A DNA stretch of 64,000 nt from Leisingera sp. ANG-M1 (lineage in GTDB: Bacteria; Pseudomonadota; Alphaproteobacteria; Rhodobacterales; Rhodobacteraceae). The translations under genes and the position numbers were made by a program. The notes beneath the pieces were generated by a model that did not search any database, was not told the DNA's origin, and worked only from the letters and a program-made list of their open reading frames with translations. Within the stretch, counting starts at the first letter, position 1. Each line of letters begins with the position of its first letter. This document shows, in pieces, positions 1-64,000 of this stretch. The DNA lies in assembly GCF_000813745.1 (NCBI RefSeq), contig NZ_JWLC01000019.1:1-64000 (forward strand), read 5' to 3'.

Positions 1-1
1 C

Positions 2-109
2 CACGGCCGCGAAGGCGGCCTGCAAGCCGCCCTCGACTACACAAAAACTAAAGCCGTATGGCTCAGAACATCAGACGAACAAATCCCGGACCCATTCGTC
101 ATGCGCTGA
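2..109 (+). CDS. C-terminal fragment of an unidentified protein, possibly a polysaccharide deacetylase/allantoinase-like protein
   Basis: An open frame enters from the left edge and ends at a TGA at 107-109, giving the last 35 residues of a protein. The tail (H-G-R-E-G-G-L near its start and a L-D-Y...V-W-L pattern) loosely resembles the C-terminus of PuuE-type polysaccharide deacetylases, but the fragment is too short for an assignment. It is followed directly by a strong terminator, so it is the last gene of the upstream transcription unit. Confidence 0.5.
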   Translation, partial: HGREGGLQAALDYTKTKAVWLRTSDEQIPDPFVMR

Positions 110-146
110 CCCTCCTCGCGCCGGTTTCCAATGCAAGGCGCGTCCT

Positions 147-188
147 AAGCCGTTCTGCCCTGTACCTGGCAGAACGGCTTTTCCTTTT
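147..188 (+). terminator. Rho-independent terminator
   Basis: A perfect 13-bp stem (147-159 pairing with 168-180) with an 8-nt loop is followed by a T-rich run at 179-187. It closes the transcription unit of the truncated first gene and insulates the monooxygenase gene downstream. Confidence 0.9.
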
Positions 189-236
189 GCTGCAAGCGGC
201 CTGTTAAGCTTCTAATTTAAAACGATGAAATCCTGC

Positions 237-251
237 TTAGCTCTACGCGAA
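237..251 (+). promoter_or_regulatory. Candidate LysR-type binding box upstream of the monooxygenase gene
   Basis: The sequence TTAGC-N5-GCGAA matches 9 of 10 arm positions of the perfect inverted repeat TTAGC-N5-GCTAA found at 5515-5529. It lies 111 bp before the monooxygenase start. Because the LysR gene of this cluster is at 4565, I infer that the regulator also controls this first operon. No convincing -35/-10 pair was identified. Confidence 0.4.
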
Positions 252-361
252 CCAGAGGTAAGCCATAGATTTCTTTTTCCTGTCCAGGGGATGTGGAATT
301 CCTGTTGAGGAAGACCGGTGATGGCACAGGCCGCGCCGAAGTGTCAGGAGAGGGTTTGGAA

Positions 362-1636
362 ATGGCGATTGAAAAGGTAGACACGCTGGTTGTTGGTGCA
401 GGCCAGGCCGGCGTGGCCATGAGCGAGCATCTGACCAGCCACGGCGTGCCGCATTTGGTGCTGGAGAAAAACCGGATTGCCGAAGCTTGGCGCACCGGGC
501 GCTGGGATTCCCTGGTGGCTAACGGCCCGGCCTGGCATGACCGGTTTCCGAACTTGGAATTCACCGGAGCCGACCCTGAATCTTTTCCCGCCAAAGAGCG
601 GGTTGCGGATTACATGGTCGAATATGCCGAGCGCTTCAATGCGCCGATCCGCACCGGTGTCGAAGTGAAGAAGGCCGAGCGCATCAACGGCACCGGCGGT
701 TTCCGGGTCGAGACCTCGGACGGGGTGATCGAGGCGCAGCGGATCGTTGCCGCCACCGGCGCCTTCCAGCATCCGGTGATCCCGCCGGTGGTGCCGCAAG
801 GGGCGGCAGTGAACCAGCTGCATTCCTTCCACTACCGCAATCCCGAACAATTGCCTGAGGGCGCAGTGCTGGTTGTGGGCGCGGGTTCTTCGGGAGCGCA
901 AATTGCGGATGAGCTGAACCGGGCGGGCCGCAAGGTCTATCTGTCAGTTGGCCCACACGACCGGCCGCCGCGCATGTACCGCGGCCGTGATTTCGTCTGG
1001 TGGCTGGGGGTGCTGGGCCTGTGGGACCAGGCGGCGCTGGAGCCGGGCAAGGAGCATGTGACGATCTCGGTCAGCGGCGCCTACGGCGGCCAGACCATGG
1101 ATTTCCGCCGTCTGGCAGGCGAGGGCGTAACCCTGCTGGGCCTGACGGAAAGCTATGATGGCGGGACCATCAAATTTGCGGGCGATCTGCAGGAAAACAT
1201 TGCCAATGGCGACGCTGATTACCTGAAGATGCTGGATCTTGCCGACGAATATGTGGCGCGTACTGGCATTGATCTGCCGGAAGAGCCGCAGGCGCGCGAG
1301 GCTTTTGCCGATCCAGACAGTCTGACCAATCCGATCGGCGAGTTGGATCTGGCGGCGGAAGGCATCACCACCATTCTCTGGGCCACCGGCTTCCGCCAGG
1401 ACTTTGGCTGGATGAATGTGGATGCCTTCGACGAAAAGGGCCGCCCGCAGCATCAGCGCGGGGTGTCGGTGGAGCCGGGGATCTATTTCCTGGGCCTGCC
1501 CTGGCAGTCGCGGCGCGGGTCGACCTTTATCTGGGGCGTTTGGCATGATGCCAAGCATGTGGCTGACCAGATCGCCATTCAGCGCCACTATGAAACTTAC
1601 CGCGGTCCCGGCGAGCGCCGGGCGGACGAGGCCTGA
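362..1636 (+). CDS. FAD-dependent monooxygenase (flavin-containing monooxygenase / CzcO-like)
   Basis: The 424-residue product has an N-terminal FAD Rossmann motif G-A-G-Q-A-G at residues 12-17, a second nucleotide-binding motif G-A-G-S-S-G beginning near residue 173 (NADPH site), and the W-A-T-G-F motif near residue 340 typical of class B flavoprotein monooxygenases. Such enzymes oxygenate amines, sulfides or carbonyl compounds using NADPH and O2. The ATG at 362 was preferred over an upstream in-frame ATG at 293 because AGGAG lies at 346-350 and the flavin motif then sits at the usual distance from the N-terminus. It is the first gene of a block with a Rid protein, DUF1028 protein and aldehyde dehydrogenase, which suggests it starts a catabolic route for an N-containing compound. 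The substrate is unknown. Confidence 0.85.
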   Translation: MAIEKVDTLVVGAGQAGVAMSEHLTSHGVPHLVLEKNRIAEAWRTGRWDSLVANGPAWHDRFPNLEFTGADPESFPAKERVADYMVEYAERFNAPIRTGVEVKKAERINGTGGFRVETSDGVIEAQRIVAATGAFQHPVIPPVVPQGAAVNQLHSFHYRNPEQLPEGAVLVVGAGSSGAQIADELNRAGRKVYLSVGPHDRPPRMYRGRDFVWWLGVLGLWDQAALEPGKEHVTISVSGAYGGQTMDFRRLAGEGVTLLGLTESYDGGTIKFAGDLQENIANGDADYLKMLDLADEYVARTGIDLPEEPQAREAFADPDSLTNPIGELDLAAEGITTILWATGFRQDFGWMNVDAFDEKGRPQHQRGVSVEPGIYFLGLPWQSRRGSTFIWGVWHDAKHVADQIAIQRHYETYRGPGERRADEA

Positions 1637-1818
1637 GCGCCCAAGTTCCCGCGCAGCCTGCACCGCCCCGTCCCCCTGGGGCGCGTGCAGGCCTTGTTAA
1701 CCTGAGCCGAAGCAAGGCGTAGCCAGAAGGTAATTTGGCCCGCCCGCGGTTCATGAAATCTTTGGCGGCAAACACAGCCTGTGGCCGGATCGCCGCCCCG
1801 CCATGCCAGGAGGACACC

Positions 1819-2235
1819 ATGGCCCATACCCGTATCCGCAAGTTCAATACCGGCGTCACCTATCCGGAGCAGAACCTGGACAATGACCTGTGCCAGGCGG
1901 TGGTGACGCAAGGCGGTAAGACTGTTTATTTGCGCGGCCAATGCCCGCAGAACCTGGATGATGCCGTCAATATCGACAGCCATGATCCGGTCGAGCAGAC
2001 CCACAAGGTGATGCAGAACATCAAGCAGTTGATTGAGGAAGCCGGCGGTTCGATGGAGCATCTGGTGAAGGTGGTCGTTTACATCACTGACGTGCGCCAC
2101 CGCGAGGCAGTCTACCGCACCATGGGCGAATATATCAAAGGCGTGCATCCGGTCTCGACCGGTCTGGTGGTGCAGGCGCTGGCGCGGCCAGAGTGGCTGG
2201 TGGAGATCGACGGCACCGCGGTTATTCCGGACTGA
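1819..2235 (+). CDS. Rid (YjgF/YER057c/UK114) family protein
   Basis: The 138-residue protein has the length and pattern of the Rid family, whose RidA branch hydrolyses reactive enamines/imines made by PLP or flavin enzymes. By eye, the Glu equivalent to E. coli RidA Glu120 is present (Glu129, in L-V-E-I-D), but the position of catalytic Arg105 (P-A-R-S in RidA) reads P-V-S-T here. It probably belongs to a Rid subgroup without the archetypal imine deaminase residue. The start at 1819 is supported by CCAGGAGGA at 1806-1814; the frame stays open upstream but without a better start. Its position after an amine-oxidising enzyme suggests it handles an unstable imine or enamine intermediate. Confidence 0.9.
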   Translation: MAHTRIRKFNTGVTYPEQNLDNDLCQAVVTQGGKTVYLRGQCPQNLDDAVNIDSHDPVEQTHKVMQNIKQLIEEAGGSMEHLVKVVVYITDVRHREAVYRTMGEYIKGVHPVSTGLVVQALARPEWLVEIDGTAVIPD

Positions 2236-2271
2236 ATAACCGATTGCGCCTGGGGTTGAGGGCGGGAACGA

Positions 2272-2325
2272 GGGGGCTGCCTGCCCCCTCGCGCTCCCCC
2301 GGGGGTACTTTTAACCAGAAAGAAG
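2272..2325 (+). repeat. Dispersed intergenic repeat, copy A (hairpin plus CCAGAA-GAAG tail)
   Basis: The segment contains GGGGGCTGCCTGCCCCC, which can form a hairpin, then CCCCCGGGGGTACTTTT and CCAGAAAGAAG. A related arrangement (GGGGGCTCGCCCCC, CCCCC, ATATTTTT, CCAGAAGAAG) occurs at 62155-62199. Both copies lie just before a start codon. Elements of this form recur between genes in Roseobacter-group genomes as far as I recall. It may act as a terminator or mRNA processing element. Confidence 0.55.
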
Positions 2326-2342
2326 CAGCAGGAGGCTAGCTC

Positions 2343-3017
2343 ATGACCTTTTCGCTTGTGGCACGGTGCGCAGAGACGGGCATGTTCGGTATTGCGATTT
2401 CCTCGTCCTCGCCTGCAGTGGCGGCACGCTGTTCGTTTGCCCGGGCGGGTGTCGGCGCGGTGGCGAGCCAGAATGTGACTGATCCGAGCCTGGGGCCGCT
2501 GGCTTTGGACTTGATGGAACAGGGCATGACCGCTGCTGCAGCGGTGGCGAAAGTGCGCGAGATTGGCCGTTTCATTGAGTACCGGCAGGTGCTGGCGGTG
2601 GACAGCATTGGCGGCACTGCCATTCATTCCGGGCCGAACAGTTTGGGGATCTGGACGCAAGCTGAGGGCAAGGACGTCGCTTCGGGTGGCAATCTTTTGG
2701 CCAATGACGGTGTGTGCCAGGCCATCGTGGAAGGGTTCACGGCCTCTTCGGGGCATTTGGGCGACCGGCTGATTGCCGCGATGCGTGCCGGGCTGGCGGC
2801 TGGCGGCGAGGCCGGGCCGGTGCATTCAGCCGGCATGAAGATCGTCGACAAGGTGAGCTGGCCGGTGGCGGATCTGCGCTGCGATTGGACTGAGGACTGC
2901 CCGATTGAGGCCATCGCCACCGCCTGGGACATCTACAAGCCGCAGCTGGACGCCTATGTCCAGCGCGCGCTCGATCCGCGCGAGGCGCCGTCTTACGGCG
3001 TGCCTGGGGACGAATAA
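2343..3017 (+). CDS. DUF1028 family protein (Ntn-hydrolase-like)
   Basis: The 224-residue protein begins M-T-F-S-L-V-A-R and continues with F-G-I-A-I-S-S-S-S-P-A-V, the signature of DUF1028 proteins, which are predicted to have an Ntn-hydrolase-like fold. No biochemical role is established to my knowledge. The length matches the family core without an added C-terminal peptidoglycan-binding domain. Members are often found with RidA-like proteins, as here, and an amide- or imine-cleaving step in amino-compound breakdown is a reasonable inference. CAGGAGG precedes the ATG. It follows the Rid gene with about 100 bp containing repeat copy A, and is followed after 24 bp by an aldehyde dehydrogenase gene. 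Confidence 0.85.
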   Translation: MTFSLVARCAETGMFGIAISSSSPAVAARCSFARAGVGAVASQNVTDPSLGPLALDLMEQGMTAAAAVAKVREIGRFIEYRQVLAVDSIGGTAIHSGPNSLGIWTQAEGKDVASGGNLLANDGVCQAIVEGFTASSGHLGDRLIAAMRAGLAAGGEAGPVHSAGMKIVDKVSWPVADLRCDWTEDCPIEAIATAWDIYKPQLDAYVQRALDPREAPSYGVPGDE

Positions 3018-3041
3018 ACGCGGCGCATCAGGGAGAGAAAC

Positions 3042-4538
3042 ATGCTGGACTATACTCACGACGATTGGAAATCCCGTGCCGCGGCGCTGAACTTCCGCGG
3101 CCAGGCTTTCATTGACGGAAAGTTTGTGGATGCGGCCTCGGGCAAGACTTTTGGCAGCGTCAACCCGGCAACGGGTGAGGTGCTGGCGCAGGTTGCCGAA
3201 TGCGATGAAGAGGATGTGAACCGTGCCGTGGCGGCGGGCCGCCGTGCGTTTGAGGACGGGCGCTGGTCGCGGATGGCGCCGGGCGAACGTAAGGCGGTGA
3301 TGCTGAAGCTGGCAGACCTAATCCGGGAAAACCTGGAGGAGATGGCGCTGCTGGACAGCCTGGACATGGGCAAGCTGGTCACTGATGCCGCCACCGTGGA
3401 TGCACCGGGGTCTGCGCATTTCTTCCAGTGGTACGCGGAAGCCATCGATAAGGTTTATGACGAAGTGGCGCCGACCGGGCCGGGTGACCTGGCGCTGGTG
3501 TCCCGGGTGCCGTTGGGCGTGGTCGGGGCGGTGACGCCCTGGAACTTCCCGCTGGACATGGCGACCTGGAAGGCTGCGGCGGCATTGGCTGCAGGCAACT
3601 CGGTGGTGCTGAAACCGGCGGAGCAATCGCCTCTGTCGGCATTGCGGCTGGCGGAGCTGGCAGCAGAGGCTGGGCTGCCGGACGGGGTCTTCAACGTGGT
3701 GCCGGGCTATGGCGTCACTGCAGGCAAGGCGCTGGGGCTGCATATGGATGTGGATTGCCTCGCCTTCACCGGCTCCACCGGCATTGGCAAGATGTTCATG
3801 CAGTATTCGGGACAATCCAACCTGAAGCAGGTCTGGCCTGAAACCGGCGGCAAGAGTCCCAATCTGGTATTTGCAGATTGCGAGGACTTGGATGCCGCCG
3901 CCGACATGGCTGCCTTTGGCATTTTCTTCAATCAGGGCGAGGTCTGCTCGGCCAATTCGCGGCTGTATGTGGAGCGCTCGATCAAGGACGCCTTTGTCGA
4001 GAAGCTGATTGCCCGCGCTGAGGCCACCCAACCGGGCGATCCGCTGGATCCGGCCTCGAAAATGGGCGCCATTGTCGATGAGAAGCAGACCGAAGGCATT
4101 ATGCGCTTTGTCGAGGCAGGCAAGGGCACGGCCAATCTGGTGGCAGGCGGTGAGCGTGTCACCGTCGAAGGCAAGGGCTGCTTTGTGCAGCCGACGATCT
4201 TTGATGACGTGAGCCACGACAACCCGCTGGCGCGGGATGAGATCTTTGGCCCCGTCCTGTCGGTCATTCCGTTCGACAGCGAGGATGAGGCCGTCGCCAT
4301 GGCCAATGACTCGATCTATGGTCTCGCCGCGTCGGTCTGGACCGATAACCTCAGCCGTGCCTGCCGGGTGTCGGACAAGCTGCAGGTGGGCACTGTCTCG
4401 GTCAACACCGTCGATGCGCTGTCGGCGCAGACGCCCTTTGGCGGCATGAAGCAGTCCGGCTTCGGACGGGATTTGTCTTTGCACTCGCTTGAGAAGTACA
4501 CTGCTTTGAAAACAACCTGGATCAAGTACAAGGCTTGA
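3042..4538 (+). CDS. NAD(P)-dependent aldehyde dehydrogenase
   Basis: The 498-residue protein is a complete class 1/2-type aldehyde dehydrogenase. Visible catalytic residues are Asn168 (in T-P-W-N-F-P), the general-base Glu267 (in P-E-T-G-G-K) and nucleophile Cys302 (in G-E-V-C-S-A-N), in the canonical positions. Such enzymes oxidise amino- or semialdehydes to acids in the cytoplasm. GGGAGAGAAAC precedes the ATG. It is the last structural gene of the block started by the monooxygenase and ends next to the LysR regulator gene. In context it probably oxidises a semialdehyde released by ring opening or deamination. Resemblance to gamma-(glutamyl)aminobutyraldehyde dehydrogenases (PuuC-like) is noted but not decisive. 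Confidence 0.92.
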   Translation: MLDYTHDDWKSRAAALNFRGQAFIDGKFVDAASGKTFGSVNPATGEVLAQVAECDEEDVNRAVAAGRRAFEDGRWSRMAPGERKAVMLKLADLIRENLEEMALLDSLDMGKLVTDAATVDAPGSAHFFQWYAEAIDKVYDEVAPTGPGDLALVSRVPLGVVGAVTPWNFPLDMATWKAAAALAAGNSVVLKPAEQSPLSALRLAELAAEAGLPDGVFNVVPGYGVTAGKALGLHMDVDCLAFTGSTGIGKMFMQYSGQSNLKQVWPETGGKSPNLVFADCEDLDAAADMAAFGIFFNQGEVCSANSRLYVERSIKDAFVEKLIARAEATQPGDPLDPASKMGAIVDEKQTEGIMRFVEAGKGTANLVAGGERVTVEGKGCFVQPTIFDDVSHDNPLARDEIFGPVLSVIPFDSEDEAVAMANDSIYGLAASVWTDNLSRACRVSDKLQVGTVSVNTVDALSAQTPFGGMKQSGFGRDLSLHSLEKYTALKTTWIKYKA

Positions 4539-4564
4539 TCCCATCAGCCCGGGAGAGCCTGCCT

Positions 4565-5506
4565 TTGCCTGTCAGATACACGCTGCGCCAGCTTGAGTAT
4601 TTTGTGGCAGTCGGGGAGGCGGGCTCAATCGCGCTGGCCTCGGACAAGGTGAATGTGTCGTCGCCGTCGATCTCGGCGGCGATTGCGCAGCTCGAACAGG
4701 AGTTCGGGCTGCCGCTGTTTGTGCGCCAGCACGCGCAAGGGCTGGCGCTGACCCAGGCCGGGCGGGTGATGCTGGAGCAGGCCCGCACCGTCTTGCGCGA
4801 AGCGGACCGGATGATGGATATCGCGGGCGATATCTCCGGCCAGGTGCGCGGGCCCCTGGCGGTGGGCTGCCTGCTGACTTTTGCCCAAGTGGTGCTGCCC
4901 TCGGTCCGGCGCGGGTTCGAGGACCGGTATCCGGATGTGAACGTGCGCCAGATCGAGCTGGACCAGGCAGCGATCTTCAGCGGCATCCGGCGGGCCGAGA
5001 TCGACATCGCGCTGACTTATAATTTGGATATTCCTGCGGACCTGCGCTTCATCACTTTGGCAGAGCTGCCGCCTTATGCGCTGGTTGGCGAGGACCATCC
5101 GCTGGCGGACCGCGCGGATGTGACGGTTAAAGAGCTGCGCGAGCACCCGATGGTGCTGTTGGATCTGCCGTTCAGTGCCGAATACTTCCTGTCGTTCTTT
5201 CATGAGGCCGGAGTCAAACCCAATGTCGCCGAACGCACCCGCGACATGGCGGTGATGCGCAGCCTGGTTGCCAATGGCTATGGCTACTCCATCGCCAATA
5301 TCCAACCGATCAATGACCAGTCGCCGGACGGCAAGCCACTGCGGTTCATTCCGATCAGGGGCGATCTCCGGCCGATGCGGATGGGGTTGCTGATGGCGCC
5401 GGATTCCGAGAACTCGATCACCATCCGCTCCTTTGTCGAGCATTGCTCGGAGCTGGTGGAAGAAGGTGCGCTTCCGGGGTTGAAGACGGCGCCGGAAGGC
5501 GGCTGA
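4565..5506 (+). CDS. LysR family transcriptional regulator
   Basis: The 313-residue protein has an N-terminal winged helix-turn-helix (L-R-Q-L-E-Y-F-V-A-V...S-S-P-S-I-S-A-A-I-A-Q-L-E) over residues 1-65 and a periplasmic-binding-protein-like effector domain from about residue 90. I chose the TTG at 4565 because GGGAGAG lies at 4551-4557; an alternative TTG at 4535 overlaps the aldehyde dehydrogenase stop and lacks a ribosome-binding site. LysR-type boxes occur downstream at 5515-5529 and 5553-5567, before the demethylase gene, and a related box lies at 237-251. I infer that it controls both flanking blocks in response to the pathway substrate. Confidence 0.9.
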   Translation: MPVRYTLRQLEYFVAVGEAGSIALASDKVNVSSPSISAAIAQLEQEFGLPLFVRQHAQGLALTQAGRVMLEQARTVLREADRMMDIAGDISGQVRGPLAVGCLLTFAQVVLPSVRRGFEDRYPDVNVRQIELDQAAIFSGIRRAEIDIALTYNLDIPADLRFITLAELPPYALVGEDHPLADRADVTVKELREHPMVLLDLPFSAEYFLSFFHEAGVKPNVAERTRDMAVMRSLVANGYGYSIANIQPINDQSPDGKPLRFIPIRGDLRPMRMGLLMAPDSENSITIRSFVEHCSELVEEGALPGLKTAPEGG

Positions 5507-5514
5507 GCCGCGGC

Positions 5515-5529
5515 TTAGCTGCAGGCTAA
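5515..5529 (+). promoter_or_regulatory. LysR-type box, perfect inverted repeat TTAGC-N5-GCTAA
   Basis: TTAGC-TGCAG-GCTAA is a perfect 5+5 inverted repeat of the T-N11-A type recognised by LysR regulators. It lies 9 bp after the LysR gene and about 80 bp before the TMADH-like gene. It is probably the high-affinity recognition site of the adjacent regulator. Confidence 0.6.
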
Positions 5530-5552
5530 TCAACGCTTTCGCAAGCTGAACT

Positions 5553-5567
5553 TTAGCAACGCGCTCA
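5553..5567 (+). promoter_or_regulatory. Second LysR-type box, TTAGC-N5-GCTCA
   Basis: TTAGC-AACGC-GCTCA matches the upstream box at 9 of 10 arm positions. It is centred 38 bp downstream of it and 50 bp before the TTG start. The pair resembles the recognition-site plus activation-site arrangement common for LysR activators. Confidence 0.45.
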
Positions 5568-5609
5568 GTCCTGTACCCTTTTGGCACTCTTGCACGAAGG
5601 AGATGGAAA

Positions 5610-7679
5610 TTGCGCGATCCCCGCTATGATATTCTGTTCGAGCCGATGAACATCGGCCCGCTCACAGCCAAGAATCGCTTTTATCAGGTGCCCCATTGCA
5701 ACGGCGGCGGCTACCGCGACCCGTCTGCAGCTGCGGCGATGCGCGGCATCAAGGCCGAGGGCGGCTGGGGTGTCATCTTCACCGAACAGTGCGAGATGCA
5801 TCACACTTCGGAAATCACCCCCTTCATCGAACTGCGCCTGTGGGAGGACAAGGACATACCGCAGCTGCGCAAAATGTCGGAGCGGATGAAGACCCACGGC
5901 GCGCTAGCCGGTATCCAGCTGGCCTATTCCGGGATCAACGGCCCGAACCTTTACACCAAAGAGGTGCCACTGGCGCCGTCTGCGCTGCCGATCCGCACCT
6001 TTACCAATGACCCGGTGCAGGCGCGCGCGCTGGACAAACAGGACATCAAGGACCTGCGCCGCTGGTTTGTGAACGCGGCGAAACGCTCGAAAGAGGCCGG
6101 GTTTGACCTGATCTGCCTGTATGGCGCGCATGGGTTCGGCATCTTCCAACACTTCCTGAGCCGCGCTACCAACCAGCGCTCGGATGAATACGGCGGCAGC
6201 CTGGAGAACCGGTCGCGGTTCAGCCAGGAAGTTATCGCGGACATGCGCGATGCGGTGGGCGACACGATGGCGATAACCCTGCGGGTGTCGCTCGATGAGA
6301 CCATCGGCGAACTGGGCTTCTCCAATGCTGAGGTGCGCGATTACATCGAGATGAACAAGGACCTGCCGGACCTTTGGGACTTGGCGCAGGGGACCTGGGA
6401 AGACTGCTCGGGCCCGTCGCGGTTCAAGGAAGAGGCGGCGCAGGAGCAGTTGGTGCGCGGCATTCATGAGCTGTCGGACAAGCCGATTGTCGGCGTCGGC
6501 CGCTTCACCAGCCCGGATGTGATGGCCAAGATGGTAAAATCCGGCACGCTGGACTTCATCGGCTGCGCGCGTCCGTCGATTGCCGATCCCTTCCTGCCCA
6601 AGAAGATCGAGGAAGGCCGCATCGAGGACATCCGCGAATGCATCGGCTGCAACATCTGCATCACCGGCGACATGACCATGTCGATCAGCCGCTGCACCCA
6701 GAACCCGACCTTTATGGAGGAATGGCGCAAAGGCTGGCATCCGGAGAAGATGAACACCAAGGGCGACAGCTCCAACGTGCTGGTGGTCGGCTCCGGCCCT
6801 GCAGGTCTGGAAGCCGCCTGGGCACTGTGCCGCCGCGGCTACGACGTGGCGGTGGCCGAGGCCAAGGATGTGATCGGTGGCCGGGTGACCCGCGAACGCA
6901 CTCTACCGGGCCTCAATGCCTGGGGCCGCGTCGTCGACTACCGCGACTACCAGCTGAGCCAGCGCCCGAACGTCGAAATTTACCGCGAAAGCCCGCTAGA
7001 CGCGGACAGCATTCTGGAATTCGGCTTCGAGAACGTCTGCATCGCCACTGGCTCCACCTGGCGCCGCGACGGGGTCTCGCGCCAGCATGTGGTGCCGATG
7101 CCGATTGCCGAAGGCGCCAAGGTCTATACCCCCGACGATCTGATGGACGGCACCATCCCCGAGGGCCGCGTGGTGGTTTATGATGACGACCACTACTACA
7201 TGGGCGGCGTGCTGGCCGAGCTGCTGGCCTCGAAGGGCGCGCAAGTGACGCTGGTCACGCCGTCGGCCTATGTCAGCGATTGGACCAACAATACGCTGGA
7301 GCAGGTGGCGATCCACCCGCGCCTGGTTGAGGCCGGGGTGGAGATCGTGCTGAACCGTGGCGTGACTGAAATCCACGCGGGCCACGTGGTCAGCAACTGC
7401 ACCTACACGGACCGCACCTGGAACATCGAGGCGGATGCGGTGGTGATGGTCGCTTCCCGCACCGGCAATGACAGCATCTACGAAGATCTCCTCACCCGCG
7501 AAGCGGAATGGCTGGACGCAGGGATTAAATCGGTCAAACTGATTGGCGATGCGAACGCGCCGGGGCCGATTGCTTGGGCCACCTATGCAGGCCACCGCTA
7601 TGCGCGTGAGCTGGATGGGCCGGATATCGGCGATGCGCTGCCCTTCCGCCGCGAAATCACCGAGCTGGCCGCAGACTGA
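5610..7679 (+). CDS. TMADH-like NADH:flavin oxidoreductase / N-methylamine demethylase (paralogue 1)
   Basis: The 689-residue protein follows the trimethylamine dehydrogenase plan: an N-terminal FMN-binding TIM barrel, a [4Fe-4S] segment, and C-terminal ADP/NAD-binding Rossmann domains (G-S-G-P-A-G-L-E near residue 395). Cys30 (V-P-H-C-N) matches the cysteine that binds FMN covalently in TMADH. Cys344, Cys347, Cys350 and Cys362 form the iron-sulfur motif, and Y-G-A-H matches the active-site Tyr/His region. Family members demethylate trimethylamine, dimethylamine, N-methylproline (StcD) or dimethylglycine (DgcA), passing electrons to an ETF. The TTG start is backed by GAAGGAGA at 5596-5603. 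The context favours an N-methylated amino acid, but the substrate is not proven. A paralogue is encoded at 16511-18559. Confidence 0.88.
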   Translation: MRDPRYDILFEPMNIGPLTAKNRFYQVPHCNGGGYRDPSAAAAMRGIKAEGGWGVIFTEQCEMHHTSEITPFIELRLWEDKDIPQLRKMSERMKTHGALAGIQLAYSGINGPNLYTKEVPLAPSALPIRTFTNDPVQARALDKQDIKDLRRWFVNAAKRSKEAGFDLICLYGAHGFGIFQHFLSRATNQRSDEYGGSLENRSRFSQEVIADMRDAVGDTMAITLRVSLDETIGELGFSNAEVRDYIEMNKDLPDLWDLAQGTWEDCSGPSRFKEEAAQEQLVRGIHELSDKPIVGVGRFTSPDVMAKMVKSGTLDFIGCARPSIADPFLPKKIEEGRIEDIRECIGCNICITGDMTMSISRCTQNPTFMEEWRKGWHPEKMNTKGDSSNVLVVGSGPAGLEAAWALCRRGYDVAVAEAKDVIGGRVTRERTLPGLNAWGRVVDYRDYQLSQRPNVEIYRESPLDADSILEFGFENVCIATGSTWRRDGVSRQHVVPMPIAEGAKVYTPDDLMDGTIPEGRVVVYDDDHYYMGGVLAELLASKGAQVTLVTPSAYVSDWTNNTLEQVAIHPRLVEAGVEIVLNRGVTEIHAGHVVSNCTYTDRTWNIEADAVVMVASRTGNDSIYEDLLTREAEWLDAGIKSVKLIGDANAPGPIAWATYAGHRYARELDGPDIGDALPFRREITELAAD

Positions 7680-7690
7680 GGAGGAAGGCC

Positions 7691-7897
7691 ATGAGTGATG
7701 CAATTTACAAGACGGTTGATGTGGTGGGCAGCTCCACCGAAAGCATTGAGGATGCGGTGAGCGGGGCCATTGCCAAGGCCTCCAAGACCATCGACCACAT
7801 CGGCTGGTTCGAGGTGGGCGAGATCCGGGGCCATGTCACCGATGGCAAGGTTGCCCACTATCAGGTCGGCATGAAGATCGGGTTTCGGCTTGACTGA
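7691..7897 (+). CDS. Dodecin family flavin-binding protein
   Basis: The 68-residue protein matches dodecins throughout (K-T-V-D-V-V-G-S-S, then I-D-H-I-G-W-F-E-V, ending Y-Q-V-G-M-K-I-G-F). Dodecins assemble into hollow dodecamers that bind riboflavin, FMN or FAD and act as flavin stores or protectants. The central W-F-E motif holds the Trp that sandwiches flavin. AGGAGGAAGGCC precedes the ATG, 11 bp after the flavin-dependent demethylase, so the two are very likely co-transcribed. A role in buffering flavin for that enzyme is plausible. Confidence 0.93.
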   Translation: MSDAIYKTVDVVGSSTESIEDAVSGAIAKASKTIDHIGWFEVGEIRGHVTDGKVAHYQVGMKIGFRLD

Positions 7898-7901
7898 GAC
7901 C

Positions 7902-9038
7902 ATGCAGACGCTGGACATCCTGGAGCGGCTGATCGGATTTGACACGGTCAGCTGCAACTCCAATCTGGAACTTGCCGCTTATGTTGAGGGTTTCCTGGCC
8001 GAGCGCGGCTTTGCGGTGATGCGGCTTCCGTCGCCGGATGGGTCCAAGACCGGGCTTTATGCCGAGAAAGGCCCGGCGGGGCGGGGGGTTCTGCTGTCAG
8101 CGCATACCGATGTGGTGCCGGTGGACGGCCAGGACTGGAGCCGCGATCCTTTCCGGCTGACCCGCGACGGTGACCGCGTCTATGGCCGCGGCACCACCGA
8201 TATGAAGGGTTACGCGGCCAGTGCTTTGGCGCTGGCAGACAGGGCGGCGAAGGCGGATCTGAAAGAACCGCTGAAAATCGCGCTGTCTTATGACGAGGAG
8301 GTCGGCTGCGTTGGCATTCAGGAAATGCTGGAGCGGCTGGCACCGCTGATCGGACAGCCGCGGGCCTGTTTCGTCGGCGAGCCGACCGAGATGGAAGTCG
8401 CCATCGGCCACAAGGGCAAAGCGGCTCTGCGCGCCGTGTGCCACGGCCAAAGCGGGCATTCGGCCCTTGCTCCCAACTTCACCAACGCTTTGCACCTTGC
8501 CGGGGATTTCCTGGCCGAACTGCGCACGCTGCAGGAGGATTTCGCCGCCAATGGCGCGCGGGATACGGCTTATGCGGTGCCCTATTCCACCGTGCATGCC
8601 GGCAAGATGAGCGGCGGCACCGCATTGAACATCGTGCCGGACCGCGCCGAGCTGACATTCGAGTACCGCCATCTGGCCGCCGACCGGGGGGCGGACATTC
8701 TGGCCCGCATTCAGGCCGCTGCTGACCGTGTCAGCGCCCGCTACCCGGCGGAGGCCAGCGTCGAGGTGGAGCAATACAACGCCTATCCCGGCTTGGATGT
8801 GCCTGCGGACAGCCCGGTTGTCCCCTTTGCCCAGAAGCTGGCCCAAAGCAATAGCACCACCAAGGTCGCCTTTGGCACCGAGGCCGGGTTCTTTGACCAG
8901 CTGGGGGTGCCCACCGTGGTTTGCGGCCCGGGCTCGATGGAAGGGCAGGGGCACAAGCCCGACGAATATCTGGAACTGAGCCAACTCGCCGCCTGCGACG
9001 CGATGATGGACCGGATCCTGGAAGATCTGACTAATTGA
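7902..9038 (+). CDS. M20 family metallopeptidase / ArgE-like N-acyl amino acid deacylase
   Basis: The 378-residue protein has all M20 landmarks: His68 (S-A-H-T-D-V-V), bridging Asp100 (T-T-D-M-K-G), Glu132/Glu133 (D-E-E-V-G), and the F-G-T-E-A-G segment typical of acetylornithine deacetylase (ArgE). These di-zinc enzymes hydrolyse N-acyl or N-formyl amino acids. The start is uncertain: a TTG at 7890 overlaps the dodecin stop, while the ATG at 7902 leaves a short gap; neither has a strong ribosome-binding site and I chose the ATG. No other arginine-biosynthesis gene is nearby, so I read it as a catabolic deacylase of this cluster rather than the biosynthetic ArgE. Confidence 0.85.
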   Translation: MQTLDILERLIGFDTVSCNSNLELAAYVEGFLAERGFAVMRLPSPDGSKTGLYAEKGPAGRGVLLSAHTDVVPVDGQDWSRDPFRLTRDGDRVYGRGTTDMKGYAASALALADRAAKADLKEPLKIALSYDEEVGCVGIQEMLERLAPLIGQPRACFVGEPTEMEVAIGHKGKAALRAVCHGQSGHSALAPNFTNALHLAGDFLAELRTLQEDFAANGARDTAYAVPYSTVHAGKMSGGTALNIVPDRAELTFEYRHLAADRGADILARIQAAADRVSARYPAEASVEVEQYNAYPGLDVPADSPVVPFAQKLAQSNSTTKVAFGTEAGFFDQLGVPTVVCGPGSMEGQGHKPDEYLELSQLAACDAMMDRILEDLTN

Positions 9039-9048
9039 GGAATACAGC

Positions 9049-9429
9049 ATGACAATGACAGCCTATCTGCAAACCATGGAGCGAGGAGACCTGGACGCCT
9101 GGGGCACGCCCGAGGATATCGGCTCCGAAACCGTCGAAGGCGCGCCGGAATGTGCCGGCAGTTTCGATCTGGGCAGCCCGGACGATCCGGTGTTCGGAGG
9201 TTTGTATTCAGTGACCAAGGGCAAATACCGCGTCACCTATGGCTTTCACGAGCACGCAACCCTGCTGGACGGCGAGGTGGCGCTGACCAATGAGGCGACC
9301 GGTGACACCGTGGTTTATGGCCCCGGCGACAGCTGGATCATTGCCAAGGGTACCCCGGTGCTGTGGGACATCCGCAGCGATGTGGCGCGCAAATCTTACC
9401 TGGCAGTGACGACAGATCTGCCCGGGTGA
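9049..9429 (+). CDS. Single-domain cupin protein (RmlC-like, COG3450 type)
   Basis: The 126-residue protein is one cupin barrel with H-E-H-A-T-L-L-D-G-E followed by G-D-S-W-I-I-A-K-G-T-P, the pattern of the ureidoglycine-aminohydrolase-like cupins (DUF861). Its chemistry here is unknown; it could be a small hydrolase, an isomerase or a ligand-binding accessory protein. GAGGAA precedes the ATG, 10 bp after the deacylase stop. Its stop overlaps the GTG start of the following membrane protein gene, so translation is likely coupled. Confidence 0.8.
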   Translation: MTMTAYLQTMERGDLDAWGTPEDIGSETVEGAPECAGSFDLGSPDDPVFGGLYSVTKGKYRVTYGFHEHATLLDGEVALTNEATGDTVVYGPGDSWIIAKGTPVLWDIRSDVARKSYLAVTTDLPG

Positions 9430-9676
9430 TTACAGAAATCGCCTGGTATGACGCGCTTGGCCTAATCGGCTCGGTGGTCATTGTCGTGGCCTATTACATG
9501 GCCACGCGCAATTTTCTGCCGGCCGACAGAATTCCGTTCAATGCGGCTAATATCGCGGGCGGGGCTTTGGTGATGATTTCGCTGGTCTACCGCCCAAACC
9601 TCGGCGCCATCGTGATTGAGGTGATGTTCCTGCTGATTGCACTGCTCGCCATCTGGCGGAACCTGCGGGCCAGAGC

Positions 9677-9680
<4 letters not shown>
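9426..9680 (+). CDS. Small CBU_0592-like membrane protein
   Basis: The 84-residue product has three hydrophobic segments (about residues 8-26, 36-55 and 60-78) and the pattern L-I-G-S...A-Y-Y-M...N-A-A-N-I-A-G-G-A-L-V-M-I-S-L, matching the small CBU_0592 family. No function is known. The GTG at 9426 overlaps the cupin stop (GTGA), which I prefer over a longer frame from 9363 buried in the cupin gene. It is convergent with aspA, whose 3' end overlaps it by 4 bp. Confidence 0.75.
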
Positions 9681-11077
<1,397 letters not shown>

Positions 11078-11271
11078 CGTCTTTGGTCCTGGCCGCTGTG
11101 AAACTCCGCCCTTGCCTAAGAGCTGCCCGGCAAGCCGGTAAAGACGCGGTTTCCTTGCCACCGGTTAGGATTCTGCAAAGCTGCGCCGACGACATTTTCA
11201 GAGCTATTCACAGAGCGGTCAGCAGGTTGTTCGAATATGGATAAGTTGCAGAAAATAATAAGTTTTCAAAG

Positions 11272-11288
11272 GTTAGGCAGAGACTAAC
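11272..11288 (+). promoter_or_regulatory. Inverted repeat GTTAG-N7-CTAAC between aspA and the ABC transporter operon
   Basis: Within the 296-bp divergent region (11078-11373) the only clear symmetric element is GTTAG-N7-CTAAC. The rest is relatively AT-rich (11230-11315) and probably carries both promoters; a weak TTAATG-17-TATGCT pair (11310-11338) faces the transporter genes. The repeat also fits T-N11-A spacing of LysR-type sites. The regulator is unknown. Confidence 0.35.
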
Positions 11289-11373
11289 ATTTGCTGAGGG
11301 AGTCAATTCTTAATGCGAACCCCTGCGCTTCCTATGCTGGGACAAACGTCAAGCGGCATTGAGGGAGGCGCAA

Positions 11374-12465
11374 GTGTCGGAGAGGATGTCAAACGCGATT
11401 GATGTGCGTAACGCGGTCAAGCGCTATGGGGACTTCACGGCCCTCAAGCGGATTTCGCTGACCATCAAGGATAATGAGTTCTTTACCCTGCTGGGGCCCT
11501 CGGGCTGCGGCAAGACAACGCTTTTGCGGATGATCGCAGGGTTTGAGGATGTGACCGAGGGCGAGATCCTCCTTTACGGGGATGAGATCGAGAAACTGCC
11601 CCCGCATCAGCGGCCGGTGAACACGGTGTTCCAGAACTATGCGCTGTTCCCGCATATGACCATTCTGGAAAACGTCGCCTTTGGCCTGGAGATGCGCGGC
11701 AAGTCCAAGTCCGAGGCGCGCACCCGCGCCGGCGAAATGCTGGAACTGGTGCAACTGTCGCAATTCGCTGCACGCAAACCGTCTCAGCTCTCAGGCGGCC
11801 AGCAGCAGCGTGTGGCGCTGGCGCGTGCGCTGGCGCCACAGCCTAAAGTCCTGCTTCTGGACGAGCCGCTGTCGGCGCTTGATCTGAAGCTCAGGAAAGC
11901 CATGCAGCTGGAGCTGAAGCACCTGCAGCGGGAAACCGGGATCACTTTTATCTTTGTGACCCATGACCAGGAAGAGGCGCTCACCATGTCCGACCGCATC
12001 GCGGTGATGTCGGCAGGCGAGATGCAGCAGCTGGGCAGCCCGACCGAGATCTATGAACAGCCGCGCAATATGTTCGTGGCGGATTTCATCGGCGAGACCA
12101 ATCTGCTGGAGGTCTCGGTCGATCAGGTGATGAACGGCCGCGCGGTCTGCCATCTGGGCGGCGGCCATGCGCTGACCTGCAACTCGGTCGAAGGCATCAA
12201 TGTCGGCGCCAAGGTGCATATGTCGGTGCGGCCCGAGCGGCTGTTCACCACGGATGTGCCGGTCGAAGGCGAAGCGCTGAAAGGCCGGGTGGTCGAGAAC
12301 ATCTTTGTCGGCACCGACATCAGCACAATTGTCGATCTGGCCGAGGGGCCGCAGTTCATCGTGCGGACCTCGAATTCCGAGCGCGGCAACAAGCGCATCT
12401 TTGAGCCGGGCAGCGAAATCTTTGTCAATATGGAGCTGGGGGCCGGGCGCCTCCTGGTGGACTGA
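11374..12465 (+). CDS. ABC transporter ATP-binding protein (PotA type)
   Basis: The 363-residue ATPase has Walker A G-P-S-G-C-G-K-T-T at residues 41-49, the signature L-S-G-G-Q-Q-Q-R from about 139, Walker B ending at Asp163 (L-L-L-D-E-P), and a C-terminal TOBE domain, as in PotA of polyamine importers. The GTG at 11374 is chosen because GAGGGAGG lies just upstream (11361-11368); an ATG at 11386 is too close to its own purine stretch. It is the first gene of a four-gene importer operon and overlaps the permease start (TGATG). Polyamine-type importers in this clade also carry other cationic compounds, so the substrate is open. Confidence 0.92.
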   Translation: MSERMSNAIDVRNAVKRYGDFTALKRISLTIKDNEFFTLLGPSGCGKTTLLRMIAGFEDVTEGEILLYGDEIEKLPPHQRPVNTVFQNYALFPHMTILENVAFGLEMRGKSKSEARTRAGEMLELVQLSQFAARKPSQLSGGQQQRVALARALAPQPKVLLLDEPLSALDLKLRKAMQLELKHLQRETGITFIFVTHDQEEALTMSDRIAVMSAGEMQQLGSPTEIYEQPRNMFVADFIGETNLLEVSVDQVMNGRAVCHLGGGHALTCNSVEGINVGAKVHMSVRPERLFTTDVPVEGEALKGRVVENIFVGTDISTIVDLAEGPQFIVRTSNSERGNKRIFEPGSEIFVNMELGAGRLLVD

Positions 12466-13394
12466 TGGCAGCAGGTGCAGCAAGCGGCGGCAGCGCAACA
12501 ACAGACACATACAAGGAAGCACGCAACTGGCTGTTGCTTCCCTCCTGGGCGGTTCTTGGGATCTTTGTCCTCGCGCCCGTATGCATGATGCTGGTCTATT
12601 CCTTCCTGACCAAGGAATTCCGCGGCGGGGTGATCTGGGAACCGTCGCTGGCGGCCTATGATCAGTTCTTCTTTGACCGCGGGCTGTTCGGCGACGAGCC
12701 GGCCAAGATCGAATGGACCTATATCACCATTTTCTGGCGATCGATCTGGCAGGCCGGCGCGGCGACGCTCCTTAGCCTGGTGATCGGCTTCCCGACTGCC
12801 TACTTCATTGCCACGCGGCCCGAGCGCGTGCGCCCGTTCTGGGTGTTCCTGATCACCATCCCCTATTGGGTGAACCTGCTGATCCGCACCGTGTCGATGA
12901 AGTTCCTGCTGCGCGACCAGGGGCCGCTGAATGACTTCCTGATCGGCACCGGCCTGATCGACAGCCCGATCCATATCGTCAACACCAACTTTGCGGTGCA
13001 GCTGGGGCTGTTCTACTCCTACCTGCCGTTCATGGTGCTGCCGATTTATGCGGCGGTGGAACGCTACAACTTCTCGCTCTCCGAGGCGGCGGCGGATCTT
13101 TATGCGCCGAAATGGGTCACGCTGCGCCGTATCGTGCTGCCTGCGATCAAACCGGGCGTCATCGCGGGGTGCATCCTGGTGTTTGTGCCTTCGATGGGCT
13201 CCTTCCTGGCTCCCGACCTTCTTGGCGGCGCCAAGAACTTCATGATCGGCTCGCTGATCGAAGAGCAGTTCAAGGGCAACGCGGGCAACTGGCCCTTTGG
13301 GGCGGCGGCGTCGATGATCCTGCTGACCATGGTGCTGATCATCCTGCTGATCTTTGCCCGCCAGCAATCCAAAGCCGAAAACGGAGGGAGCTGA
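12465..13394 (+). CDS. ABC transporter permease (PotB type)
   Basis: The 309-residue inner-membrane protein has an N-terminal transmembrane helix, a periplasmic loop, and the binding-protein-dependent transport fold with about six helices. The EAA loop (E-A-A-A-D-L-Y-A-P...I-V-L-P) lies near residues 205-235. It forms the channel with the PotC-type partner. The ATG overlaps the ATPase stop, showing translational coupling. Confidence 0.92.
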   Translation: MAAGAASGGSATTDTYKEARNWLLLPSWAVLGIFVLAPVCMMLVYSFLTKEFRGGVIWEPSLAAYDQFFFDRGLFGDEPAKIEWTYITIFWRSIWQAGAATLLSLVIGFPTAYFIATRPERVRPFWVFLITIPYWVNLLIRTVSMKFLLRDQGPLNDFLIGTGLIDSPIHIVNTNFAVQLGLFYSYLPFMVLPIYAAVERYNFSLSEAAADLYAPKWVTLRRIVLPAIKPGVIAGCILVFVPSMGSFLAPDLLGGAKNFMIGSLIEEQFKGNAGNWPFGAAASMILLTMVLIILLIFARQQSKAENGGS

Positions 13395-13397
13395 GCC

Positions 13398-14207
13398 ATG
13401 GCAACCGTCAACAATGACATCAAGACCTACAAGGGCTTCCGTGCCATCACCCTCCTGTGCCTTCTGGTGCTCTATGCGCCGCTGGTGATCGTCACGATTT
13501 ACAGCTTCAACGCATCAGCCTCGATCACCAACTGGGAAGGCCTGTCGTTCCGCTGGTACGCCGATGTCTTCACCGGCCCGGAAAGCGACAAGTTCAAGGT
13601 GGCGGCCTTCAACAGCTTCACCATTGCTATCATGGCGGCCACGGCGTCGACCACCATTGCCACATTGGCGGCCACCGCCATGGTGCGCGGCGGCAAGTTC
13701 AAACTGCGGACCGTATCCTTTGGCCTGATCTCGCTGCCGCTGATGGTGCCCGAGATCGTGACCGCAGTTGCGACGCTGATCTTCTTCAACTCGATCGGCT
13801 TCACCCGCGGCTACCTGACCATCCTGGTTGCCCATATCGCCTTCTGCATCCCCTTTGCCTACCTGCCGATCTCGGCCCGGATGCAGGGTATCGAGGACAG
13901 CTTTGAACAGGCGGCAATGGACCTTTACGCCACCAAGCGCCAGGCCTTCACCAAAGTGCTGATGCCGCTGATGGCACCGGGGATCATCTCGGGCTTCCTG
14001 CTGGCCTTCATCGTCTCTCTGGATGACTTCATCATCACCAATTTCGTCAAAGGCGCCGGTGTCGAAACCCTGCCCACCGCGATCTTCGGTTCGGTGAAAC
14101 AGGGGATCAAACCCAACATCATGGCGATCTCAACCATGCTGCTGAGCTTCTCCATCGTGATGGTCACCATCAGCTATTTCGTCAGCAAATCAGACAACAC
14201 CAAGTAA
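13398..14207 (+). CDS. ABC transporter permease (PotC type)
   Basis: The 269-residue inner-membrane protein has about six transmembrane helices and a second EAA loop (Q-A-A-M-D-L-Y-A-T...V-L-M-P) near residues 170-195, typical of PotC/PotI. GGAGGGAGC precedes the ATG, 3 bp after the PotB-type gene. It pairs with that permease in the importer. Confidence 0.92.
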
Positions 14208-14230
14208 GTCTCAACACGGAGGAAACGGAA

Positions 14231-15265
14231 ATGAAAACCATGCTGAAAACCACTGCTGCCGCACTGGCGCTGACGGTCGGCGCAACGGCAGCAGCCGCGG
14301 AAGAGAAAGTGGTTCTTTACCATTGGTTCGAATACATGCCGCAGGAGCTGCTGGACAAGTTCACTGCCGAAACCGGCATCAAGGTCACCATGGACACCTT
14401 CGACAGCAACGAAGCCATGCTGGCCAGCCTCAAGGCCGGCGCCATCGGCACCTATGACCTGTCGGTGCCCGGCGACTACATGGTGGCGATCCTCAAGAAC
14501 CAGGGCATGCTGGACACCATTGCGGATGGCGAACTGAAGAACAAAGCCAACATCTCCGACCAATGGCTGGACGTTGATTTCGACCCGGGCCGGATGCACT
14601 CGATCCCTTATCAGTGGGGTTCCACCAGCTTTTCAGTGAACCGGGATGATTACCAGGGCGATATCCAGTCCACCGACATTCTGTTCAACCCGCCGGAAGA
14701 GCTGAAGGGCCGCATCAACGTTCTGGACAGCCAGGCAGATGTGCTGGCGATGGCCTCGCTGCACTTGGGCATCCCGCAATGCACGAATGACCGTGAACAG
14801 CTGAAGGCACTGAACGCGCTGGTGCAGGGTGCCAAGGAGAACTGGACCTCGTTCAACTCGGACACCGCCAAGGAAGTGCTGGTCTCGGGCGACGTTTCGG
14901 CGGGCATGATCTGGAACGGTTTCTCGGCCAAGGCCCGTGCGGAAGGCGCCAACGTGGAATACGCCTATCCTGAGCAGGGCATGCTGGTATGGATGGACAA
15001 CATCGTGCTGCTGAAGGATGCGCCGAACCGCGAGAACGCGCTGAAGTTCCTGGACTTCATGCTGGAGCCGGAAAACGTCGCGGCGCTGACCAACTGGACC
15101 CAGTATTCGGCTGGTGTGGACGGGGTTTCCGACCATCTGGACGAGGCCCTGCGCACATCGCCTGAGAACAACCCGCCGGCCGGTGTCTCCACTGCCTTCA
15201 TCCAAGTTTGCGATGAGCAGACCCAGGCAGTCTATGACACCATCTGGACCAACCTGAAAAAGTAA
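14231..15265 (+). CDS. Periplasmic substrate-binding protein of the PotABCD-type transporter (PotD/PotF family)
   Basis: The 344-residue protein begins with a Sec signal peptide (M-K-T-M-L-K, then an Ala-rich core, probable cleavage near residues 22-24 before E-E-K-V-V). The mature part starts with Y-H-W-F-E-Y-M-P, like the Y-N-W-x-x-Y start of PotD/PotF proteins. It captures the substrate and delivers it to the permeases. CGGAGGAAACGG precedes the ATG. The polyamine specificity of the family cannot be assumed: the flanking TMADH-like and amine-related genes make a methylated amine or amino acid equally possible. Confidence 0.88.
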   Translation: MKTMLKTTAAALALTVGATAAAAEEKVVLYHWFEYMPQELLDKFTAETGIKVTMDTFDSNEAMLASLKAGAIGTYDLSVPGDYMVAILKNQGMLDTIADGELKNKANISDQWLDVDFDPGRMHSIPYQWGSTSFSVNRDDYQGDIQSTDILFNPPEELKGRINVLDSQADVLAMASLHLGIPQCTNDREQLKALNALVQGAKENWTSFNSDTAKEVLVSGDVSAGMIWNGFSAKARAEGANVEYAYPEQGMLVWMDNIVLLKDAPNRENALKFLDFMLEPENVAALTNWTQYSAGVDGVSDHLDEALRTSPENNPPAGVSTAFIQVCDEQTQAVYDTIWTNLKK

Positions 15266-15296
15266 TACCTCCCCTGGTAGTCCGTCAGGACAGCCT

Positions 15297-15327
15297 GCCC
15301 CGGGTGCTGCGTGCCCGGGGCTTTTTT
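15297..15327 (+). terminator. Rho-independent terminator of the ABC transporter operon
   Basis: GCCCCGGG (15297-15304) pairs with CCCGGGGC (15314-15321) around a 9-nt loop and is followed by six T residues. It lies 31 bp after the binding-protein stop and just before the convergent LuxR-type gene. Confidence 0.92.
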
Positions 15328-15331
15328 GCGG

Positions 15332-16384
15332 TCAATCCGGCGGGCTGCCGATGTGCTGGAGCAGCATCAGGAACAATTCCCGTTCGGTGGTGATGTCGAG
15401 CTTGCGGTAGATCCGTTTGCGGTGGTTCTTCACGGTGCCCGCTGAAATGCCCAGGGTTTCCGCGACAGTGACCGTCGGCTGGCCGCGCAGGATCAGCCCG
15501 CAGATGGCCGTTTCGCGTTCTGTCAGCCGTTCGCGGAACAGTTGCTGCAGCGCGGTTTCGAGATCGAGAGAAGCCTCTGCGGCCGGGCGCCGGATCAGGA
15601 AGGTGATGCGCCCGCCGGGAGCCAGGGCAAACTCTTCGTCCAAAGGTTCGCACAGGACCTGCGCCTGACCTGCAGAAACCGGAGTTCCGGGCGCGCGGCG
15701 CGCGGTTTCGACCGCCTCTGAGACCGCCAGATCCTGTCCGGCCATTGTGGACCAACTGGCATCGGCAAAGGCGGGTTTGCCTCTGCTGTCTTCGATCAAA
15801 AAAGCGTCGGCATCCGGAAATCCTGTTTCCTGTCCGGCCCCGTCCTCCAGCTGTGCCAGTACCAGTTCCTGATTGCGTTTGTGTAGGGCGTGCAGGGTGG
15901 GAAACAGCGTTGACAGCAATGCCAGTTCCATCTCCGTGAAAGGCTCTTGCCGCAAGAAGAAGTAGTTGTCTGCGTGTCCCCCGATCTTAGGGCAGATCAG
16001 GGCGATTTCATCCGCCATCCCGGTGCGTGGCTGGAAACTGGCCACGTAGCTTTCGAGGCTTTCCCGGATCCGGTCCGAGGCTTTGGCCAGAGAAGCCAGG
16101 CTGAGCAGTCCCGTTTGCCCGGTCTCGCGCCAATGGCGGAAGAAGGGGTCGAACCGGTACGCCCCAGCCAAGTAGGCGGAAATCTCCTGATCCGGCACGT
16201 TGTCATGGATAAAGTAATGCGGCACGGCATAGCGCGAATACTGCAGGACACCGCTGGTATCGGCTTGCAAGAACCGGCCTAGCGCCTCTAGCAGCGCCCG
16301 CTGGAACCCAGGTCGGCCGCAAAGCCGCACCGGCTCCGCCAGATCGGGGAAGGACATCGGCGGCGGTGCAGGATTGTCGTGCAT
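15332..16384 (-). CDS. LuxR family transcriptional regulator
   Basis: The 350-residue protein carries a C-terminal LuxR/FixJ-type helix-turn-helix (L-T-E-R-E-T-A-I-C, then G-I-S-A-G-T-V-K-N-H-R-K-R-I-Y-R-K-L) at about residues 285-345. The N-terminal region of about 250 residues has no recognised domain by eye and is probably a ligand sensor; no autoinducer synthase gene is nearby. The start at 16384 is uncertain because no strong ribosome-binding site precedes it; 16357 is an alternative. The gene diverges from the second TMADH-like gene, and a perfect palindrome lies between them, so I infer local regulation of that demethylase. Confidence 0.82.
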   Translation of the reverse strand: MHDNPAPPPMSFPDLAEPVRLCGRPGFQRALLEALGRFLQADTSGVLQYSRYAVPHYFIHDNVPDQEISAYLAGAYRFDPFFRHWRETGQTGLLSLASLAKASDRIRESLESYVASFQPRTGMADEIALICPKIGGHADNYFFLRQEPFTEMELALLSTLFPTLHALHKRNQELVLAQLEDGAGQETGFPDADAFLIEDSRGKPAFADASWSTMAGQDLAVSEAVETARRAPGTPVSAGQAQVLCEPLDEEFALAPGGRITFLIRRPAAEASLDLETALQQLFRERLTERETAICGLILRGQPTVTVAETLGISAGTVKNHRKRIYRKLDITTERELFLMLLQHIGSPPD

Positions 16385-16411
16385 GGGCAAAGGCTTCGCA
16401 GGTTCGAGGAG

Positions 16412-16429
16412 GGGTCCCTTTAGGGACCC
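16412..16429 (+). promoter_or_regulatory. Palindromic operator candidate GGGTCCCT-TT-AGGGACCC
   Basis: Two perfect 8-bp arms with a 2-bp spacer lie in the 126-bp intergenic region between the LuxR-type regulator and the demethylase gene. Length (18 bp) and symmetry fit the binding site of a dimeric LuxR-type protein. There is no T-tract, so a terminator is unlikely. Confidence 0.5.
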
Positions 16430-16510
16430 TACTGCGGCAGGCCGCCTTGGGTAAAGCTGGGTTTGAAACGGCTGCGGCAGTTCGCAGGCAGCCAGCAAGG
16501 GAGACCCAGC

Positions 16511-18559
16511 ATGACACGTGACCCGCGCTATGACATTCTGTTCGAGCCTGTGAAAATCGGCCCCGTCACCGCCAAGAACCGCTTTTACCAGGTGCCGCAT
16601 TGCTCCGGCACCTCGGACAATGCGCCCGATGCTAATACCCGCATGCGGGAGATGAAGGCCGAGGGCGGCTGGGGCGTTGTCTGCACCGAGATCGCCGAGA
16701 TCGCCAATACCACCGAATTCTGGCCCTACCCCTCGCTGCACCTGTGGAGTGACGACGACATAAAGCGCATTGCCCGGATGCCAGAGGCGGTGCACCGCCA
16801 TGGTGCCCTGGCCGGGGTTGAGCTGGGTCATGTCGGCCTGGCGGCGGGCAACCGTGCCTCGCGCACGCCGCCCTTGGGGCCGGGCTCGTTTCTGACACTG
16901 GAGTCGGTGGAGCCGTTCCAGTCCAAGATGATGGATAAGCAGGACATCAAAACCGTCCGCGAGCAGCATATCGCGGCGGCGGTGCGGGCCAAGAAGGCCG
17001 GGTTTGACATTATCTATGCCTATGCCTCGCACGGGCTGTCGATCTTCAGCCAGTTCCTGCAGAGCAAGTATAACACTCGCTCGGACGAGTACGGCGGGTC
17101 CTTGGAAAACCGTGCCCGGCTGCTGCGGGAGGTGCTGGAGGGCATGAAAGAAGCTGTTGGAGACACCAGCGCCGTGGCCTTCCGCTTTGCCGTTAATGAA
17201 GTCGACGGCGACCTGACCCAGGGGCAGGAACTGGTGGAAATGCTGAAGGATATCCCGGACCTGTGGGATGTGAACCTGTCGGACTGGCCGGAGGACAGCC
17301 AGACCTCTCGTTTTTCCAAGGAAGGGTTTCAGGAAGAGCAGATCGCCTTTGTGAAGGAGATCGTGAACAAGCCGGTGGTGAGCGTCGGCCGCTTCACTTC
17401 GCCCGACACGATGCTGAGCCAGGTGAAGCGAGGGGTGCTGGATCTGGTCGGCGCAGCGCGGCCGTCGATTGCTGACCCGTTCATTCCGAACAAGATCAAC
17501 GAGGGCCGGGTCGATGACATCCGCGAATGCATCGGCTGCAATATCTGCGCCTCAGGCGAGCTGTCTTATGCACCGATGCGCTGCACTCAGAACCCCACGG
17601 TGATGGACGAGTACCGGCGCGGCTGGCATCCGGAGCGGGTGGAGCCAAAGGGCTCGGACGACAGCATTCTGATCGTTGGCGGTGGCCCTGCCGGGCTTGA
17701 GTGCGCCAATGTGCTCTCCAAGCGCGGCTATGAGGTGACGGTGGCCGATGCCCGCGCCGAACTGGGCGGGCGGGTCAAGCGCGAGGCCGGCTTGCCGGGG
17801 CTGTCGGAGTGGATCCGGGTGGCGGACTACCGGCTTTATGCGCTGCAGCAGCTTGGGAATGTCAGTCTCTACACGGAATCGCCGCTGACAGCGGAGGATA
17901 TTCTGGACTTCGGAATGGAGTATGTCGTTCTGGCCACCGGCGCCAAGTGGCGCCGCGACGGGGTCGGGCGTTGGAACCAAACGCCGGTGCTGCGCGGGGA
18001 TGAGGTGAATGTGCTGACACCGGATGATCTCTTGGACGGGGCAGGGGTCTCGGGACCGGTGGTGATCTATGACGAGGACGGTGCCTATATGGGCAACGTG
18101 CTGGCGGAAAAGCTGGTGAAGGAGGGGCACCAGGTCACCTATGTCACCCCGGCCAACGAGGTCGCGCCCTACCTGGCGCTGACCATGGAGCAGCACAAGG
18201 TGATTGCCCGGCTGATGCAGCTGGGGGTGCGGATCGAACGGCTGAAGATGCTGGAGAGTGTCTCCGAGGGATCGGTCAAGCTGGCCTGCGTTCACGGCGG
18301 CGAAGGGCTGGAACTGCCTTTGGGCACCATTGTGCTGCTGACGTCAAAGCTGCCTGAAGACACGGTTTATCAGGAACTGATAGCCCGCGAAGCGGAATGG
18401 GCCGATGCGGGGATCAAATCGGTATCGCAGATCGGCGATTGCGTTGCCCCCAGCATCATTGCGGCGGCGGTGCATTCCGGCAGCAAATGGGCGCGGGATC
18501 TGGACCAGGACGAGGTGCCGGTGCCGCCCTATCTGCCGATGCCGGTCAATCCGGTCTAA
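16511..18559 (+). CDS. TMADH-like NADH:flavin oxidoreductase / N-methylamine demethylase (paralogue 2)
   Basis: The 682-residue protein shares the full plan of the paralogue at 5610: FMN barrel with Cys31 (V-P-H-C-S) at the 6-S-cysteinyl-FMN position, [4Fe-4S] ligands Cys340, Cys343, Cys346 and Cys358, and Rossmann domains starting with G-G-G-P-A-G-L-E near residue 395. The active-site Y-G-A-H of paralogue 1 is Y-A-S-H here, and the residues after the flavin Cys differ, so substrate preference probably differs. Family activities include demethylation of dimethylglycine (DgcA) and N-methylproline (StcD). The ATG at 16511 follows AAGGGAGA; an upstream ATG at 16463 lacks one. The gene stands alone, divergent from a LuxR-type regulator. 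Confidence 0.88.
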   Translation: MTRDPRYDILFEPVKIGPVTAKNRFYQVPHCSGTSDNAPDANTRMREMKAEGGWGVVCTEIAEIANTTEFWPYPSLHLWSDDDIKRIARMPEAVHRHGALAGVELGHVGLAAGNRASRTPPLGPGSFLTLESVEPFQSKMMDKQDIKTVREQHIAAAVRAKKAGFDIIYAYASHGLSIFSQFLQSKYNTRSDEYGGSLENRARLLREVLEGMKEAVGDTSAVAFRFAVNEVDGDLTQGQELVEMLKDIPDLWDVNLSDWPEDSQTSRFSKEGFQEEQIAFVKEIVNKPVVSVGRFTSPDTMLSQVKRGVLDLVGAARPSIADPFIPNKINEGRVDDIRECIGCNICASGELSYAPMRCTQNPTVMDEYRRGWHPERVEPKGSDDSILIVGGGPAGLECANVLSKRGYEVTVADARAELGGRVKREAGLPGLSEWIRVADYRLYALQQLGNVSLYTESPLTAEDILDFGMEYVVLATGAKWRRDGVGRWNQTPVLRGDEVNVLTPDDLLDGAGVSGPVVIYDEDGAYMGNVLAEKLVKEGHQVTYVTPANEVAPYLALTMEQHKVIARLMQLGVRIERLKMLESVSEGSVKLACVHGGEGLELPLGTIVLLTSKLPEDTVYQELIAREAEWADAGIKSVSQIGDCVAPSIIAAAVHSGSKWARDLDQDEVPVPPYLPMPVNPV

Positions 18560-18571
18560 AACACGAAAAGA

Positions 18572-18599
18572 AGGACCGGAGCTGGAAAGCTCCGGTCCT
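18572..18599. terminator. Terminator between convergent genes
   Basis: A perfect 12-bp stem (18572-18583 with 18588-18599) with a GGAA tetraloop is followed on the + strand by CTCTTTA and preceded by AAAAG, which reads as CTTTT on the - strand. It can serve both the demethylase gene and the convergent aminotransferase gene. Confidence 0.8.
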
Positions 18600-18619
18600 C
18601 TTTACCTAGGGACCGGGGT

Positions 18620-19933
18620 TCAAAGGCTGCCAAAGGCTCGGTCGAGGCCGTCGTGCACGTGGTCAACATCCTCCAGCGACAGGCACATCGGCGGCACCAT
18701 GCGCAGGCAGGACTGATAGGCGCCGGACTTCGACAGGATGATCCCGCTTTCGCGCGTCGCCTCGAACACTGCGGCGGTGGTTTGCGGGTCGGGCTCCTTG
18801 GTCTTGCGGTCCTTGACCATCTCAATCGCCAGCATCAGACCGCGGCCGCGCACATCGCCGATTGCCGGGTACTTCTCTTTCAGCGCATGCAGACGTTCCA
18901 GAAGCGCGGCACCAACGGTGCGGGCGTTCTCCTGAACGTTGTCTTCTTTCAAAACCTGCAGCACGGCACGGCCGGCGGCGCAGGAGGTCGGGTTGGCGCC
19001 ATAGGTGTGGAACATAAACTTCTCGGCCATCGGAGCGGCGATTTCCTTGCGAGCCACCACGGCGCCCAGCGGGAAACCGTTGCCGATGCCTTTGGCCATC
19101 ACCACGATGTCGGGGATAACGCCATCGGCCTCGAACCCCCACATGTGGTCGCCGGTGCGCCCGAATCCGGCCTGCACCTCATCGGCGATCAGCAGCCCGC
19201 CCGCAGCGCGCACCCGCTCGGCGGCGCCGGTCATGTAGCCCTTAGGCATTTCAACGATGCCTCCGTAGCCCTGCACGCTTTCGATGAACATGCCCGCAAC
19301 CCGGCCGGAAGTGGCGGTGTGGATGGTGCGCTCGATCTCATCGAGATAAGGCTGGGCCCCTGCCTTCTCGCCAAAGATGCCGCGGTACTGGTGCGGCTCG
19401 GCGACAAAGGCGACGTTGCCGGGCATGCCGGGATGGCGCCAGCCGGAGATGCCGGTGATCGACTGCGCCGCTGCCGTGGGACCGTGATAGGCCGAGCGCA
19501 GCGCCAGCAGGTCCAGGTTGCCGGTGTAGCTGCGCGCCATGGTCATGGCGAGGTCAACCGCCTCAGACCCCGAGTTGGTGAAATGCACAACCCATTCAAT
19601 ATCGCCGTTCGGGTTCGGCATGGTGGCCGCCAGTTCCTCGGCAAAATGGGCGGGCACCGGGTGATAGAACATGGTGGTGCAATGGGTCAGCTCCTGCGCC
19701 TGCTCCATCGCCGCGGCAACCACCTTGGGGTGGCTGTGGCCGACTGAGATACAGACATTCATGCCCAGAAGGTCGGTGTATTTGCGCCCCTCCACATCCC
19801 ACAGGTACTGCATCGAGCCCTTCTTGAAGACCATCGGGGCCTTGAAGGGGATGAATTTGCGCTGGCTTGCGGCGTAGTAATTGTCGCGCCGTTCGGCGGT
19901 CTCATTCAGGGTCCAATCCGTGTGCAGGGTCAT
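18620..19933 (-). CDS. Class III PLP aminotransferase (AGXT2-like)
   Basis: The 437-residue protein is a class III (omega) aminotransferase. The PLP lysine is Lys281 (V-M-A-K-G-I-G-N-G), the upstream I-A-D-E-V-Q-A-G-F-G-R-T-G holds the cofactor-binding Asp, and F-T-N-S-G-S-E-A forms the phosphate loop. The overall pattern is closest to alanine-glyoxylate aminotransferase 2, which uses beta-alanine, 3-aminoisobutyrate or related amines with pyruvate or glyoxylate. GGGAGGAAAGAC precedes the ATG at 19933. Its start overlaps the stop of the MttB-family gene by 4 bp, so the two are co-translated and likely act on the same substrate or successive intermediates. Confidence 0.88.
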   Translation of the reverse strand: MTLHTDWTLNETAERRDNYYAASQRKFIPFKAPMVFKKGSMQYLWDVEGRKYTDLLGMNVCISVGHSHPKVVAAAMEQAQELTHCTTMFYHPVPAHFAEELAATMPNPNGDIEWVVHFTNSGSEAVDLAMTMARSYTGNLDLLALRSAYHGPTAAAQSITGISGWRHPGMPGNVAFVAEPHQYRGIFGEKAGAQPYLDEIERTIHTATSGRVAGMFIESVQGYGGIVEMPKGYMTGAAERVRAAGGLLIADEVQAGFGRTGDHMWGFEADGVIPDIVVMAKGIGNGFPLGAVVARKEIAAPMAEKFMFHTYGANPTSCAAGRAVLQVLKEDNVQENARTVGAALLERLHALKEKYPAIGDVRGRGLMLAIEMVKDRKTKEPDPQTTAAVFEATRESGIILSKSGAYQSCLRMVPPMCLSLEDVDHVHDGLDRAFGSL

Positions 19934-21462
19934 GTCTTTCCTCCCTCGATCTCCTTGGTGCGGCGGGCGACGAAGTCGTCCAGCGCGTCGCGTGTTGCGA
20001 TGTCCATTGTTGGTTGCTGATAGTCGTTGAGCAGCTGCTTCACCCGGGCGCTGGCACGTTCGTGCTGCCATAGCGCGCCCTCGGCGTTCCACTGCTCGTA
20101 AGTGCCGTTGTCGGACATATCGCCCATCCAAAAGGCGGTCTGGTAATTGTCCTGGGTGTGCTGGGCGCCCAGGAAATGGCCGCCCGGCTCTACCTCGAAA
20201 AATGCGTCCATCGCCTGTGCCGCTTCCGAGAAATCAACGCCCTTGATAAAGCGCTGCATGGCCGAGCAGCGGTCGGCGTCCATCACGATCTTCTCGTAGC
20301 CGGTGGTCAAGAGCCCCTCCAGGCAGCCGGTGGCATGGATGATGAAATTGACGCCGGCCAGCACCGCGCCCATCAGCTGCGCCTGGCTTTCGTAACCGGC
20401 CTGTGCGTCCGGCACCTTGGCCGCGGTCAGCCCGCCGACTGAGTGGAAAGGCAGGCCGAGCCGGTCCGCCAGCGTCTTGGCGCACATCTGGAACTGGGTG
20501 CCTTCGGGCGTGCCGAATGTCGGCGCGCCGGTCTTGAGGCTGATCGGCGAGAAGAAGGTGCCAAAGGCCGCGGGTGCGCCGGGGCGGATCAACTGGATCA
20601 GCGCGACAGAGGCCATCACCTCGGCCAGAACTTGCGCCAGGGTAGCCGCGACCGAAACCGGTGACATCGCACCACCCAGAACAAACGGCGAGACCACAGT
20701 GCATTGCCCGGCCTGGGCATATTCCTTCAAGGCCCAGAGCATGGTTTCGTCCATCACCAGCGGCGCGTTGGTGTTGACCACGGAATAGAGCACGCAGTTT
20801 TTGTCGACGAACTCCCGTCCCATGGCGATGCGGCACATGTCGATAGTGTCGCGGGCGCGTTCCGGGGCGGTGACGGCGCCCATGAAGGGCTTGTCGTTCA
20901 TCGTCAGGTGCGTGTGCGCCATATGCAGGTGGCGCAGTTCGACCGGCACATCGACGGGTTCCACCACCACCCCGCCGGAGTGGTTCACCGCGCCAAGGCT
21001 GTAGTGCAGTTTGGTGATGTTCTTGAAATCCTCAAGCGTGGCGTAGCGGCGGCCCTTTTCCATGTCGTGCACGAAAGGCGGGCCGAAGCTCGGGGCATAG
21101 ACCTGCGCATCGCCGCCGATCTGCACCGAACGGGCCGGGTTGCGGGCGTGCTGGGTAAAAACGCTGGGCGCCGTCTTGATCTTCTCGCGGCACCAGCCGG
21201 GATCGAACCGCACCCGCTCACCGTCCACCCTCGCGCCGTGCTTCTTGAACAGCTCCAGCGTTTCCGGGTCGCCGCGGAAGTCCATACCGATCTCATCCAG
21301 GATCCGGTCGGCGTTGCCCTCGATGATGGCGACGGCTTCGTCGCTGATCAGGCTGACCAGCCCGGTCTGCCGGATCGTATATGGCGCCGCCAGCGTGCTT
21401 TGCGCGGTGCGGGCAGCCATGCGCTCTTGCCGTCCAGCGCGGCGGGTGGATGTGCGGGCCAT
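19930..21462 (-). CDS. Trimethylamine methyltransferase (MttB) family protein, non-pyrrolysine
   Basis: The 510-residue protein matches the MttB family along its length (I-L-D-E-I-G-M-D-F near the N-terminus, H-S-G-G, a conserved G-G-A-M-S-P-V, and H-A-T-G-C-L-E-G-L near residue 385). The frame is continuous with no in-frame amber codon, so it is not a pyrrolysine enzyme. Characterised non-Pyl members in anaerobes move a methyl group from glycine betaine (MtgB), proline betaine (MtpB) or carnitine (MtcB) to a corrinoid protein. No corrinoid protein or reductive activator gene is nearby. GGAGG precedes the ATG. Context (AGXT2-like partner, DMGDH-like genes divergent) fits demethylation of a quaternary amine; the methyl acceptor in this aerobe-like setting is unknown. 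Confidence 0.88.
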   Translation of the reverse strand: MARTSTRRAGRQERMAARTAQSTLAAPYTIRQTGLVSLISDEAVAIIEGNADRILDEIGMDFRGDPETLELFKKHGARVDGERVRFDPGWCREKIKTAPSVFTQHARNPARSVQIGGDAQVYAPSFGPPFVHDMEKGRRYATLEDFKNITKLHYSLGAVNHSGGVVVEPVDVPVELRHLHMAHTHLTMNDKPFMGAVTAPERARDTIDMCRIAMGREFVDKNCVLYSVVNTNAPLVMDETMLWALKEYAQAGQCTVVSPFVLGGAMSPVSVAATLAQVLAEVMASVALIQLIRPGAPAAFGTFFSPISLKTGAPTFGTPEGTQFQMCAKTLADRLGLPFHSVGGLTAAKVPDAQAGYESQAQLMGAVLAGVNFIIHATGCLEGLLTTGYEKIVMDADRCSAMQRFIKGVDFSEAAQAMDAFFEVEPGGHFLGAQHTQDNYQTAFWMGDMSDNGTYEQWNAEGALWQHERASARVKQLLNDYQQPTMDIATRDALDDFVARRTKEIEGGKT

Positions 21463-21562
21463 GCAGGGCCTCCGTTGCGGTCACGTCTTGTATCAGACAT
21501 GGCAAGGATTTTGCGGCCGGCACAGCAAAACCACGCAACATTAGCTGCATTAATGATGCGGA

Positions 21563-22528
21563 TTAGGAAGGGTAGATAACGCTGCCCGCCGCCTGCGGCA
21601 TCAGCCGTTCAAAGCTCTGCCGCATCAGGCGGCCGCTTTCCTGCGCAACTTTGGCCGGGATATCCCCCAGCTGCCCGGCGCGCGAAATTGCCACGATGGA
21701 GCGTTTGAACCCGGCAAAGGGCAGCGGCGCGATGCGCAGCGCCATGCCTTCGGCAATTGCGTCGATCAGCAGCGAGGGCGTCAGGATGGCAAAGCATTTT
21801 CCGGTGATGACGCCCGCGACAACCATCGAGGCCCGGTCTGCCTCCATCGACCGCGGCAGGTCCAGGCGGCAGCGCTGCAGGTGCTGGTCGGTGCGCCGCC
21901 CGACCGGTGCGTCGGCGCTGAACCGGACCATGGACAGGCGTTCGCTGATGGCGTGAATGTCATTGGTGGGGCCGTCGTAATTACTTGGCAGAACGAGGAA
22001 AAACGGTTCTTCCAGGATCGGGGTGCAATCATAATCCGTAAGATCAAACTGCGGGTCCGAGGTGATGGCGATGTCGATGCTGCGGGCATTCAGCGCCGCC
22101 TGATGATCTGTTGCCAGTCCGGCCGAGAGGCTCAGCTCCGGGATGCCCAGCCCGCTGCGCACCATGTCCAGCAGGCCGGGGGTGAGGGTGGTGGCAATGG
22201 AGGCCAGCAAGGCCACCCGCAGGATCGGCATTGAGCTTGATTGCAGGTAGCGCAGCTCGGAGCGCAGATCCTCCACTTCGCTAAGGATCCGGAAGGCACG
22301 GCGGCGCAGGATTTCGCCTGCGTGGGTCAGCTCCAGCGGGCGGCGGGAGCGGTTGAACAGTGGCGCATCCAGTGCCCATTCCAGCTTTTTCAGCTGCTGG
22401 GAGACCGCGGACTGGGTCATCCCCAGCGTCGCCGCCGCCGCGGTGACATGGCGGGAATCGGCCACGGCCATGAACACCTCCAGCGCGCGCAGCAGGTTAA
22501 CATCCGATTCCGCCTGCGTTTTCTTCAT
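21563..22528 (-). CDS. LysR family transcriptional regulator
   Basis: The 321-residue protein has the LysR wHTH at residues 10-70 (L-R-A-L-E-V-F-M-A-V-A...T-Q-S-A-V-S-Q-Q-L-K-K-L-E) and a C-terminal effector domain. It lies between the MttB-family gene (same strand, 100 bp away) and the divergent DMGDH-like pair. Two symmetric elements in its upstream region make it the likely regulator of the DMGDH-like operon and perhaps of the methyltransferase-aminotransferase pair. Confidence 0.9.
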   Translation of the reverse strand: MKKTQAESDVNLLRALEVFMAVADSRHVTAAAATLGMTQSAVSQQLKKLEWALDAPLFNRSRRPLELTHAGEILRRRAFRILSEVEDLRSELRYLQSSSMPILRVALLASIATTLTPGLLDMVRSGLGIPELSLSAGLATDHQAALNARSIDIAITSDPQFDLTDYDCTPILEEPFFLVLPSNYDGPTNDIHAISERLSMVRFSADAPVGRRTDQHLQRCRLDLPRSMEADRASMVVAGVITGKCFAILTPSLLIDAIAEGMALRIAPLPFAGFKRSIVAISRAGQLGDIPAKVAQESGRLMRQSFERLMPQAAGSVIYPS

Positions 22529-22542
22529 TATTTCTGACTTTC

Positions 22543-22557
22543 ATTAGTCTTTCTAAT
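22543..22557 (+). promoter_or_regulatory. LysR-type box ATTAG-N5-CTAAT
   Basis: ATTAG-TCTTT-CTAAT is a perfect inverted repeat with T-N11-A spacing, 14 bp upstream of the LysR gene start and 71 bp upstream of the DMGDH-like gene. This is the expected position for an autoregulatory and divergent-activation site. Confidence 0.6.
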
Positions 22558-22571
22558 TGTCGGAGCAAATT

Positions 22572-22594
22572 CTTGTGCTGCACCCGCGCACAAG
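22572..22594 (+). promoter_or_regulatory. Second inverted repeat CTTGTGC-N9-GCACAAG
   Basis: Perfect 7-bp arms with a 9-bp spacer lie between the LysR-type box and the DMGDH-like start. It could be a secondary site of the same regulator or the site of another regulator. There is no T-tract. Confidence 0.45.
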
Positions 22595-22627
22595 TCAATC
22601 CTGCGTCAAACATCGAAGGGGCCGTGC

Positions 22628-25015
22628 ATGGCGCAGATCATCATCATTGGCGGCGGGGCGATCGGGTTGGGGCTGGCCTATCATCTGGCCGGGCGGGCCG
22701 AGGTCACGGTGCTGGAGCGCAACCAGCTGACCAGCGGCACCAGCTGGCATGCGGCGGGTATCGTCGGGCCGCTGCGGGCGACGCCGAACATGACCGAGCT
22801 GGCGATGTATGCGGGAAAGCTGTTTCCGACGCTGGAGGAAGAGGCAGGCCTGTCGACCGGCTACCGCCAGACCGGCGGCTACTGGATCGCCCGTGAAGAG
22901 GTCCGGATGGATGAGCTGCACCGGATCGCTGCGCTGGGGCGGCATTTTGGGCTGACGCCCTCCATCGTCGGGCCAGACGGGATCGACGTGCCCGGACTGA
23001 ACCTGCAAGGGGTCGTGGGCGCCCTGCGGGTCGAGGAAGACGCCAATGTGAACCCGGTCGACCTGTGCATGGCCTATGCCAAGGCCTCCCGCGCCAAGGG
23101 GGCGATGATCCGCGAAGGTGTGCAGGTCGAGGCGCTGCTGGTGGAGAATGGCACTTGCAAGGGCGTGCGCCTGGCGGATGGGACGGAGCTGCTGGCAGAT
23201 CAGGTGGCGCTGTGTGCCGGGGCCTGGTCGAAACGCCTGGCCGATGCTGCCGGGGTGGCGCTGCCTTTGCAGGCAGTGGAGCACATGTATGTGGTGACCG
23301 AGGCGATGCAGGGTCTGCCCAATCCCTATCCGGTGCTGCGCGACCTGGACCGCGGCATCTATGTGAAGGGCGACGCGGGCAAGCTGGTTTTCGGCGGCTT
23401 TGAACCGCAGGCCAAGGTCTGGGATGCCTACGGCCCCGAAGGCGACCGCCCGTTCCTGGAAATGCCCGAGGATTGGGATCAGTTCATGCCCTTCATGGAG
23501 GCGGCGCTGGCGCTGGTGCCGGGGCTGGAGAGCGCTGGCATACAGCATTTCATGAACGGGCCTGAGAGCTTCACTGCCGACACAAGGCCCTTGATCGGTC
23601 AGACGCCGGAGGTGGACGGGCTTTATGTGGCGGCGGGGATGAATTCGGTTGGGGTGATGTCCTCGGCCGGCGTGGGCCGGGTGCTGGCGGATTGGATGCT
23701 GGCAGGCGAGCCGCCGATGGACCTGTGGGAAGTGGAAATCGCCCGTGTTGACCCGTTGGCCGCCGGGCAGGCTCATATCGAAACCCGGATGGAAGAGGCG
23801 GTCAGCGATGCTTTTGCCCTGCATTGGCCTTTCAAACAGCCAAAGGCGGGCCGGGGGCTGCGCAAGTCGGCTTTGCATGACCGCTGGGCCGAGGCAGGGG
23901 CGCATTTCGGTCTGACCGCAGGCTGGGAGCGCGGGCTGTGGTACGCGCAGGACGTCCGCGAGCGCAGCCTGCCCTACTCGGTCGGCGATCAGCCCTGGTA
24001 CCCGATTGCCTGCCGCGAGGCAGCGGTGATGGATGCGGGCGCGGTGATGCTCGACCTCTCCCCATTCGGCAAGTTTGATGTGCAGGGCCCCAAGGCCGTC
24101 GCACTGATGCAGTATCTGGCCGCGGGCGACGTGGACGTGGAGCCGGGCCGGGCGGTCTATACGCCGATGCTGAACGCCAAGGGCGGGATCGAGGCGGATG
24201 TGACCATCACCCGCCTGGCAAAGGATCGTTTCCGGGTGACGTCCGGGGCGGCAACCCGGCGCAAGGACCTGGCTTGGCTGCGCCGCCATGCGGTCGGCCG
24301 CGATGTGCAGGTTACGGATGTAACCGAAGAAGAATGTGTGATCGGCGTCATGGGCGCCGGCGCGCGGGCGGTGCTGGAGGGGTTAAGCTCTGATGATTGG
24401 TGGGCTTTTCCTTTCTCCACCGCCCGCGATGCAACGGTTGCCGGGCAGGCGCTGCGGGCCACACGGGTGAGCTTTGTTGGCGAGCTCGGCTGGGAGCTGT
24501 CGGTGCCGGCGATCTCCGCAGGCACGGTGTTCGACGCGCTGAAAGAAGCCGGGGTGCGGCCGATGGGCCATTTCGCGCTGGAGGCCTGCCGGATCGAAAA
24601 GGGTTTCCGCGCCTGGGGCCATGACCTGGGGCCGGAGATAACACCGCTTGAGGCCGGGCTGGGCTTCACCGTTGCTTGGGATACGGATTTCTTTGGCAAA
24701 GACGCTTTGGTAACCCAGAAAGCAAACGGCCTAAGCCACCGGATGGTCTTGTTCAACCTGCCCGGCCATCCGTTGGTGCTGCATGACGAGCCGGTTCTGG
24801 AAGAGGGCCGCGTCGTGGGCTTCACCACCTCCGGCGGTCGCGGCGCGCGCACTGGCCTCACCCTGGCGTTGGCGCTGGTGGAGATGCAGCCAGGCGAGAC
24901 CCTGGCACAGACTTGCGCGCGGCAGTTTGAAATCGAAATCGCAGGGCAGTGCTACGCCGCCGAGGCGCTGCGGCGCCCGCCCTTTGACCCCTCTGGCGAA
25001 CGGATGAAAGCATGA
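22628..25015 (+). CDS. DMGDH/sarcosine dehydrogenase-like FAD enzyme with GcvT domains (paralogue 1)
   Basis: The 795-residue protein has a DAO-type FAD domain (G-G-G-A-I-G at residues 8-13, roughly residues 1-360), an FAO_M linker, and aminomethyltransferase-like GCV_T and GCV_T_C domains in the second half. His41 in S-W-H-A-A-G corresponds to the histidine that binds FAD covalently in dimethylglycine and sarcosine dehydrogenases. Such enzymes oxidatively demethylate N-methylglycines, trap the methyl group on tetrahydrofolate and pass electrons to ETF. The stop overlaps the start of the next, related gene (ATGA), so both are made together. The precise substrate is unknown. Confidence 0.9.
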   Translation: MAQIIIIGGGAIGLGLAYHLAGRAEVTVLERNQLTSGTSWHAAGIVGPLRATPNMTELAMYAGKLFPTLEEEAGLSTGYRQTGGYWIAREEVRMDELHRIAALGRHFGLTPSIVGPDGIDVPGLNLQGVVGALRVEEDANVNPVDLCMAYAKASRAKGAMIREGVQVEALLVENGTCKGVRLADGTELLADQVALCAGAWSKRLADAAGVALPLQAVEHMYVVTEAMQGLPNPYPVLRDLDRGIYVKGDAGKLVFGGFEPQAKVWDAYGPEGDRPFLEMPEDWDQFMPFMEAALALVPGLESAGIQHFMNGPESFTADTRPLIGQTPEVDGLYVAAGMNSVGVMSSAGVGRVLADWMLAGEPPMDLWEVEIARVDPLAAGQAHIETRMEEAVSDAFALHWPFKQPKAGRGLRKSALHDRWAEAGAHFGLTAGWERGLWYAQDVRERSLPYSVGDQPWYPIACREAAVMDAGAVMLDLSPFGKFDVQGPKAVALMQYLAAGDVDVEPGRAVYTPMLNAKGGIEADVTITRLAKDRFRVTSGAATRRKDLAWLRRHAVGRDVQVTDVTEEECVIGVMGAGARAVLEGLSSDDWWAFPFSTARDATVAGQALRATRVSFVGELGWELSVPAISAGTVFDALKEAGVRPMGHFALEACRIEKGFRAWGHDLGPEITPLEAGLGFTVAWDTDFFGKDALVTQKANGLSHRMVLFNLPGHPLVLHDEPVLEEGRVVGFTTSGGRGARTGLTLALALVEMQPGETLAQTCARQFEIEIAGQCYAAEALRRPPFDPSGERMKA

Positions 25016-27426
25016 CCACCACAAACGCAAATGTCCTGATCATTGGCGGCGGCGCCATGGGGGTGTCACTGATGTACCACCTGGCCAAGGCTGGCTGGAC
25101 CGATGTGGTGCTGACGGAAAAGAACGACCTCACCCACGGCTCCACCTGGCATGCGGCTGGCCTGTGCACCCATTTCGCCCATAACCCGACCATCCAAGAG
25201 CTGCGGGCAACCTCTGTAAGGCTGTACCGGGATATCCTGCCGGAGGAGACCGGCGATACATGCGGCTTCCACCGCTCGGGCGCGATGCGGATCACCTCGA
25301 ACCCAGACCGGATGGATGAGTTTGCCCATGTGGCGGGGCTCAGCCGCTTTACCGGCTATGACCTGCAGATGCTGACGCCGGATGATGTTGAGCGGCTGCA
25401 CCCGCTGGCCCGCACCGAAGGCATCCTTGGAGGGATCTACGAGCCGGACGACGGCCATGTGGACCCCTCGCTGGCGACCAATGCGATGGCCAAGGCGGCG
25501 CGGGCCAATGGCGCCACGATCCTGCGCTACAACCCGGTGTCGTCGATCCGGCGCGAAGACGGCGTTTGGGTGGTGGAGACCGAGAAGACAACCATCCGCG
25601 CGCGTCACCTGGTCAATGCGGCCGGCACCTGGGGTTGGGAAGTGGGGCATATGATGGGGCTCAACATCCCCTCGGTGCCGGTGCTGCACCAGTATCTGGT
25701 GACCGACACTGTGCCTGCGGTGGCGGACCGCATCGCCAAGGGCCTGCCCGAACTGCCGATGATCCGCGATCCGGAGGAAAGCTGGTACGTGCGCCAGGAG
25801 CGCGACGGGCTGATCCTTGGGCCTTACGAGAAAGACGCTCAGCCTTGGTCGATCGACGGCTGCCCGCCGGACTTTGGCGCCGACCTGATGCCGCCGGATC
25901 TGGACCGGGTCGAGCACATCATCATGGCCGCGATGGAGCGCATCCCGGCTCTGGAAACCGGCGGGGTGAAATCGGTGGTGAACGGCCCGATCACCTTTAC
26001 CCCGGATGCCAACCCGCTGATCGGCCCGGCACATGGGCTGGAGAATGCCTGGCTGCTGACCGGCTCGTCGATGGGGGTGATGGAGGGCGGCGGCGCGGGC
26101 TGGTTTCTGGCCCATTGGATGACGCACGGCGCGCCGCCAATGGATGCGCTGGCAGTGGACAGCCGCCGCTTCGGCAGCTGGGCCGACCGTGATTACCGGG
26201 TGGAGAAAGCCATCGAATGCTTTGGCCTGCAGTTTGGCGTGCATTACCCGCATGAGGAACGTCCCGCGGCCCGCGGCAAACGGCTATCGCCGATCCATGA
26301 TCTGATGGTGGAGCGCGGCGCGGTAATGGGCGCGGCTTATGGCTGGGAACGGCCGAATTGGTTTTCGGACAAGCCGGGCGACGAGGCAGTGCCCAGTTTC
26401 CGCCGCTCCAACTGGTTTGAACCGGTGGCGCAGGAATGCCGGACCGTGACTGAATCCGTGGGCCTGGCGGATATGTCGGTGTTCTCGAAATTCGACGTGA
26501 CTGGCCCGGGTGCGCGCGCTTTTGTCGACTCGATCGGCGCCAATCGTACACCCAGGGCAGGGCGGATCGGCCTGACCCACGCTTTGACCCCGGCCGGCGG
26601 GACGCAATCCGAGTTCACGGTCTCGGTTCTGGCCGAAGATCATATCTACCTGACCTGCGCAGCCGCTGCCGAGGAAATGGACGGGGATCTGCTGCGGGCG
26701 CGCTCCGAGGGGTTCGACATAACAATCACCCGGGTGACCGAAGACTTTGGTGTGCTGGGGCTGATGGGCCCGAAATCGCGCGATGTGCTGGCCGGTTTGA
26801 CTGACGCAGACCTTGGCGAAGGTTTCCCCTGGCTGTCCGTGCGCGAGATCACAGTTTCCGGTATTCCGGTGCGCGCTCTGCGGGTGTCTTATGTTGGCGA
26901 GCTGGGCTGGGAACTTCATGTCGCAGCAAGCCGGATGCAAGACCTGTTCCTGGCGCTGGAGGCCGCAGGCAAACCGCACGGGCTGGGCTTCTTTGGCGCC
27001 TATGCGATGAATGCGATGCGGCTGGAGAAGGGTTACCGCGCCTGGGGCGCTGATTTCACCACCGAGCGCACTCCGGCCGAGACCGGCGCGGACTTCATGA
27101 TCAAGATGGATCATGCGTTCACAGGCAAGGAAGCGCTGGCGCAGCGGATGGAGGCGGACGACCGCTGGGACATGGTGTTGCTGGAGGTCGAGGCCAAGGA
27201 TGTGGATCCCTATTATGCCCATGGCGTGCTGCAGGGTGATCGGGTGGTGGGCATTGTAACCTCAGCCGCACATGGCCACCGAACCGGCAAGACACTGGCG
27301 CTGGCCTATCTGCGCGACCGCAGCGCCCGCGAGGGGCTGACGGTGGAATTGCTGGGAGAACGCTTGCCTGCGCGGGTGCTGGAAAAGCCGCCATTTGACC
27401 CGGAGAACAGCCGGTTGAAAGGATAA
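25012..27426 (+). CDS. DMGDH/sarcosine dehydrogenase-like FAD enzyme with GcvT domains (paralogue 2)
   Basis: The 804-residue protein has the same architecture as its upstream neighbour: FAD motif G-G-G-A-M-G at residues 12-17, the covalent-flavin His47 in S-T-W-H-A-A-G, then FAO_M, GCV_T and GCV_T_C. The flanking residues differ clearly from paralogue 1, so this is an old duplication rather than a recent one. Translational coupling by a 4-bp overlap suggests a hetero-oligomer or two consecutive demethylations, for example dimethylglycine to sarcosine to glycine. ATGA coupling fixes the start. Confidence 0.9.
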   Translation: MTTTNANVLIIGGGAMGVSLMYHLAKAGWTDVVLTEKNDLTHGSTWHAAGLCTHFAHNPTIQELRATSVRLYRDILPEETGDTCGFHRSGAMRITSNPDRMDEFAHVAGLSRFTGYDLQMLTPDDVERLHPLARTEGILGGIYEPDDGHVDPSLATNAMAKAARANGATILRYNPVSSIRREDGVWVVETEKTTIRARHLVNAAGTWGWEVGHMMGLNIPSVPVLHQYLVTDTVPAVADRIAKGLPELPMIRDPEESWYVRQERDGLILGPYEKDAQPWSIDGCPPDFGADLMPPDLDRVEHIIMAAMERIPALETGGVKSVVNGPITFTPDANPLIGPAHGLENAWLLTGSSMGVMEGGGAGWFLAHWMTHGAPPMDALAVDSRRFGSWADRDYRVEKAIECFGLQFGVHYPHEERPAARGKRLSPIHDLMVERGAVMGAAYGWERPNWFSDKPGDEAVPSFRRSNWFEPVAQECRTVTESVGLADMSVFSKFDVTGPGARAFVDSIGANRTPRAGRIGLTHALTPAGGTQSEFTVSVLAEDHIYLTCAAAAEEMDGDLLRARSEGFDITITRVTEDFGVLGLMGPKSRDVLAGLTDADLGEGFPWLSVREITVSGIPVRALRVSYVGELGWELHVAASRMQDLFLALEAAGKPHGLGFFGAYAMNAMRLEKGYRAWGADFTTERTPAETGADFMIKMDHAFTGKEALAQRMEADDRWDMVLLEVEAKDVDPYYAHGVLQGDRVVGIVTSAAHGHRTGKTLALAYLRDRSAREGLTVELLGERLPARVLEKPPFDPENSRLKG

Positions 27427-27478
27427 ATCCAGCCTGGTCTGGCGGCTGGCCTCCTGACGGGGTAAAGGTGGGGCTCCC

Positions 27479-27488
27479 TGATATATGA
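27479..27488 (+). promoter_or_regulatory. Candidate GntR (FCD) operator before the regulator gene
   Basis: TGATATATGA, one mismatch from the palindrome TGATATATCA, lies 17 bp before the regulator start. A related TGATATATCT occurs at 32374-32383 in the divergent region of the metabolic genes. Autoregulation is inferred. Confidence 0.35.
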
Positions 27489-27505
27489 ACTGATCGGAGT
27501 CCTGC

Positions 27506-28153
27506 TTGACCGACACAGAAAAGGCCTATGAGGCGTTGGAAGCCATGGTTGTCATCGGCCAGTTGGCCCCCGGCAGCCTGCATACCGAACGCGAGTTGGG
27601 GGAGATGCTGCAGTTGGGCCGCACTCCGGTGCGCGAGGCGTTGCAGAAGCTGGCGCATGAGGGGCTGGTGGAGATCCAATCGCGCCGCGGCATCTTTGTG
27701 CCGCCGGTCAGTGCCGAGGATCAGCAGAAGCTGCTCAGGGTGCGCCGGGCGGTTGAGGCGCTTTGTGTCGAGTCCGCCTGCGAGAATGCCACCGAGGCAC
27801 AGCGCCAAGCGATGGCTGCGCTGGCCGCCGCAATGCCGGAAGCTGCGCAGAATGTCGGCAACCGAACCGATTTCCTGGCCAGTCTGCGCGCGGCCCATCT
27901 GGCCCTGACAGACGCCGCCGAGAATCCGTTCCTGTTACGCGCCATGCGCCCGGTGCAGGGGCTGTCGCGGCGGTTCTGGTTTTTTCACGCCACCTTTGAG
28001 GATTACCAGAAGGCCGCTGCGCTGCATGCCGCGGTGCTTGAGGCGGTGAGCCGCGGCGACAAGGCCGCGGCAGGCGCGGCCTCGCATGCGTTGATCGACT
28101 ATCTGGAAGGCTTCACCCAGGCCACACGCGGCCTGCGTCCGGCGGCGGGGTAG
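27506..28153 (+). CDS. GntR family transcriptional regulator, FCD type (FadR/VanR-like)
   Basis: The 215-residue protein has an N-terminal wHTH over residues 1-70 (L-H-T-E-R-E-L-G-E-M-L, then R-T-P-V-R-E-A-L-Q-K-L) and an FCD ligand-binding domain (about residues 80-205) with metal-site histidines such as A-H-L-A-L. FCD regulators sense small organic acids. The TTG at 27506 follows CGGAGT. Although it reads in the same direction as the DMGDH-like pair, its candidate operator sites point to control of itself and of the enolase-superfamily/BCCT genes. Confidence 0.88.
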   Translation: MTDTEKAYEALEAMVVIGQLAPGSLHTERELGEMLQLGRTPVREALQKLAHEGLVEIQSRRGIFVPPVSAEDQQKLLRVRRAVEALCVESACENATEAQRQAMAALAAAMPEAAQNVGNRTDFLASLRAAHLALTDAAENPFLLRAMRPVQGLSRRFWFFHATFEDYQKAAALHAAVLEAVSRGDKAAAGAASHALIDYLEGFTQATRGLRPAAG

Positions 28154-28155
28154 GG

Positions 28156-29292
28156 TTAGGGACGGAAGGCCTCGATCCGCTCCCAGTCGATGCGCATGCC
28201 AAGGCCCGGCGCTTCGGGCACCGGCAGGTGGCCGTCCGCGTCAAAACGGATGTCCTCGCGGGTCACCGCCCACCGCAGCGGTGAGTTCGAGGTGGAGAAC
28301 TCGGCCATCTCCAGCGGATCGCGGCTGGCCAGCACATGCAGGTTTGCGGCCAGCGTCAGGTTGGAGTTCCAGCCATGCGGCGCGATCCTTGTGCAGCCAT
28401 TGCGCGCCGCCATTGCCTGCAGCTTGACCAGCCCGGTCAGCCCGCCGATGTGCGACAGGTCGGGTTGGGCGATGTCGACAATGCCGGCTTCAAAGAATGG
28501 CCGCCACTCCAGCGGCGCGGTGAGGCCCAGATCACCCACCCCCACCGGCAATCCGCAGCCCTTGAGTAGCGCGTGACCGTCGATGTCATCCAGCGGTAAG
28601 GGCGCCTCCAGCCAGTGGATGCCGCAATCATGCAGCACCGGCAGCATCCGGTTCACGTCCTCGACCGTGTCAAAGGCGGTGATGGCGTCGACCATCAGCG
28701 GGAAATCCTTGCCCAGATGGTCCCGGGCGGTGCGGATCAGCAGCTCGGCCAGCGCCGGGTCCTCGTGCCAGAATCGGTCGGCAGCGATCTTGATGCCAAC
28801 AGGGTTATAGGCGGCAACCGCGCGGTCCAGCTTGCGCCGTGCGTCATCTGGGCAGCGGCCGAGCGGGTAGATGGTGACATAGCCGGGCACCCGGCTGTGC
28901 TTGCGCCCGCCCAGCAGTTCGGAGACGGATTTGCCCTCGGCCTTGCCCTTCAGATCCCAGAGCGCGATGTCGATGCCGGAGATCGCATGCATCACCAGCC
29001 CGCGGCGGCCGATGAAGCTGGTCTGCTCCAGCATGTCCTGCCAGCGGGCTTCAATATCCGAGGCGTCCTTGCCGATCAGGATTTCGCGCAGGCCCCGCTG
29101 CAGCGGCGAGCGGGTCGGGGCGGAGATGATCGCGTTGGCGATCGAGGGGATGGTGTCGATTTCGGCAATGCCCATCAGCCCGTCATCGGTGCTGATCCGG
29201 ATCAGGCAGGTGGAATAGGCCGTGTCATGCGCGTCCTGGCCGTCGGGCTTGGCCGCGTAAAGTTCGATGACGCCGATGTCGGTGATGCGCAT
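28156..29292 (-). CDS. Mandelate racemase/muconate lactonizing enzyme family protein (enolase superfamily) 1
   Basis: The 378-residue protein has the capping domain plus barrel of the enolase superfamily. Candidate catalytic residues are Lys168 (G-I-K-I-A), metal ligands Asp202, Glu229 (W-L-E-A-P) and Asp254 in place of the usual third Glu, Asp278, and His306 (A-P-H-G-W) forming the His-Asp dyad of the mandelate racemase subgroup. Members dehydrate acid sugars or epimerise/racemise carboxylates. It lies downstream of a BCCT transporter gene on the same strand, 56 bp away with a hairpin in between. Substrate unknown; racemisation or epimerisation of a betaine, or dehydration of a hydroxy acid, is possible. 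Confidence 0.85.
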   Translation of the reverse strand: MRITDIGVIELYAAKPDGQDAHDTAYSTCLIRISTDDGLMGIAEIDTIPSIANAIISAPTRSPLQRGLREILIGKDASDIEARWQDMLEQTSFIGRRGLVMHAISGIDIALWDLKGKAEGKSVSELLGGRKHSRVPGYVTIYPLGRCPDDARRKLDRAVAAYNPVGIKIAADRFWHEDPALAELLIRTARDHLGKDFPLMVDAITAFDTVEDVNRMLPVLHDCGIHWLEAPLPLDDIDGHALLKGCGLPVGVGDLGLTAPLEWRPFFEAGIVDIAQPDLSHIGGLTGLVKLQAMAARNGCTRIAPHGWNSNLTLAANLHVLASRDPLEMAEFSTSNSPLRWAVTREDIRFDADGHLPVPEAPGLGMRIDWERIEAFRP

Positions 29293-29315
29293 GGGGGTAT
29301 CTTTCGAAAAGGTCG

Positions 29316-29337
29316 CGGGCGGTCCGAAGGCCGCCCG
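29316..29337 (-). terminator. Intercistronic hairpin, possible partial terminator
   Basis: CGGGCGGTC-CGAA-GGCCGCCCG (one G-U pair) lies between the BCCT gene and the downstream enolase-superfamily gene. On the - strand it is followed within a few bases by CCTTTT, so it may attenuate read-through. Confidence 0.4.
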
Positions 29338-29348
29338 GTTATCTTAGC

Positions 29349-30887
29349 TCATTCGGCCGGCTGAACGGCTTTTTGCGCTGCAGCCTGCGCCTGAGGCGCG
29401 GTGCCCTTCAGGTCGCGGATGAAGCTCAGCACCATCACCAGCAAGAGAACGATCATCGGCAGCGCGGTAATAACCGAGGCGCTTTGCACCGACTTCAGGC
29501 CGCCGACAAACATCAGCGCCATCGGCAAGAGCGCCACTGCAAAGGCCCAGAACAGGCGGTTCCAGCGCGCCGGGTGCTGATCCTCTTCCAGGTTCTGGCT
29601 GGTCACCGCGGCCAGGGTGTATGAGGCGGAGTCGAAGGTGGTGGCCAGGTAAACCAGCGCCACAATGCAGAAGACAGCAACCATCACGCCGGAGAGCGGC
29701 AGGGTGGCGATCACGTTGATGATGGTCGCCGGGCCGCCGTTTTCGCCGAGCGATTTGGTAACGTCATAGGCGCCGGTCAGCTCCAGATCCATCGCGTAGT
29801 TGCCGAGGATGGCAAAGTAGACCGCGCAGCCCGCGGTGCCGAAGAACAGCATGCCGCCGATCAGCCCGCGGATCGTGCGCCCGCGCGAAATCTTGGCCAC
29901 GAACAGCCCCATGAACGGGGCATAGACGATCCACCAGGCCCAGTAGAAGATGGTCCAGCCCTCGGGGAAGCCCGACTGGGTGACCGGGTCGGTCCAGGTG
30001 TTGAGGCGGACAAAGTTCTGCAGCATCAGGCCGATGGCATTGGTGCCGGTCTTGATCATGAAGGCGGTGGGGCCGACGATCAGCACAAAGGCCAAGAGCG
30101 CCAGGGCCAGGCCGGTGTTGAGGTTGGACAGGAGCTTGATGCCCTTTTCCAGGCCGGACCAGACGCTTACCGCAAAGATCGCGGTGCAGGCCAGGAGCAC
30201 GGTCAGTTTCAGGCCGAAGCTGTCCTCGATCCCGGTCAGATGGGTGACGCCGGCCGCGATCAATGGGGTGCCGAGGCCTAGCGAGGTGCCCGCCGCGCCC
30301 AAGAGGCCGAACATGAAGATGATATCGATCAGCTTGCCCAGCGGGCCGTCGACCAGACCGCCCAGGAAGCCGCGGCACACCTCGGAGATCTTCAGCACGT
30401 GGATGCCGCGCACATAATAGCTGTAAGCGATGATCACGGTGGGCACCGCATAGAAGGCCCAGGCGGTCACGCCCCAGTGGAAGATGCCGTACATTGCCGC
30501 CCATTCGGCGGCGCGTTCGCTGCGGGCCTCGATGCCCAGCGGGGGCGAGTTGTAGTAGTAGTTCCACTCGATCACCGACCAGTAGAGGATGCCGGAGGCG
30601 ATACCTGCGCAGAACAGCATCGCTGCCCAACTGAAGGTCGAGAAATCGGGGGTGTGCTCGCCCAGGCGGGTGCGGCCGTGCTGGCCGAACGCCAGCCAGC
30701 TCAGGAACACCAGCGAACCAAGTCCGGCCCACAGGTAGGTCACGCCAAAGGTCTTGGTCATGAAGTTGAACAGATCGCCCAGCACGGCGCCGCTGGCGTC
30801 GGGCCAGAGGATCAGCGGAACGCAGATTGCGAACAGGGCTATGAACGTCGCCGCAAAGGTGATGCGGTCGAGCTTGGGGGTCGGCAT
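29349..30887 (-). CDS. BCCT family betaine/carnitine/choline transporter (CaiT-like)
   Basis: The 512-residue protein has about 12 transmembrane helices. The stretch G-F-P-E-G-W-T-I-F-Y-W-A-W-W followed by I-S-R-G-R-T-I-R (about residues 303-335) is the BCCT substrate/ion region and closely recalls E. coli CaiT. P-E/D-F-S-T-x-S-W near residue 80 is also shared. BCCT proteins import or exchange quaternary ammonium compounds such as carnitine and glycine betaine. It lacks the long N- or C-terminal osmosensing extensions of BetP, so a catabolic rather than osmotic role is likely. GGGAGGAGAAACC precedes the ATG. It lies between an FAD oxidoreductase gene and an enolase-superfamily gene on the same strand. 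Confidence 0.93.
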   Translation of the reverse strand: MPTPKLDRITFAATFIALFAICVPLILWPDASGAVLGDLFNFMTKTFGVTYLWAGLGSLVFLSWLAFGQHGRTRLGEHTPDFSTFSWAAMLFCAGIASGILYWSVIEWNYYYNSPPLGIEARSERAAEWAAMYGIFHWGVTAWAFYAVPTVIIAYSYYVRGIHVLKISEVCRGFLGGLVDGPLGKLIDIIFMFGLLGAAGTSLGLGTPLIAAGVTHLTGIEDSFGLKLTVLLACTAIFAVSVWSGLEKGIKLLSNLNTGLALALLAFVLIVGPTAFMIKTGTNAIGLMLQNFVRLNTWTDPVTQSGFPEGWTIFYWAWWIVYAPFMGLFVAKISRGRTIRGLIGGMLFFGTAGCAVYFAILGNYAMDLELTGAYDVTKSLGENGGPATIINVIATLPLSGVMVAVFCIVALVYLATTFDSASYTLAAVTSQNLEEDQHPARWNRLFWAFAVALLPMALMFVGGLKSVQSASVITALPMIVLLLVMVLSFIRDLKGTAPQAQAAAQKAVQPAE

Positions 30888-30938
30888 AAGGTTTCTCCTC
30901 CCTAATGCGCGTTTCGGGGATGGGGGTAGAGGGCGCCG

Positions 30939-32303
30939 TTACAGGCGTGCGCCCTCCTGGTTCAGCAGGGTGCGGATGTCGGCGCCCTGAATGTCGCGGA
31001 TGGCGATGTTTTCCTTGATGGAAAGGTCCGCAGCCAGCGCCGCGGCGTGGCCGTAACCGAAGCACTGTGCCGTCACCCGGGCCGAGGCCAGGGCCTCATG
31101 CTCAGCCGACAGGCAGCGGCCCGCCACGATGATGTTCTCGCCCTTCACCGGCACCAGGGTGCCATAGGGGATTTCGTAGGTATCATCGAACAGCCATTCG
31201 ACCTTGGGCTTGGTGCCCGCGTGCAGCTCGATCGGCCAGGGCGAGCGGGCGATGGCGTCGGCGGATTTGGCGCGGCCCAGCACGTCGTCATTGGTCAGCG
31301 TGGCGATGCCGGTGACGGTGCGGGTCTGGCGGATGCCGATCTCGACGCCGGTGTCGTTCACGTAGCCCTCTTCGCAGCCGGGGATGTGGCGGCGCAGGAA
31401 GTCGGCGTATTCGCGCACCTGCAGGCGGGCGACCAGCTCGCCCTCGGAGTGATCCACCGGATTGGTCACATCGAGGTCGCGGCCGTCGAAACCGAGGATG
31501 CGGGTGGCGTTGACCATCAGCTCGCCGGGGCGGGTGGTCGGGAAAATCCAGATCTTCTTGCGCGGCAGGCGGGCACCTTCGGGGTCGGCAGCGATCAGCT
31601 GGTCGATCACCTTTTGCGGGCTGATGGTGTCTTCGCCCCAATATTCGCTGAAGCGGTCCACATCGATGCCGCCCATCCGGAAAATCATCGTCGGGTTCTG
31701 GATCGCGCCGTTGTTGCCCTTGGTGGTCTTAAAGCCTGCGCGGTGGATCACGTCGCCGTCGCCTGATGCATCGATGATCCGCTTGGCACGGACCTGCGCC
31801 AGGCCGGATTTCGAGTTGACGATGACGCCGCCAAAGGCATCGCCCTCCATCAGCACGCCAACGACTTGGGAGTGGTAGAGGATCTGTACGCCGGCCTCGC
31901 ACAGGAAACCGTCGGCGACCTCGCGCCAGACCAGCGGGTCGTGGGTGACGGTGAAGGTCTTGCCATAGCGCTGCGGGCCGCTGACGCCATTGCGGCTCTC
32001 AAGCGCGGCGCGGAATTTCTCGGCCCAGCCGAAGATCACCTGTTCGGGCGCTGCCTTTTCGTTTTCTGTCGACAGGAACATGCCGCAGATGGTGCCCGAG
32101 AGACCCGCCACCGCGCCGCCGCCGCAGAAGCCGTAGCGCTCGATCAGCAGCACCGAGCGGCCCTTGCGGCCCAGGGTCTCGGCCGCGGCAACACCGGCCG
32201 CGCCGCCGCCGACCACAACAACGTCGACATCGGCAAACACCGGCAGGCCGCTTCCGGCCTGCTCAACATAGGTGCGCTGCCACTGGCTCTCAAACTCACT
32301 CAT
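30939..32303 (-). CDS. FAD-dependent oxidoreductase (PF12831-like)
   Basis: The 454-residue protein has an FAD Rossmann motif G-G-G-A-A-G at residues 32-37, I-D-A-S-G-D-G-D (second FAD motif near residue 175), G-I-R-Q-T-R, and a C-terminal V-A-G-R-C-L-S segment. This is the pattern of the FAD_oxidored family, of which many members are uncharacterised dehydrogenases or reductases of sugar- or carboxylate-like compounds. The ATG at 32303 follows GGGAGAG; an in-frame ATG at 32369 is rejected for lack of a site. It heads the BCCT/enolase-superfamily operon, divergent from the second enolase-superfamily gene. Confidence 0.85.
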   Translation of the reverse strand: MSEFESQWQRTYVEQAGSGLPVFADVDVVVVGGGAAGVAAAETLGRKGRSVLLIERYGFCGGGAVAGLSGTICGMFLSTENEKAAPEQVIFGWAEKFRAALESRNGVSGPQRYGKTFTVTHDPLVWREVADGFLCEAGVQILYHSQVVGVLMEGDAFGGVIVNSKSGLAQVRAKRIIDASGDGDVIHRAGFKTTKGNNGAIQNPTMIFRMGGIDVDRFSEYWGEDTISPQKVIDQLIAADPEGARLPRKKIWIFPTTRPGELMVNATRILGFDGRDLDVTNPVDHSEGELVARLQVREYADFLRRHIPGCEEGYVNDTGVEIGIRQTRTVTGIATLTNDDVLGRAKSADAIARSPWPIELHAGTKPKVEWLFDDTYEIPYGTLVPVKGENIIVAGRCLSAEHEALASARVTAQCFGYGHAAALAADLSIKENIAIRDIQGADIRTLLNQEGARL

Positions 32304-32373
32304 CGGGCTCTCCCTGGCTTGCATCCGGGGCCATTGGGCCCGCCGGACAGGTTGGATCAATTGGCGCATTAAC

Positions 32374-32383
32374 TGATATATCT
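32374..32383 (+). promoter_or_regulatory. Candidate GntR (FCD) operator in the divergent region
   Basis: TGATATATCT contains the perfect palindrome GATATATC, flanked by AA and TT at symmetric distance. It lies in the 166-bp divergent region between the FAD oxidoreductase operon and the second enolase-superfamily gene, and shares TGATATAT with the site upstream of the GntR regulator gene. Confidence 0.4.
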
Positions 32384-32469
32384 ATTGATGGGCAAGATGT
32401 TTTGTCATAATTGGAAAGCGCGCCCCAGCGGCGCACCAGGTTCACCATGCCGCATGTGAGGGCGCGTAA

Positions 32470-33612
32470 ATGACTGAAATGACAGAAGATCGTTTTGGCA
32501 GGATCGAGAGAATCCAGGTCTATGTCGTGAAGACCGGGATCCCGAAATTCTCCTGGTCGCCGACCATGCCGGCGCTGCTGACCACCAATACCATCGCCCG
32601 AATCACCACCTCGGACGGCTACGAGGGGGCAGGCGGCGTATTCTCCTGCACCGAGCATGATTTCGACCGCGCCGTGGCCGAGGGCATGCGGCCGCTGTTG
32701 AAGGGCCTCCTGGGCCGCCAGGCGCTGCGGCGCGAGGACATCTGGAAATGGATGCAGCTGCGCCGCCTGTCGATCCCCAACACCTCAATAGCCGGGCTGG
32801 ACATCGCGATGTGGGATCTGGCCGCGAAACGCGCCGACATGCCGCTCTATATGTTCCTTGGCGGCGCCCGCGACCGGGTCAAGGCCTATGCTTCAATGCA
32901 GGTGTTCGACGGGCCGGAACCCTATGTCGATCACATCAGCGAGCTGCAGGAGCAGGGATTTTCCGCCTTCAAGTTCCACTACAAATGCGAGCCGGATGCC
33001 GACATCGAAATGATGCGCCGGGTGCATGAGGCACATGGCGGCAAAGGGCTCGACTTCATGTTCGACGCTGATGCCTACTACAGCCACAAGGGCGCGCTGA
33101 AAGTGGCCCGGGCGATGTATGAAATGGGCTATGTCTGGCTGGAGGCGCCGTTCCCGGATCACGATCTGGACGGCTACCGCGAGCTGCGCCGCCGTACAGA
33201 ACTGCCGATCCTGCCGGGCGGCAATACCATCGTCGACCTGCCCAGCATCGCCCATGCCATGCGGCACGATTGCTGGGACGGGGTGCGTATCGATGCAACC
33301 ACCGCAGGGGGCATCACGCCCTCGCGCAAGGTGATGGCGCTGGCCGAGGCCAACAACTTCAACGTCGAATTCCAAAGCTGGGGCTGCGCCCTGTCGATGG
33401 CCGCCAACATGCATCTGATGCTGGCGCATGATAACTGCGACTATTTCGAGATGCCGGTGCCATATGCCGATTTCCAGGTCGACGCGCTGGGACGGATCGA
33501 AGTGGACAGCGAAGGCTATGTGAATGCGTCCTCGCTGCCGGGTCTGGGGCTGGAAATCGACTGGGACGCGGTCGAGGACATGACAATTTTCAAGATCGAT
33601 GTGCATGAGTGA
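32470..33612 (+). CDS. Mandelate racemase/muconate lactonizing enzyme family protein (enolase superfamily) 2
   Basis: The 380-residue protein has capping domain and barrel. The second-strand motif is K-F-H (Lys168, His170), metal ligands are Asp199 and Glu225 (W-L-E-A-P), and the third ligand position is Asn252 (P-G-G-N) rather than Glu; Asn at this place is known in the glucarate dehydratase group. Asp275 is present, but the usual seventh-strand His is absent (V-E-F-Q-S-W-G, Glu300). It is therefore a different enzyme from the one at 28156, probably a dehydratase or epimerase acting with it. It diverges from the FAD oxidoreductase-BCCT operon and shares the candidate GntR site. Confidence 0.85.
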   Translation: MTEMTEDRFGRIERIQVYVVKTGIPKFSWSPTMPALLTTNTIARITTSDGYEGAGGVFSCTEHDFDRAVAEGMRPLLKGLLGRQALRREDIWKWMQLRRLSIPNTSIAGLDIAMWDLAAKRADMPLYMFLGGARDRVKAYASMQVFDGPEPYVDHISELQEQGFSAFKFHYKCEPDADIEMMRRVHEAHGGKGLDFMFDADAYYSHKGALKVARAMYEMGYVWLEAPFPDHDLDGYRELRRRTELPILPGGNTIVDLPSIAHAMRHDCWDGVRIDATTAGGITPSRKVMALAEANNFNVEFQSWGCALSMAANMHLMLAHDNCDYFEMPVPYADFQVDALGRIEVDSEGYVNASSLPGLGLEIDWDAVEDMTIFKIDVHE

Positions 33613-33624
33613 ACGGCACCAGGG

Positions 33625-33653
33625 AAGGCGGAGCTGACCAGCGGCTTCGCCTT
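33625..33653 (+). terminator. Weak hairpin after the second enolase-superfamily gene
   Basis: AAGGCGGAGC pairs with GCTTCGCCTT (one G-U pair) around a 9-nt loop, 13 bp after the stop. It is followed by ATAAAC rather than a T-tract, so termination would be weak or factor-dependent. Confidence 0.4.
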
Positions 33654-33770
33654 ATAAACATGGCAAAACACCGGAGACTGAAAGAGGAGCGTCATTCCTG
33701 CCGCAAACGTGCCTGATTAGGGGCGTGCAACCTGCTGATTTGGAACAGCCTGGCAGAGAGGAATGCGCAT

Positions 33771-34706
33771 ATGTCTGAACGGTTTGCCTATGTGAACGGC
33801 GAAATCCTGGCGGAAACAGAGGCCTCTGTCTCGATCCGGGACATGGGGCTGGTCTATGGCGACAGCGTGTTCGACACTGCGCGCACCTTTGGCGGCATAC
33901 TGTTCAAACTCGCCGAGCATGTCGACCGGCTGCTGGACAGCCTTGCCTATGCGAGGATCGATGCCGGAATGAGCCGGGCGGAGTTCATTGATGCCACCGA
34001 GCGCCTGGTGGCGGCGAACCTGCCGATGCTGCGCGATGGTGAAGATTACTGGGTAACGATCCGTGTCACCAGCGGGTTGCAGAGCTTTGACGGAGAGCCT
34101 GCGCGCAATACCGGCGCCACGGTCGTGATCGACTGCATCCCGATCCCGCTGAGGGCGCGGGCGCCCTTCTTCAAACATGGTATAGAGGCGCGTATTGCAG
34201 AACGCTGCCGGATTGCGCCGCAGGCCATCTCGCCCAATGCCAAGACGAACAACTACCTCAACATGATCCTGGCGCAGAAGGAAATTTCGGCTGCCTATCC
34301 CGGCGCCTGGGCGCTGATGCCCGACCAGAATGGCAACCTGGCCGAAGGCGCAGGGTGCAATTTCTTTGTGGTCAAGGATGGCGAGGTGATGACACCGGCA
34401 ACCGAATTCGTGCTGGCCGGCGTCAGCCGCCAGGTGGTGAGTGATTTGTGCCGGGATCTGGGCATTCCTTTGCGCGAAACGGATCTGCCGCTGGAAACCG
34501 CCCTGCAGGCGCAGGAGGCGTTCTTTACCTCGACCAGCCTTTGCGCCTGCCCGGTGGCTTCGCTGAACGGACATGCATTTTCATCGGGTGTGCCCGGACC
34601 GGTCACGCAGCGCATCATGGACGGTTTCGCCCAAGTTGCCGGCATGGATTACGTTGCCCAGTACCTGAATTTCCTGTCGGATAGCGTGCCCGGTACCGGG
34701 CTGTAG
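33771..34706 (+). CDS. Class IV PLP aminotransferase (branched-chain / D-amino acid aminotransferase-like)
   Basis: The 311-residue protein has the class IV fold: Y-V-N-G-E near the N-terminus, D-x-G-L-x-Y-G-D-S-V-F-D-T-A-R (residues 24-38), PLP lysine Lys158 (N-A-K-T-N-N-Y) and Glu192 (L-A-E-G-A-G-C-N-F-F). Family members transaminate branched-chain or D-amino acids, or act as 4-amino-4-deoxychorismate lyases. The Asn-Tyr-Leu-Asn after the lysine is like the BCAT/DAAT group rather than PabC. AGAGAGGA precedes the ATG. It is a single gene between the enolase-superfamily region and the complex I operon; substrate unknown. Confidence 0.87.
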   Translation: MSERFAYVNGEILAETEASVSIRDMGLVYGDSVFDTARTFGGILFKLAEHVDRLLDSLAYARIDAGMSRAEFIDATERLVAANLPMLRDGEDYWVTIRVTSGLQSFDGEPARNTGATVVIDCIPIPLRARAPFFKHGIEARIAERCRIAPQAISPNAKTNNYLNMILAQKEISAAYPGAWALMPDQNGNLAEGAGCNFFVVKDGEVMTPATEFVLAGVSRQVVSDLCRDLGIPLRETDLPLETALQAQEAFFTSTSLCACPVASLNGHAFSSGVPGPVTQRIMDGFAQVAGMDYVAQYLNFLSDSVPGTGL

Positions 34707-34751
34707 AATCCCGGCCTGGCCGCCGCCGGGATGCGTGCATCTGGCTCGGTT

Positions 34752-34780
34752 TTGCAAAATCGCCGTAAAATTGCTATTAT
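34752..34780 (+). promoter_or_regulatory. Candidate sigma70-type promoter of the complex I operon
   Basis: TTGCAA (34752-34757) and TATTAT (34775-34780) are separated by 17 bp, in a locally AT-rich stretch 150 bp before nuoH. This is the clearest -35/-10 pair in the window. The remaining part of the 224-bp gap (34707-34930) shows no other gene or structure. Confidence 0.55.
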
Positions 34781-34930
34781 CAGTCCCGTTTTAATGGATT
34801 TGTTCGCAAACCTCTGCGGCAATTTCAAAGACTTGCCTTCCTCTTAGGCCTCTGGCCCAAGGCGCTGCCGCACATTCTGACAGCGGACAAGCCTGCGGTG
34901 CAACACCTGCCGGGAGAGAAGGAGCGTGCA

Positions 34931-35917
34931 ATGGACAGCCTCCTGACGCTTTTGCCAATGCTGGTCAAAATGGCCATCGTGGTGGGCGTGCTGCTGCTGC
35001 TGCCGCTGCCGCTCACTTGGATGGAGCGCAAAATTGCCGCCCATATCCAGCAGCGCCCGGGGCCGATGCGGGTGGGATGGCACGGGCTGCTGCAGCCCTT
35101 GGCCGATGCGCTGAAGCTGCTGACCAAAGAGGACCACATCCCGGCCGATGCCGACCGCCGCCTGTTTGCCATGGCGCCGGTGGTGGCGCTGGTGCCGCCG
35201 TTCCTGGTGTTCACCGCCATTCCCTTTGGCACGCCGGTGCAGCTGTTCGGGCAGGAGGTCACGCTGATGATCTCGGACATGAACGTGGGGCTTTTGTTCA
35301 TCCTGGCGGTTTCCGGCATCGGCGTTTTCGGCACCATCCTGGCGGGCTGGTCGTCGAACAGTAAATACGCGGTGCTGGGCAGCCTGCGGTCAATCGCGCA
35401 GATGATCTCCTATGAAATCCCGATGGGGTTTTCGGTGATCGGCGTGGTGATGCTGGCACAGTCCATGAACCTGAGTCAGATCGTGGCGGCGCAGGAAGGC
35501 CTGTGGAATATCGTACTGCAGCCCATCGGCTTCTTCGTTTTCTTCGTGGCCGGTCTGGCCGAGGCGCAGCGCATCCCCTTTGACTTGCCCGAGGCCGAGG
35601 GCGACCTGGGCGCGGGTTATCACACCGAATACAGCGGCATCCGGTTTTCGCTGTTCATGCTGGCGGAATACCTGGTGGTGGTGATGCTGGCGGCGCTCAA
35701 CGTACTCTTGTTCTTCGGCGGCTGGAACGGCGCGCCGCCGTTTGTGCCGGAGCCCGTGTGGTTCCTGCTGAAGGTTGGCTTCTTTGTCTGGGTGTTCATG
35801 TGGTTCCGCTTCACCTTCCCGCGCTACCGCTATGACCAGCTGATGACCATCGGATGGAAGGTGTTGCTGCCGCTCTCGCTGCTGAACATCCTGGTCAGCG
35901 GCCTGTGGATGCTGTGA
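34931..35917 (+). CDS. nuoH: NADH-quinone oxidoreductase subunit H
   Basis: The 328-residue membrane protein has about eight helices and the quinone-cavity signatures of NuoH (W-M-E-R-K, Q-Q-R-P-G-P-x-R-V-G near residue 40; S-Y-E-I-P near residue 160; F-D-L-P-E-A-E near residue 220). It links the peripheral arm and the membrane antiporter-like chain. The ATG at 34931 follows GAGAAGGAGCG; an in-frame ATG at 34898 is rejected. It is the first gene of this operon, unlike the A-first order of most bacterial nuo operons. Confidence 0.95.
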   Translation: MDSLLTLLPMLVKMAIVVGVLLLLPLPLTWMERKIAAHIQQRPGPMRVGWHGLLQPLADALKLLTKEDHIPADADRRLFAMAPVVALVPPFLVFTAIPFGTPVQLFGQEVTLMISDMNVGLLFILAVSGIGVFGTILAGWSSNSKYAVLGSLRSIAQMISYEIPMGFSVIGVVMLAQSMNLSQIVAAQEGLWNIVLQPIGFFVFFVAGLAEAQRIPFDLPEAEGDLGAGYHTEYSGIRFSLFMLAEYLVVVMLAALNVLLFFGGWNGAPPFVPEPVWFLLKVGFFVWVFMWFRFTFPRYRYDQLMTIGWKVLLPLSLLNILVSGLWML

Positions 35918-35932
35918 TCCGGAGAAAATGAA

Positions 35933-36511
35933 ATGGCACGGACATCGGTGAAAAAATCAGGCTGGATCGGCAGGATCTTCTTTGCCGATCTGCTGGCTGG
36001 GCTGCGTTTGACCTTGCGCTATATGTTCTCGCACCCGGTCACCCACCGCTACCCGGACCACGAAAAATGGGTGCCGTACCCGCGCCACCGGGGCCATCAC
36101 TTCATCAAGACCAACGAGGAGGGCGACGTGAACTGTGTGGCCTGCGAGCTGTGCTCGCAGATCTGCCCCTGCGATTGCATCACCGTCATTCCCTTTGAAA
36201 ACGAGAAGGGCGACCGGCGCCCGCAGGTGTTCGATATCAACCTGGCACGCTGCCTTTACTGCGGGTTGTGCGAGGACGCCTGTCCGGCGGACGCAATCAA
36301 ACTAGGTCAAGAATATGAGGTCGCCTGCGATGACCGGCCCAAGCTGGTGGTGCATCTGGAGGATCTGGTGGCCGCGCCGCGCAAGGCAGAGGACGGCGGC
36401 CAGCTGCGGCCTGCCCGTCTGCAGCCGGATGGAAGCGGGCGTTCGGTGGAAGCTGCAGGGGCGAAGTCGCAGGGCCAAGACTGGTGGCGGCACATCCGGA
36501 AGGGAAAGTAG
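35933..36511 (+). CDS. nuoI: NADH-quinone oxidoreductase subunit I (2x[4Fe-4S])
   Basis: The 192-residue ferredoxin-like subunit carries Cys68, Cys71, Cys74, Cys78 and Cys107, Cys110, Cys113, Cys117, the ligands of clusters N6a and N6b that pass electrons to N2. An N-terminal amphipathic part (residues 10-35) anchors it to the membrane arm. It follows nuoH after 15 bp. The C-terminal tail of about 50 residues is poorly conserved-looking. Confidence 0.95.
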   Translation: MARTSVKKSGWIGRIFFADLLAGLRLTLRYMFSHPVTHRYPDHEKWVPYPRHRGHHFIKTNEEGDVNCVACELCSQICPCDCITVIPFENEKGDRRPQVFDINLARCLYCGLCEDACPADAIKLGQEYEVACDDRPKLVVHLEDLVAAPRKAEDGGQLRPARLQPDGSGRSVEAAGAKSQGQDWWRHIRKGK

Positions 36512-36574
36512 ATTTGGTTGCGGCGGGCGTCTTTTGAGACGGGCGCGGCCGCCGCAGTAAAGAGGGGGGCGCAA

Positions 36575-37018
36575 ATGTATGTCAAAGCGGTGCTGGGGGC
36601 CAAGGGGTTTGAAACCTATACAGTGGCCCCGGACGACAGCGTTCTGACGGCGCTGCAGCTGTTCAATGACAAAAAGATCGGCTTTGCCGTGGTCAAAGGT
36701 GCGGGCGGCGAGCCGCTGGGCGGAGTTTCGGAACGGGAAATCTGCAAGGCGCTGGCCGACCCGGACAGCGCCGGGCGGCAGACGCCGGTGCGCGATGTGA
36801 TGACCACCGAGGTGGTTACCTGCGCGCCGGATGACAACCTGATCAAGATCATGGCTTTGATGACCAAAAAGCGCAGCCGCCACATGCTTGTCTGCGATGC
36901 CGAAGGGCTGTGCGGCGTGATCAGCATCGGCGACGTGGTCAAGCATCGGCTCGACGAGATCATGCGCGAGGAAGAAGAGCTGCTGAAATACATCGACGGC
37001 ACCGGCTATAGCGCCTGA
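36575..37018 (+). CDS. CBS-domain pair protein embedded in the complex I operon
   Basis: The 147-residue protein consists of two CBS domains, about residues 13-60 (V-A-P-D-D-S-V-L-T-A-L, then G-G-V-S-E-R-E-I) and 73-125 (V-R-D-V-M-T-T-E-V, then G-V-I-S-I-G-D-V-V-K-H-R). CBS pairs bind adenine nucleotides such as AMP, ATP or NAD and act as energy sensors. The ATG at 36575 follows AGAGGGGGG; an upstream frame from 36518 is rejected. It lies between nuoI and nuoJ, a place where no subunit is normally encoded. A regulatory role for this complex is inferred. Confidence 0.88.
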   Translation: MYVKAVLGAKGFETYTVAPDDSVLTALQLFNDKKIGFAVVKGAGGEPLGGVSEREICKALADPDSAGRQTPVRDVMTTEVVTCAPDDNLIKIMALMTKKRSRHMLVCDAEGLCGVISIGDVVKHRLDEIMREEEELLKYIDGTGYSA

Positions 37019-37074
37019 AGACTGCGTGGGTGGGCAGACAGAAGAGCGGGAGATCACATACAGGGAGGGCATTG

Positions 37075-37626
37075 ATGGAACAGGCATTTTTTCTGCTGCT
37101 TGCGGCGGTGGCGGTGACGGCGGCGCTGCTGGTTGTGCTGGCCCGCAACCCGATCCACAGCGCCCTGGCCCTGGTTGCCTGCTTAGTGCAGATCGCCGCG
37201 CTTTACGTGCTGCTGGGGGCGCCCTTTCTCGCCGTTATCCAGATTTTCGTTTATGTCGGCGCGGTCATGGTGTTGTTCCTGTTTGTCATCATGATGCTGG
37301 ATGTGCGCAAAGAGGCGCAGGTGCGGTTCCTGCGCGGCCCGCTGCTGCCGGGGCTTGTTGTGCTCGCTGTGCTGGCGGGCGAGATGATTGCGCTGCTGCT
37401 GCACAGCACCCGGCTGCATGCGGTGATGGGGCCGGGGCAGCCGGTTCTGGAGCAGCCCTCGGTGGCGGATCTCAGCTTGTTGCTGTTCCAGGAGTATCTG
37501 CTGCCGTTTGAAGTTGCGTCGGTGATCCTGCTGGTGGCGCTGATCGGCGCGGTGGTGCTGGCGCGCGAAGACGGCGCAAGCGCTGCAAAGGCGGCGCGCA
37601 AGGAGCCGCGCGGGGCGGCGCGATGA
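37075..37626 (+). CDS. nuoJ: NADH-quinone oxidoreductase subunit J
   Basis: The 183-residue membrane protein has about five helices and the NuoJ hallmark A-R-N-P-I-H-S-A-L near residue 23 and [13 protein letters not shown] near residue 60. The ATG follows AGGGAGGG at 37062-37069. Its stop overlaps nuoK by 4 bp. Confidence 0.94.
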
Positions 37627-37925
37627 TCCCCACCTCCTGGTATCTGATCCTGGCCGCCGTGCTGTTTGTAATCGGCGGCGCCGGGGTTCTGCTGCGGCGC
37701 AATGTGCTGATTGTGCTGATGTCGCTGGAGCTGATGCTGAACAGCGTGACCATCAACCTGGTCGCCTTCGGCCATGTGCTGCAGGACCTGCGCGGCCAGA
37801 TTATCGCGATCTTTGTCATTGCGATCACTGCTGCCGAGGTGGCGGTGGCATTGGGGATTCTGGTCGCGCTTTTGCGCAACAAGCATTCGCTGGAAGTGGA
37901 TGAGCTGACTGTTTTGAAAGGGTGA
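37623..37925 (+). CDS. nuoK: NADH-quinone oxidoreductase subunit K
   Basis: The 100-residue membrane protein has three helices, with the conserved S-L-E-L-M-L-N-S-V (Glu near residue 36) and the second buried Glu in A-A-E-V-A-V-A-L (near residue 71) that take part in proton transfer. ATGA overlap with nuoJ indicates coupling. Confidence 0.95.
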
Positions 37926-37929
37926 ACGG

Positions 37930-39420
37930 GTGGAGTTTCTGCTGATGATCCGGCCGCTTCTGGCCATTGCCGTCAGCCTGGCGGCCGCGGCGCTGATCCT
38001 GTGCCTGCACAAGCGCCCGGATGCCCGCGATACGGTCTCAGTTGTCGCGGCGCTGCTGAAATTCGCCGTTGTGATCTCGCTGGCGCCGCTGGTGCTGGCG
38101 GGCGGCACCCTGGAACTCACCCTGTTTGAAGTTCTGCCGGGTGTGGATTTTGCCTTTCGCGTGGATGCCCTGGGTATGGTGTTTGCCACCGTCTCCAGCC
38201 TGCTGTGGATCTTTGCCGCGCTCTATTCGATCGGCTATATGCGCAGCCTGAATGAACATGCGCAGACACGGTTCTTTGCCGCCTTTGCGGTGTCGCTGTC
38301 GGCCGCCGTTGGCGGCGCCTTTGCCGCCAACCTGTTCACCCTGGTGATCTTTTACGAGCTGCTGAGCCTGGTCACCTACCCGCTGGTCTACCACAAGGAG
38401 GACGGCGAGAGCTGGGGCGGCAGCCGCCGCTATGTCGTCTACCTGATCGGCGCCTCGAAATCCTTTCTGCTGGCGGCGCTGGCGCTGACCTATCAGCTGG
38501 CCGGAAGCCTGGAGTTCCTGCCGCAGGGGCTGCTGGCAGGCTCCGGCGCCGATGGCTGGCTGCTGAGCGCCGTCTATCTGTGTTACCTGGCAGGCTTCGC
38601 CAAGGCGGCGGTGATGCCGTTCCATGCCTGGCTGCCTGCAGCCATGGTGGCACCGACTCCTGTGAGCGCGCTGCTGCACGCGGTGGCGGTGGTGAAGATG
38701 GGCGTGTTCTGCATGCTGCGGGTGATCTTCCATGTGATGGGGGTGGATCTGATGGGCAGCCTGGGGCTGGGCATTGCCACCGCCTATCTGGTCTCCTTCA
38801 CAATCGTGATGGCCTCGGTCTATGCGCTGACCCGCGACGATCTGAAGGCGCGGCTGGCCTACTCAACCGTCAGTCAGCTGTCCTACATCATTCTGGGCGC
38901 GGTGCTGCTGACGCCGATGGCGGCGGTGGGCGGCATTATCCATATCGCGGCGCATGCGTTTTCCAAGATCACGCTGTTTTTCTGCGCAGGCTCGATCTAC
39001 TGCGCCTCGAAACGTCGCAATATCAGCGATCTGGCGGGCATCGGGCGGCGGCTGCCCTGGACCATGGCGGCGTTTTTTATCGGCTCTTTGGGGATGATCG
39101 GCATTCCGCCTTCGGGCGGCTTTGTCAGCAAATGGTATCTGGTGCTGGGCTCGGTCGAGGGGCGGGAGATGGTGTTTCTGACGGTGCTGCTTGCCAGTGC
39201 GCTTTTGAATGCTGCCTATTTCCTGCCGGTGACCTACACCGCGTTTTTCGAGCCGGAGAAGCCCGGCATCCCCGGCGCGGTGGCGCTGCAGGAGGTGCGG
39301 GAGATCCCGATGGTGGCGGTACCGCTGCTGCTGACGGCGGCGATGTCGCTGGCGCTGGGTTTGGCGCCCGGGTTCTTTGTTGAGCTGGCCCAGCTGGTGA
39401 TGCGCGCGGCGGGGGTGTGA
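37930..39420 (+). CDS. Antiporter-like proton-translocating subunit 1 (MrpD/NuoL/M/N superfamily, 496 aa)
   Basis: This 496-residue protein of about 14 helices belongs to the complex I/Mrp antiporter family. Key residues are present: Glu143 in helix 5 (F-Y-E-L-L), Lys225 in helix 7 (F-A-K-A-A-V-M-P-F-H-A-W-L-P) and Lys256 in helix 8. It occupies the nuoL position after nuoK but lacks the long C-terminal lateral helix of canonical NuoL (about 600 residues or more) and resembles MrpD-like subunits. The GTG start at 37930 lies 4 bp after nuoK. It is probably one of the proton pathways of this complex. Confidence 0.88.
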   Translation: MEFLLMIRPLLAIAVSLAAAALILCLHKRPDARDTVSVVAALLKFAVVISLAPLVLAGGTLELTLFEVLPGVDFAFRVDALGMVFATVSSLLWIFAALYSIGYMRSLNEHAQTRFFAAFAVSLSAAVGGAFAANLFTLVIFYELLSLVTYPLVYHKEDGESWGGSRRYVVYLIGASKSFLLAALALTYQLAGSLEFLPQGLLAGSGADGWLLSAVYLCYLAGFAKAAVMPFHAWLPAAMVAPTPVSALLHAVAVVKMGVFCMLRVIFHVMGVDLMGSLGLGIATAYLVSFTIVMASVYALTRDDLKARLAYSTVSQLSYIILGAVLLTPMAAVGGIIHIAAHAFSKITLFFCAGSIYCASKRRNISDLAGIGRRLPWTMAAFFIGSLGMIGIPPSGGFVSKWYLVLGSVEGREMVFLTVLLASALLNAAYFLPVTYTAFFEPEKPGIPGAVALQEVREIPMVAVPLLLTAAMSLALGLAPGFFVELAQLVMRAAGV

Positions 39421-39422
39421 GG

Positions 39423-39674
39423 ATGGGCTGGCTGGTGAATTTCTTCGGGCAGCGGCGTTACAAGAAGCTGCGCTGGCGGTTGCTGGTTGCGGCGCTGGCG
39501 CTGCTTCTGGCCGCTGATTTCATGGTGCCGCGCCATCACAGCGAACACTTCTGGGATGCGATCCCCGGCTGGGGCGCGGTGTTCGGCTTTGCCAGCTGCG
39601 TGGCCATCATCTTTGTCAGCAAGTTCATCGGCCACAGCGGCGGCATCATGCGGGACGAGGATTATTATGACTGA
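39423..39674 (+). CDS. Small two-helix membrane protein of the complex I operon
   Basis: The 83-residue protein has a basic N-terminus (R-R-Y-K-K-L-R-W-R) and two hydrophobic segments (about residues 20-35 and 47-66), ending in an acidic tail (R-D-E-D-Y-Y-D). I do not recognise its family. It starts 2 bp after one antiporter-like gene and overlaps the next by 8 bp, so it is made together with them and may be an accessory subunit or assembly factor. Confidence 0.75.
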   Translation: MGWLVNFFGQRRYKKLRWRLLVAALALLLAADFMVPRHHSEHFWDAIPGWGAVFGFASCVAIIFVSKFIGHSGGIMRDEDYYD

Positions 39675-41700
39675 GTGGCTGCATCCTGCCCTGCTGATGC
39701 TGATAGGCGCCGCGCTGCTGCCGCTGGTGCGCGGCACCGGCCAGCGGATGCTGTCGCTGATCGTGCCGCTGCTGGTTCTCTACGCGGTGTCGCAAATGGC
39801 GCCGGGCACGTCCGGCGCCATTGCCTTTGCCGGGGTTGAGCTCGTGCTGTTTCAGGCGGACAAGCTGTCGCTGGTCTTTGCCTGGGTCTTTGCCATCATG
39901 TCGTTGATCGGCAATCTGTATGCCTGGCATATCGAGGGCACCGGCCAGCGGGTGGCGGGGTTCCTTTATGCCGGAAGCGCCTTTGGCGTGGTGTTTGCGG
40001 GCGACTGGCTGACGCTGCTTATCGGGTGGGAGGTGATGGCTTTTGCCTCGGCCTATCTGATCTTTGCCTCCCGCAACGCCAAAGCTGTGGCGGCGGGGTT
40101 CCGCTATCTGCTGGTGCATGTGGCGGGGGGCGTGCTGCTGTTCGGCGGCATTGTGCTGCATGGGATTGAGACCGGTTCCTGGCTGGTGGGGCCGTTGGAG
40201 CCAGGGCAGGGGGGGCTGGCCGGCTGGGCCTATTGGCTGATCCTGATCTCCTTCATGATCAACGCGGCGGTGCCGCCTTTGAATGCCTGGCTCACCGATG
40301 CCTACCCCGAGGCCACCGTGACCGGCGCGGTGTTCCTCAGCGCCTTTACCACCAAGACCGCGGTTTACGTGCTGATCCGCAATTACCCGGGGGCGGAGAT
40401 CCTGGTGGGGTTTGGGGTGGCGATGGCGCTTTATGGCGTGGTCTTTGCGGTGCTGGAGAACAACTGCCGCCGCCTCCTTGCCTATCACATCGTCAGCCAG
40501 GTGGGATACATGGTGGCCGGCGTCGGCATCGGCACCGAGATGGCACTGAACGGGGCGGCCTCCCACGCGTTTGCCCATATCCTCTACAAGGGGTTGCTGT
40601 TCATGGGCGCGGGGGCGGTGATCCTGATGGCCGGGCGGCGCAAGCTGACCGAGCTGGGCGGGCTTTACCGCACCATGCCGCTCACTGTTGTGCTTTACAT
40701 GATCGGGGCCTTTGCGATTTCGGCCTTTCCGCTGTTCAGCGGCTTTGTCAGCAAATCCATGGTGGTCTCGGCCGCGGCGGGCGATCACCGGGCCGCTGCG
40801 GCGCTGCTGCTGACGGTGGCATCATCCGGCACCTTCCTGCACACCGGGCTGAAGCTGCCTTATTATATGTTCTTCGGCAAGGATTGCGGCCTGCGCCCGC
40901 CCGAGCCGCCGCTGAACATGCTGCTGGCGATGGGGATTGCGGCGGCATTCTGCATTGGCATCGGGGTCTATCCGCAGGCGCTTTACGCTCTGCTGCCCTA
41001 TCCGGTGGACTATGAGCCCTACACGGCTGTGCATGTGACCGAGAGCCTAGGGCTTTTGATGTTCACCCTCCTGGCCTTTGTGCTGCTGCTGAAGCATCTG
41101 GACCCTGAGGACACCATCAGCTTGGACACCGACTGGCTCTACCGGCGCGGGGCGCGGGGGTTCATGTGGGTCGCCAGGCATCCGGTGCTTGCCTGGGAGC
41201 AGAGGCTGATTACCCTAGGCGACGTCGCCGGGCTGCGGCTGATGCACCATCTGTCGCGGCTCAGCCTGCTGGCCGACATCCGGGTCGTGGATGCGCTGGT
41301 CAATGGCGTGGCGGCGAGCGCCCGGCGCGGCGGGCTTCTGATGCGGCGGCTGCAGACCGGCGTGGTGTCGCATTATGCCTTCTGGATCATTGCCGGGCTG
41401 ATTGCCGGGTTGGCCTGGGCGGTTGCGGGGGCCTGGCTGGCGGCGGCGGAGGCCGCTGAACCTGATCCGGCGGACTGGATGCAACGGCAGGAAACGGTAG
41501 GTTCGCGCCCGGCCCCGGGGGTGGGCGCCTTGCCGCAGGATGCAAGGGCTGGGCCAAGCGCAACCCTCGCAGTGTTTCGTGATGTTGGAGCAATTCGCGC
41601 CCGCCCTGGAGGGCGGGGCCGGGCGCGAACCGGATCGCAAAGCGATCCGGGGGCAAAACGCCTCTCAGCCGGGACAGAAGCCAAGGCAGGTGCATCATGA
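39667..41700 (+). CDS. Antiporter-like subunit 2 (MrpD/NuoL superfamily, 677 aa, C-terminal extension)
   Basis: The 677-residue protein has an antiporter-like core of about 14 helices (to about residue 460) and a C-terminal extension with a further hydrophobic segment near residue 575, ending in a Pro/Gly/Arg-rich tail. Glu122 (G-W-E-V-M) and Lys230 (T-T-K-T-A-V-Y) match conserved pump residues, but the helix 7 lysine is replaced by Asn199 (I-N-A-A-V-P-P-L-N-A-W-L) by eye alignment. It is an extra relative to the usual L/M/N set. The ATG at 39667 is preferred over 39487 because it overlaps the small gene and gives a family-like N-terminus. Proton pumping by this subunit is uncertain. Confidence 0.85.
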   Translation: MTEWLHPALLMLIGAALLPLVRGTGQRMLSLIVPLLVLYAVSQMAPGTSGAIAFAGVELVLFQADKLSLVFAWVFAIMSLIGNLYAWHIEGTGQRVAGFLYAGSAFGVVFAGDWLTLLIGWEVMAFASAYLIFASRNAKAVAAGFRYLLVHVAGGVLLFGGIVLHGIETGSWLVGPLEPGQGGLAGWAYWLILISFMINAAVPPLNAWLTDAYPEATVTGAVFLSAFTTKTAVYVLIRNYPGAEILVGFGVAMALYGVVFAVLENNCRRLLAYHIVSQVGYMVAGVGIGTEMALNGAASHAFAHILYKGLLFMGAGAVILMAGRRKLTELGGLYRTMPLTVVLYMIGAFAISAFPLFSGFVSKSMVVSAAAGDHRAAAALLLTVASSGTFLHTGLKLPYYMFFGKDCGLRPPEPPLNMLLAMGIAAAFCIGIGVYPQALYALLPYPVDYEPYTAVHVTESLGLLMFTLLAFVLLLKHLDPEDTISLDTDWLYRRGARGFMWVARHPVLAWEQRLITLGDVAGLRLMHHLSRLSLLADIRVVDALVNGVAASARRGGLLMRRLQTGVVSHYAFWIIAGLIAGLAWAVAGAWLAAAEAAEPDPADWMQRQETVGSRPAPGVGALPQDARAGPSATLAVFRDVGAIRARPGGRGRARTGSQSDPGAKRLSAGTEAKAGAS

Positions 41701-43196
41701 GCGGGCTGCCGGTTCTTAGCATTTTGATCCTGCTGCCTGCTGCCGGCGCCTTGGCGGTGCCGTTCCTGCGCGGCAACGGCCTGGTGCGCAGGTTCACCTT
41801 GGGCGTGCTGTTTGCGGATTTCCTGCTGGCGGCAGCGATCCTGGCTGCCTTCGATCCTACCACCGCAGAGATGCAGTTCCGCGAGGCGCAGCTGTGGGTG
41901 CCGGCGCTGGATATGGGCTACCGGCTGGGGCTGGACGGCATCAGCGTCTGGTTTGTGCTGCTGACCACGCTCTTGGGCTGGATCTGCGTATTGGCCTCTT
42001 GGCGGGCTATCGCCGAGCGGGTCAAGGAGTTCATGACCTGCCTGCTGGCCATCCAGGCGATGATGGTGGGTGTGTTCTGCGCGCTCGATCTGGTGCTGTT
42101 CTACGTGCTGTGGGAGGTGATGCTGGTGCCGATGTATCTGATCATCGGCATCTGGGGCGGCGGCAACCGGATTTATGCCGCCTTCAAGTTCTTCCTCTAC
42201 ACGCTGGCGGGCAGCCTGCTGTTCCTGGTCGGGCTTCTGGCGCTGTATTTCGCGGGCGGCCGCACCTTTGACATGCTGGCGCTGATGGATGCTGAGTACC
42301 CCTTCCGCCTGCAGGTCTGGGTGTTCCTTGCCTTCCTGGTCGCCTTTGCGGTCAAGGTGCCGATGGTGCCGGTGCACACCTGGCTGCCGGACGCCCATGT
42401 GCAGGCGCCGACGGCAGGCAGCATCATCCTGGCGGGTGTGCTTTTGAAGATGGGCGCCTATGGCTTCCTGCGCTTTTCGCTGCCGATGCTGCCCGATGCG
42501 TCCCTGTATCTGGCGCCGCTGATGATCGCGCTGTCAGCCTCGGCAATTGTCTATGGCGGGCTTCTGGCGCTAGCGCAAACCGACATCAAGAAGCTGATCG
42601 CCTATTCCAGCGTCAGCCATATGGGCTTTGTCACCCTGGGTTTGTTCACCTTCCAGCAGAACGGCATGTCCGGCGCGGTGATCCAGATGTTCAACCACGG
42701 CATCACCACCGGCGCGCTGTTCCTGTTTGTCGGGCTGATCTACGAGCGCACCCACAGCCGCGAGATCGCCGCTTATGGCGGCATGATCAAGGCAGTGCCG
42801 ATTTTCGGTGTCCTGTTTGCTGCCTTCCTGCTGGCCTCGATGGCGGTGCCCGGCACCAATGGGTTCATTGGTGAGATCCTGGTGCTGGCGGGCACTTTCG
42901 GGGTCAGCGGCTGGGCTGGAACCGCCGGGGTGCTGGGCGCGCTGATCGGCGCCGCCTATCTGCTCGGGCTCTACCGGCAAGTGCTGCTGGGGCCGGTGAA
43001 AATCCCTGCAGGCTCGGTGATGCAGGACCTGCGCCGCCGTGAGCTGGCCTGCGCGCTGCCGCTGCTTCTGTTCGTGTTCTGGTTCGGCCTCTACCCTAAG
43101 CCTTTCCTGGCCATACTGCAGCCATCGCTCGATCATCTGATGACGCAGATCACGCAATCGGATGAGGCTGCAACGGAGGGGCTGGCATGGAAATGA
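41697..43196 (+). CDS. nuoM: NADH-quinone oxidoreductase subunit M
   Basis: The 499-residue membrane protein has the NuoM signature: L-W-E-V-M-L-V-P-M-Y (conserved helix 5 Glu), A-V-K-V-P-M-V-P-V-H-T-W-L-P-D-A-H (helix 7 Lys) and L-L-K-M-G-A-Y-G (helix 8 Lys). ATGA overlap with the preceding antiporter-like gene shows coupling. Its stop overlaps nuoN by 10 bp. Confidence 0.95.
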   Translation: MSGLPVLSILILLPAAGALAVPFLRGNGLVRRFTLGVLFADFLLAAAILAAFDPTTAEMQFREAQLWVPALDMGYRLGLDGISVWFVLLTTLLGWICVLASWRAIAERVKEFMTCLLAIQAMMVGVFCALDLVLFYVLWEVMLVPMYLIIGIWGGGNRIYAAFKFFLYTLAGSLLFLVGLLALYFAGGRTFDMLALMDAEYPFRLQVWVFLAFLVAFAVKVPMVPVHTWLPDAHVQAPTAGSIILAGVLLKMGAYGFLRFSLPMLPDASLYLAPLMIALSASAIVYGGLLALAQTDIKKLIAYSSVSHMGFVTLGLFTFQQNGMSGAVIQMFNHGITTGALFLFVGLIYERTHSREIAAYGGMIKAVPIFGVLFAAFLLASMAVPGTNGFIGEILVLAGTFGVSGWAGTAGVLGALIGAAYLLGLYRQVLLGPVKIPAGSVMQDLRRRELACALPLLLFVFWFGLYPKPFLAILQPSLDHLMTQITQSDEAATEGLAWK

Positions 43197-44638
43197 CATC
43201 CGTCACCGCCTCGGTTCTGGCTTCCGGCCCCGAGATCATCATTATCCTTGGCGCCTGTGCGGTGCTGATGCTGTCGCTGCTGCCGGGTCCCGGCCCTGTC
43301 CGCTGGCTGGCGGGGCTGAGCCTGCTGATGATCGCTCTGGCCGCGGGGATGAGCTGGGGCCTCGCCGGTCACGCGCAAACGGTCTATTCCGGCATGTTCA
43401 CGGTCGACCCGTTTTCGACCTTCCTCAAGATGGTGCTGTATCTGGGAACAGCGCTGACCATCCTGATGTCGGGCGGCTATCTGGCCACCGAACGGGTGGT
43501 GCGCGGCGAGTATTATGCGCTGCTGCTCTGCGCGCTCGCGGGCGCGATGATCATGGTATCCGGTACCGATCTGGTGATTATCTACGTCGGACTCGAGCTG
43601 CAGGCGCTGTCGGTTTATGTTCTGGTGGGGTTCCTGAAAACCCATGGCCGCTCCAACGAGGCGGCGTTGAAATATGTGATCCTGGGGGCGTTTTCCTCGG
43701 GCCTGCTGCTGTTTGGCCTGTCGCTGTTCTATGGCCTGGCAGGCACCACCCAGCTGCAAGAGCTGCAGATGGCGCTGGCCGCACAGGATATCTCCAGCCC
43801 GCTCTTGGTGCTGGCGGCGCTGTTCCTGGTGGCGGGTCTGTTGTTCAAACTTGGCGCGGTGCCTTTTCACATGTGGGTGCCGGATATTTACGAGGGCGCG
43901 CCCTCGCCGATCACCGGCTTCATGGCAGCTGTGGGCAAGGCCGCCGCATTTGCCGTGGTGCTGCGGGTCCTGATGCTGGATCTGACCGCGCTCAACCCGG
44001 TCTGGCACGCCGCCGTCGCGGCAGCGGCGGTGCTGACCCTGGGGCTGGGCAGCCTGGCGGCGCTGGTGCAGGAGAATATCAAGCGGATGCTGGCCTATTC
44101 CTCGGTTGCTCATGCCGGGTTCCTGTTGCTGGGGCTGCTTGCCGGAGGCCCCGGCGGACTGGCCAGCGTGATGCTGTATCTGTTGATCTTCACCTTCATG
44201 ACGCTGGGCCTGTTTGCGGTGGTTGTGCTGCTGAACGAGGGGGCGGAGCGGGGCGAGCCGATCCAAGCCTTTGCAGGCCTGGCCCGGACTCATGCGCTGC
44301 TGGCCGCTTTGGCACTGGTATTCCTGTTTTCGCTGGCGGGCATCCCGCCGACCGGCGGCTTTTTTGCCAAGTTTTACGTTCTGATGGCGCTGATCGAGGC
44401 GGGCCATGCGGTGCTGGCGGTGATTGCAGTGCTGCTGAGCGCAGTGGCCGCGTGGTTCTATTTGCGGATCATCATGCTGATGTACACGCAGGCGCCTGCC
44501 GGCCCGGCGCGGATTGCGGTTTCCGGGCCGATGCGGCTGGTATTGTTTGCGGCGCTGGCGGGCACGCTGGCGACCGGCATCCTGCCGGCCTGGTTCCTGG
44601 GGTGGGCGCAGGCGGCAGCGGCGGCGGGATTTGGTTGA
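43187..44638 (+). CDS. nuoN: NADH-quinone oxidoreductase subunit N
   Basis: The 483-residue membrane protein shows NuoN features: G-L-E-L-Q-A-L-S-V-Y-V-L (helix 5 Glu), L-F-K-L-G-A-V-P-F-H-M-W-V-P-D (helix 7 Lys) and S-S-V-A-H-A-G-F. It ends the first half of the operon; a 225-bp structured gap separates it from nuoA. Confidence 0.95.
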   Translation: MEMTSVTASVLASGPEIIIILGACAVLMLSLLPGPGPVRWLAGLSLLMIALAAGMSWGLAGHAQTVYSGMFTVDPFSTFLKMVLYLGTALTILMSGGYLATERVVRGEYYALLLCALAGAMIMVSGTDLVIIYVGLELQALSVYVLVGFLKTHGRSNEAALKYVILGAFSSGLLLFGLSLFYGLAGTTQLQELQMALAAQDISSPLLVLAALFLVAGLLFKLGAVPFHMWVPDIYEGAPSPITGFMAAVGKAAAFAVVLRVLMLDLTALNPVWHAAVAAAAVLTLGLGSLAALVQENIKRMLAYSSVAHAGFLLLGLLAGGPGGLASVMLYLLIFTFMTLGLFAVVVLLNEGAERGEPIQAFAGLARTHALLAALALVFLFSLAGIPPTGGFFAKFYVLMALIEAGHAVLAVIAVLLSAVAAWFYLRIIMLMYTQAPAGPARIAVSGPMRLVLFAALAGTLATGILPAWFLGWAQAAAAAGFG

Positions 44639-44712
44639 ACGGGGGCTTTGGTGTATGCTTGCGGCGGAGAATGCTTCGCTGAAAAGCGTGCAAAGCTAAC
44701 GGAAATCGCGGA

Positions 44713-44791
44713 GGGCAGCGCCTGGCCCTGGGTGGGCGTGAAGCGGCCTCCCGTGGGGAGGGTCGGGCGCTGCCCGGCCTATCGGCCGGGC
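44713..44791 (+). promoter_or_regulatory. Structured RNA candidate with mutually exclusive hairpins between nuoN and nuoA
   Basis: In the 225-bp gap 44639-44863, GGGCAGCGCC (44713-44722) can pair with GGCGCTGCCC (44766-44775) enclosing CCTCCC-GTG-GGGAGG (44747-44761). The right arm overlaps a competing hairpin GCCCGGCC-TATC-GGCCGGGC (44772-44791). The two folds cannot coexist fully. Such a switch could act as an attenuator, processing site or a REP-like stability element separating the membrane-arm half of the operon from the A-G half. No open frame with a credible start is in the gap. Confidence 0.45.
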
Positions 44792-44863
44792 GGTTCAGAT
44801 ACCATTTAAAGCGCCGTTTCAGGGAACCAGAAAAAAGGGAACAAACACGAAAGGGGAAACAGC

Positions 44864-45226
44864 ATGCCTATCGACTTTCTGCCGGTGTTCCTGATGGTGG
44901 CGGTGGTCGTCGCGCTGTCGGTCTTTATCCTGACCCTGTCGCGGCTGATCCGGCCCGACAACCCGTACCCGGAGAAGAACCGCCCCTATGAATGCGGAGT
45001 CGACCACGTGGGCGAAGCCTCGGGCGGGCTATTCAAGGTCCAGTACTTCGTGATCGCCATCCTGTTTGTGGTCTTCGACGTCGAGACCATGTTCCTGTTC
45101 CCCTGGGCGGTGGTGCTGAGCGACCTGGGCCTGTTCGGCTATATCGAGATGTTTGTGTTCATAGCGCTGCTGCTGGTCGGCTTTGCCTATGCCTGGATCA
45201 AAGGAGCGCTGGAATGGGTGTCCTGA
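44864..45226 (+). CDS. nuoA: NADH-quinone oxidoreductase subunit A
   Basis: The 120-residue protein has three helices and the NuoA signature N-R-P-Y-E-C-G-V-D (residues 39-47) with the loop Cys, then [26 protein letters not shown] precedes the ATG. It overlaps nuoB by 13 bp. Confidence 0.95.
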
Positions 45227-45723
45227 GCCACAGCATGCAGGACAGCGTGCTGTTCACAACCGCAGACGACATTATCAACTGGAGCCGCAAATCCTCGCTC
45301 TGGCCGCAGACCTTCGGCATTGCGTGCTGTGCGATCGAGATGATCTCGGCGGGCTGCGCGCGTTATGACCTGGACCGCTTCGGCGTGGTGTTCCGCCCCT
45401 CGCCGCGGCAGTCGGATGTGATGATCGTGGCCGGCACGGTGACCCGCAAGATGGCTCCGATTGTGCGGCGGCTTTACGACCAGATGGCCGAGCCGCGCTA
45501 TGTCATCGCCATGGGCACATGCGCTATCTCCGGCGGCGTCTACAACACCTATGCGGTGGTGCAGGGGGTCGATTGCATCATCCCCGTCGATATCCATGTT
45601 GCCGGCTGCCCGCCGCGGCCTGAGGCGCTGCTGCACGGGTTCCTGCAGCTGCAGGAGAAGATCACCGGTTCACGGGTTTTGAGAGCTGAGCCGGACGCGC
45701 TGCCTTCGGCGGAAAGGGCGTGA
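45214..45723 (+). CDS. nuoB: NADH-quinone oxidoreductase subunit B (cluster N2)
   Basis: The 169-residue protein carries the N2 ligands Cys38, Cys39, Cys103 and Cys132 ([21 protein letters not shown]), the last cluster before quinone. The ATG at 45214 lies within nuoA and has AAGGAG 7 bp upstream; longer frames to 44992 are not supported. Confidence 0.95.
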
Positions 45724-45725
45724 GC

Positions 45726-46229
45726 ATGACGGAGATCCCTCTGGGTTCTGCTTTGGAGCAGTTCAGCAATGTGCATTTGGATGAGACCGCGGCGGATATG
45801 CCCTGCCTGATGGTACCGCCTGCGGACCTGCTGGCGCTGTGTCAGTTCCTTCGCGGCGAAGCGGCGCTGCAGTTCAATTTCCTATCGGACATTTGCGGGG
45901 TGGATTTCCATCCTGAAGCCCCACGCTTCCAGCTAGTTTATCATCTGGTGTCGATCCCGAACCACTGGCGGCTGCGGCTGAAATGCTGGCTTGGCGATCC
46001 GCCGGTTGCCCCTACTGTCACCAGCGTATGGACCACCGCCAACTGGCACGAGCGCGAGGCCTACGACATGTATGGCATCCATTTCGACGGCCACCCGGAC
46101 CTGCGCCGCCTGTATATGTGGGACGAATTCGACGGCTACCCGATGCGCCGCGACTTCCCCTTGCGCGGCTACAAAGATCACATGAACCCGCTGGGCGTTG
46201 AGCGGAGGAGAAACGGGGGCGGCGCATGA
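45726..46229 (+). CDS. nuoC: NADH-quinone oxidoreductase subunit C
   Basis: The 167-residue protein matches NuoC (30-kDa subunit): H-E-R-E-A-Y-D-M-Y-G-I-x-F, then G-H-P-D-L-R-R-L-Y and P-M-R-R-D-F-P-L-R-G-Y. It is separate from NuoD, unlike the fused CD of E. coli. The ATG at 45726 is spaced correctly from AAAGGG; the GTG at 45720 is too close. Confidence 0.95.
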   Translation: MTEIPLGSALEQFSNVHLDETAADMPCLMVPPADLLALCQFLRGEAALQFNFLSDICGVDFHPEAPRFQLVYHLVSIPNHWRLRLKCWLGDPPVAPTVTSVWTTANWHEREAYDMYGIHFDGHPDLRRLYMWDEFDGYPMRRDFPLRGYKDHMNPLGVERRRNGGGA

Positions 46230-47443
46230 CCGAAGTCACCACCCTGCAGGAAGTCCCGACCGATACCGGCATGGCCCGCGAAGTGCTGATGAACCTCGGG
46301 CCGCAGCACCCCAGCACCCATGGCGTCTTGCGGCTGCTGCTGCAGATGGACGGCGAGATCGTCGAGCGGATCGAACCGCATATCGGCCTGTTGCACCGGG
46401 GCACTGAAAAGCTGTTTGAAAGCTTCACCTACACCCAGATCTTTCCGCTTACGGACCGGTTGGACTACCTTTGCCCGCCGTCGAACAACCTGGGCTACGC
46501 ACTGGCGGTGGAGGCGCTCTTGGGGATCGAGGCGCCGCTGCGCGGCCAGTACATCCGCGTCATCATGGCGGAATTGTCGCGTATTTCCGGCCACTTGCTA
46601 ATCACTGGCGCCTTGCCGATGGATGTCGGGGCGATGACCTCGCTCTTGTACACCATGCGCGACCGCGAGATGGTGCTGGATCTGATGGAGATGATCAGCG
46701 GCGTCCGTATGCACACATCGTTCTGCCGGGTCGGCGGCGTGCGCGAGGACCTGCCCGAGGGGGCGGAGGCGCGGATCCTGGAGTTCTGCGATATCTTCGC
46801 GGACCGGATTTCCGACTATGAAACGCTGCTGAAAAACAACCGGATCTTCCTCGCCCGCGTCGAAAACATCGGCAATATCACCGCTGAAGATGCCATTGCG
46901 TTGGGCCTGACCGGCCCCAACCTGCGCGCCTCGGGCGTCGACTGGGACCTGCGCCGCGATGAACCTTATGAAATCTACGACCGGCTGGAATTCAATGTCA
47001 TCACCCGTAAGGACGGCGACTGTTACGACCGCTGGAAATGCCGCCTGGACGAGATGCGCGAAAGCCTGCGGATGATCCGGCAATGCGTTGAGCAGATGCC
47101 TGCCGGCGATGTGCTGGTCGATGATCCCAAGATCGCCTTTCCGGTGGACAAGGACCTGCTGGCCCATTCGATGGAGACCCATATCCACCATTTTGAGCTC
47201 GCCGCCTATGGTTTCAAGGTGCCCAAGGGCGAGGTGTATCAGGCCATCGAGGCGCCCAAGGGCGAGCTGGGTTATTACCTGATCTCGGACGGCAGCGAGA
47301 AACCGTTCCGGCTCAAGGTGCGCTCGCCGTCGTTTGTGAATCTGCAGGCGCTGACCGAGCGTACCACCAATATGAAATACCTCGCTGATGTGATCGCCAT
47401 GCTGGGCAGCCTTGATCCGGTGATGGGGGAGGTCGACAAATGA
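46226..47443 (+). CDS. nuoD: NADH-quinone oxidoreductase subunit D
   Basis: The 405-residue protein is the 49-kDa subunit, related to NiFe-hydrogenase large subunits, and forms the quinone pocket with NuoB. N-L-G-P-Q-H-P-S-T-H-G (near residue 22) holds the quinone-loop His, and R-S-P-S-F-V-N-L-Q-A-L lies near the C-terminus. Start overlaps nuoC (ATGA). Confidence 0.95.
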   Translation: MTEVTTLQEVPTDTGMAREVLMNLGPQHPSTHGVLRLLLQMDGEIVERIEPHIGLLHRGTEKLFESFTYTQIFPLTDRLDYLCPPSNNLGYALAVEALLGIEAPLRGQYIRVIMAELSRISGHLLITGALPMDVGAMTSLLYTMRDREMVLDLMEMISGVRMHTSFCRVGGVREDLPEGAEARILEFCDIFADRISDYETLLKNNRIFLARVENIGNITAEDAIALGLTGPNLRASGVDWDLRRDEPYEIYDRLEFNVITRKDGDCYDRWKCRLDEMRESLRMIRQCVEQMPAGDVLVDDPKIAFPVDKDLLAHSMETHIHHFELAAYGFKVPKGEVYQAIEAPKGELGYYLISDGSEKPFRLKVRSPSFVNLQALTERTTNMKYLADVIAMLGSLDPVMGEVDK

Positions 47444-47949
47444 GCGCCGCCACGGTTGCCACCATCAAGCAGGCGCTTGCTTCCCAGGTGCAGGAGGCTG
47501 CAGCGCGCTATCCTACCAAGCGCAGCGCCATTATGCCGACCCTGGAGCTGGCGCAGCAAGCTTATGGGGTTATTGATGGCACCACCTATCAGGCTATCGC
47601 CGAGCTGCTGGACGTGCCGGAAATCTGGGTGTTCGAGGTTGCCAGTTTCTACACCCTGTTCGACCGCAAGGAGATGGGGCGCTATCACCTGCAGCTTTGC
47701 ACCAATGTCTCCTGCATGCTGGCCGGTGCCGAGGAGCTGCTGGAGGAGTTGCGGATGCATCTGGCGGCGGAAGGCCCGCATGAGGGGCTGTTTTCTCTTA
47801 GCGCGGTGGAATGCCTAGGCGCCTGCGACAAGGCGCCGGTGCTGATGGTCAACGCCGACTACATCGAGGACATCACCCCGGCCAAGCTGGAGGTGCTGCT
47901 GGCGGCGCTTGAGCGCGAAGCGAAGGCGGCAGAGGAGGGCGCGGCATGA
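47440..47949 (+). CDS. nuoE: NADH-quinone oxidoreductase subunit E ([2Fe-2S] N1a)
   Basis: The 169-residue thioredoxin-fold subunit has [2Fe-2S] ligands Cys87, Cys92, Cys125 and Cys129 (C-T-N-V-S-C, then C-L-G-A-C). It partners NuoF in the NADH dehydrogenase module. ATGA overlaps at both ends. Confidence 0.95.
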   Translation: MSAATVATIKQALASQVQEAAARYPTKRSAIMPTLELAQQAYGVIDGTTYQAIAELLDVPEIWVFEVASFYTLFDRKEMGRYHLQLCTNVSCMLAGAEELLEELRMHLAAEGPHEGLFSLSAVECLGACDKAPVLMVNADYIEDITPAKLEVLLAALEREAKAAEEGAA

Positions 47950-49223
47950 GCGATCTGGTCCTTCTCAGGAACATCGAAAACCCGGATGCGCCGGAAATTG
48001 CGGTCTATGAAAGCTCCGGTGGCTATGAGGGTCTGCGCATCGTGCTACGCGATTTCGCGCCTGATCAGGTGATTGAAGCGGTGAAATCCTCCAGCCTACG
48101 CGGGCGGGGCGGAGCTGGTTTTCCCACCGGCATGAAGTGGAGCTTTGTCCCCAAGGACAGCGGCAAACCGCATTACCTGTGCTGCAACGCAGACGAGGGC
48201 GAGCCGGGCACCTTCAAGGACCGCATCCTGATGGAGCGCGACCCGCATCAGCTGATCGAAGGCATGGTGATCGCCGCTTATGCCATCGGCGCCAATACCG
48301 CCTATCTCTACATCCGCGGCGAATATGGGCTGTCGATCCGGCAATGCGAACAGGCCATCGCGGCCGCCTATGCCAAGGGGTATCTGGGTAAGGACATCCT
48401 GGGCAGCGGCTTTGACCTGGACATTCACATCCACAAAGGCGCCGGCGCCTATATTTGCGGCGAGGAAACAGCGCTGCTGGAATCCATCGAAGGCAAGCGC
48501 GGCCAGCCCAAGCTGAAGCCGCCGTTCCCGGCGGTGGCGGGGCTGTATGAATGCCCGACCGTGGTCAACAATGTCGAAACGCTGGCCTGCCTGCCGCATC
48601 TGTTCCGCCGCGGGGTGGAGTGGTTCACTTCGATTGGCCCTGAGGACGGACCGGGGCCGAAGCTTTTCTGTTTCAGCGGCCAGGTCAAGCGCCCCGGTGT
48701 CTATGAGGTGCCGATGGGGCTGCCTTTGGGCGAGATGCTGGAGGTTTACGGCGGCGGCGCCCTCAGCGGCCGGTTCAAGGCGGCAATTCCGGGCGGGGTT
48801 TCGGCACCGATGTTCCCTGAAAGCGGCTTTGACGTGAAGATGGACTTCAGCTCATTGGCGGCTGCGGGCAGCATGCTGGGCTCGGCCGGGGTGATCGGGC
48901 TGGACGAGAGTGCCTCGATACCCCGTGTCGCGCGGCGGATCACCGAGTTCTTCAGCCACGAAAGCTGCGGCAAATGCACCCCCTGCCGTGAGGGCCTCAC
49001 CTGGGCCGCCAAGATCCTGCGCCGGATCGAGGCGGGCGAGGGGGCGCCCGGCGATGTCGCGCAGCTGGACATGCTCTGCGGCAGTATCTTCGGCAAGTCC
49101 TTCTGTGCCCTTGGCGATGGCGCGGCCTGGGCCCTGGGTGCGGCGCTGAAACACTTCCGTCACGAATTCGAAGCGCTGATCCCGGCTCAGGCGCAGCCGG
49201 TGCAGGAGATGCGGCTATGGTGA
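47946..49223 (+). CDS. nuoF: NADH-quinone oxidoreductase subunit F (NADH/FMN, N3)
   Basis: The 425-residue flavoprotein binds NADH and FMN (G-R-G-G-A-G-F-P-T-G-M-K-W near residue 55; G-A-G-A-Y-I-C-G-E-E-T-A-L near residue 170) and cluster N3 (E-S-C-G-K-C-T-P-C-R-E-G near residue 340 plus a later Cys). It is the electron entry point. It is also similar to the FdsB/HoxF group of NAD-linked formate dehydrogenases and hydrogenases. Its last 7 bases overlap nuoG. Confidence 0.95.
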   Translation: MSDLVLLRNIENPDAPEIAVYESSGGYEGLRIVLRDFAPDQVIEAVKSSSLRGRGGAGFPTGMKWSFVPKDSGKPHYLCCNADEGEPGTFKDRILMERDPHQLIEGMVIAAYAIGANTAYLYIRGEYGLSIRQCEQAIAAAYAKGYLGKDILGSGFDLDIHIHKGAGAYICGEETALLESIEGKRGQPKLKPPFPAVAGLYECPTVVNNVETLACLPHLFRRGVEWFTSIGPEDGPGPKLFCFSGQVKRPGVYEVPMGLPLGEMLEVYGGGALSGRFKAAIPGGVSAPMFPESGFDVKMDFSSLAAAGSMLGSAGVIGLDESASIPRVARRITEFFSHESCGKCTPCREGLTWAAKILRRIEAGEGAPGDVAQLDMLCGSIFGKSFCALGDGAAWALGAALKHFRHEFEALIPAQAQPVQEMRLW

Positions 49224-51604
49224 CATTCACCCTGGACGGGCGGGAAATGCAGGTCGAACCCGGCACCACCATTTTGCAGGCGGCGCGGTCGGTGGATATC
49301 GGTATTCCTACCTTCTGCTACCAGGAGCGGCTGTCGATCTCTGCCTCCTGCCGCATGTGCCTGGTTGAGATCGAAGGGAGGGGCAAGCTGGAACCCTCCT
49401 GCGCCACTGCGGTGGCTGAGGGCATGGTGGTGCACAGCCACTCGGACCGGGTGGTGGAGACCCGGGGCGACATGCTGGAAATTCTGCTGGCCAACCACCC
49501 GCTGGATTGCCCGGTCTGCGACAAGGGCGGCGAGTGCGAGCTGCAGGACACGGTGTTCGAATACGGCCGCGGCGACTCGCGCCTGCGCGATCCCAAGCGG
49601 GTTTTCCGCAATCGGGATATCGAGCTGAACCAAGTGATTGTTTTCAACGCCAACCGCTGCATCCAATGCCAGCGCTGCGTCCGTGTTTGCGAAGAGATCG
49701 TCGGTGACGTGGCATTGGGCACCGGCGAGCGGGGGCTGGATTCCGAGATTACCGGCACCGGCAACAGCCTGAAGGACTGCAGCCATTGCGGCAATTGCAT
49801 CGAGGTCTGCCCGGTCGGCGCGCTTATGAGCATTCCCTACCGTTACAAGGCCCGGCCCTGGGACCTGCAACGCACCGAGACCATCTGCGGCATGTGCGGC
49901 ACCGGTTGCAGCTTGACGGTGGAAACCCGCGATGGTGCCTTCAAACGGGTTAAAAGCCGGTTCGACACGGGGCTCAACGGTGAGCTTTTGTGTGCCAAGG
50001 GACGCTTTGGTTTCGATGCTATCGATGGCGGCAACCGCATACGGGAGCCGATGGTCCGAAGAAACGGCACCTTGGAGCCTGTAAGCTGGGATGCTGCGAT
50101 CCGCTTTTTGGCGGACAAAGTGCACGAAGTGCGCGGGAAAGGCAGAACAATCCGGGGCCAGATTTCGCCGCGCCAGCCCAATGAAACTGCCTTTCTGTTC
50201 CAGCGGCTGATGCGGCAGTGCTTCAAATCCAGTGAAATTCACTCCAGTTGCCGTTTTGCCGGACTCCGCACGCCGGCTGCTGTTGAGGCGCTGGCAGAGA
50301 CGGCAGGACGCTTGGCGTCCCGCAGCCCCCTTGAAACTGTTTTGCAGGCCGATTGCATTTTCCTGCTGGGGTCCAACGCGGCAGAGGAAAACCCGGTTAG
50401 CTCTTACTTGATCCGTGCCGCGGTGAGAGGTTCCTTCAACCGCTTGCTTGTTGCCTCATCCCGTCCCGGCAGCCTGGATAGCCTCGCTGCGGCCACTCTG
50501 CGTCTGCGGCCCGGGCATGAGTCACAGCTCCTTGCTGCGCTGACTGGGCAGGCTGGCGTGGCGGACCCGGCAATGGCGGAATTTTGTGCTGTTGCCGCCC
50601 CTGTTGTAACGCAGGCGGAGAGTATCGCTTTGCTAATCGGCACCGAGTTCCTGCGCACGGTTGAGGCTGCCGCTGTTTTACAGTGGGTTTCTGCCTCGGC
50701 TGCGCATTTTGCAGACCACGGAAAGAGGGTTCAGCTGCAGTTCCTGTTCGACCGCCCCAACCAGCTGGGCCTGTGGGAAATGGGCTGCTTGCCGGGGATC
50801 TTGCCGGGGTGGCGGCAAGAAGCGCAGAGGCCGCATTCCGCTGATGGCGGGCCTGGGCTGCACTATGTTCTCGGCGCGGATCCGGCCGCCTACCGGTCCG
50901 GGGGCTTTGCGCAGAATAATGACTGTTTGGTGGTGCATGCCGCGCACATGTCCCGAACCGCAGAGCACGCGGATGTGCTGTTGCCTGCCCCGGCATTCGG
51001 TGAAGAAGAAGGCACGTTCACCAGCAACGAAGGCCGGGTTCAGGAGATCCGTGCCATCCGGCCGCCGCGGTTCAGCGGGCCGGAGCCAGGGCAGGTGTTC
51101 GGGCTGATTGCTGGAGCGCTAGGACAGGATCTCGGGCCTTGCAAACCTGCACCGCTGGGAGCCGTCATTGCAGCGGAGATCCCTGGCTTCGGCGCGTTTG
51201 ATGCAGAGGGCGGAGCAGCAGTTTCAGGAGCCAAAAAAACAGGTCTTTTGCCGCCGGTTTCTACCACTGGTGGAAAGGCTGCCAGACAGCACTATCTGAT
51301 CACTGGTGATGGTTTGTTCCAATCAGGACAACTCTCGGGGCGTTCCCGATGCCTTTCCGGTTTGACTGGCGGTGCCTATGCCGAGCTTAACCCAGGCGAA
51401 GGCTGGGCCGGTCCGGAAGGGAGCTTGGTTCGGATTTCAGCGAACGGAGCGGGCTTTACTGTGCCGCTGAAGGTGAATCCGGGTTTCGGCGATGGCGCGG
51501 TCTTTATCCCGGAGTGGTATCTGGCCCGGCATGCTGGCTGCGTTGGAGCCGGTGCGGAGTATCCGGTCACCGTTGAAGTGGAACTGATCAGCCCGGAAGG
51601 ATAA
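49217..51604 (+). CDS. nuoG: NADH-quinone oxidoreductase subunit G, FDH-alpha-like iron-sulfur array
   Basis: The 795-residue protein has a [2Fe-2S] motif (Cys34, Cys45, Cys48, Cys62), an N5-type motif (His94, Cys98, Cys101, Cys107), two complete ferredoxin motifs (Cys148-151-154-158 and Cys188-191-194-198), an N7-type motif (Cys224, Cys227, Cys231, and Cys259 after 27 residues), and a molybdopterin-oxidoreductase-like C-terminal domain. Canonical NuoG has only four of these eight ferredoxin cysteines; the full set recalls FdsA and iron hydrogenases. The Cys/Sec-His pair of formate dehydrogenases is not recognisable (near residue 345 the text reads S-S-C-R-F-A-G), so formate oxidation is unlikely. 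From about residue 265 codon third positions become visibly less GC-rich. Confidence 0.9.
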   Translation: MVTFTLDGREMQVEPGTTILQAARSVDIGIPTFCYQERLSISASCRMCLVEIEGRGKLEPSCATAVAEGMVVHSHSDRVVETRGDMLEILLANHPLDCPVCDKGGECELQDTVFEYGRGDSRLRDPKRVFRNRDIELNQVIVFNANRCIQCQRCVRVCEEIVGDVALGTGERGLDSEITGTGNSLKDCSHCGNCIEVCPVGALMSIPYRYKARPWDLQRTETICGMCGTGCSLTVETRDGAFKRVKSRFDTGLNGELLCAKGRFGFDAIDGGNRIREPMVRRNGTLEPVSWDAAIRFLADKVHEVRGKGRTIRGQISPRQPNETAFLFQRLMRQCFKSSEIHSSCRFAGLRTPAAVEALAETAGRLASRSPLETVLQADCIFLLGSNAAEENPVSSYLIRAAVRGSFNRLLVASSRPGSLDSLAAATLRLRPGHESQLLAALTGQAGVADPAMAEFCAVAAPVVTQAESIALLIGTEFLRTVEAAAVLQWVSASAAHFADHGKRVQLQFLFDRPNQLGLWEMGCLPGILPGWRQEAQRPHSADGGPGLHYVLGADPAAYRSGGFAQNNDCLVVHAAHMSRTAEHADVLLPAPAFGEEEGTFTSNEGRVQEIRAIRPPRFSGPEPGQVFGLIAGALGQDLGPCKPAPLGAVIAAEIPGFGAFDAEGGAAVSGAKKTGLLPPVSTTGGKAARQHYLITGDGLFQSGQLSGRSRCLSGLTGGAYAELNPGEGWAGPEGSLVRISANGAGFTVPLKVNPGFGDGAVFIPEWYLARHAGCVGAGAEYPVTVEVELISPEG

Positions 51605-51698
51605 CCAGTGGCACTGCCTCCGGGCCCCTGCTGGTTTGCAATGCAGGAGCGGAACAACAGCCCCTGCCGCCTCTGAAACCTGACGAGGAGCACCTGCT

Positions 51699-52598
51699 GT
51701 GAAGACCAATGCCCGCAACGTCATTGTGCTTGGCGGTACTGGATTTCTTGGCAGGCGGCTGGTCAGCCGCCTCGCAGAGCGCGGCTGCCGGGTCAGTGTT
51801 GGAACCCGGTTTCCCGGGGCCGCTGCCCGCAGCCGCCGCTGGGGCGGGGGTGTGAATTTGGTCCGGACCAACCTGAAGAACCGCAGCGCATTGGCCAGGG
51901 TGCTGGCAGGCTGCAGCGCGGTGGTCAATTGCATCGGCTATTACGCCGAGACCCGCGGCGAAAGCTTCCAGGACGTTCACTCCGAGGCCGCCCGCAGGAT
52001 TGCCCGTTTGGTTCGGGAAAACGGAGACCAGCGCCTCATCCATATTTCCGGGATCGGGGCCAGCCTGAGTTCACCCTCAGCCTATGTCCGGGCCCGTGCA
52101 GAAGGCGAGGCCGCGGTGCGCACTGCTTGCCCGGGCGCGGTTGTCCTGCGGCCCAGTGTGATGTTCAGCCGCAACGGCGCCTTCTTTGGCGATCTGCAAA
52201 AGATCGCGGCACGGCTGCCGGTCATTCCATTGTTTGGCATGGGCCGCACGCGGCTGCAGCCGGTTTGGGTCGAGGACGTCGCCGAAGCAGTTTGCCGTAT
52301 TCTTGATGGCGGCCGCGTCGGCCGGAAAGTGATCGAGTTGGGCGGGCCTGATATCTTTACCTACCGGGAGATACTGCAGCGCCTGATTGTCCGCAGCGGC
52401 CGCCGCCGCTTGCTTTTGCCGCTACCCTTTGCGCTGTGGCGGATTGCGGCGGCGCTGCTCTCTCCGCTGCCGCAGCCACCGGTAACGCAGGCACAGATCG
52501 CTTTGATGCAGCGGGACAATATTGCCGGTGCCACCGCCGCGGGGTTTGCCGACCTCGGGATGGAGCCGCAGTCGGCAATCGCCATGGGATTGGTTTAG
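51699..52598 (+). CDS. NAD(P)-binding complex I accessory protein, NDUFA9-like
   Basis: The 299-residue protein is an atypical short-chain dehydrogenase/epimerase with the nucleotide motif G-G-T-G-F-L-G at residues 12-18. L-R-P-S-V-M-F, the Q-P-V-W-V-E-D-V-A motif and overall pattern match the NDUFA9-like family, whose mitochondrial member is a structural NADPH-binding subunit of complex I. The catalytic Y-x-x-x-K of active enzymes is not obvious (A-Y-V-R-A-R-A lies in that region). The GTG start follows ACGAGGAG at 51683-51690. It is the last gene of the complex I operon, 94 bp after nuoG. Confidence 0.85.
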   Translation: MKTNARNVIVLGGTGFLGRRLVSRLAERGCRVSVGTRFPGAAARSRRWGGGVNLVRTNLKNRSALARVLAGCSAVVNCIGYYAETRGESFQDVHSEAARRIARLVRENGDQRLIHISGIGASLSSPSAYVRARAEGEAAVRTACPGAVVLRPSVMFSRNGAFFGDLQKIAARLPVIPLFGMGRTRLQPVWVEDVAEAVCRILDGGRVGRKVIELGGPDIFTYREILQRLIVRSGRRRLLLPLPFALWRIAAALLSPLPQPPVTQAQIALMQRDNIAGATAAGFADLGMEPQSAIAMGLV

Positions 52599-52622
52599 AG
52601 GGAGCAGAGCCCACCGCGAAGC

Positions 52623-52653
52623 GCCCGCACCGGAAGCCATTTCCGGTGCGGGC
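52623..52653. terminator. Hairpin between convergent genes
   Basis: A perfect 13-bp stem (52623-52635 with 52641-52653) with a 5-nt loop sits between the converging NDUFA9-like and molybdenum hydroxylase genes. Neither side has a clear T-tract, so it may block transcription only partly or rely on Rho. Confidence 0.6.
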
Positions 52654-52659
52654 ACGGGA

Positions 52660-54837
52660 TCAAGCGAAGCTGATGCCGCTGTTGATCATCGGAAGTTCGG
52701 TCACCCGCGGACCGGAGACGGCAATGGCATTGGCCAGTGCCGGAGCTGAGGGCGGGGTGCCGGGCTCGCCGACACCGGAGGGCGCCTCGGCGGAGGGCAC
52801 GATATGCACCTCGATGGCGTTGATGTCGCCGATCCGAAGCGGCTCGTAGTCAGGGAAGTTGAACTGGTCGACAACACCATCCGTCAGGGTGATCTCATTG
52901 CGCATCACATGGCCGATGCCGTAGCCAATACCGCCTTCCATCTGCGCCTTGACCACATCCGGGTTGACGGCAAGGCCGCAATCCACGGCACAGGTGACCT
53001 TCTCGACCTGCACCCCGTCATCCGCATTTCCAGAGATCTCAACCACCTCAGCCACATAGCTGCCAAAGCTCTTGTGCACGGCGATGCCCTGGCTGCGGCC
53101 TTCGGGCGCGCTGCCCCAGTTGCCCTTGTCCGCAGCGAGCTTCAGTACACCGGCCAGACGCTCTTGGTCCTTGCCGCCGCCTTCCAGCAGCGCTAGGCGG
53201 AATTCCACCGGATCGCGGCCAGCCGCGCGGGCGGCTTCGTCCATCATGGTTTCCATCACATAGGCCGTGTGGGTATGCCCGACCGAGCGCCACCACAGAA
53301 CGTTGGTGGCCTTGGCCACATCGGAGAGGCCGACGAATTGCCCCTGGATCTGGTACAGGCCGTCCGGCACGCCTTCGACCGAGGTGTGATCGACCCCGTT
53401 GTGCACCAGCATCGGTTCAAAGAAGGTGCCTTTTATGATCGACTGCGCGGCGATGCGATGGTCCCATCCGGTGATGTTGCCACCGGCATCCAGCCCCACG
53501 CGCACCTTATGTGCCACTGCCGGGCGGTAGTAGCCGCCGGTGATGTCATCTTCACGCGACCAGACCAGTTTCACCGGGCGCGAGCGGTCAGTGAGGACAA
53601 AGGCCAGCGCTGCCTCGACCTGGTAGTCCGCGGTCGGGGTGGCGCGGCGGCCAAAGGAGCCGCCAGCCAGCATCGTGTTGATGCGGATCTTCTCCATCGG
53701 CAGCTGGAAGATCTCGGCCAGGGCCATATGCGGGCCGGTCGGGATCTGGGCGCCGTCGTGCAGGGTGATGCCGCCGTCCTCATTGGCCTCGATGGTGCAG
53801 GTGAGCGGCTCCATCGGCGCGTGTGCCAGCAGCGGGAAGTAGAAGGTCTGCTCGACCACTTTCTCCGCACCGTCAATCAGGGCGGCGGTGGCGGCCGGGT
53901 CGGCGCCATTGACGTTGTATTCCGGGTCGCTGTTCACCGCGTTCAGCAGTTGCTCTCGGATCTGGTCCGAGCTGCGGTTTTCGGCATTAGATAGATCCCA
54001 ATCCACGGTGACCGCTTCGCGCGCCTGGAACGCGGCCCAGGTGTTTTCGGCGTACACCGCAACGCCCGCCTTGTTGGGCAGAACCGCGGCGCGGATGTAG
54101 CCTTTGACCTCCTTGGCGTCCGTATCGTCGAACCCGGCAGCCAGCCCGCCCATGCGCGGGCTGCGGGCAATGACTGCCACCATTTGGTTCGGCAGATGCA
54201 GGTCCATGGCATATTTCGCTGTGCCGTTGGTCTTGGGCAGAGAGTCCTTGCGCTTGACCTTGGCGTTGCCGATCAGGCGGAACTCGCTGGGGTCTTTCAG
54301 TCGCGGCTCGGCCGGAGCCTCCATCTGCGCGGCGGCGCCGACGAAATCCGCAATTGGCGCCTGCTGGCCTGCGCCTTTGATGATACCGTCTTCGATGGAC
54401 AATGTGCTGACGTCTGCGCCCCAGGCCTCAGCCGCGGCCTTGATCAGCATCTCGCGGGCGGCGGCACCGGCCTGGCGGTACTGCATGAAGGAGTTGGCCA
54501 TCGCGGTGGAGCCGCCGGTGCCCTGGAACTGGCCAAACGCCAGGTTAGCATAGCGCGAGGGGTCGGAGGGGGCGAATTCGTACTGTATGTCTTCCATCGA
54601 GACGCCAAGTTCTTCGGCGATCAGAGTGGTGAGGCCGGTGGCCGGGCCCTGGCCCTTCTCGAAGTGCTTGACGATGGCGGTGACGGTGCCGTCGGCGTCG
54701 ATCCTTACGAAGGGGTTCAGCTGTGCAGGCGCAGAGCCAGCGGCCAGAGCGCCATCCGGGCGGGCACCGACATACAGTACGGCAGCAGCGGCAGCGGCGG
54801 ATTTCAGGAAGCCGCGGCGGGAGGTGTTCAGGGTCAT
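52660..54837 (-). CDS. Molybdopterin-binding subunit of a xanthine oxidase family enzyme (IorB-like), Tat-exported
   Basis: The 725-residue protein begins with a twin-arginine signal (S-R-R-G-F-L-K at residues 6-12, then an Ala-rich core), so it is probably periplasmic. Motifs G-G-S-F-G-R-R and A-H-A-P-M-E-P-L and the C-terminal G-E-P-G-T-P-P-S-A-P (with the active-site Glu) match isoquinoline 1-oxidoreductase beta-type and related aldehyde dehydrogenase subunits. Such enzymes hydroxylate N-heterocycles or oxidise aldehydes. GGGAGG lies upstream of the ATG. The electron-transfer subunit gene follows the same direction just upstream; no cytochrome c or XdhC-like maturation gene is adjacent. 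Confidence 0.9.
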   Translation of the reverse strand: MTLNTSRRGFLKSAAAAAAVLYVGARPDGALAAGSAPAQLNPFVRIDADGTVTAIVKHFEKGQGPATGLTTLIAEELGVSMEDIQYEFAPSDPSRYANLAFGQFQGTGGSTAMANSFMQYRQAGAAAREMLIKAAAEAWGADVSTLSIEDGIIKGAGQQAPIADFVGAAAQMEAPAEPRLKDPSEFRLIGNAKVKRKDSLPKTNGTAKYAMDLHLPNQMVAVIARSPRMGGLAAGFDDTDAKEVKGYIRAAVLPNKAGVAVYAENTWAAFQAREAVTVDWDLSNAENRSSDQIREQLLNAVNSDPEYNVNGADPAATAALIDGAEKVVEQTFYFPLLAHAPMEPLTCTIEANEDGGITLHDGAQIPTGPHMALAEIFQLPMEKIRINTMLAGGSFGRRATPTADYQVEAALAFVLTDRSRPVKLVWSREDDITGGYYRPAVAHKVRVGLDAGGNITGWDHRIAAQSIIKGTFFEPMLVHNGVDHTSVEGVPDGLYQIQGQFVGLSDVAKATNVLWWRSVGHTHTAYVMETMMDEAARAAGRDPVEFRLALLEGGGKDQERLAGVLKLAADKGNWGSAPEGRSQGIAVHKSFGSYVAEVVEISGNADDGVQVEKVTCAVDCGLAVNPDVVKAQMEGGIGYGIGHVMRNEITLTDGVVDQFNFPDYEPLRIGDINAIEVHIVPSAEAPSGVGEPGTPPSAPALANAIAVSGPRVTELPMINSGISFA

Positions 54838-54838
54838 A

Positions 54839-55300
54839 TCAGGCCTCCATCATGTCGGATGCGCGCAGGATCGCGGAGCGGATGCGCTGGTAGGTGGCGC
54901 AGCGGCAGGCGTTGCCGTTCATGTAATCGTCGATCTCTTCAACGGTTGGCTTGGGGTTCTCGCTCAAGAGTCCCACCGCGGACATGATCTGGCCCGACTG
55001 GCAGTAGCCGCATTGCACCACGTCCAGCTCTACCCAGGCGGCCTGCACCGCTTGCGCGGCCTTGGAGTTCAGCCCTTCGATGGTGGTGATTTCCGCACCT
55101 TCGGCGTCTTCGATATAGGTCTGGCAGGAGCGTACCGGCTCGCCGTCCAGATGCACCGTGCAGGCGCCGCAGGCAGCGACGCCGCAGCCGAATTTGGTGC
55201 CGGTCAGTTTCAGTTCATCCCGGATCACCCACAGCAGCGGGGTTCCGGGTTCGGCTTCGACCTCATGTGTCTGGCCGTTGAGTTTCAGTGAAAGTGCCAT
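54839..55300 (-). CDS. [2Fe-2S] subunit of the molybdenum hydroxylase (IorA-like)
   Basis: The 153-residue protein carries two [2Fe-2S] motifs: plant-type Cys39, Cys44, Cys47, Cys59 and C-terminal Cys97, Cys100, Cys132, Cys134, as in the small subunits of xanthine oxidase family enzymes. It transfers electrons from the molybdenum centre. The start at 55300 is preceded by GGGGAGG; the longer frame to 55429 is not supported. It ends 1 bp before the large subunit start, so the two are coupled. Confidence 0.93.
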   Translation of the reverse strand: MALSLKLNGQTHEVEAEPGTPLLWVIRDELKLTGTKFGCGVAACGACTVHLDGEPVRSCQTYIEDAEGAEITTIEGLNSKAAQAVQAAWVELDVVQCGYCQSGQIMSAVGLLSENPKPTVEEIDDYMNGNACRCATYQRIRSAILRASDMMEA

Positions 55301-55335
55301 GGCTGTGGGGCCTCCCCTTGGCTGGAAGTTCTGGT

Positions 55336-56175
55336 TCAGGATTGTTCGAATTTGGCGAAGGCATCGGCGTAATCGGGATGCCAGCGCGACAAGGCCGGGC
55401 GGTTTTCTAAGACATCGCCCAAGGCCCATGTGACCCGGCGCCGGTCGCGCTCGGGTGTGACGTCATTGTCCGGGCAGAGAATATAGAAATCACCTGCCGC
55501 CATCCGGGTGAGAAGGTGATCGACGGTCTGGTCGGAAGTCCAAGCAGCGGCGGGTTTTTCCGGAATATGGCGGGCCACCATGCCGGTATATGTGAAGCCG
55601 GGCACAAACAGATGCGCCGAGATGGGTGCCCCTGCCTGGCGCAGGTCATGGGCCAGCATCTCGGTCAGCACCTTCACACCAGCTTTTGAGACATTGTAGC
55701 CGGGGTTGCCTGGCGGGGTGGTGATGCCCTGTTTCGAGCCGGTGTTGATCACCGCGGCGGGCCGCTCGGCGGCGATCATCCGCGGCAGGAAGGCCTGTAC
55801 TCCGTTCAGCACGCCGAACAGGTTCACCTCGATCATCGCGCGCCAGGCGTCTGGCTCCTCCCAGCTGCCGGACGGGCGGCCGATACCTGCGTTGTTCATC
55901 AACACCGCGACCTCGCCGGTATCAAAGGCTGCATCGGCCAGCGCTTGAACCGCTGTTGCATCGCTGACGTCTGTCGGCACCGCAAGAACTGGCGCGCCAG
56001 GCTGGGCAATAGCGCGCAGTTTCTCTGCGGCCTGCGCCAAAGCCTCGCTCGGGAGATCAGCCAGAACGATACCGAGACCGCCTTGTGCAAACCGTTCGGC
56101 GGCGGCATAGCCGACACCGCTGGCGCCGCCGGTTACAACCGCTAGTCCGCCTGCTGCAAGTGCTTGTCCGTACAT
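55336..56175 (-). CDS. Short-chain dehydrogenase/reductase 1
   Basis: The 279-residue protein is a classical SDR with T-G-G-A-S-G-V-G at residues 15-22, N-N-A-G at 94-97, and the active-site set Ser147, Tyr160, Lys164 (G-Y-N-V-S-K). It oxidises or reduces a carbonyl/alcohol with NAD(P)(H). GGGAGGGAAAG precedes the ATG. It lies between the molybdenum hydroxylase genes and a second SDR gene on the same strand; all four may form one operon responding to the divergent AraC-type regulator. Confidence 0.9.
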   Translation of the reverse strand: MYGQALAAGGLAVVTGGASGVGYAAAERFAQGGLGIVLADLPSEALAQAAEKLRAIAQPGAPVLAVPTDVSDATAVQALADAAFDTGEVAVLMNNAGIGRPSGSWEEPDAWRAMIEVNLFGVLNGVQAFLPRMIAAERPAAVINTGSKQGITTPPGNPGYNVSKAGVKVLTEMLAHDLRQAGAPISAHLFVPGFTYTGMVARHIPEKPAAAWTSDQTVDHLLTRMAAGDFYILCPDNDVTPERDRRRVTWALGDVLENRPALSRWHPDYADAFAKFEQS

Positions 56176-56213
56176 AGCTTTCCCTCCCAGATTTGGATTG
56201 TGAGCAGGAGCGG

Positions 56214-57029
56214 TTACAGCCCCATGCCTGCCTTGATCCCGCCGATGAAGGTCTCGTCATCATGCGCTTCGCGGGCACTCAGCAGTGCCTCGGCATCCGC
56301 TCCGGCACGGTAGCGCAGCCGGGATGTGCCGTCGGTCACGGCGGTGCGGATCACCTCTGCAACCAGTTCAGGCTCAGAGGCCTGCGCGCCGAATGTGCCC
56401 ATAGCAGCCTGCATCCCGGCCACGACAGGCATGTATTCTGGCATGCTCTCATCCACGGCAAAGTCAAAGGAACGGCCGCCGAAATCAGTATTGATCATGC
56501 CCGGCTCGACGATCTTGACCTTCACACCGCACGCTTCGAGCTCGTAATGCAGAGCTTCGGACAAGCCTTCGACTGCGAACTTAGTGCCATGATACAGCGT
56601 GCCCAGCGGAAAGGTCATTTGCCCGCCGATAGAAGAGACATTGACGATAATGCCGGATTTCTGAGCCCGCATATGCGGCAGCACCGCTTTGGTCACCGCC
56701 AGAAGGCCGATCACATTGGTGTCGAACTGGCGTTCGATCCGCTCCATCGGGAAAGCCTCCAGCGGGCCATAGGCGCCATAGCCAGCATTGTTCAGCAGCA
56801 CGTCGATTTGCCCGAAAGCGCTCAGCGACTTGTTCACGGCATCCGCGATGGTGTCCGGCTTGGTCACATCCAGCGCCGTCACCAGGACATTGGCCCGCTC
56901 CGCCAGATCCCCGGCATCTGCAGGATTGCGCATCGTGGCAATGACATTCCAGCCGTCTTCGGCAAACAAGCGGGCCGTGGCTTTGCCGATCCCTGAAGAG
57001 GCCCCGGTGATAAGAATGGTCTGCGGCAT
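56214..57029 (-). CDS. Short-chain dehydrogenase/reductase 2
   Basis: The 271-residue protein is a classical SDR with T-G-A-S-S-G-I-G at residues 8-15, N-N-A-G at 80-83, and active-site Ser132/Ser133, Tyr146 and Lys150. The closest recognisable group is the oxidoreductases often found next to AraC-type regulators. It is the first gene of the leftward block and diverges from the AraC-type regulator gene, with direct repeats in the shared upstream region. Confidence 0.9.
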   Translation of the reverse strand: MPQTILITGASSGIGKATARLFAEDGWNVIATMRNPADAGDLAERANVLVTALDVTKPDTIADAVNKSLSAFGQIDVLLNNAGYGAYGPLEAFPMERIERQFDTNVIGLLAVTKAVLPHMRAQKSGIIVNVSSIGGQMTFPLGTLYHGTKFAVEGLSEALHYELEACGVKVKIVEPGMINTDFGGRSFDFAVDESMPEYMPVVAGMQAAMGTFGAQASEPELVAEVIRTAVTDGTSRLRYRAGADAEALLSAREAHDDETFIGGIKAGMGL

Positions 57030-57087
57030 TTCTCAGCTCCAGCAATTCGGTTGCCACCAAGGTAGAGCGGACGCTGCTGTTCCCCGT

Positions 57088-57123
57088 GCCCGATCCTCCG
57101 GATGATCTGCCTGATCCTCCGAA
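57088..57123 (+). promoter_or_regulatory. Direct repeats GCCYGATCCTCCGRA, 21 bp apart (AraC-type operator)
   Basis: The 15-bp units at 57088-57102 and 57109-57123 agree at 13 positions and repeat with a 21-bp period, two helical turns, the normal layout for AraC-family sites. They lie in the 163-bp divergent region between the SDR block and the AraC-type gene, nearer to the SDR start. Confidence 0.6.
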
Positions 57124-57192
57124 GCTTCGGGATTTGAGGTTCTGTGCCGCCGTCGCAGCGACTATAAATCAAGGGCAACAGGAGGAACGCCC

Positions 57193-58083
57193 ATGGTACC
57201 CCAGGACCTGATTTCCGAAGTCGCTGAATTTGTCCGCGCACGCGGCGGGCTTGAAACCGGCTGTGAAACCGGGATCGAGGGGCTGTTTGCGTTTTGCAGC
57301 GAGAGGCGGACCGAGTTTCAGGCAATGATCTACGAGCCGGTCATGTGCCTTGTTCTGCAAGGCGCCAAAGAAGCGCATCTGGAGGACCGGGTGGTCCGCT
57401 ACGGGGCTGGCAAATCGCTGATCGTCAGCCATGCCCTGCCTGTGACGGCAGGGGTGATTGATGCCTCGCCTGAAACCCCATATGTTTCGCTGGCCTTGCA
57501 GCTGGATCTCGCCACCGTACGCAGCCTCTATGACGAGATCGGTGCGGCCGAGGGGCAGGCACGGGCCTCGCATTCGATGAGCGTGGCCGATGGCGATGCG
57601 GATCTGTTCGACGCGGTGGCGCGATTGTTCCGCCTGGCCAAGGACCCGGTGGAAGTGCAGGCGCTGGCGCCGCTGGTGCTGAAGGAAATCCATTTCCGCT
57701 TGTTGCGTGCCCAGCACGGCGGCATGCTGCGCCAGCTTCTGCTGCATGAAAGCCCGGCGAGCCGGATTGCCAAGGCAATTTCAATGATCCGGGAGGGCTA
57801 CAAGGCTGCGCTGCCGGTGTCTGAACTGGCCGCAGCAGCCGGGATGAGCCAATCGACTTTCCACGAGCATTTCAAGGCGCTCACTTCCAGCACCCCGTTG
57901 CAATACCAGAAGGAGCTGCGGCTGATGGAAGCGCGCAGGCTGCTGATGAGCGGCGGCAAGTCGGTGGCGTCGGCGGCCTATGATGTAGGCTACGAAAGCC
58001 CGACCCAGTTCAGCCGCGAATACACCCGCAAGTTCGGAGTGTCGCCGCGCGATGAAAAACCGGCAACGGCTGCGGCTTCTTAA
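57193..58083 (+). CDS. AraC family transcriptional regulator (YqhC-like, AraC_N domain)
   Basis: The 296-residue protein has the AraC-type N-terminal domain (residues about 25-180: E-P-V-M-C-L-V-L-Q-G-A-K) found in YqhC-like regulators and a C-terminal pair of helix-turn-helix motifs (about 190-290: V-S-E-L-A-A-A-A-G-M-S-Q-S-T-F-H-E-H-F-K and Y-D-V-G-Y-E-S-P-T-Q-F-S-R-E-Y). YqhC of E. coli activates a divergent aldehyde reductase gene in response to electrophiles, and the layout here is similar. CAGGAGGAACGCC precedes the ATG. It overlaps the 3' end of the convergent GlxA-type gene by 4 bp. Confidence 0.9.
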   Translation: MVPQDLISEVAEFVRARGGLETGCETGIEGLFAFCSERRTEFQAMIYEPVMCLVLQGAKEAHLEDRVVRYGAGKSLIVSHALPVTAGVIDASPETPYVSLALQLDLATVRSLYDEIGAAEGQARASHSMSVADGDADLFDAVARLFRLAKDPVEVQALAPLVLKEIHFRLLRAQHGGMLRQLLLHESPASRIAKAISMIREGYKAALPVSELAAAAGMSQSTFHEHFKALTSSTPLQYQKELRLMEARRLLMSGGKSVASAAYDVGYESPTQFSREYTRKFGVSPRDEKPATAAAS

Positions 58084-59066
58084 TTACCGCTGGCGTCCCG
58101 GCTGGTCTTCATCCAGGGCTTTTCCTGCACGCGCGCCTCGCGCAAGGTGCGGCCGTAGAGACCGGTAAACGAGCGGCCTAGCGAAGAAGCCGAAGAGAAC
58201 CCGCAGCGAAGCGCGATCTGCTCCAGGCTCAGGTGGGTTTCCTCGGACAGGTACCGGGCATGCTGGAGGCGCAGCATCTTGTAGTATTTGCCGGGCTTCA
58301 TGCCCAGCTCCCGGTGAAACGCGCGGGCCAGGGTGCTTTCGGACAGGGACAGCCGGTCTGCCAGCTCAGCGGTTGTCATGGGTGTTTCGATGTTTTCTGC
58401 CATCAGATTGGCCGCCTCCAGGATCTTGGGGGAGCCTTTTTGCTCCAGCCGGGCGGCACCGCGGTTCAGCTCGGATTGCCGGGAGGGATCGTAGACAAAC
58501 ATGGTTGAGGCACCGAAGGCAGCGGCGGATCCGTACAGATCCTGGATCAGGCTCAGCATCATGTCGAGCGCGGTGCTGGCGCCGCCGCAGGTGAGGTACG
58601 GGCCGGAGCGGACAAAACGGGCGGTGGAGACTTCGATCTTGGGGAAGGCTTCGGTGAAGGCCTCCAGTTCCTGCCAGTGGATTGTGGCGGTATGCCCGTC
58701 CAGCGCTCCGGCCTGGGCGAGCAGCCAGGCCGCGGTGTCGAGGGCAAGGACCAGTTTCGCCTGCCGGGTTGCGGTTCTGAGTTTCGCCAGAAGGGCGGGG
58801 GTTGCCTGTGTGCGCACATTGTAGCCGGCGACCAGCACCAGGTTGCGGCTGCCGCGCTGTTCGTGGAAGGCACTGTCGGGTGCAATCCGCAGCCCGCTGG
58901 AGCTGGTGACCGGGGCGCCGTCCAGGGTGCTGACCCGCCAGGCGGCGGTGTCCTGACCTGCGGTCATCCGGACATCGCGCAACGGCTCCATGGCGCTGGC
59001 CAGCACCATATTCGAAAAGCCGTCGAACAGAAGAAATTCGAAGATTGGTGGCGGATTTGACGGCAT
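58080..59066 (-). CDS. cdhR: GlxA family regulator (AraC HTH with DJ-1/PfpI-like domain), CdhR-like
   Basis: The 328-residue protein has an N-terminal class I glutamine-amidotransferase-like (DJ-1/PfpI) ligand domain (about residues 8-190) and a C-terminal AraC double HTH (about 230-320: M-T-T-A-E-L-A-D-R-L-S-L-S-E-S-T-L-A-R-A-F and C-G-F-S-S-A-S-S-L-G-R-S-F). CdhR of Pseudomonas, the carnitine-responsive activator, has this architecture and is likewise adjacent to the carnitine dehydrogenase genes. The symbol rests on that context. The start at 59066 fits the family N-terminus but has a poor ribosome-binding site. It diverges from the acetoacetyl-CoA synthetase gene across 128 bp in which I saw no clear operator. 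Confidence 0.8.
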   Translation of the reverse strand: MPSNPPPIFEFLLFDGFSNMVLASAMEPLRDVRMTAGQDTAAWRVSTLDGAPVTSSSGLRIAPDSAFHEQRGSRNLVLVAGYNVRTQATPALLAKLRTATRQAKLVLALDTAAWLLAQAGALDGHTATIHWQELEAFTEAFPKIEVSTARFVRSGPYLTCGGASTALDMMLSLIQDLYGSAAAFGASTMFVYDPSRQSELNRGAARLEQKGSPKILEAANLMAENIETPMTTAELADRLSLSESTLARAFHRELGMKPGKYYKMLRLQHARYLSEETHLSLEQIALRCGFSSASSLGRSFTGLYGRTLREARVQEKPWMKTSRDASGN

Positions 59067-59194
59067 TTGTGTGTTTTTTGACCGAAAAAGTATAAGCGTA
59101 GCCGCATTTGGTGGGCTAATCACTGCAGAAGTCAAGACTGTTGACGACCCGCCGACGCCGATCCGAACACTGCTCTCTAGCCACTGATACACTT

Positions 59195-61141
59195 ATGACA
59201 ACTGCTCGCCTCCTCTGGCAGCCGGATCTTTCGGCGCGCCGCAAACCGCTCTTGTGTGATTTCCACGCGCAGGCCGAGGCCGCTGCCGGCCGCGCCTTTG
59301 CGGATCATTCGGAATTGCACGCCTGGTCGGTGGATCATGCCGCAGATTTCTGGCCGCTGGTCTGGGACTTTTGCGGGCTGGAAGGAGAGAAAGGCAGTAT
59401 TGCCCTGGTGCCGGACGACGATCCGATGCAGGTGCGGTTCTTCCCGGAAGCACGGCTCAACATCGTTGATACCTTTTTGAAGAACGCGGACTGTCGCGAG
59501 GCGGTTGTGTTCATTGGCGAAGACGGACGCCGCATGGCCTGGACACGCGCTGAGCTGAAGCGTGAGGTGGAGCAGCTGGCCGTGGCCCTGCGTGATGCTG
59601 GGATCGAGGCTGGCGACCATGTTGCGGGCTACGTGCCGAACATGCCGCAGACGGTGGCAGCGATGCTGGCCACGGCTTCGCTGGGGGCGGTTTGGTCTTC
59701 TTGCGCGCCTGAGAGCGGGCCGGATGTGGTGGTTGACCGGTTCGGTCAGATTGAGCCCAAACTGATGTTCGCCGCCGATGGCTACTTCTACAACGGTAAA
59801 ACGTTCGATACCCGCGCCGCCATTGCCGAGGTTGCCTCCCGGGTGCCGTCAATCGGTCAGATCGTGGTCTGGCCTTATGCCAGCGGGGCCGAGGACCTGC
59901 CGGAAGGCATGATTGCCTATGACGCCTTTAAACATGAGGATGCACAGGCGCTGGCCTGCCGCCCTATGAGCTTCCGCGATCCTCTTTATGTGATGTTCTC
60001 CTCCGGCACCACCGGCAAGCCCAAATGCATTGAGCATTCCGGCGGCGGCACGCTGCTGCGGATGCTGGTGGAGCAGCAGCTGCACTGTGACCTGCGCCCC
60101 GGCGACCGGATGTTCTATTACACCACTTGCAACTGGATGATGTGGAACTGGCAGGTGGCAGCGCTGGCCTCCGAAGCCGCGATTGTGCTGTTTGACGGCA
60201 ACCCGATGTATCCCGGCATCAGCCGCCTGTTCGACCTGGCAGAGGCTGAAAAGGTCACCCATTTTGGTATTTCCGCCAAATACATAGACGCTTCGCAGAA
60301 GCGCCGGAACCGGCCCGTGGAGACCCACAATCTGGACGATCTGCGGGTGGTTCTGTCCACTGGCTCGCCGCTGTCGCCCGAGGGCTTTGCCCATGTCTAT
60401 GCAGACTGGAAAGCGGATGTGCAGCTGGCCTCGATCTGCGGCGGCACCGATATTCTGGGCTGCTTCATTGGCGGCTGCCCGGTGCTGCCGGTGCACCAGG
60501 GCGAAATCCAGGCGCCGATGCTGGGGCTGGATGTGGCGACCCTGAACGATGCAGGCGAGCCGGTTGAAGGCGCCGCGGGCGAGCTGGTCTGCCGCAATGC
60601 GCATCCGTCGATGCCGACGCGGTTTCTGAACGATCCGGAAAATGCCCGCTACCGGTCCAGCTATTTCGAGACTTACCTCAACATATGGCGGCAGGGGGAT
60701 TTCACCATCCGCACGGAGCACGGCGGCTATGTCGTTCTGGGCCGCTCGGATGCGACCCTGAACCCGGGCGGCGTGCGGATCGGAACGGCAGAGATCTACC
60801 GGCAGCTCGACAAGATTGACGAGGTCTCGGACGCGGTGGTCGTGGGCCAGAATTTCGACAACGATGTGCGGGTGGTTCTCTTTGTGCAAACCGCCGAAGG
60901 TTCCGTGCTGGATGACGCCCTAACTAATCGTGTTAAAACGGAAATCCGCAAGAACGCATCGCCACGCCATGTGCCGACAAAAATCATCTCTGTCGCTGAT
61001 ATCCCGCGCACCAAATCCGGTAAAACCGCCGAGCTGGCAGTGCGCGATGTGGTGAACAAACAACCTGTCCGCAACCTCTCCGGCCTCGCGAACCCGCAGG
61101 CGCTGGAGCTGTTTGCGGATCACCCTGAATTGCAAGTTTGA
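59195..61141 (+). CDS. Acetoacetate-CoA ligase (acetoacetyl-CoA synthetase)
   Basis: The 648-residue protein is an ANL-superfamily ligase of typical acetoacetyl-CoA synthetase length. The P-loop [11 protein letters not shown] is at residues 267-277, [15 protein letters not shown] is near 525, and the C-terminal lysine lies in R-T-K-S-G-K-T. The reaction is acetoacetate + ATP + CoA to acetoacetyl-CoA. Its place before the BKACE and carnitine dehydrogenase genes explains its role: CdhC releases acetoacetate from dehydrocarnitine, and this ligase reactivates it for thiolysis to acetyl-CoA. The ATG at 59195 fits the family N-terminus although no strong ribosome-binding site precedes it. Confidence 0.9.
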
Positions 61142-61159
61142 CCCTAAAGGAGCGAGATC

Positions 61160-62077
61160 ATGCCCCTGACCATGAACCGTGAAGTCTTCATCACCGCTGC
61201 CGTGACCGGCTCGGGTGGCACCCAGGATAAATCCCCCCATGTGCCGCGCTCGCCCAAGCAGATTGCCGAGTCTGCGATTGAGGCCGCCAAGGCCGGCGCC
61301 GCTGTTGTGCACTGCCATGTGCGCGATCCGGAAACCGGTGCGCCGTCCCGGAAACTTGAGTATTACCGGGAGCTCACAGACCGCATCCGCGATTCCGAGG
61401 TGGATGTGGTTCTGAACCTGACCGCGGGTATGGGTGGCGACATCGTGTTTGGCGGCGTAGAAAACCCGTTCCCGGTCAACGAGGCGGCGACTGACATGAT
61501 CGGTGCCACCGAGCGGATGGCCCATATTGCTGAATGCCTGCCGGAAATCTGCACTCTGGACTGCGGCACCATGAACTTTGCCGAGGCCGATTACGTCATG
61601 ACCAACTTCCCCGGCATGCTGCGCGCCATGGGCCAGATGATGACCGATCTGGGTGTGAAGCCCGAGATCGAGGCGTTTGACACCGGTCACCTGTGGTTTG
61701 CCAAGCAGTTGGTGAAAGAGGGAATTCTGGAGCCGAACGCACTGGTGCAGCTGTGCATGGGGGTGCCGTGGGGCGCGCCGAACGACCTCAACACCTTTAT
61801 GGCGATGGTCAACAATGTGCCGGCGGACTGGACTTGGTCGGCGTTCAGCCTGGGCCGCGACCAGATGCCCTATGCGGCGCAGTCGGTGCTGGCTGGCGGC
61901 AACGTGCGGGTTGGTCTGGAAGACAACCTGTTCCTGGAGAAGGGCGTGCTGGCCACCAACGCGCAGCTGGTGGAGCGCGCGGTTGGCGTGATCGAGGGCA
62001 TGGGCGCCAAGATCATCGGCCCCGATGCGGTCCGCGAGAAGCTGGGTCTGACCAAGCGCGCGCCGGTGGCGAAATAA
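61160..62077 (+). CDS. cdhC: BKACE family beta-keto acid cleavage enzyme, 3-dehydrocarnitine:acetyl-CoA trimethylamine transferase (CdhC)
   Basis: The 305-residue TIM-barrel protein has the BKACE (DUF849) zinc site His51 and His53 (H-C-H-V-R-D) and Glu254 (G-L-E-D-N), plus T-A-A-V-T-G near the N-terminus. BKACE enzymes condense a beta-keto acid with acetyl-CoA to give a new CoA ester plus acetoacetate. With 3-dehydrocarnitine the products are betainyl-CoA and acetoacetate. AAGGAGCGAGATC precedes the ATG. Placement between the acetoacetate ligase and carnitine dehydrogenase genes makes the CdhC assignment strong. Confidence 0.92.
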   Translation: MPLTMNREVFITAAVTGSGGTQDKSPHVPRSPKQIAESAIEAAKAGAAVVHCHVRDPETGAPSRKLEYYRELTDRIRDSEVDVVLNLTAGMGGDIVFGGVENPFPVNEAATDMIGATERMAHIAECLPEICTLDCGTMNFAEADYVMTNFPGMLRAMGQMMTDLGVKPEIEAFDTGHLWFAKQLVKEGILEPNALVQLCMGVPWGAPNDLNTFMAMVNNVPADWTWSAFSLGRDQMPYAAQSVLAGGNVRVGLEDNLFLEKGVLATNAQLVERAVGVIEGMGAKIIGPDAVREKLGLTKRAPVAK

Positions 62078-62087
62078 CCGGCAACCT

Positions 62088-62142
62088 GGGGGTGCTGTGC
62101 GTGCACCCCCTGTACACCGCTTATGCACCGCAGCGCTGCGGT
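62088..62142 (+). repeat. Intercistronic hairpins between cdhC and the carnitine dehydrogenase gene
   Basis: GGGGGTGC (62088-62095) pairs with GCACCCCC (62103-62110), and ACCGCAGCGCTGCGGT (62127-62142) is a perfect 16-bp palindrome. Together with repeat copy B just downstream they fill the 150-bp gap. They could terminate part of the transcripts or stabilise the upstream mRNA. Confidence 0.5.
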
Positions 62143-62154
62143 ACGGGGCAACTT

Positions 62155-62199
62155 GGGGGCTCGCCCCCAAACCCCCAGGATATTTTTGGCCAGAAGAAG
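62155..62199 (+). repeat. Dispersed intergenic repeat, copy B
   Basis: GGGGGC-TC-GCCCCC hairpin, AAACCCCCAGG, ATATTTTT and CCAGAAGAAG in this order parallel repeat copy A at 2272-2325. The T-run after the C-block gives it a terminator-like look. It ends 28 bp before the carnitine dehydrogenase start. Confidence 0.6.
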
Positions 62200-62227
62200 A
62201 GCCGGGCGTTATTGAAAGGGAAATCAG

Positions 62228-63649
62228 ATGAAAACAGCAGCAATCATCGGCGGCGGGGTTATCGGCGGCGGCTGGGCCGCGCGGTTCCTTCTGAACGGCT
62301 GGAATGTGCGGGTGTTCGACCCGGACCCGGAAGCGGAACGCAAGATCGGCGAAGTGCTGGCAAACGCCCGCCGCTCGCTGCCGTCGCTTTATGACAAGGC
62401 ACTGCCCGCTGAGGGAGCGCTGACCTTCCACAATGACATGGCCGAGGCCGTGGCGGAGGCTTCCTGGATTCAGGAAAGCGTGCCGGAGCGGCTGGACCTG
62501 AAGCACAAGATCCACGCGCAGATCCAAGAGCACGCGCCGGTAAGCGCGGTGATCGGCTCCTCCACTTCGGGCTTCAAGCCGTCGGAGCTGAACGAGCAGG
62601 GCGCCCGCGCCGTGGTGGCGCATCCGTTCAACCCGGTCTACCTGCTGCCGCTGGTCGAGCTGGTGGGCGATGCGGACACTTGCGCACAAGCTTCGGACCT
62701 GCTGCGCGAGGTGGGCATGTACCCGCTGACCGTGCGCAAGGAGATTGATGCGCATATCGCCGACCGGCTGCTGGAAGCGGTCTGGCGTGAAGGCCTGTGG
62801 CTGATCAAGGACGGCATCTGCACCACCGAGGAGCTGGATGAATCGATCCGTATGGGCTTTGGCCTCCGCTGGGCGCAGATGGGCCTCTTTGAGACCTACC
62901 GGATTGCCGGCGGCGAAGCGGGCATGAAGCACTTCATGGCGCAGTTCGGCCCGGCGCTGGAATGGCCCTGGACCAAGCTGATGGATGTGCCGGAGTTCAC
63001 CGACGAGCTGGTGGACCTGATCGCGGGCCAGTCGGATGCGCAATCGGGCCATCTGTCGATCCGTGAGCTGGAGCGCCTGCGCGACGACAACCTGGTCGGC
63101 ATGATGCGGGCGCTGAAAAAGTCCGGCAGCGGCGCCGGCGGCACCATAAACGCGCATGAGGCCACGCTGCCCACGCCGGAAGCGGCGGATCTGCCGGTGA
63201 CCGTCAGCCGCCCGGTGCCGCAGAGCTGGACAGACTACAACGGCCACATGAACGAGGCGCATTACACCGAGGCTTCGGCCCAGGCGACCGACCGTTTCAT
63301 GGAGATGATCGGCTGCGACGCGGAATACATCGCCGCGGGCGGCAGCTATTTCACCGTCGAGAACCACGTGCGCTTCCTGGATGAGCTGCATGAGGGTGAC
63401 GCGCTGACTGTCACCACTCAGGTGCTGCAGGGCGAAGGCAAGAAAATGCATCTGTTCCACCGCCTGCATGGCCCCGAGGGCAAGCTGGCGGCAACTGTGG
63501 AAACGCTGCTGCTGCATATGGACCTGAATGCCCGCGGCACGTCGCTGCCCTCACAGGACGTGGCGGACAAGCTGGCAAGCTATGCCGCGGCTCATGCAGG
63601 AATGCCGATGCCGGAGGGCGCCGGGCGCCACGTCGGCCAGCGCGGCTGA
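62228..63649 (+). CDS. L-carnitine dehydrogenase fused to a hot-dog thioesterase (CdhA-CdhB fusion)
   Basis: The 473-residue protein starts with a 3-hydroxyacyl-CoA dehydrogenase-like domain (G-G-G-V-I-G-G-G-W at residues 8-16, catalytic-region His132 in A-H-P-F-N-P), about residues 1-310, which oxidises L-carnitine to 3-dehydrocarnitine with NAD+. A linker leads to a 4HBT/hot-dog domain (about residues 320-465, W-T-D-Y-N-G-H-M-N-E-A-H-Y), equivalent to the betainyl-CoA thioesterase CdhB that frees glycine betaine from the CdhC product. In Pseudomonas these are separate genes; fused forms of carnitine dehydrogenase have been described in rhizobia. GAAAGGGAAATCAG precedes the ATG. Confidence 0.92.
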   Translation: MKTAAIIGGGVIGGGWAARFLLNGWNVRVFDPDPEAERKIGEVLANARRSLPSLYDKALPAEGALTFHNDMAEAVAEASWIQESVPERLDLKHKIHAQIQEHAPVSAVIGSSTSGFKPSELNEQGARAVVAHPFNPVYLLPLVELVGDADTCAQASDLLREVGMYPLTVRKEIDAHIADRLLEAVWREGLWLIKDGICTTEELDESIRMGFGLRWAQMGLFETYRIAGGEAGMKHFMAQFGPALEWPWTKLMDVPEFTDELVDLIAGQSDAQSGHLSIRELERLRDDNLVGMMRALKKSGSGAGGTINAHEATLPTPEAADLPVTVSRPVPQSWTDYNGHMNEAHYTEASAQATDRFMEMIGCDAEYIAAGGSYFTVENHVRFLDELHEGDALTVTTQVLQGEGKKMHLFHRLHGPEGKLAATVETLLLHMDLNARGTSLPSQDVADKLASYAAAHAGMPMPEGAGRHVGQRG

Positions 63650-63701
63650 GCTTGGGGCCGGCGGGTTTGCGGCCCGCTGGAATACCCCGCTGCGGGCTGG
63701 A

Positions 63702-63739
63702 TCTCCTCCCCGATTCCAGCCCGCATTTTCGCGGCCGGT
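63702..63739 (+). terminator. Rho-independent terminator after the carnitine dehydrogenase gene
   Basis: GCGGGCTGGA (63702-63711) and TCCAGCCCGC (63725-63734) form a perfect 10-bp stem with a 13-nt loop, followed by ATTTTC. It probably ends the carnitine operon; the transporter gene downstream then needs its own promoter, though read-through is possible. Confidence 0.6.
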
Positions 63740-63874
63740 TCCGCCGGCTGCCCGGGGAGGCATTTCCGGAAACCAAGGCAATAGGGAGGGCTTCATCCCG
63801 TCTTGGCAGACCGGGCAGCTTTTCCGGGGCGGAGGACTCCGGGGGCTATTGCATAGGGACAAAGGGAGGACCAA

Positions 63875-64000
63875 ATGTCTGAAAGCAATTCAAACAGCCA
63901 CCTGGTGGCAAAGTCCGGTTTCTTTACCGGCCTGCACCCGGGAATGGGTATGGCGGCAAAGGCGATGATTGCCGCCTTTGTGATTTTCACTGTGTTGAAC
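63875..64000 (+). CDS. N-terminal fragment of a membrane protein, probably a BCCT-type transporter
   Basis: AAAGGGAGGA (63861-63870) precedes an ATG that opens a frame running off the window. The first 42 residues have a hydrophilic start, G-F-F-T-G-L-H-P-G-M-G and the beginning of a hydrophobic helix (A-M-I-A-A-F-V-I-F-T-V-L-N). This fits the start of a BCCT transporter, and a carnitine/betaine importer would suit the position after the carnitine genes, but too little is visible to be certain. Confidence 0.6.
   Translation, partial: MSESNSNSHLVAKSGFFTGLHPGMGMAAKAMIAAFVIFTVLN

Follow-up and report, generated by a model that had tools for sequence, protein, structure and literature searches.

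The 18 genes at positions 34931-52598 of the window (the whole 64-kb stretch of Leisingera sp. ANG-M1 DNA that was analysed) quite probably encode, judging from their sequences, a complex I of the green type. This second NADH:quinone oxidoreductase presumably pumps protons and contains four antiporter-like subunits, among which antiporter2 (Ant2) would take the slot of NuoL and antiporter1 (Ant1) would lie outside the strap helix. All of the genes are on the + strand and all of their frames are open.

34931..35917, +, nuoH2, quinone-site membrane subunit; PF00146 E 9.9e-123 (longer frame 34898-35917); 46% identity to the organism's own canonical NuoH
35933..36511, +, nuoI2, two 4Fe-4S clusters; Fer4 matches; 39% to own NuoI
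36575..37018, +, CBS-pair protein, 147 aa; PF00571, 2 stretches; start position checked
37075..37626, +, nuoJ2; PF00499 E 1.1e-39
37623..37925, +, nuoK2; PF00420 E 5.1e-28
37930..39420, +, Ant1, GTG start; NF006236 757.9 bits (cut-off 663)
39423..39674, +, small 83-aa protein of unnamed family; two hydrophobic stretches, judged by eye
39667..41700, +, Ant2; NF009310 737.8 bits (cut-off 564)
41697..43196, +, nuoM2, true NuoM; TIGR01972 609 bits (cut-off 263.8); placed with NuoM in the tree
43187..44638, +, nuoN2, true NuoN; TIGR01770 445 bits (cut-off 332.6); placed with NuoN in the tree
225 bp, gap between nuoN2 and nuoA2
44864..45226, +, nuoA2; PF00507 E 1.3e-37
45214..45723, +, nuoB2; PF01058 (longer frame 44992-45723); 62% to own NuoB over 126 residues
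45720..46229, +, nuoC2; PF00329 E 2.9e-46
46226..47443, +, nuoD2; PF00346 E 2.4e-114
47440..47949, +, nuoE2; PF01257 E 4.8e-44
47946..49223, +, nuoF2, FMN/NADH site; PF01512, PF10589
49217..51604, +, nuoG2, with extra 4Fe-4S (N7-type) motif; PF04879 at 218-269
51699..52598, +, SDR, NAD(P)-binding, called NDUFA9-like in the initial annotation; PF01370

Every gene named in the initial annotation was located, in the order given there (H-I-CBS-J-K-antiporter1-small-antiporter2-M-N-gap-A-B-C-D-E-F-G-NDUFA9-like), and domain matches for NuoE, NuoF and NuoG agree with its statement that the whole NADH module is kept. It had counted four non-standard genes; the extra genes are there, and they number five (CBS, Ant1, the small protein, Ant2 and SDR). 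The order is unusual, as it claimed; the content is a gene set already known, rearranged.

By sequence the cluster has the full NADH/quinone part (A-I) with a true NuoM and NuoN and no NuoL; Ant1, the small protein and Ant2 occupy the place of NuoL, and Ant1 and Ant2 reach 174 and 127 bits respectively against a NuoL profile whose cut-off is 407.5 bits. Green complex I was described for rhizobia in 2016, with two MrpD-like antiporter proteins replacing NuoL (available parts of PMC9040806, PMC7415380 and PMC4967309), and an additional 4Fe-4S cluster in NuoG is given as one of its traits in a figure legend of PMC4967309. The window cluster likewise has two such antiporter proteins in the place of NuoL, a rearranged gene order and a standard Nuo14 operon alongside in the genome, and its Ant2 helix is without the 26-residue insert (51 residues, where insert-bearing forms have 77). 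Furthermore, NuoG2 carries a predicted 4Fe-4S binding motif, C-x2-C-x3-C-x27-C, that is absent from the organism's own canonical NuoG; a like motif is present in 44/45 related NuoG sequences longer than 690 aa, shorter ones being excluded. On the S. meliloti megaplasmid the same genes, CBS and small protein included, stand in a different order: there J to G are followed by CBS-I-H on the opposite strand, whereas in the window H-I-CBS-J-K-Ant1-small-Ant2-M-N-A-G all run in one direction with the SDR gene at the end. Phyllobacterium also carries this gene set. The identity of the genes with those of S. meliloti and of the published green complex I places the window cluster in a known kind, and the suggested relationship to the second nuo cluster of rhizobia is thereby upheld.

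That this is the second complex I of the organism, as had been proposed, follows from the genome search: the NuoH family (PF00146) occurs at exactly two places, the window cluster and C6:162698-163621, the latter in a canonical nuo operon on contig C6 with normal L, M and N. That operon has NuoL and three antiporters, whereas the window cluster has no NuoL and four antiporter-like subunits; the 12 subunit pairs compared are 33-62% identical (NuoA lay outside the compared stretch), and the CBS, small and SDR genes have no match in the 19.9-kb stretch of the C6 operon. Nor does the cluster contain the MrpA-G set of an Mrp antiporter among its 18 genes; an MrpA/MrpD-like pair lies on contig C18. 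The lack of NuoL had gone unremarked in the initial annotation.

Other complexes also have four antiporter-like subunits. The 2M complex I of Nitrospira (Chadwick 2018, as reported in PMC9040806) has a duplicated NuoM but keeps NuoL with its TM7 Lys, and the helix of that NuoL has 25 residues more (77 vs 51-52); the window cluster has one NuoM and no NuoL. Complex_I_3 of Ca. Manganitrophaceae, in the available text of PMC9040806, combines the same kind of antiporter pair with a second NuoM and a 26-residue helix insert, the last two of which the window complex lacks. Four loci (L232, L251, L252 and L254) match Complex_I_3 in content, with a helix of 77 and a second NuoM-like gene 29-30% identical to their own NuoM.

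The name MrpD-like for Ant1 and Ant2, used in print for both subunits, is unsettled on sequence grounds. Matches in NCBIfam and PDB point to 'subunit D' and to archaeal MBS/MBH chains, within the organism's own genome MrpA is the best partner of both, and in the tree (which sampled 12/81 complex I-linked and 10/19 Mrp-linked loci) Ant1 and Ant2 form clades of their own.

Across phyla, 81 complex I-linked loci place the Ant1-small-Ant2 cassette between K and M as the window cluster does, and in none of these was NuoL the best match of any stretch. The small protein gene is present in 74 of the 76 loci having both antiporters. A known family for it was sought and rejected: no NCBIfam family and no PDB match with E <0.1 was found, and Pfam gave stray single-member matches, the best with E 0.003. 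The CBS gene is present in 25/81 loci, a count limited by flank lengths, and adjoins nuoI in S. meliloti; speculatively, its product may sense adenine nucleotides for the complex. SDR was rejected as a core part, since outside the window relatives (52-53%) were seen just in Ruegeria, in two loci where they precede nuoJ; two loci of the same genus gave no match, and one of these stops 1.8 kb past the nuoG match.

The cassette also occurs, as Ant1(-small)-Ant2, in Mrp operons with extra antiporter genes and no redox part or complex I genes. Ca. N. alkalitolerans has two extra antiporter genes after mrpD (PMC7784846), which may or may not belong to the Ant1 and Ant2 families. With the same cassette behind Mrp genes elsewhere, the complex could be a sodium or mixed ion pump, the cassette adding Na+/H+ exchange to proton pumping. 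Sodium handling in Mrp is attributed to MrpE-G and the MrpA C-terminus, which are not among the 18 genes, and the rhizobial carriers give no pointer to salt; this reading is unlikely.

Ant1 has the NuoL/MrpA-type TM8 His together with the TM5 Glu and the TM7, TM8, TM11 and TM12 lysines, and these residues are invariant in 74/74 complex I-linked loci; the key residues are also complete in NuoM (77/77) and NuoN (72/72). In Ant2 of the window the TM7 lysine is replaced by Asn199. The loss is general: none of the 98 distinct complex I-linked loci has the lysine in Ant2 (94 have Asn), with Asn in 80/80 of the first set and 14 N, 2 C, 1 S and 1 T among 18 from Nitrospirota, whereas it is present in all sequences read of NuoL (50/50), Ant1 (94), NuoM (77) and NuoN (72). 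One of the 81 Ant2 sequences was too short, leaving 80; two loci of unclear context were counted separately, and L139 and L145 (both Asn) were excluded as copies of L041 and L050, in a check for copies that covered all but 6 loci, which lack the motif it used. Mrp-linked Ant2 has Asn in 6/19 and keeps Lys in 13/19, and those from Nitrospirota have Asn in 9/9; the change therefore cannot be put down to complex I by itself. NuoL K229A gave wild-type-like growth in a salt assay run apart from complex I, and its sodium extrusion, like that of every mutant, was slightly reduced (available part of PMC4938563), which counts against the main reading.

It is conceivable, if somewhat unlikely, that Ant2 is an ordinary extra pump, functional despite the Asn, and that five protons are moved for each NADH. 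Ant2 retains the TM5 Glu and the TM8, TM11 and TM12 lysines in 80/80, and 5 to 6 ions have been proposed for complexes with one to two extra subunits (excerpts of PMC9040806). Moreover, residue networks vary, since NuoL functions without the TM8 Lys (alignment; PMC9802314, in part). The loss of the TM7 lysine in all 98 loci speaks against such a pump, as do a report that the Glu-Lys pair is essential in ND4 (same part of PMC9802314) and the further losses in the 18 Nitrospirota sequences, at TM5 in 1, TM8 in 1 and TM11 in 3.

The C-terminus of Ant2 is NuoL-like with a lateral helix (TIGR01974 match to 629/630; profile match), and its last ~87 residues form a private tail; relatives stop at 590-591 aa. 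Counted from the NuoL-homologous Asp to TM16, the strap helix measures 52-53 residues in 30/30 NuoL and 51-52 in 79/80 Ant2, and in loci with two NuoM it measures 77 in both NuoL (8/8) and Ant2 (4/4). These NuoM counts leave out the incomplete loci L233 and L256; L243 was dropped for its unclear context. An exceptionless rule was rejected, as the strap is 77 despite one NuoM in Ant2 of L101, L253 and L255 and in NuoL of L298 and L299. With these exceptions, the Ant2 strap has the length of that of NuoL and gains ~25 residues only with a second NuoM, so Ant1 is probably outside it.

A count from a DWLY-type motif to TM16 had given 81-82 residues in Ant2 against 56-57 in NuoL, and hence a strap 25 residues longer covering an extra subunit; in the profile alignment the Ant2 motif is not homologous to that of NuoL, and the extended strap was dropped and the inferred arm order changed. 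Alternatively, Ant1 could lie between NuoM and Ant2, with Ant2 as end cap and a longer helix passing over Ant1, M and N. Ant2 has about 20 extra residues before the homologous helix, which AlphaFold2 joins to the strap, making 75 residues of the 81-82-residue stretch one helix (489-563, pLDDT about 57-72 along most); a strap modelled in this way might also span Ant1, in an arm that ends with Ant2. This arrangement is a serious possibility, though we doubt it, given both the failure of the motifs to pair and a homologous part without the insert of the 2M and Manganitrophaceae proteins. It is highly improbable that the cassette is a separate antiporter merely encoded within the operon. Its occurrence without complex I genes and a strap not lengthened by Ant1 would suit such an antiporter; against it, the cluster has no NuoL, the length of the NuoL-like end of Ant2 follows the number of NuoM in most loci, and the slot between K and M is fixed.

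In the preferred arrangement Ant2 would sit in NuoL's slot adjoining NuoM, its strap running across M and N, and Ant1 would be an extra subunit that the strap does not cover, probably at the tip; the gene order Ant1-small-Ant2-M-N would then read from tip to base, as in L-M-N. The roles of NuoL look split between a full protonatable set with the NuoL/MrpA-type histidine in Ant1 and a helix without the TM7 lysine in Ant2. Powered by NADH oxidation, protons would pass through N, M and Ant1, and Ant2 may move one proton or just hand protons on; the small protein might, speculatively, bridge Ant1 and Ant2. Tentatively, and with some doubt, it may be proposed that Ant2 is strap and bridge but not a full channel, that Ant1 at the tip is the true exit pump, so that clamping and pumping are separated and four protons, not five, are moved, and that the small protein belongs, with Ant1 and Ant2, to a movable three-protein cassette common to complex I and Mrp.

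Opinions differ on whether the antiporter-like subunits of complex I each release a proton of their own or whether every proton exits via the end subunit NuoL/ND5 (excerpts of PMC10212512 and PMC9802314). In green complex I, a naturally occurring variant, the subunit that bears the strap is without the TM7 lysine and the NuoL-type histidine is in a different protein; a proton count and a structure would bear directly on the dispute. The enzyme is thus useful for asking how many protons are pumped and where they exit, and named strains of Leisingera, Ruegeria and rhizobia that carry such clusters offer workable hosts. The literature searched, part of it in excerpt, makes no mention of the TM7 lysine loss in Ant2, its strap-length pattern or the cassette in Mrp operons.

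The initial annotation had also raised a tie to amine oxidation or low oxygen. Betaine/dimethylglycine genes are present upstream of the window cluster, but within the flanks compared their matches in the fetched loci are weak and scattered, and the tie to amines found no backing: one acidobacterial locus has an enolase-type gene match (28%), Phyllobacterium has DMGDH-like genes (28-33%) about 10 kb away, and some SDR genes are among the matches, at 29-31%. The flanks upstream of nuoH in two same-genus genomes are 5.6 kb and 1.0 kb, so that the window's more distant DMGDH genes fall outside the same-genus comparison. An FNR/FixK-like box (<=1 mismatch, 400 bp upstream) was not found in the window, where the best has 2 mismatches, and occurs in 1/67 loci against 3.6% of random stretches; a promoter scan gave 5 matches where 3.5 were expected. 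Rhizobial green complex I is upregulated in symbiosis (available part of the review PMC7415380), which, by analogy, would fit the low-oxygen idea.

The complex I cluster and its neighbours in the window are these:

16463-33612: betaine/methylated-amine catabolism genes (old-yellow-enzyme type, MTTB-like, two DMGDH-like, a BCCT transporter, two mandelate-racemase-like)
34931-52598, forward strand: complex I cluster of 18 genes, all open (open frames, family matches)
52660-55429, reverse strand: xanthine-dehydrogenase-type enzyme (molybdopterin-binding large and 2Fe-2S small subunit), directly behind the cluster
60920-63517, reverse strand: open frame of 865 aa, which has no match in Pfam and may be a chance frame

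The first of these gene sets is akin to proline-betaine catabolism. Subunits H, I, J, K, M, N and A-G of the cluster were assigned without doubt by Pfam and NCBIfam; between K and M lie two antiporter-like proteins, Ant1 and Ant2, flanking an 83-residue protein. Their best NCBIfam models are NF006236 and NF009310, both above cut-off, and neither protein approached the NuoL cut-off. Elsewhere in the host genome, contig C6 carries a canonical operon that includes L, M, N and the one further NuoH, and contig C18 one MrpA/MrpD-like pair. Since both antiporters miss the NuoL cut-off and a canonical operon is present elsewhere, the cluster is a second complex I, as the initial annotation had proposed, and one without NuoL.

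All features of green complex I, the published type in which two antiporter-like proteins replace NuoL, that are open to checking by sequence are present in the cluster. An extra 4Fe-4S centre in NuoG is named among them in a figure legend (PMC4967309); its motif occurs in the window NuoG and, among 45 related NuoG of more than 690 residues, in 44, and not in the canonical NuoG of the host. The suspected kinship with the rhizobial second nuo cluster was confirmed, the same gene set being found on the 1.67 Mb S. meliloti plasmid CP050513, where the order is J, K, antiporter, hypothetical, antiporter, M, N, A-G, with CBS-I-H on the other strand; the antiporters are annotated there as “monovalent cation/H+ antiporter subunit D” and “Na(+)/H(+) antiporter subunit D”. 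The cluster is a rearranged form of the already known green complex I: the order is indeed unusual, as first noted, and the gene set a known one. According to a review, about 70 Alphaproteobacteria, mostly Rhizobiaceae, have both a standard and a green operon, the latter upregulated in symbiosis (PMC7415380). The literature searched yielded papers on green complex I and, within them, nothing on the Ant2 TM7 residue, Rhodobacterales members or the small protein, points that the key papers of 2016 and 2018, outside its scope, may cover.

The Ant2 family (NF009310) was found in 3/21 genomes of Leisingera, 34/394 of the Rhodobacteraceae, 21/398 of the Pseudomonadota and 39/198 of the Nitrospirota, complex I-linked and Mrp-linked contexts being pooled. 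From 140 candidate stretches 113 relatives were confirmed, and the best 80 of the 113, which were used, include Alpha-, Beta- and Gammaproteobacteria, Desulfobacterota, Nitrospirota, Acidobacteria, Planctomycetota, an Acidimicrobiia and Methanoperedenaceae. The Ant1-small protein-Ant2 cassette lies either between K and M of complex I clusters or after Mrp genes; in the Rhodobacteraceae NuoM adjoins Ant2 in only 2/28 loci (1.5-kb flanks read). Two loci of Methanoperedenaceae archaea (L110, L111) read MrpA-MrpC-Ant1-small protein-Ant2. The DNA covered of the Desulfobacterota green-type clusters L077, L084-L088 and L101 held no NuoE or NuoF match; perhaps these have another electron donor.

Complex I antiporter subunits are described as having in common Glu in TM5 paired with Lys in TM7, Lys in TM8 (replaced by His in NuoL/ND5), and either Lys or Glu in TM12 (PMC10212512). 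In complex I-linked loci the residue set is invariant in NuoM (77/77), NuoN (72/72) and, with the NuoL/MrpA-type His, Ant1 (74/74), and TM7 of NuoL is Lys in 30/30 and 20/20 members of two sets. TM7 of Ant2 is Asn in 80/80 complex I-linked loci, with TM5, TM8, TM11 and TM12 retained. Lys is likewise absent from eighteen further Nitrospirota copies: 14 carry Asn, and the four exceptions L241, L242, L257 and L258 carry Cys (2), Ser (1) or Thr (1); about three of the eighteen have lost other residues as well (TM5 in 1/18, TM8 in 1/18, TM11 in 3/18). The total for 98 complex I-linked loci is 94 Asn and 4 other, these loci being not independent and many of them close kin; two Rhodobacteraceae loci with Asn, copies of loci already counted, were left out. 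Lys is found in 13/19 Mrp-linked Ant2 and in 26/26 Rhodobacteraceae Ant2 without an adjoining NuoM, and Asn in 9/9 Mrp-linked Nitrospirota copies.

In a tree of a subset of loci, built by a quick method, rooted at the midpoint and containing some long branches, Ant1 and Ant2 each form one clade (100), separate from NuoL, NuoM, NuoN, MrpA and MrpD, within which the complex I-linked copies form single clades (97 and 98). Asn-bearing Mrp-linked copies stand beside the complex I-linked Ant2 clade (91). Loss of the lysine thus probably preceded the cassette's entry into complex I.

The C-termini of Ant2 and canonical NuoL match without gaps from the Asp at window Ant2 residue 519 to TM16 (profile alignment, probability 99%), and the length of the strap, the long lateral helix, was counted from the NuoL-homologous Asp to TM16. 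That of NuoL is 52-53 residues in 30/30 Proteobacteria, with E. coli at 48, and likewise in 10/12 Nitrospirota clusters with one NuoM, and 77 in L298, L299 and 8/8 clusters with two NuoM. That of Ant2 is 51-52 in 79/80 loci and 77 in L101; in Nitrospirota it is 51 in 10/12 with one NuoM (77 in L253 and L255) and 77 in 4/4 with a second NuoM-like gene. The five long-strap loci named, in which only one NuoM was detected, perhaps encode complexes on the way to losing a subunit or soon to acquire one; in the L101 genome the contig concerned shows just four antiporter genes, and a further pair lies elsewhere. Helix inserts of the Manganitrophaceae complexes and of the 2M type, with duplicated NuoM, are already published (PMC9040806). 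Strap length thus appears mostly to track NuoM number and not to be increased by Ant1, which suggests that Ant1 lies outside the strap and Ant2 beside NuoM. Against this placement, Ant2 has about 20 extra residues ahead of the matched part, and its residues 489-563 were modelled by AlphaFold2, with modest confidence, as one helix. Among solved structures, MrpA and NuoL/NDH-F chains come closest in fold.

From gene content, residues and lengths, the arm would run N-M-Ant2-Ant1 from base to tip; of NuoL's two roles, pumping would then likely fall to Ant1 and clamping to Ant2. Absence of the TM7 lysine from every complex I-linked Ant2 could mean mere slowness, but an altered role is more likely, since a Paracoccus study reports that ND4 cannot do without its Glu-Lys pair and that variants with measurable activity kept four protons per NADH (PMC9802314). 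Counting against an altered role, NuoL K229A, assayed on salt outside the context of complex I, is described as giving wild-type-like growth (PMC4938563), and the TM8 Lys missing from NuoL is kept in Ant2. Because of these two points we consider it rather unlikely that Ant2 is a strap or bridge and not a full proton channel, Ant1 the exit pump at the tip, the yield four protons and not five, and the small protein the third member of a movable cassette common to complex I and Mrp.

Among loci showing both antiporters, the small protein is present in 74/76 that are complex I-linked and 12/19 that are Mrp-linked; it matched no known family, and an alignment of 14 sequences shows that its EDYYD-like end is conserved. 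A CBS gene lies near 25/81 complex I-linked loci (flank extent limiting the count); with identities of 28-76%, some of these CBS proteins may be unrelated to that of the window. The SDR gene is not a constant part of the relatives' loci. The tail of the window Ant2 is private, because this copy ends at residue 677 whereas relatives end at 590-591. The 3' end of its gene (41590-41665) crosses a dispersed repeat, for which the genome has 9 matching places when this one is counted.
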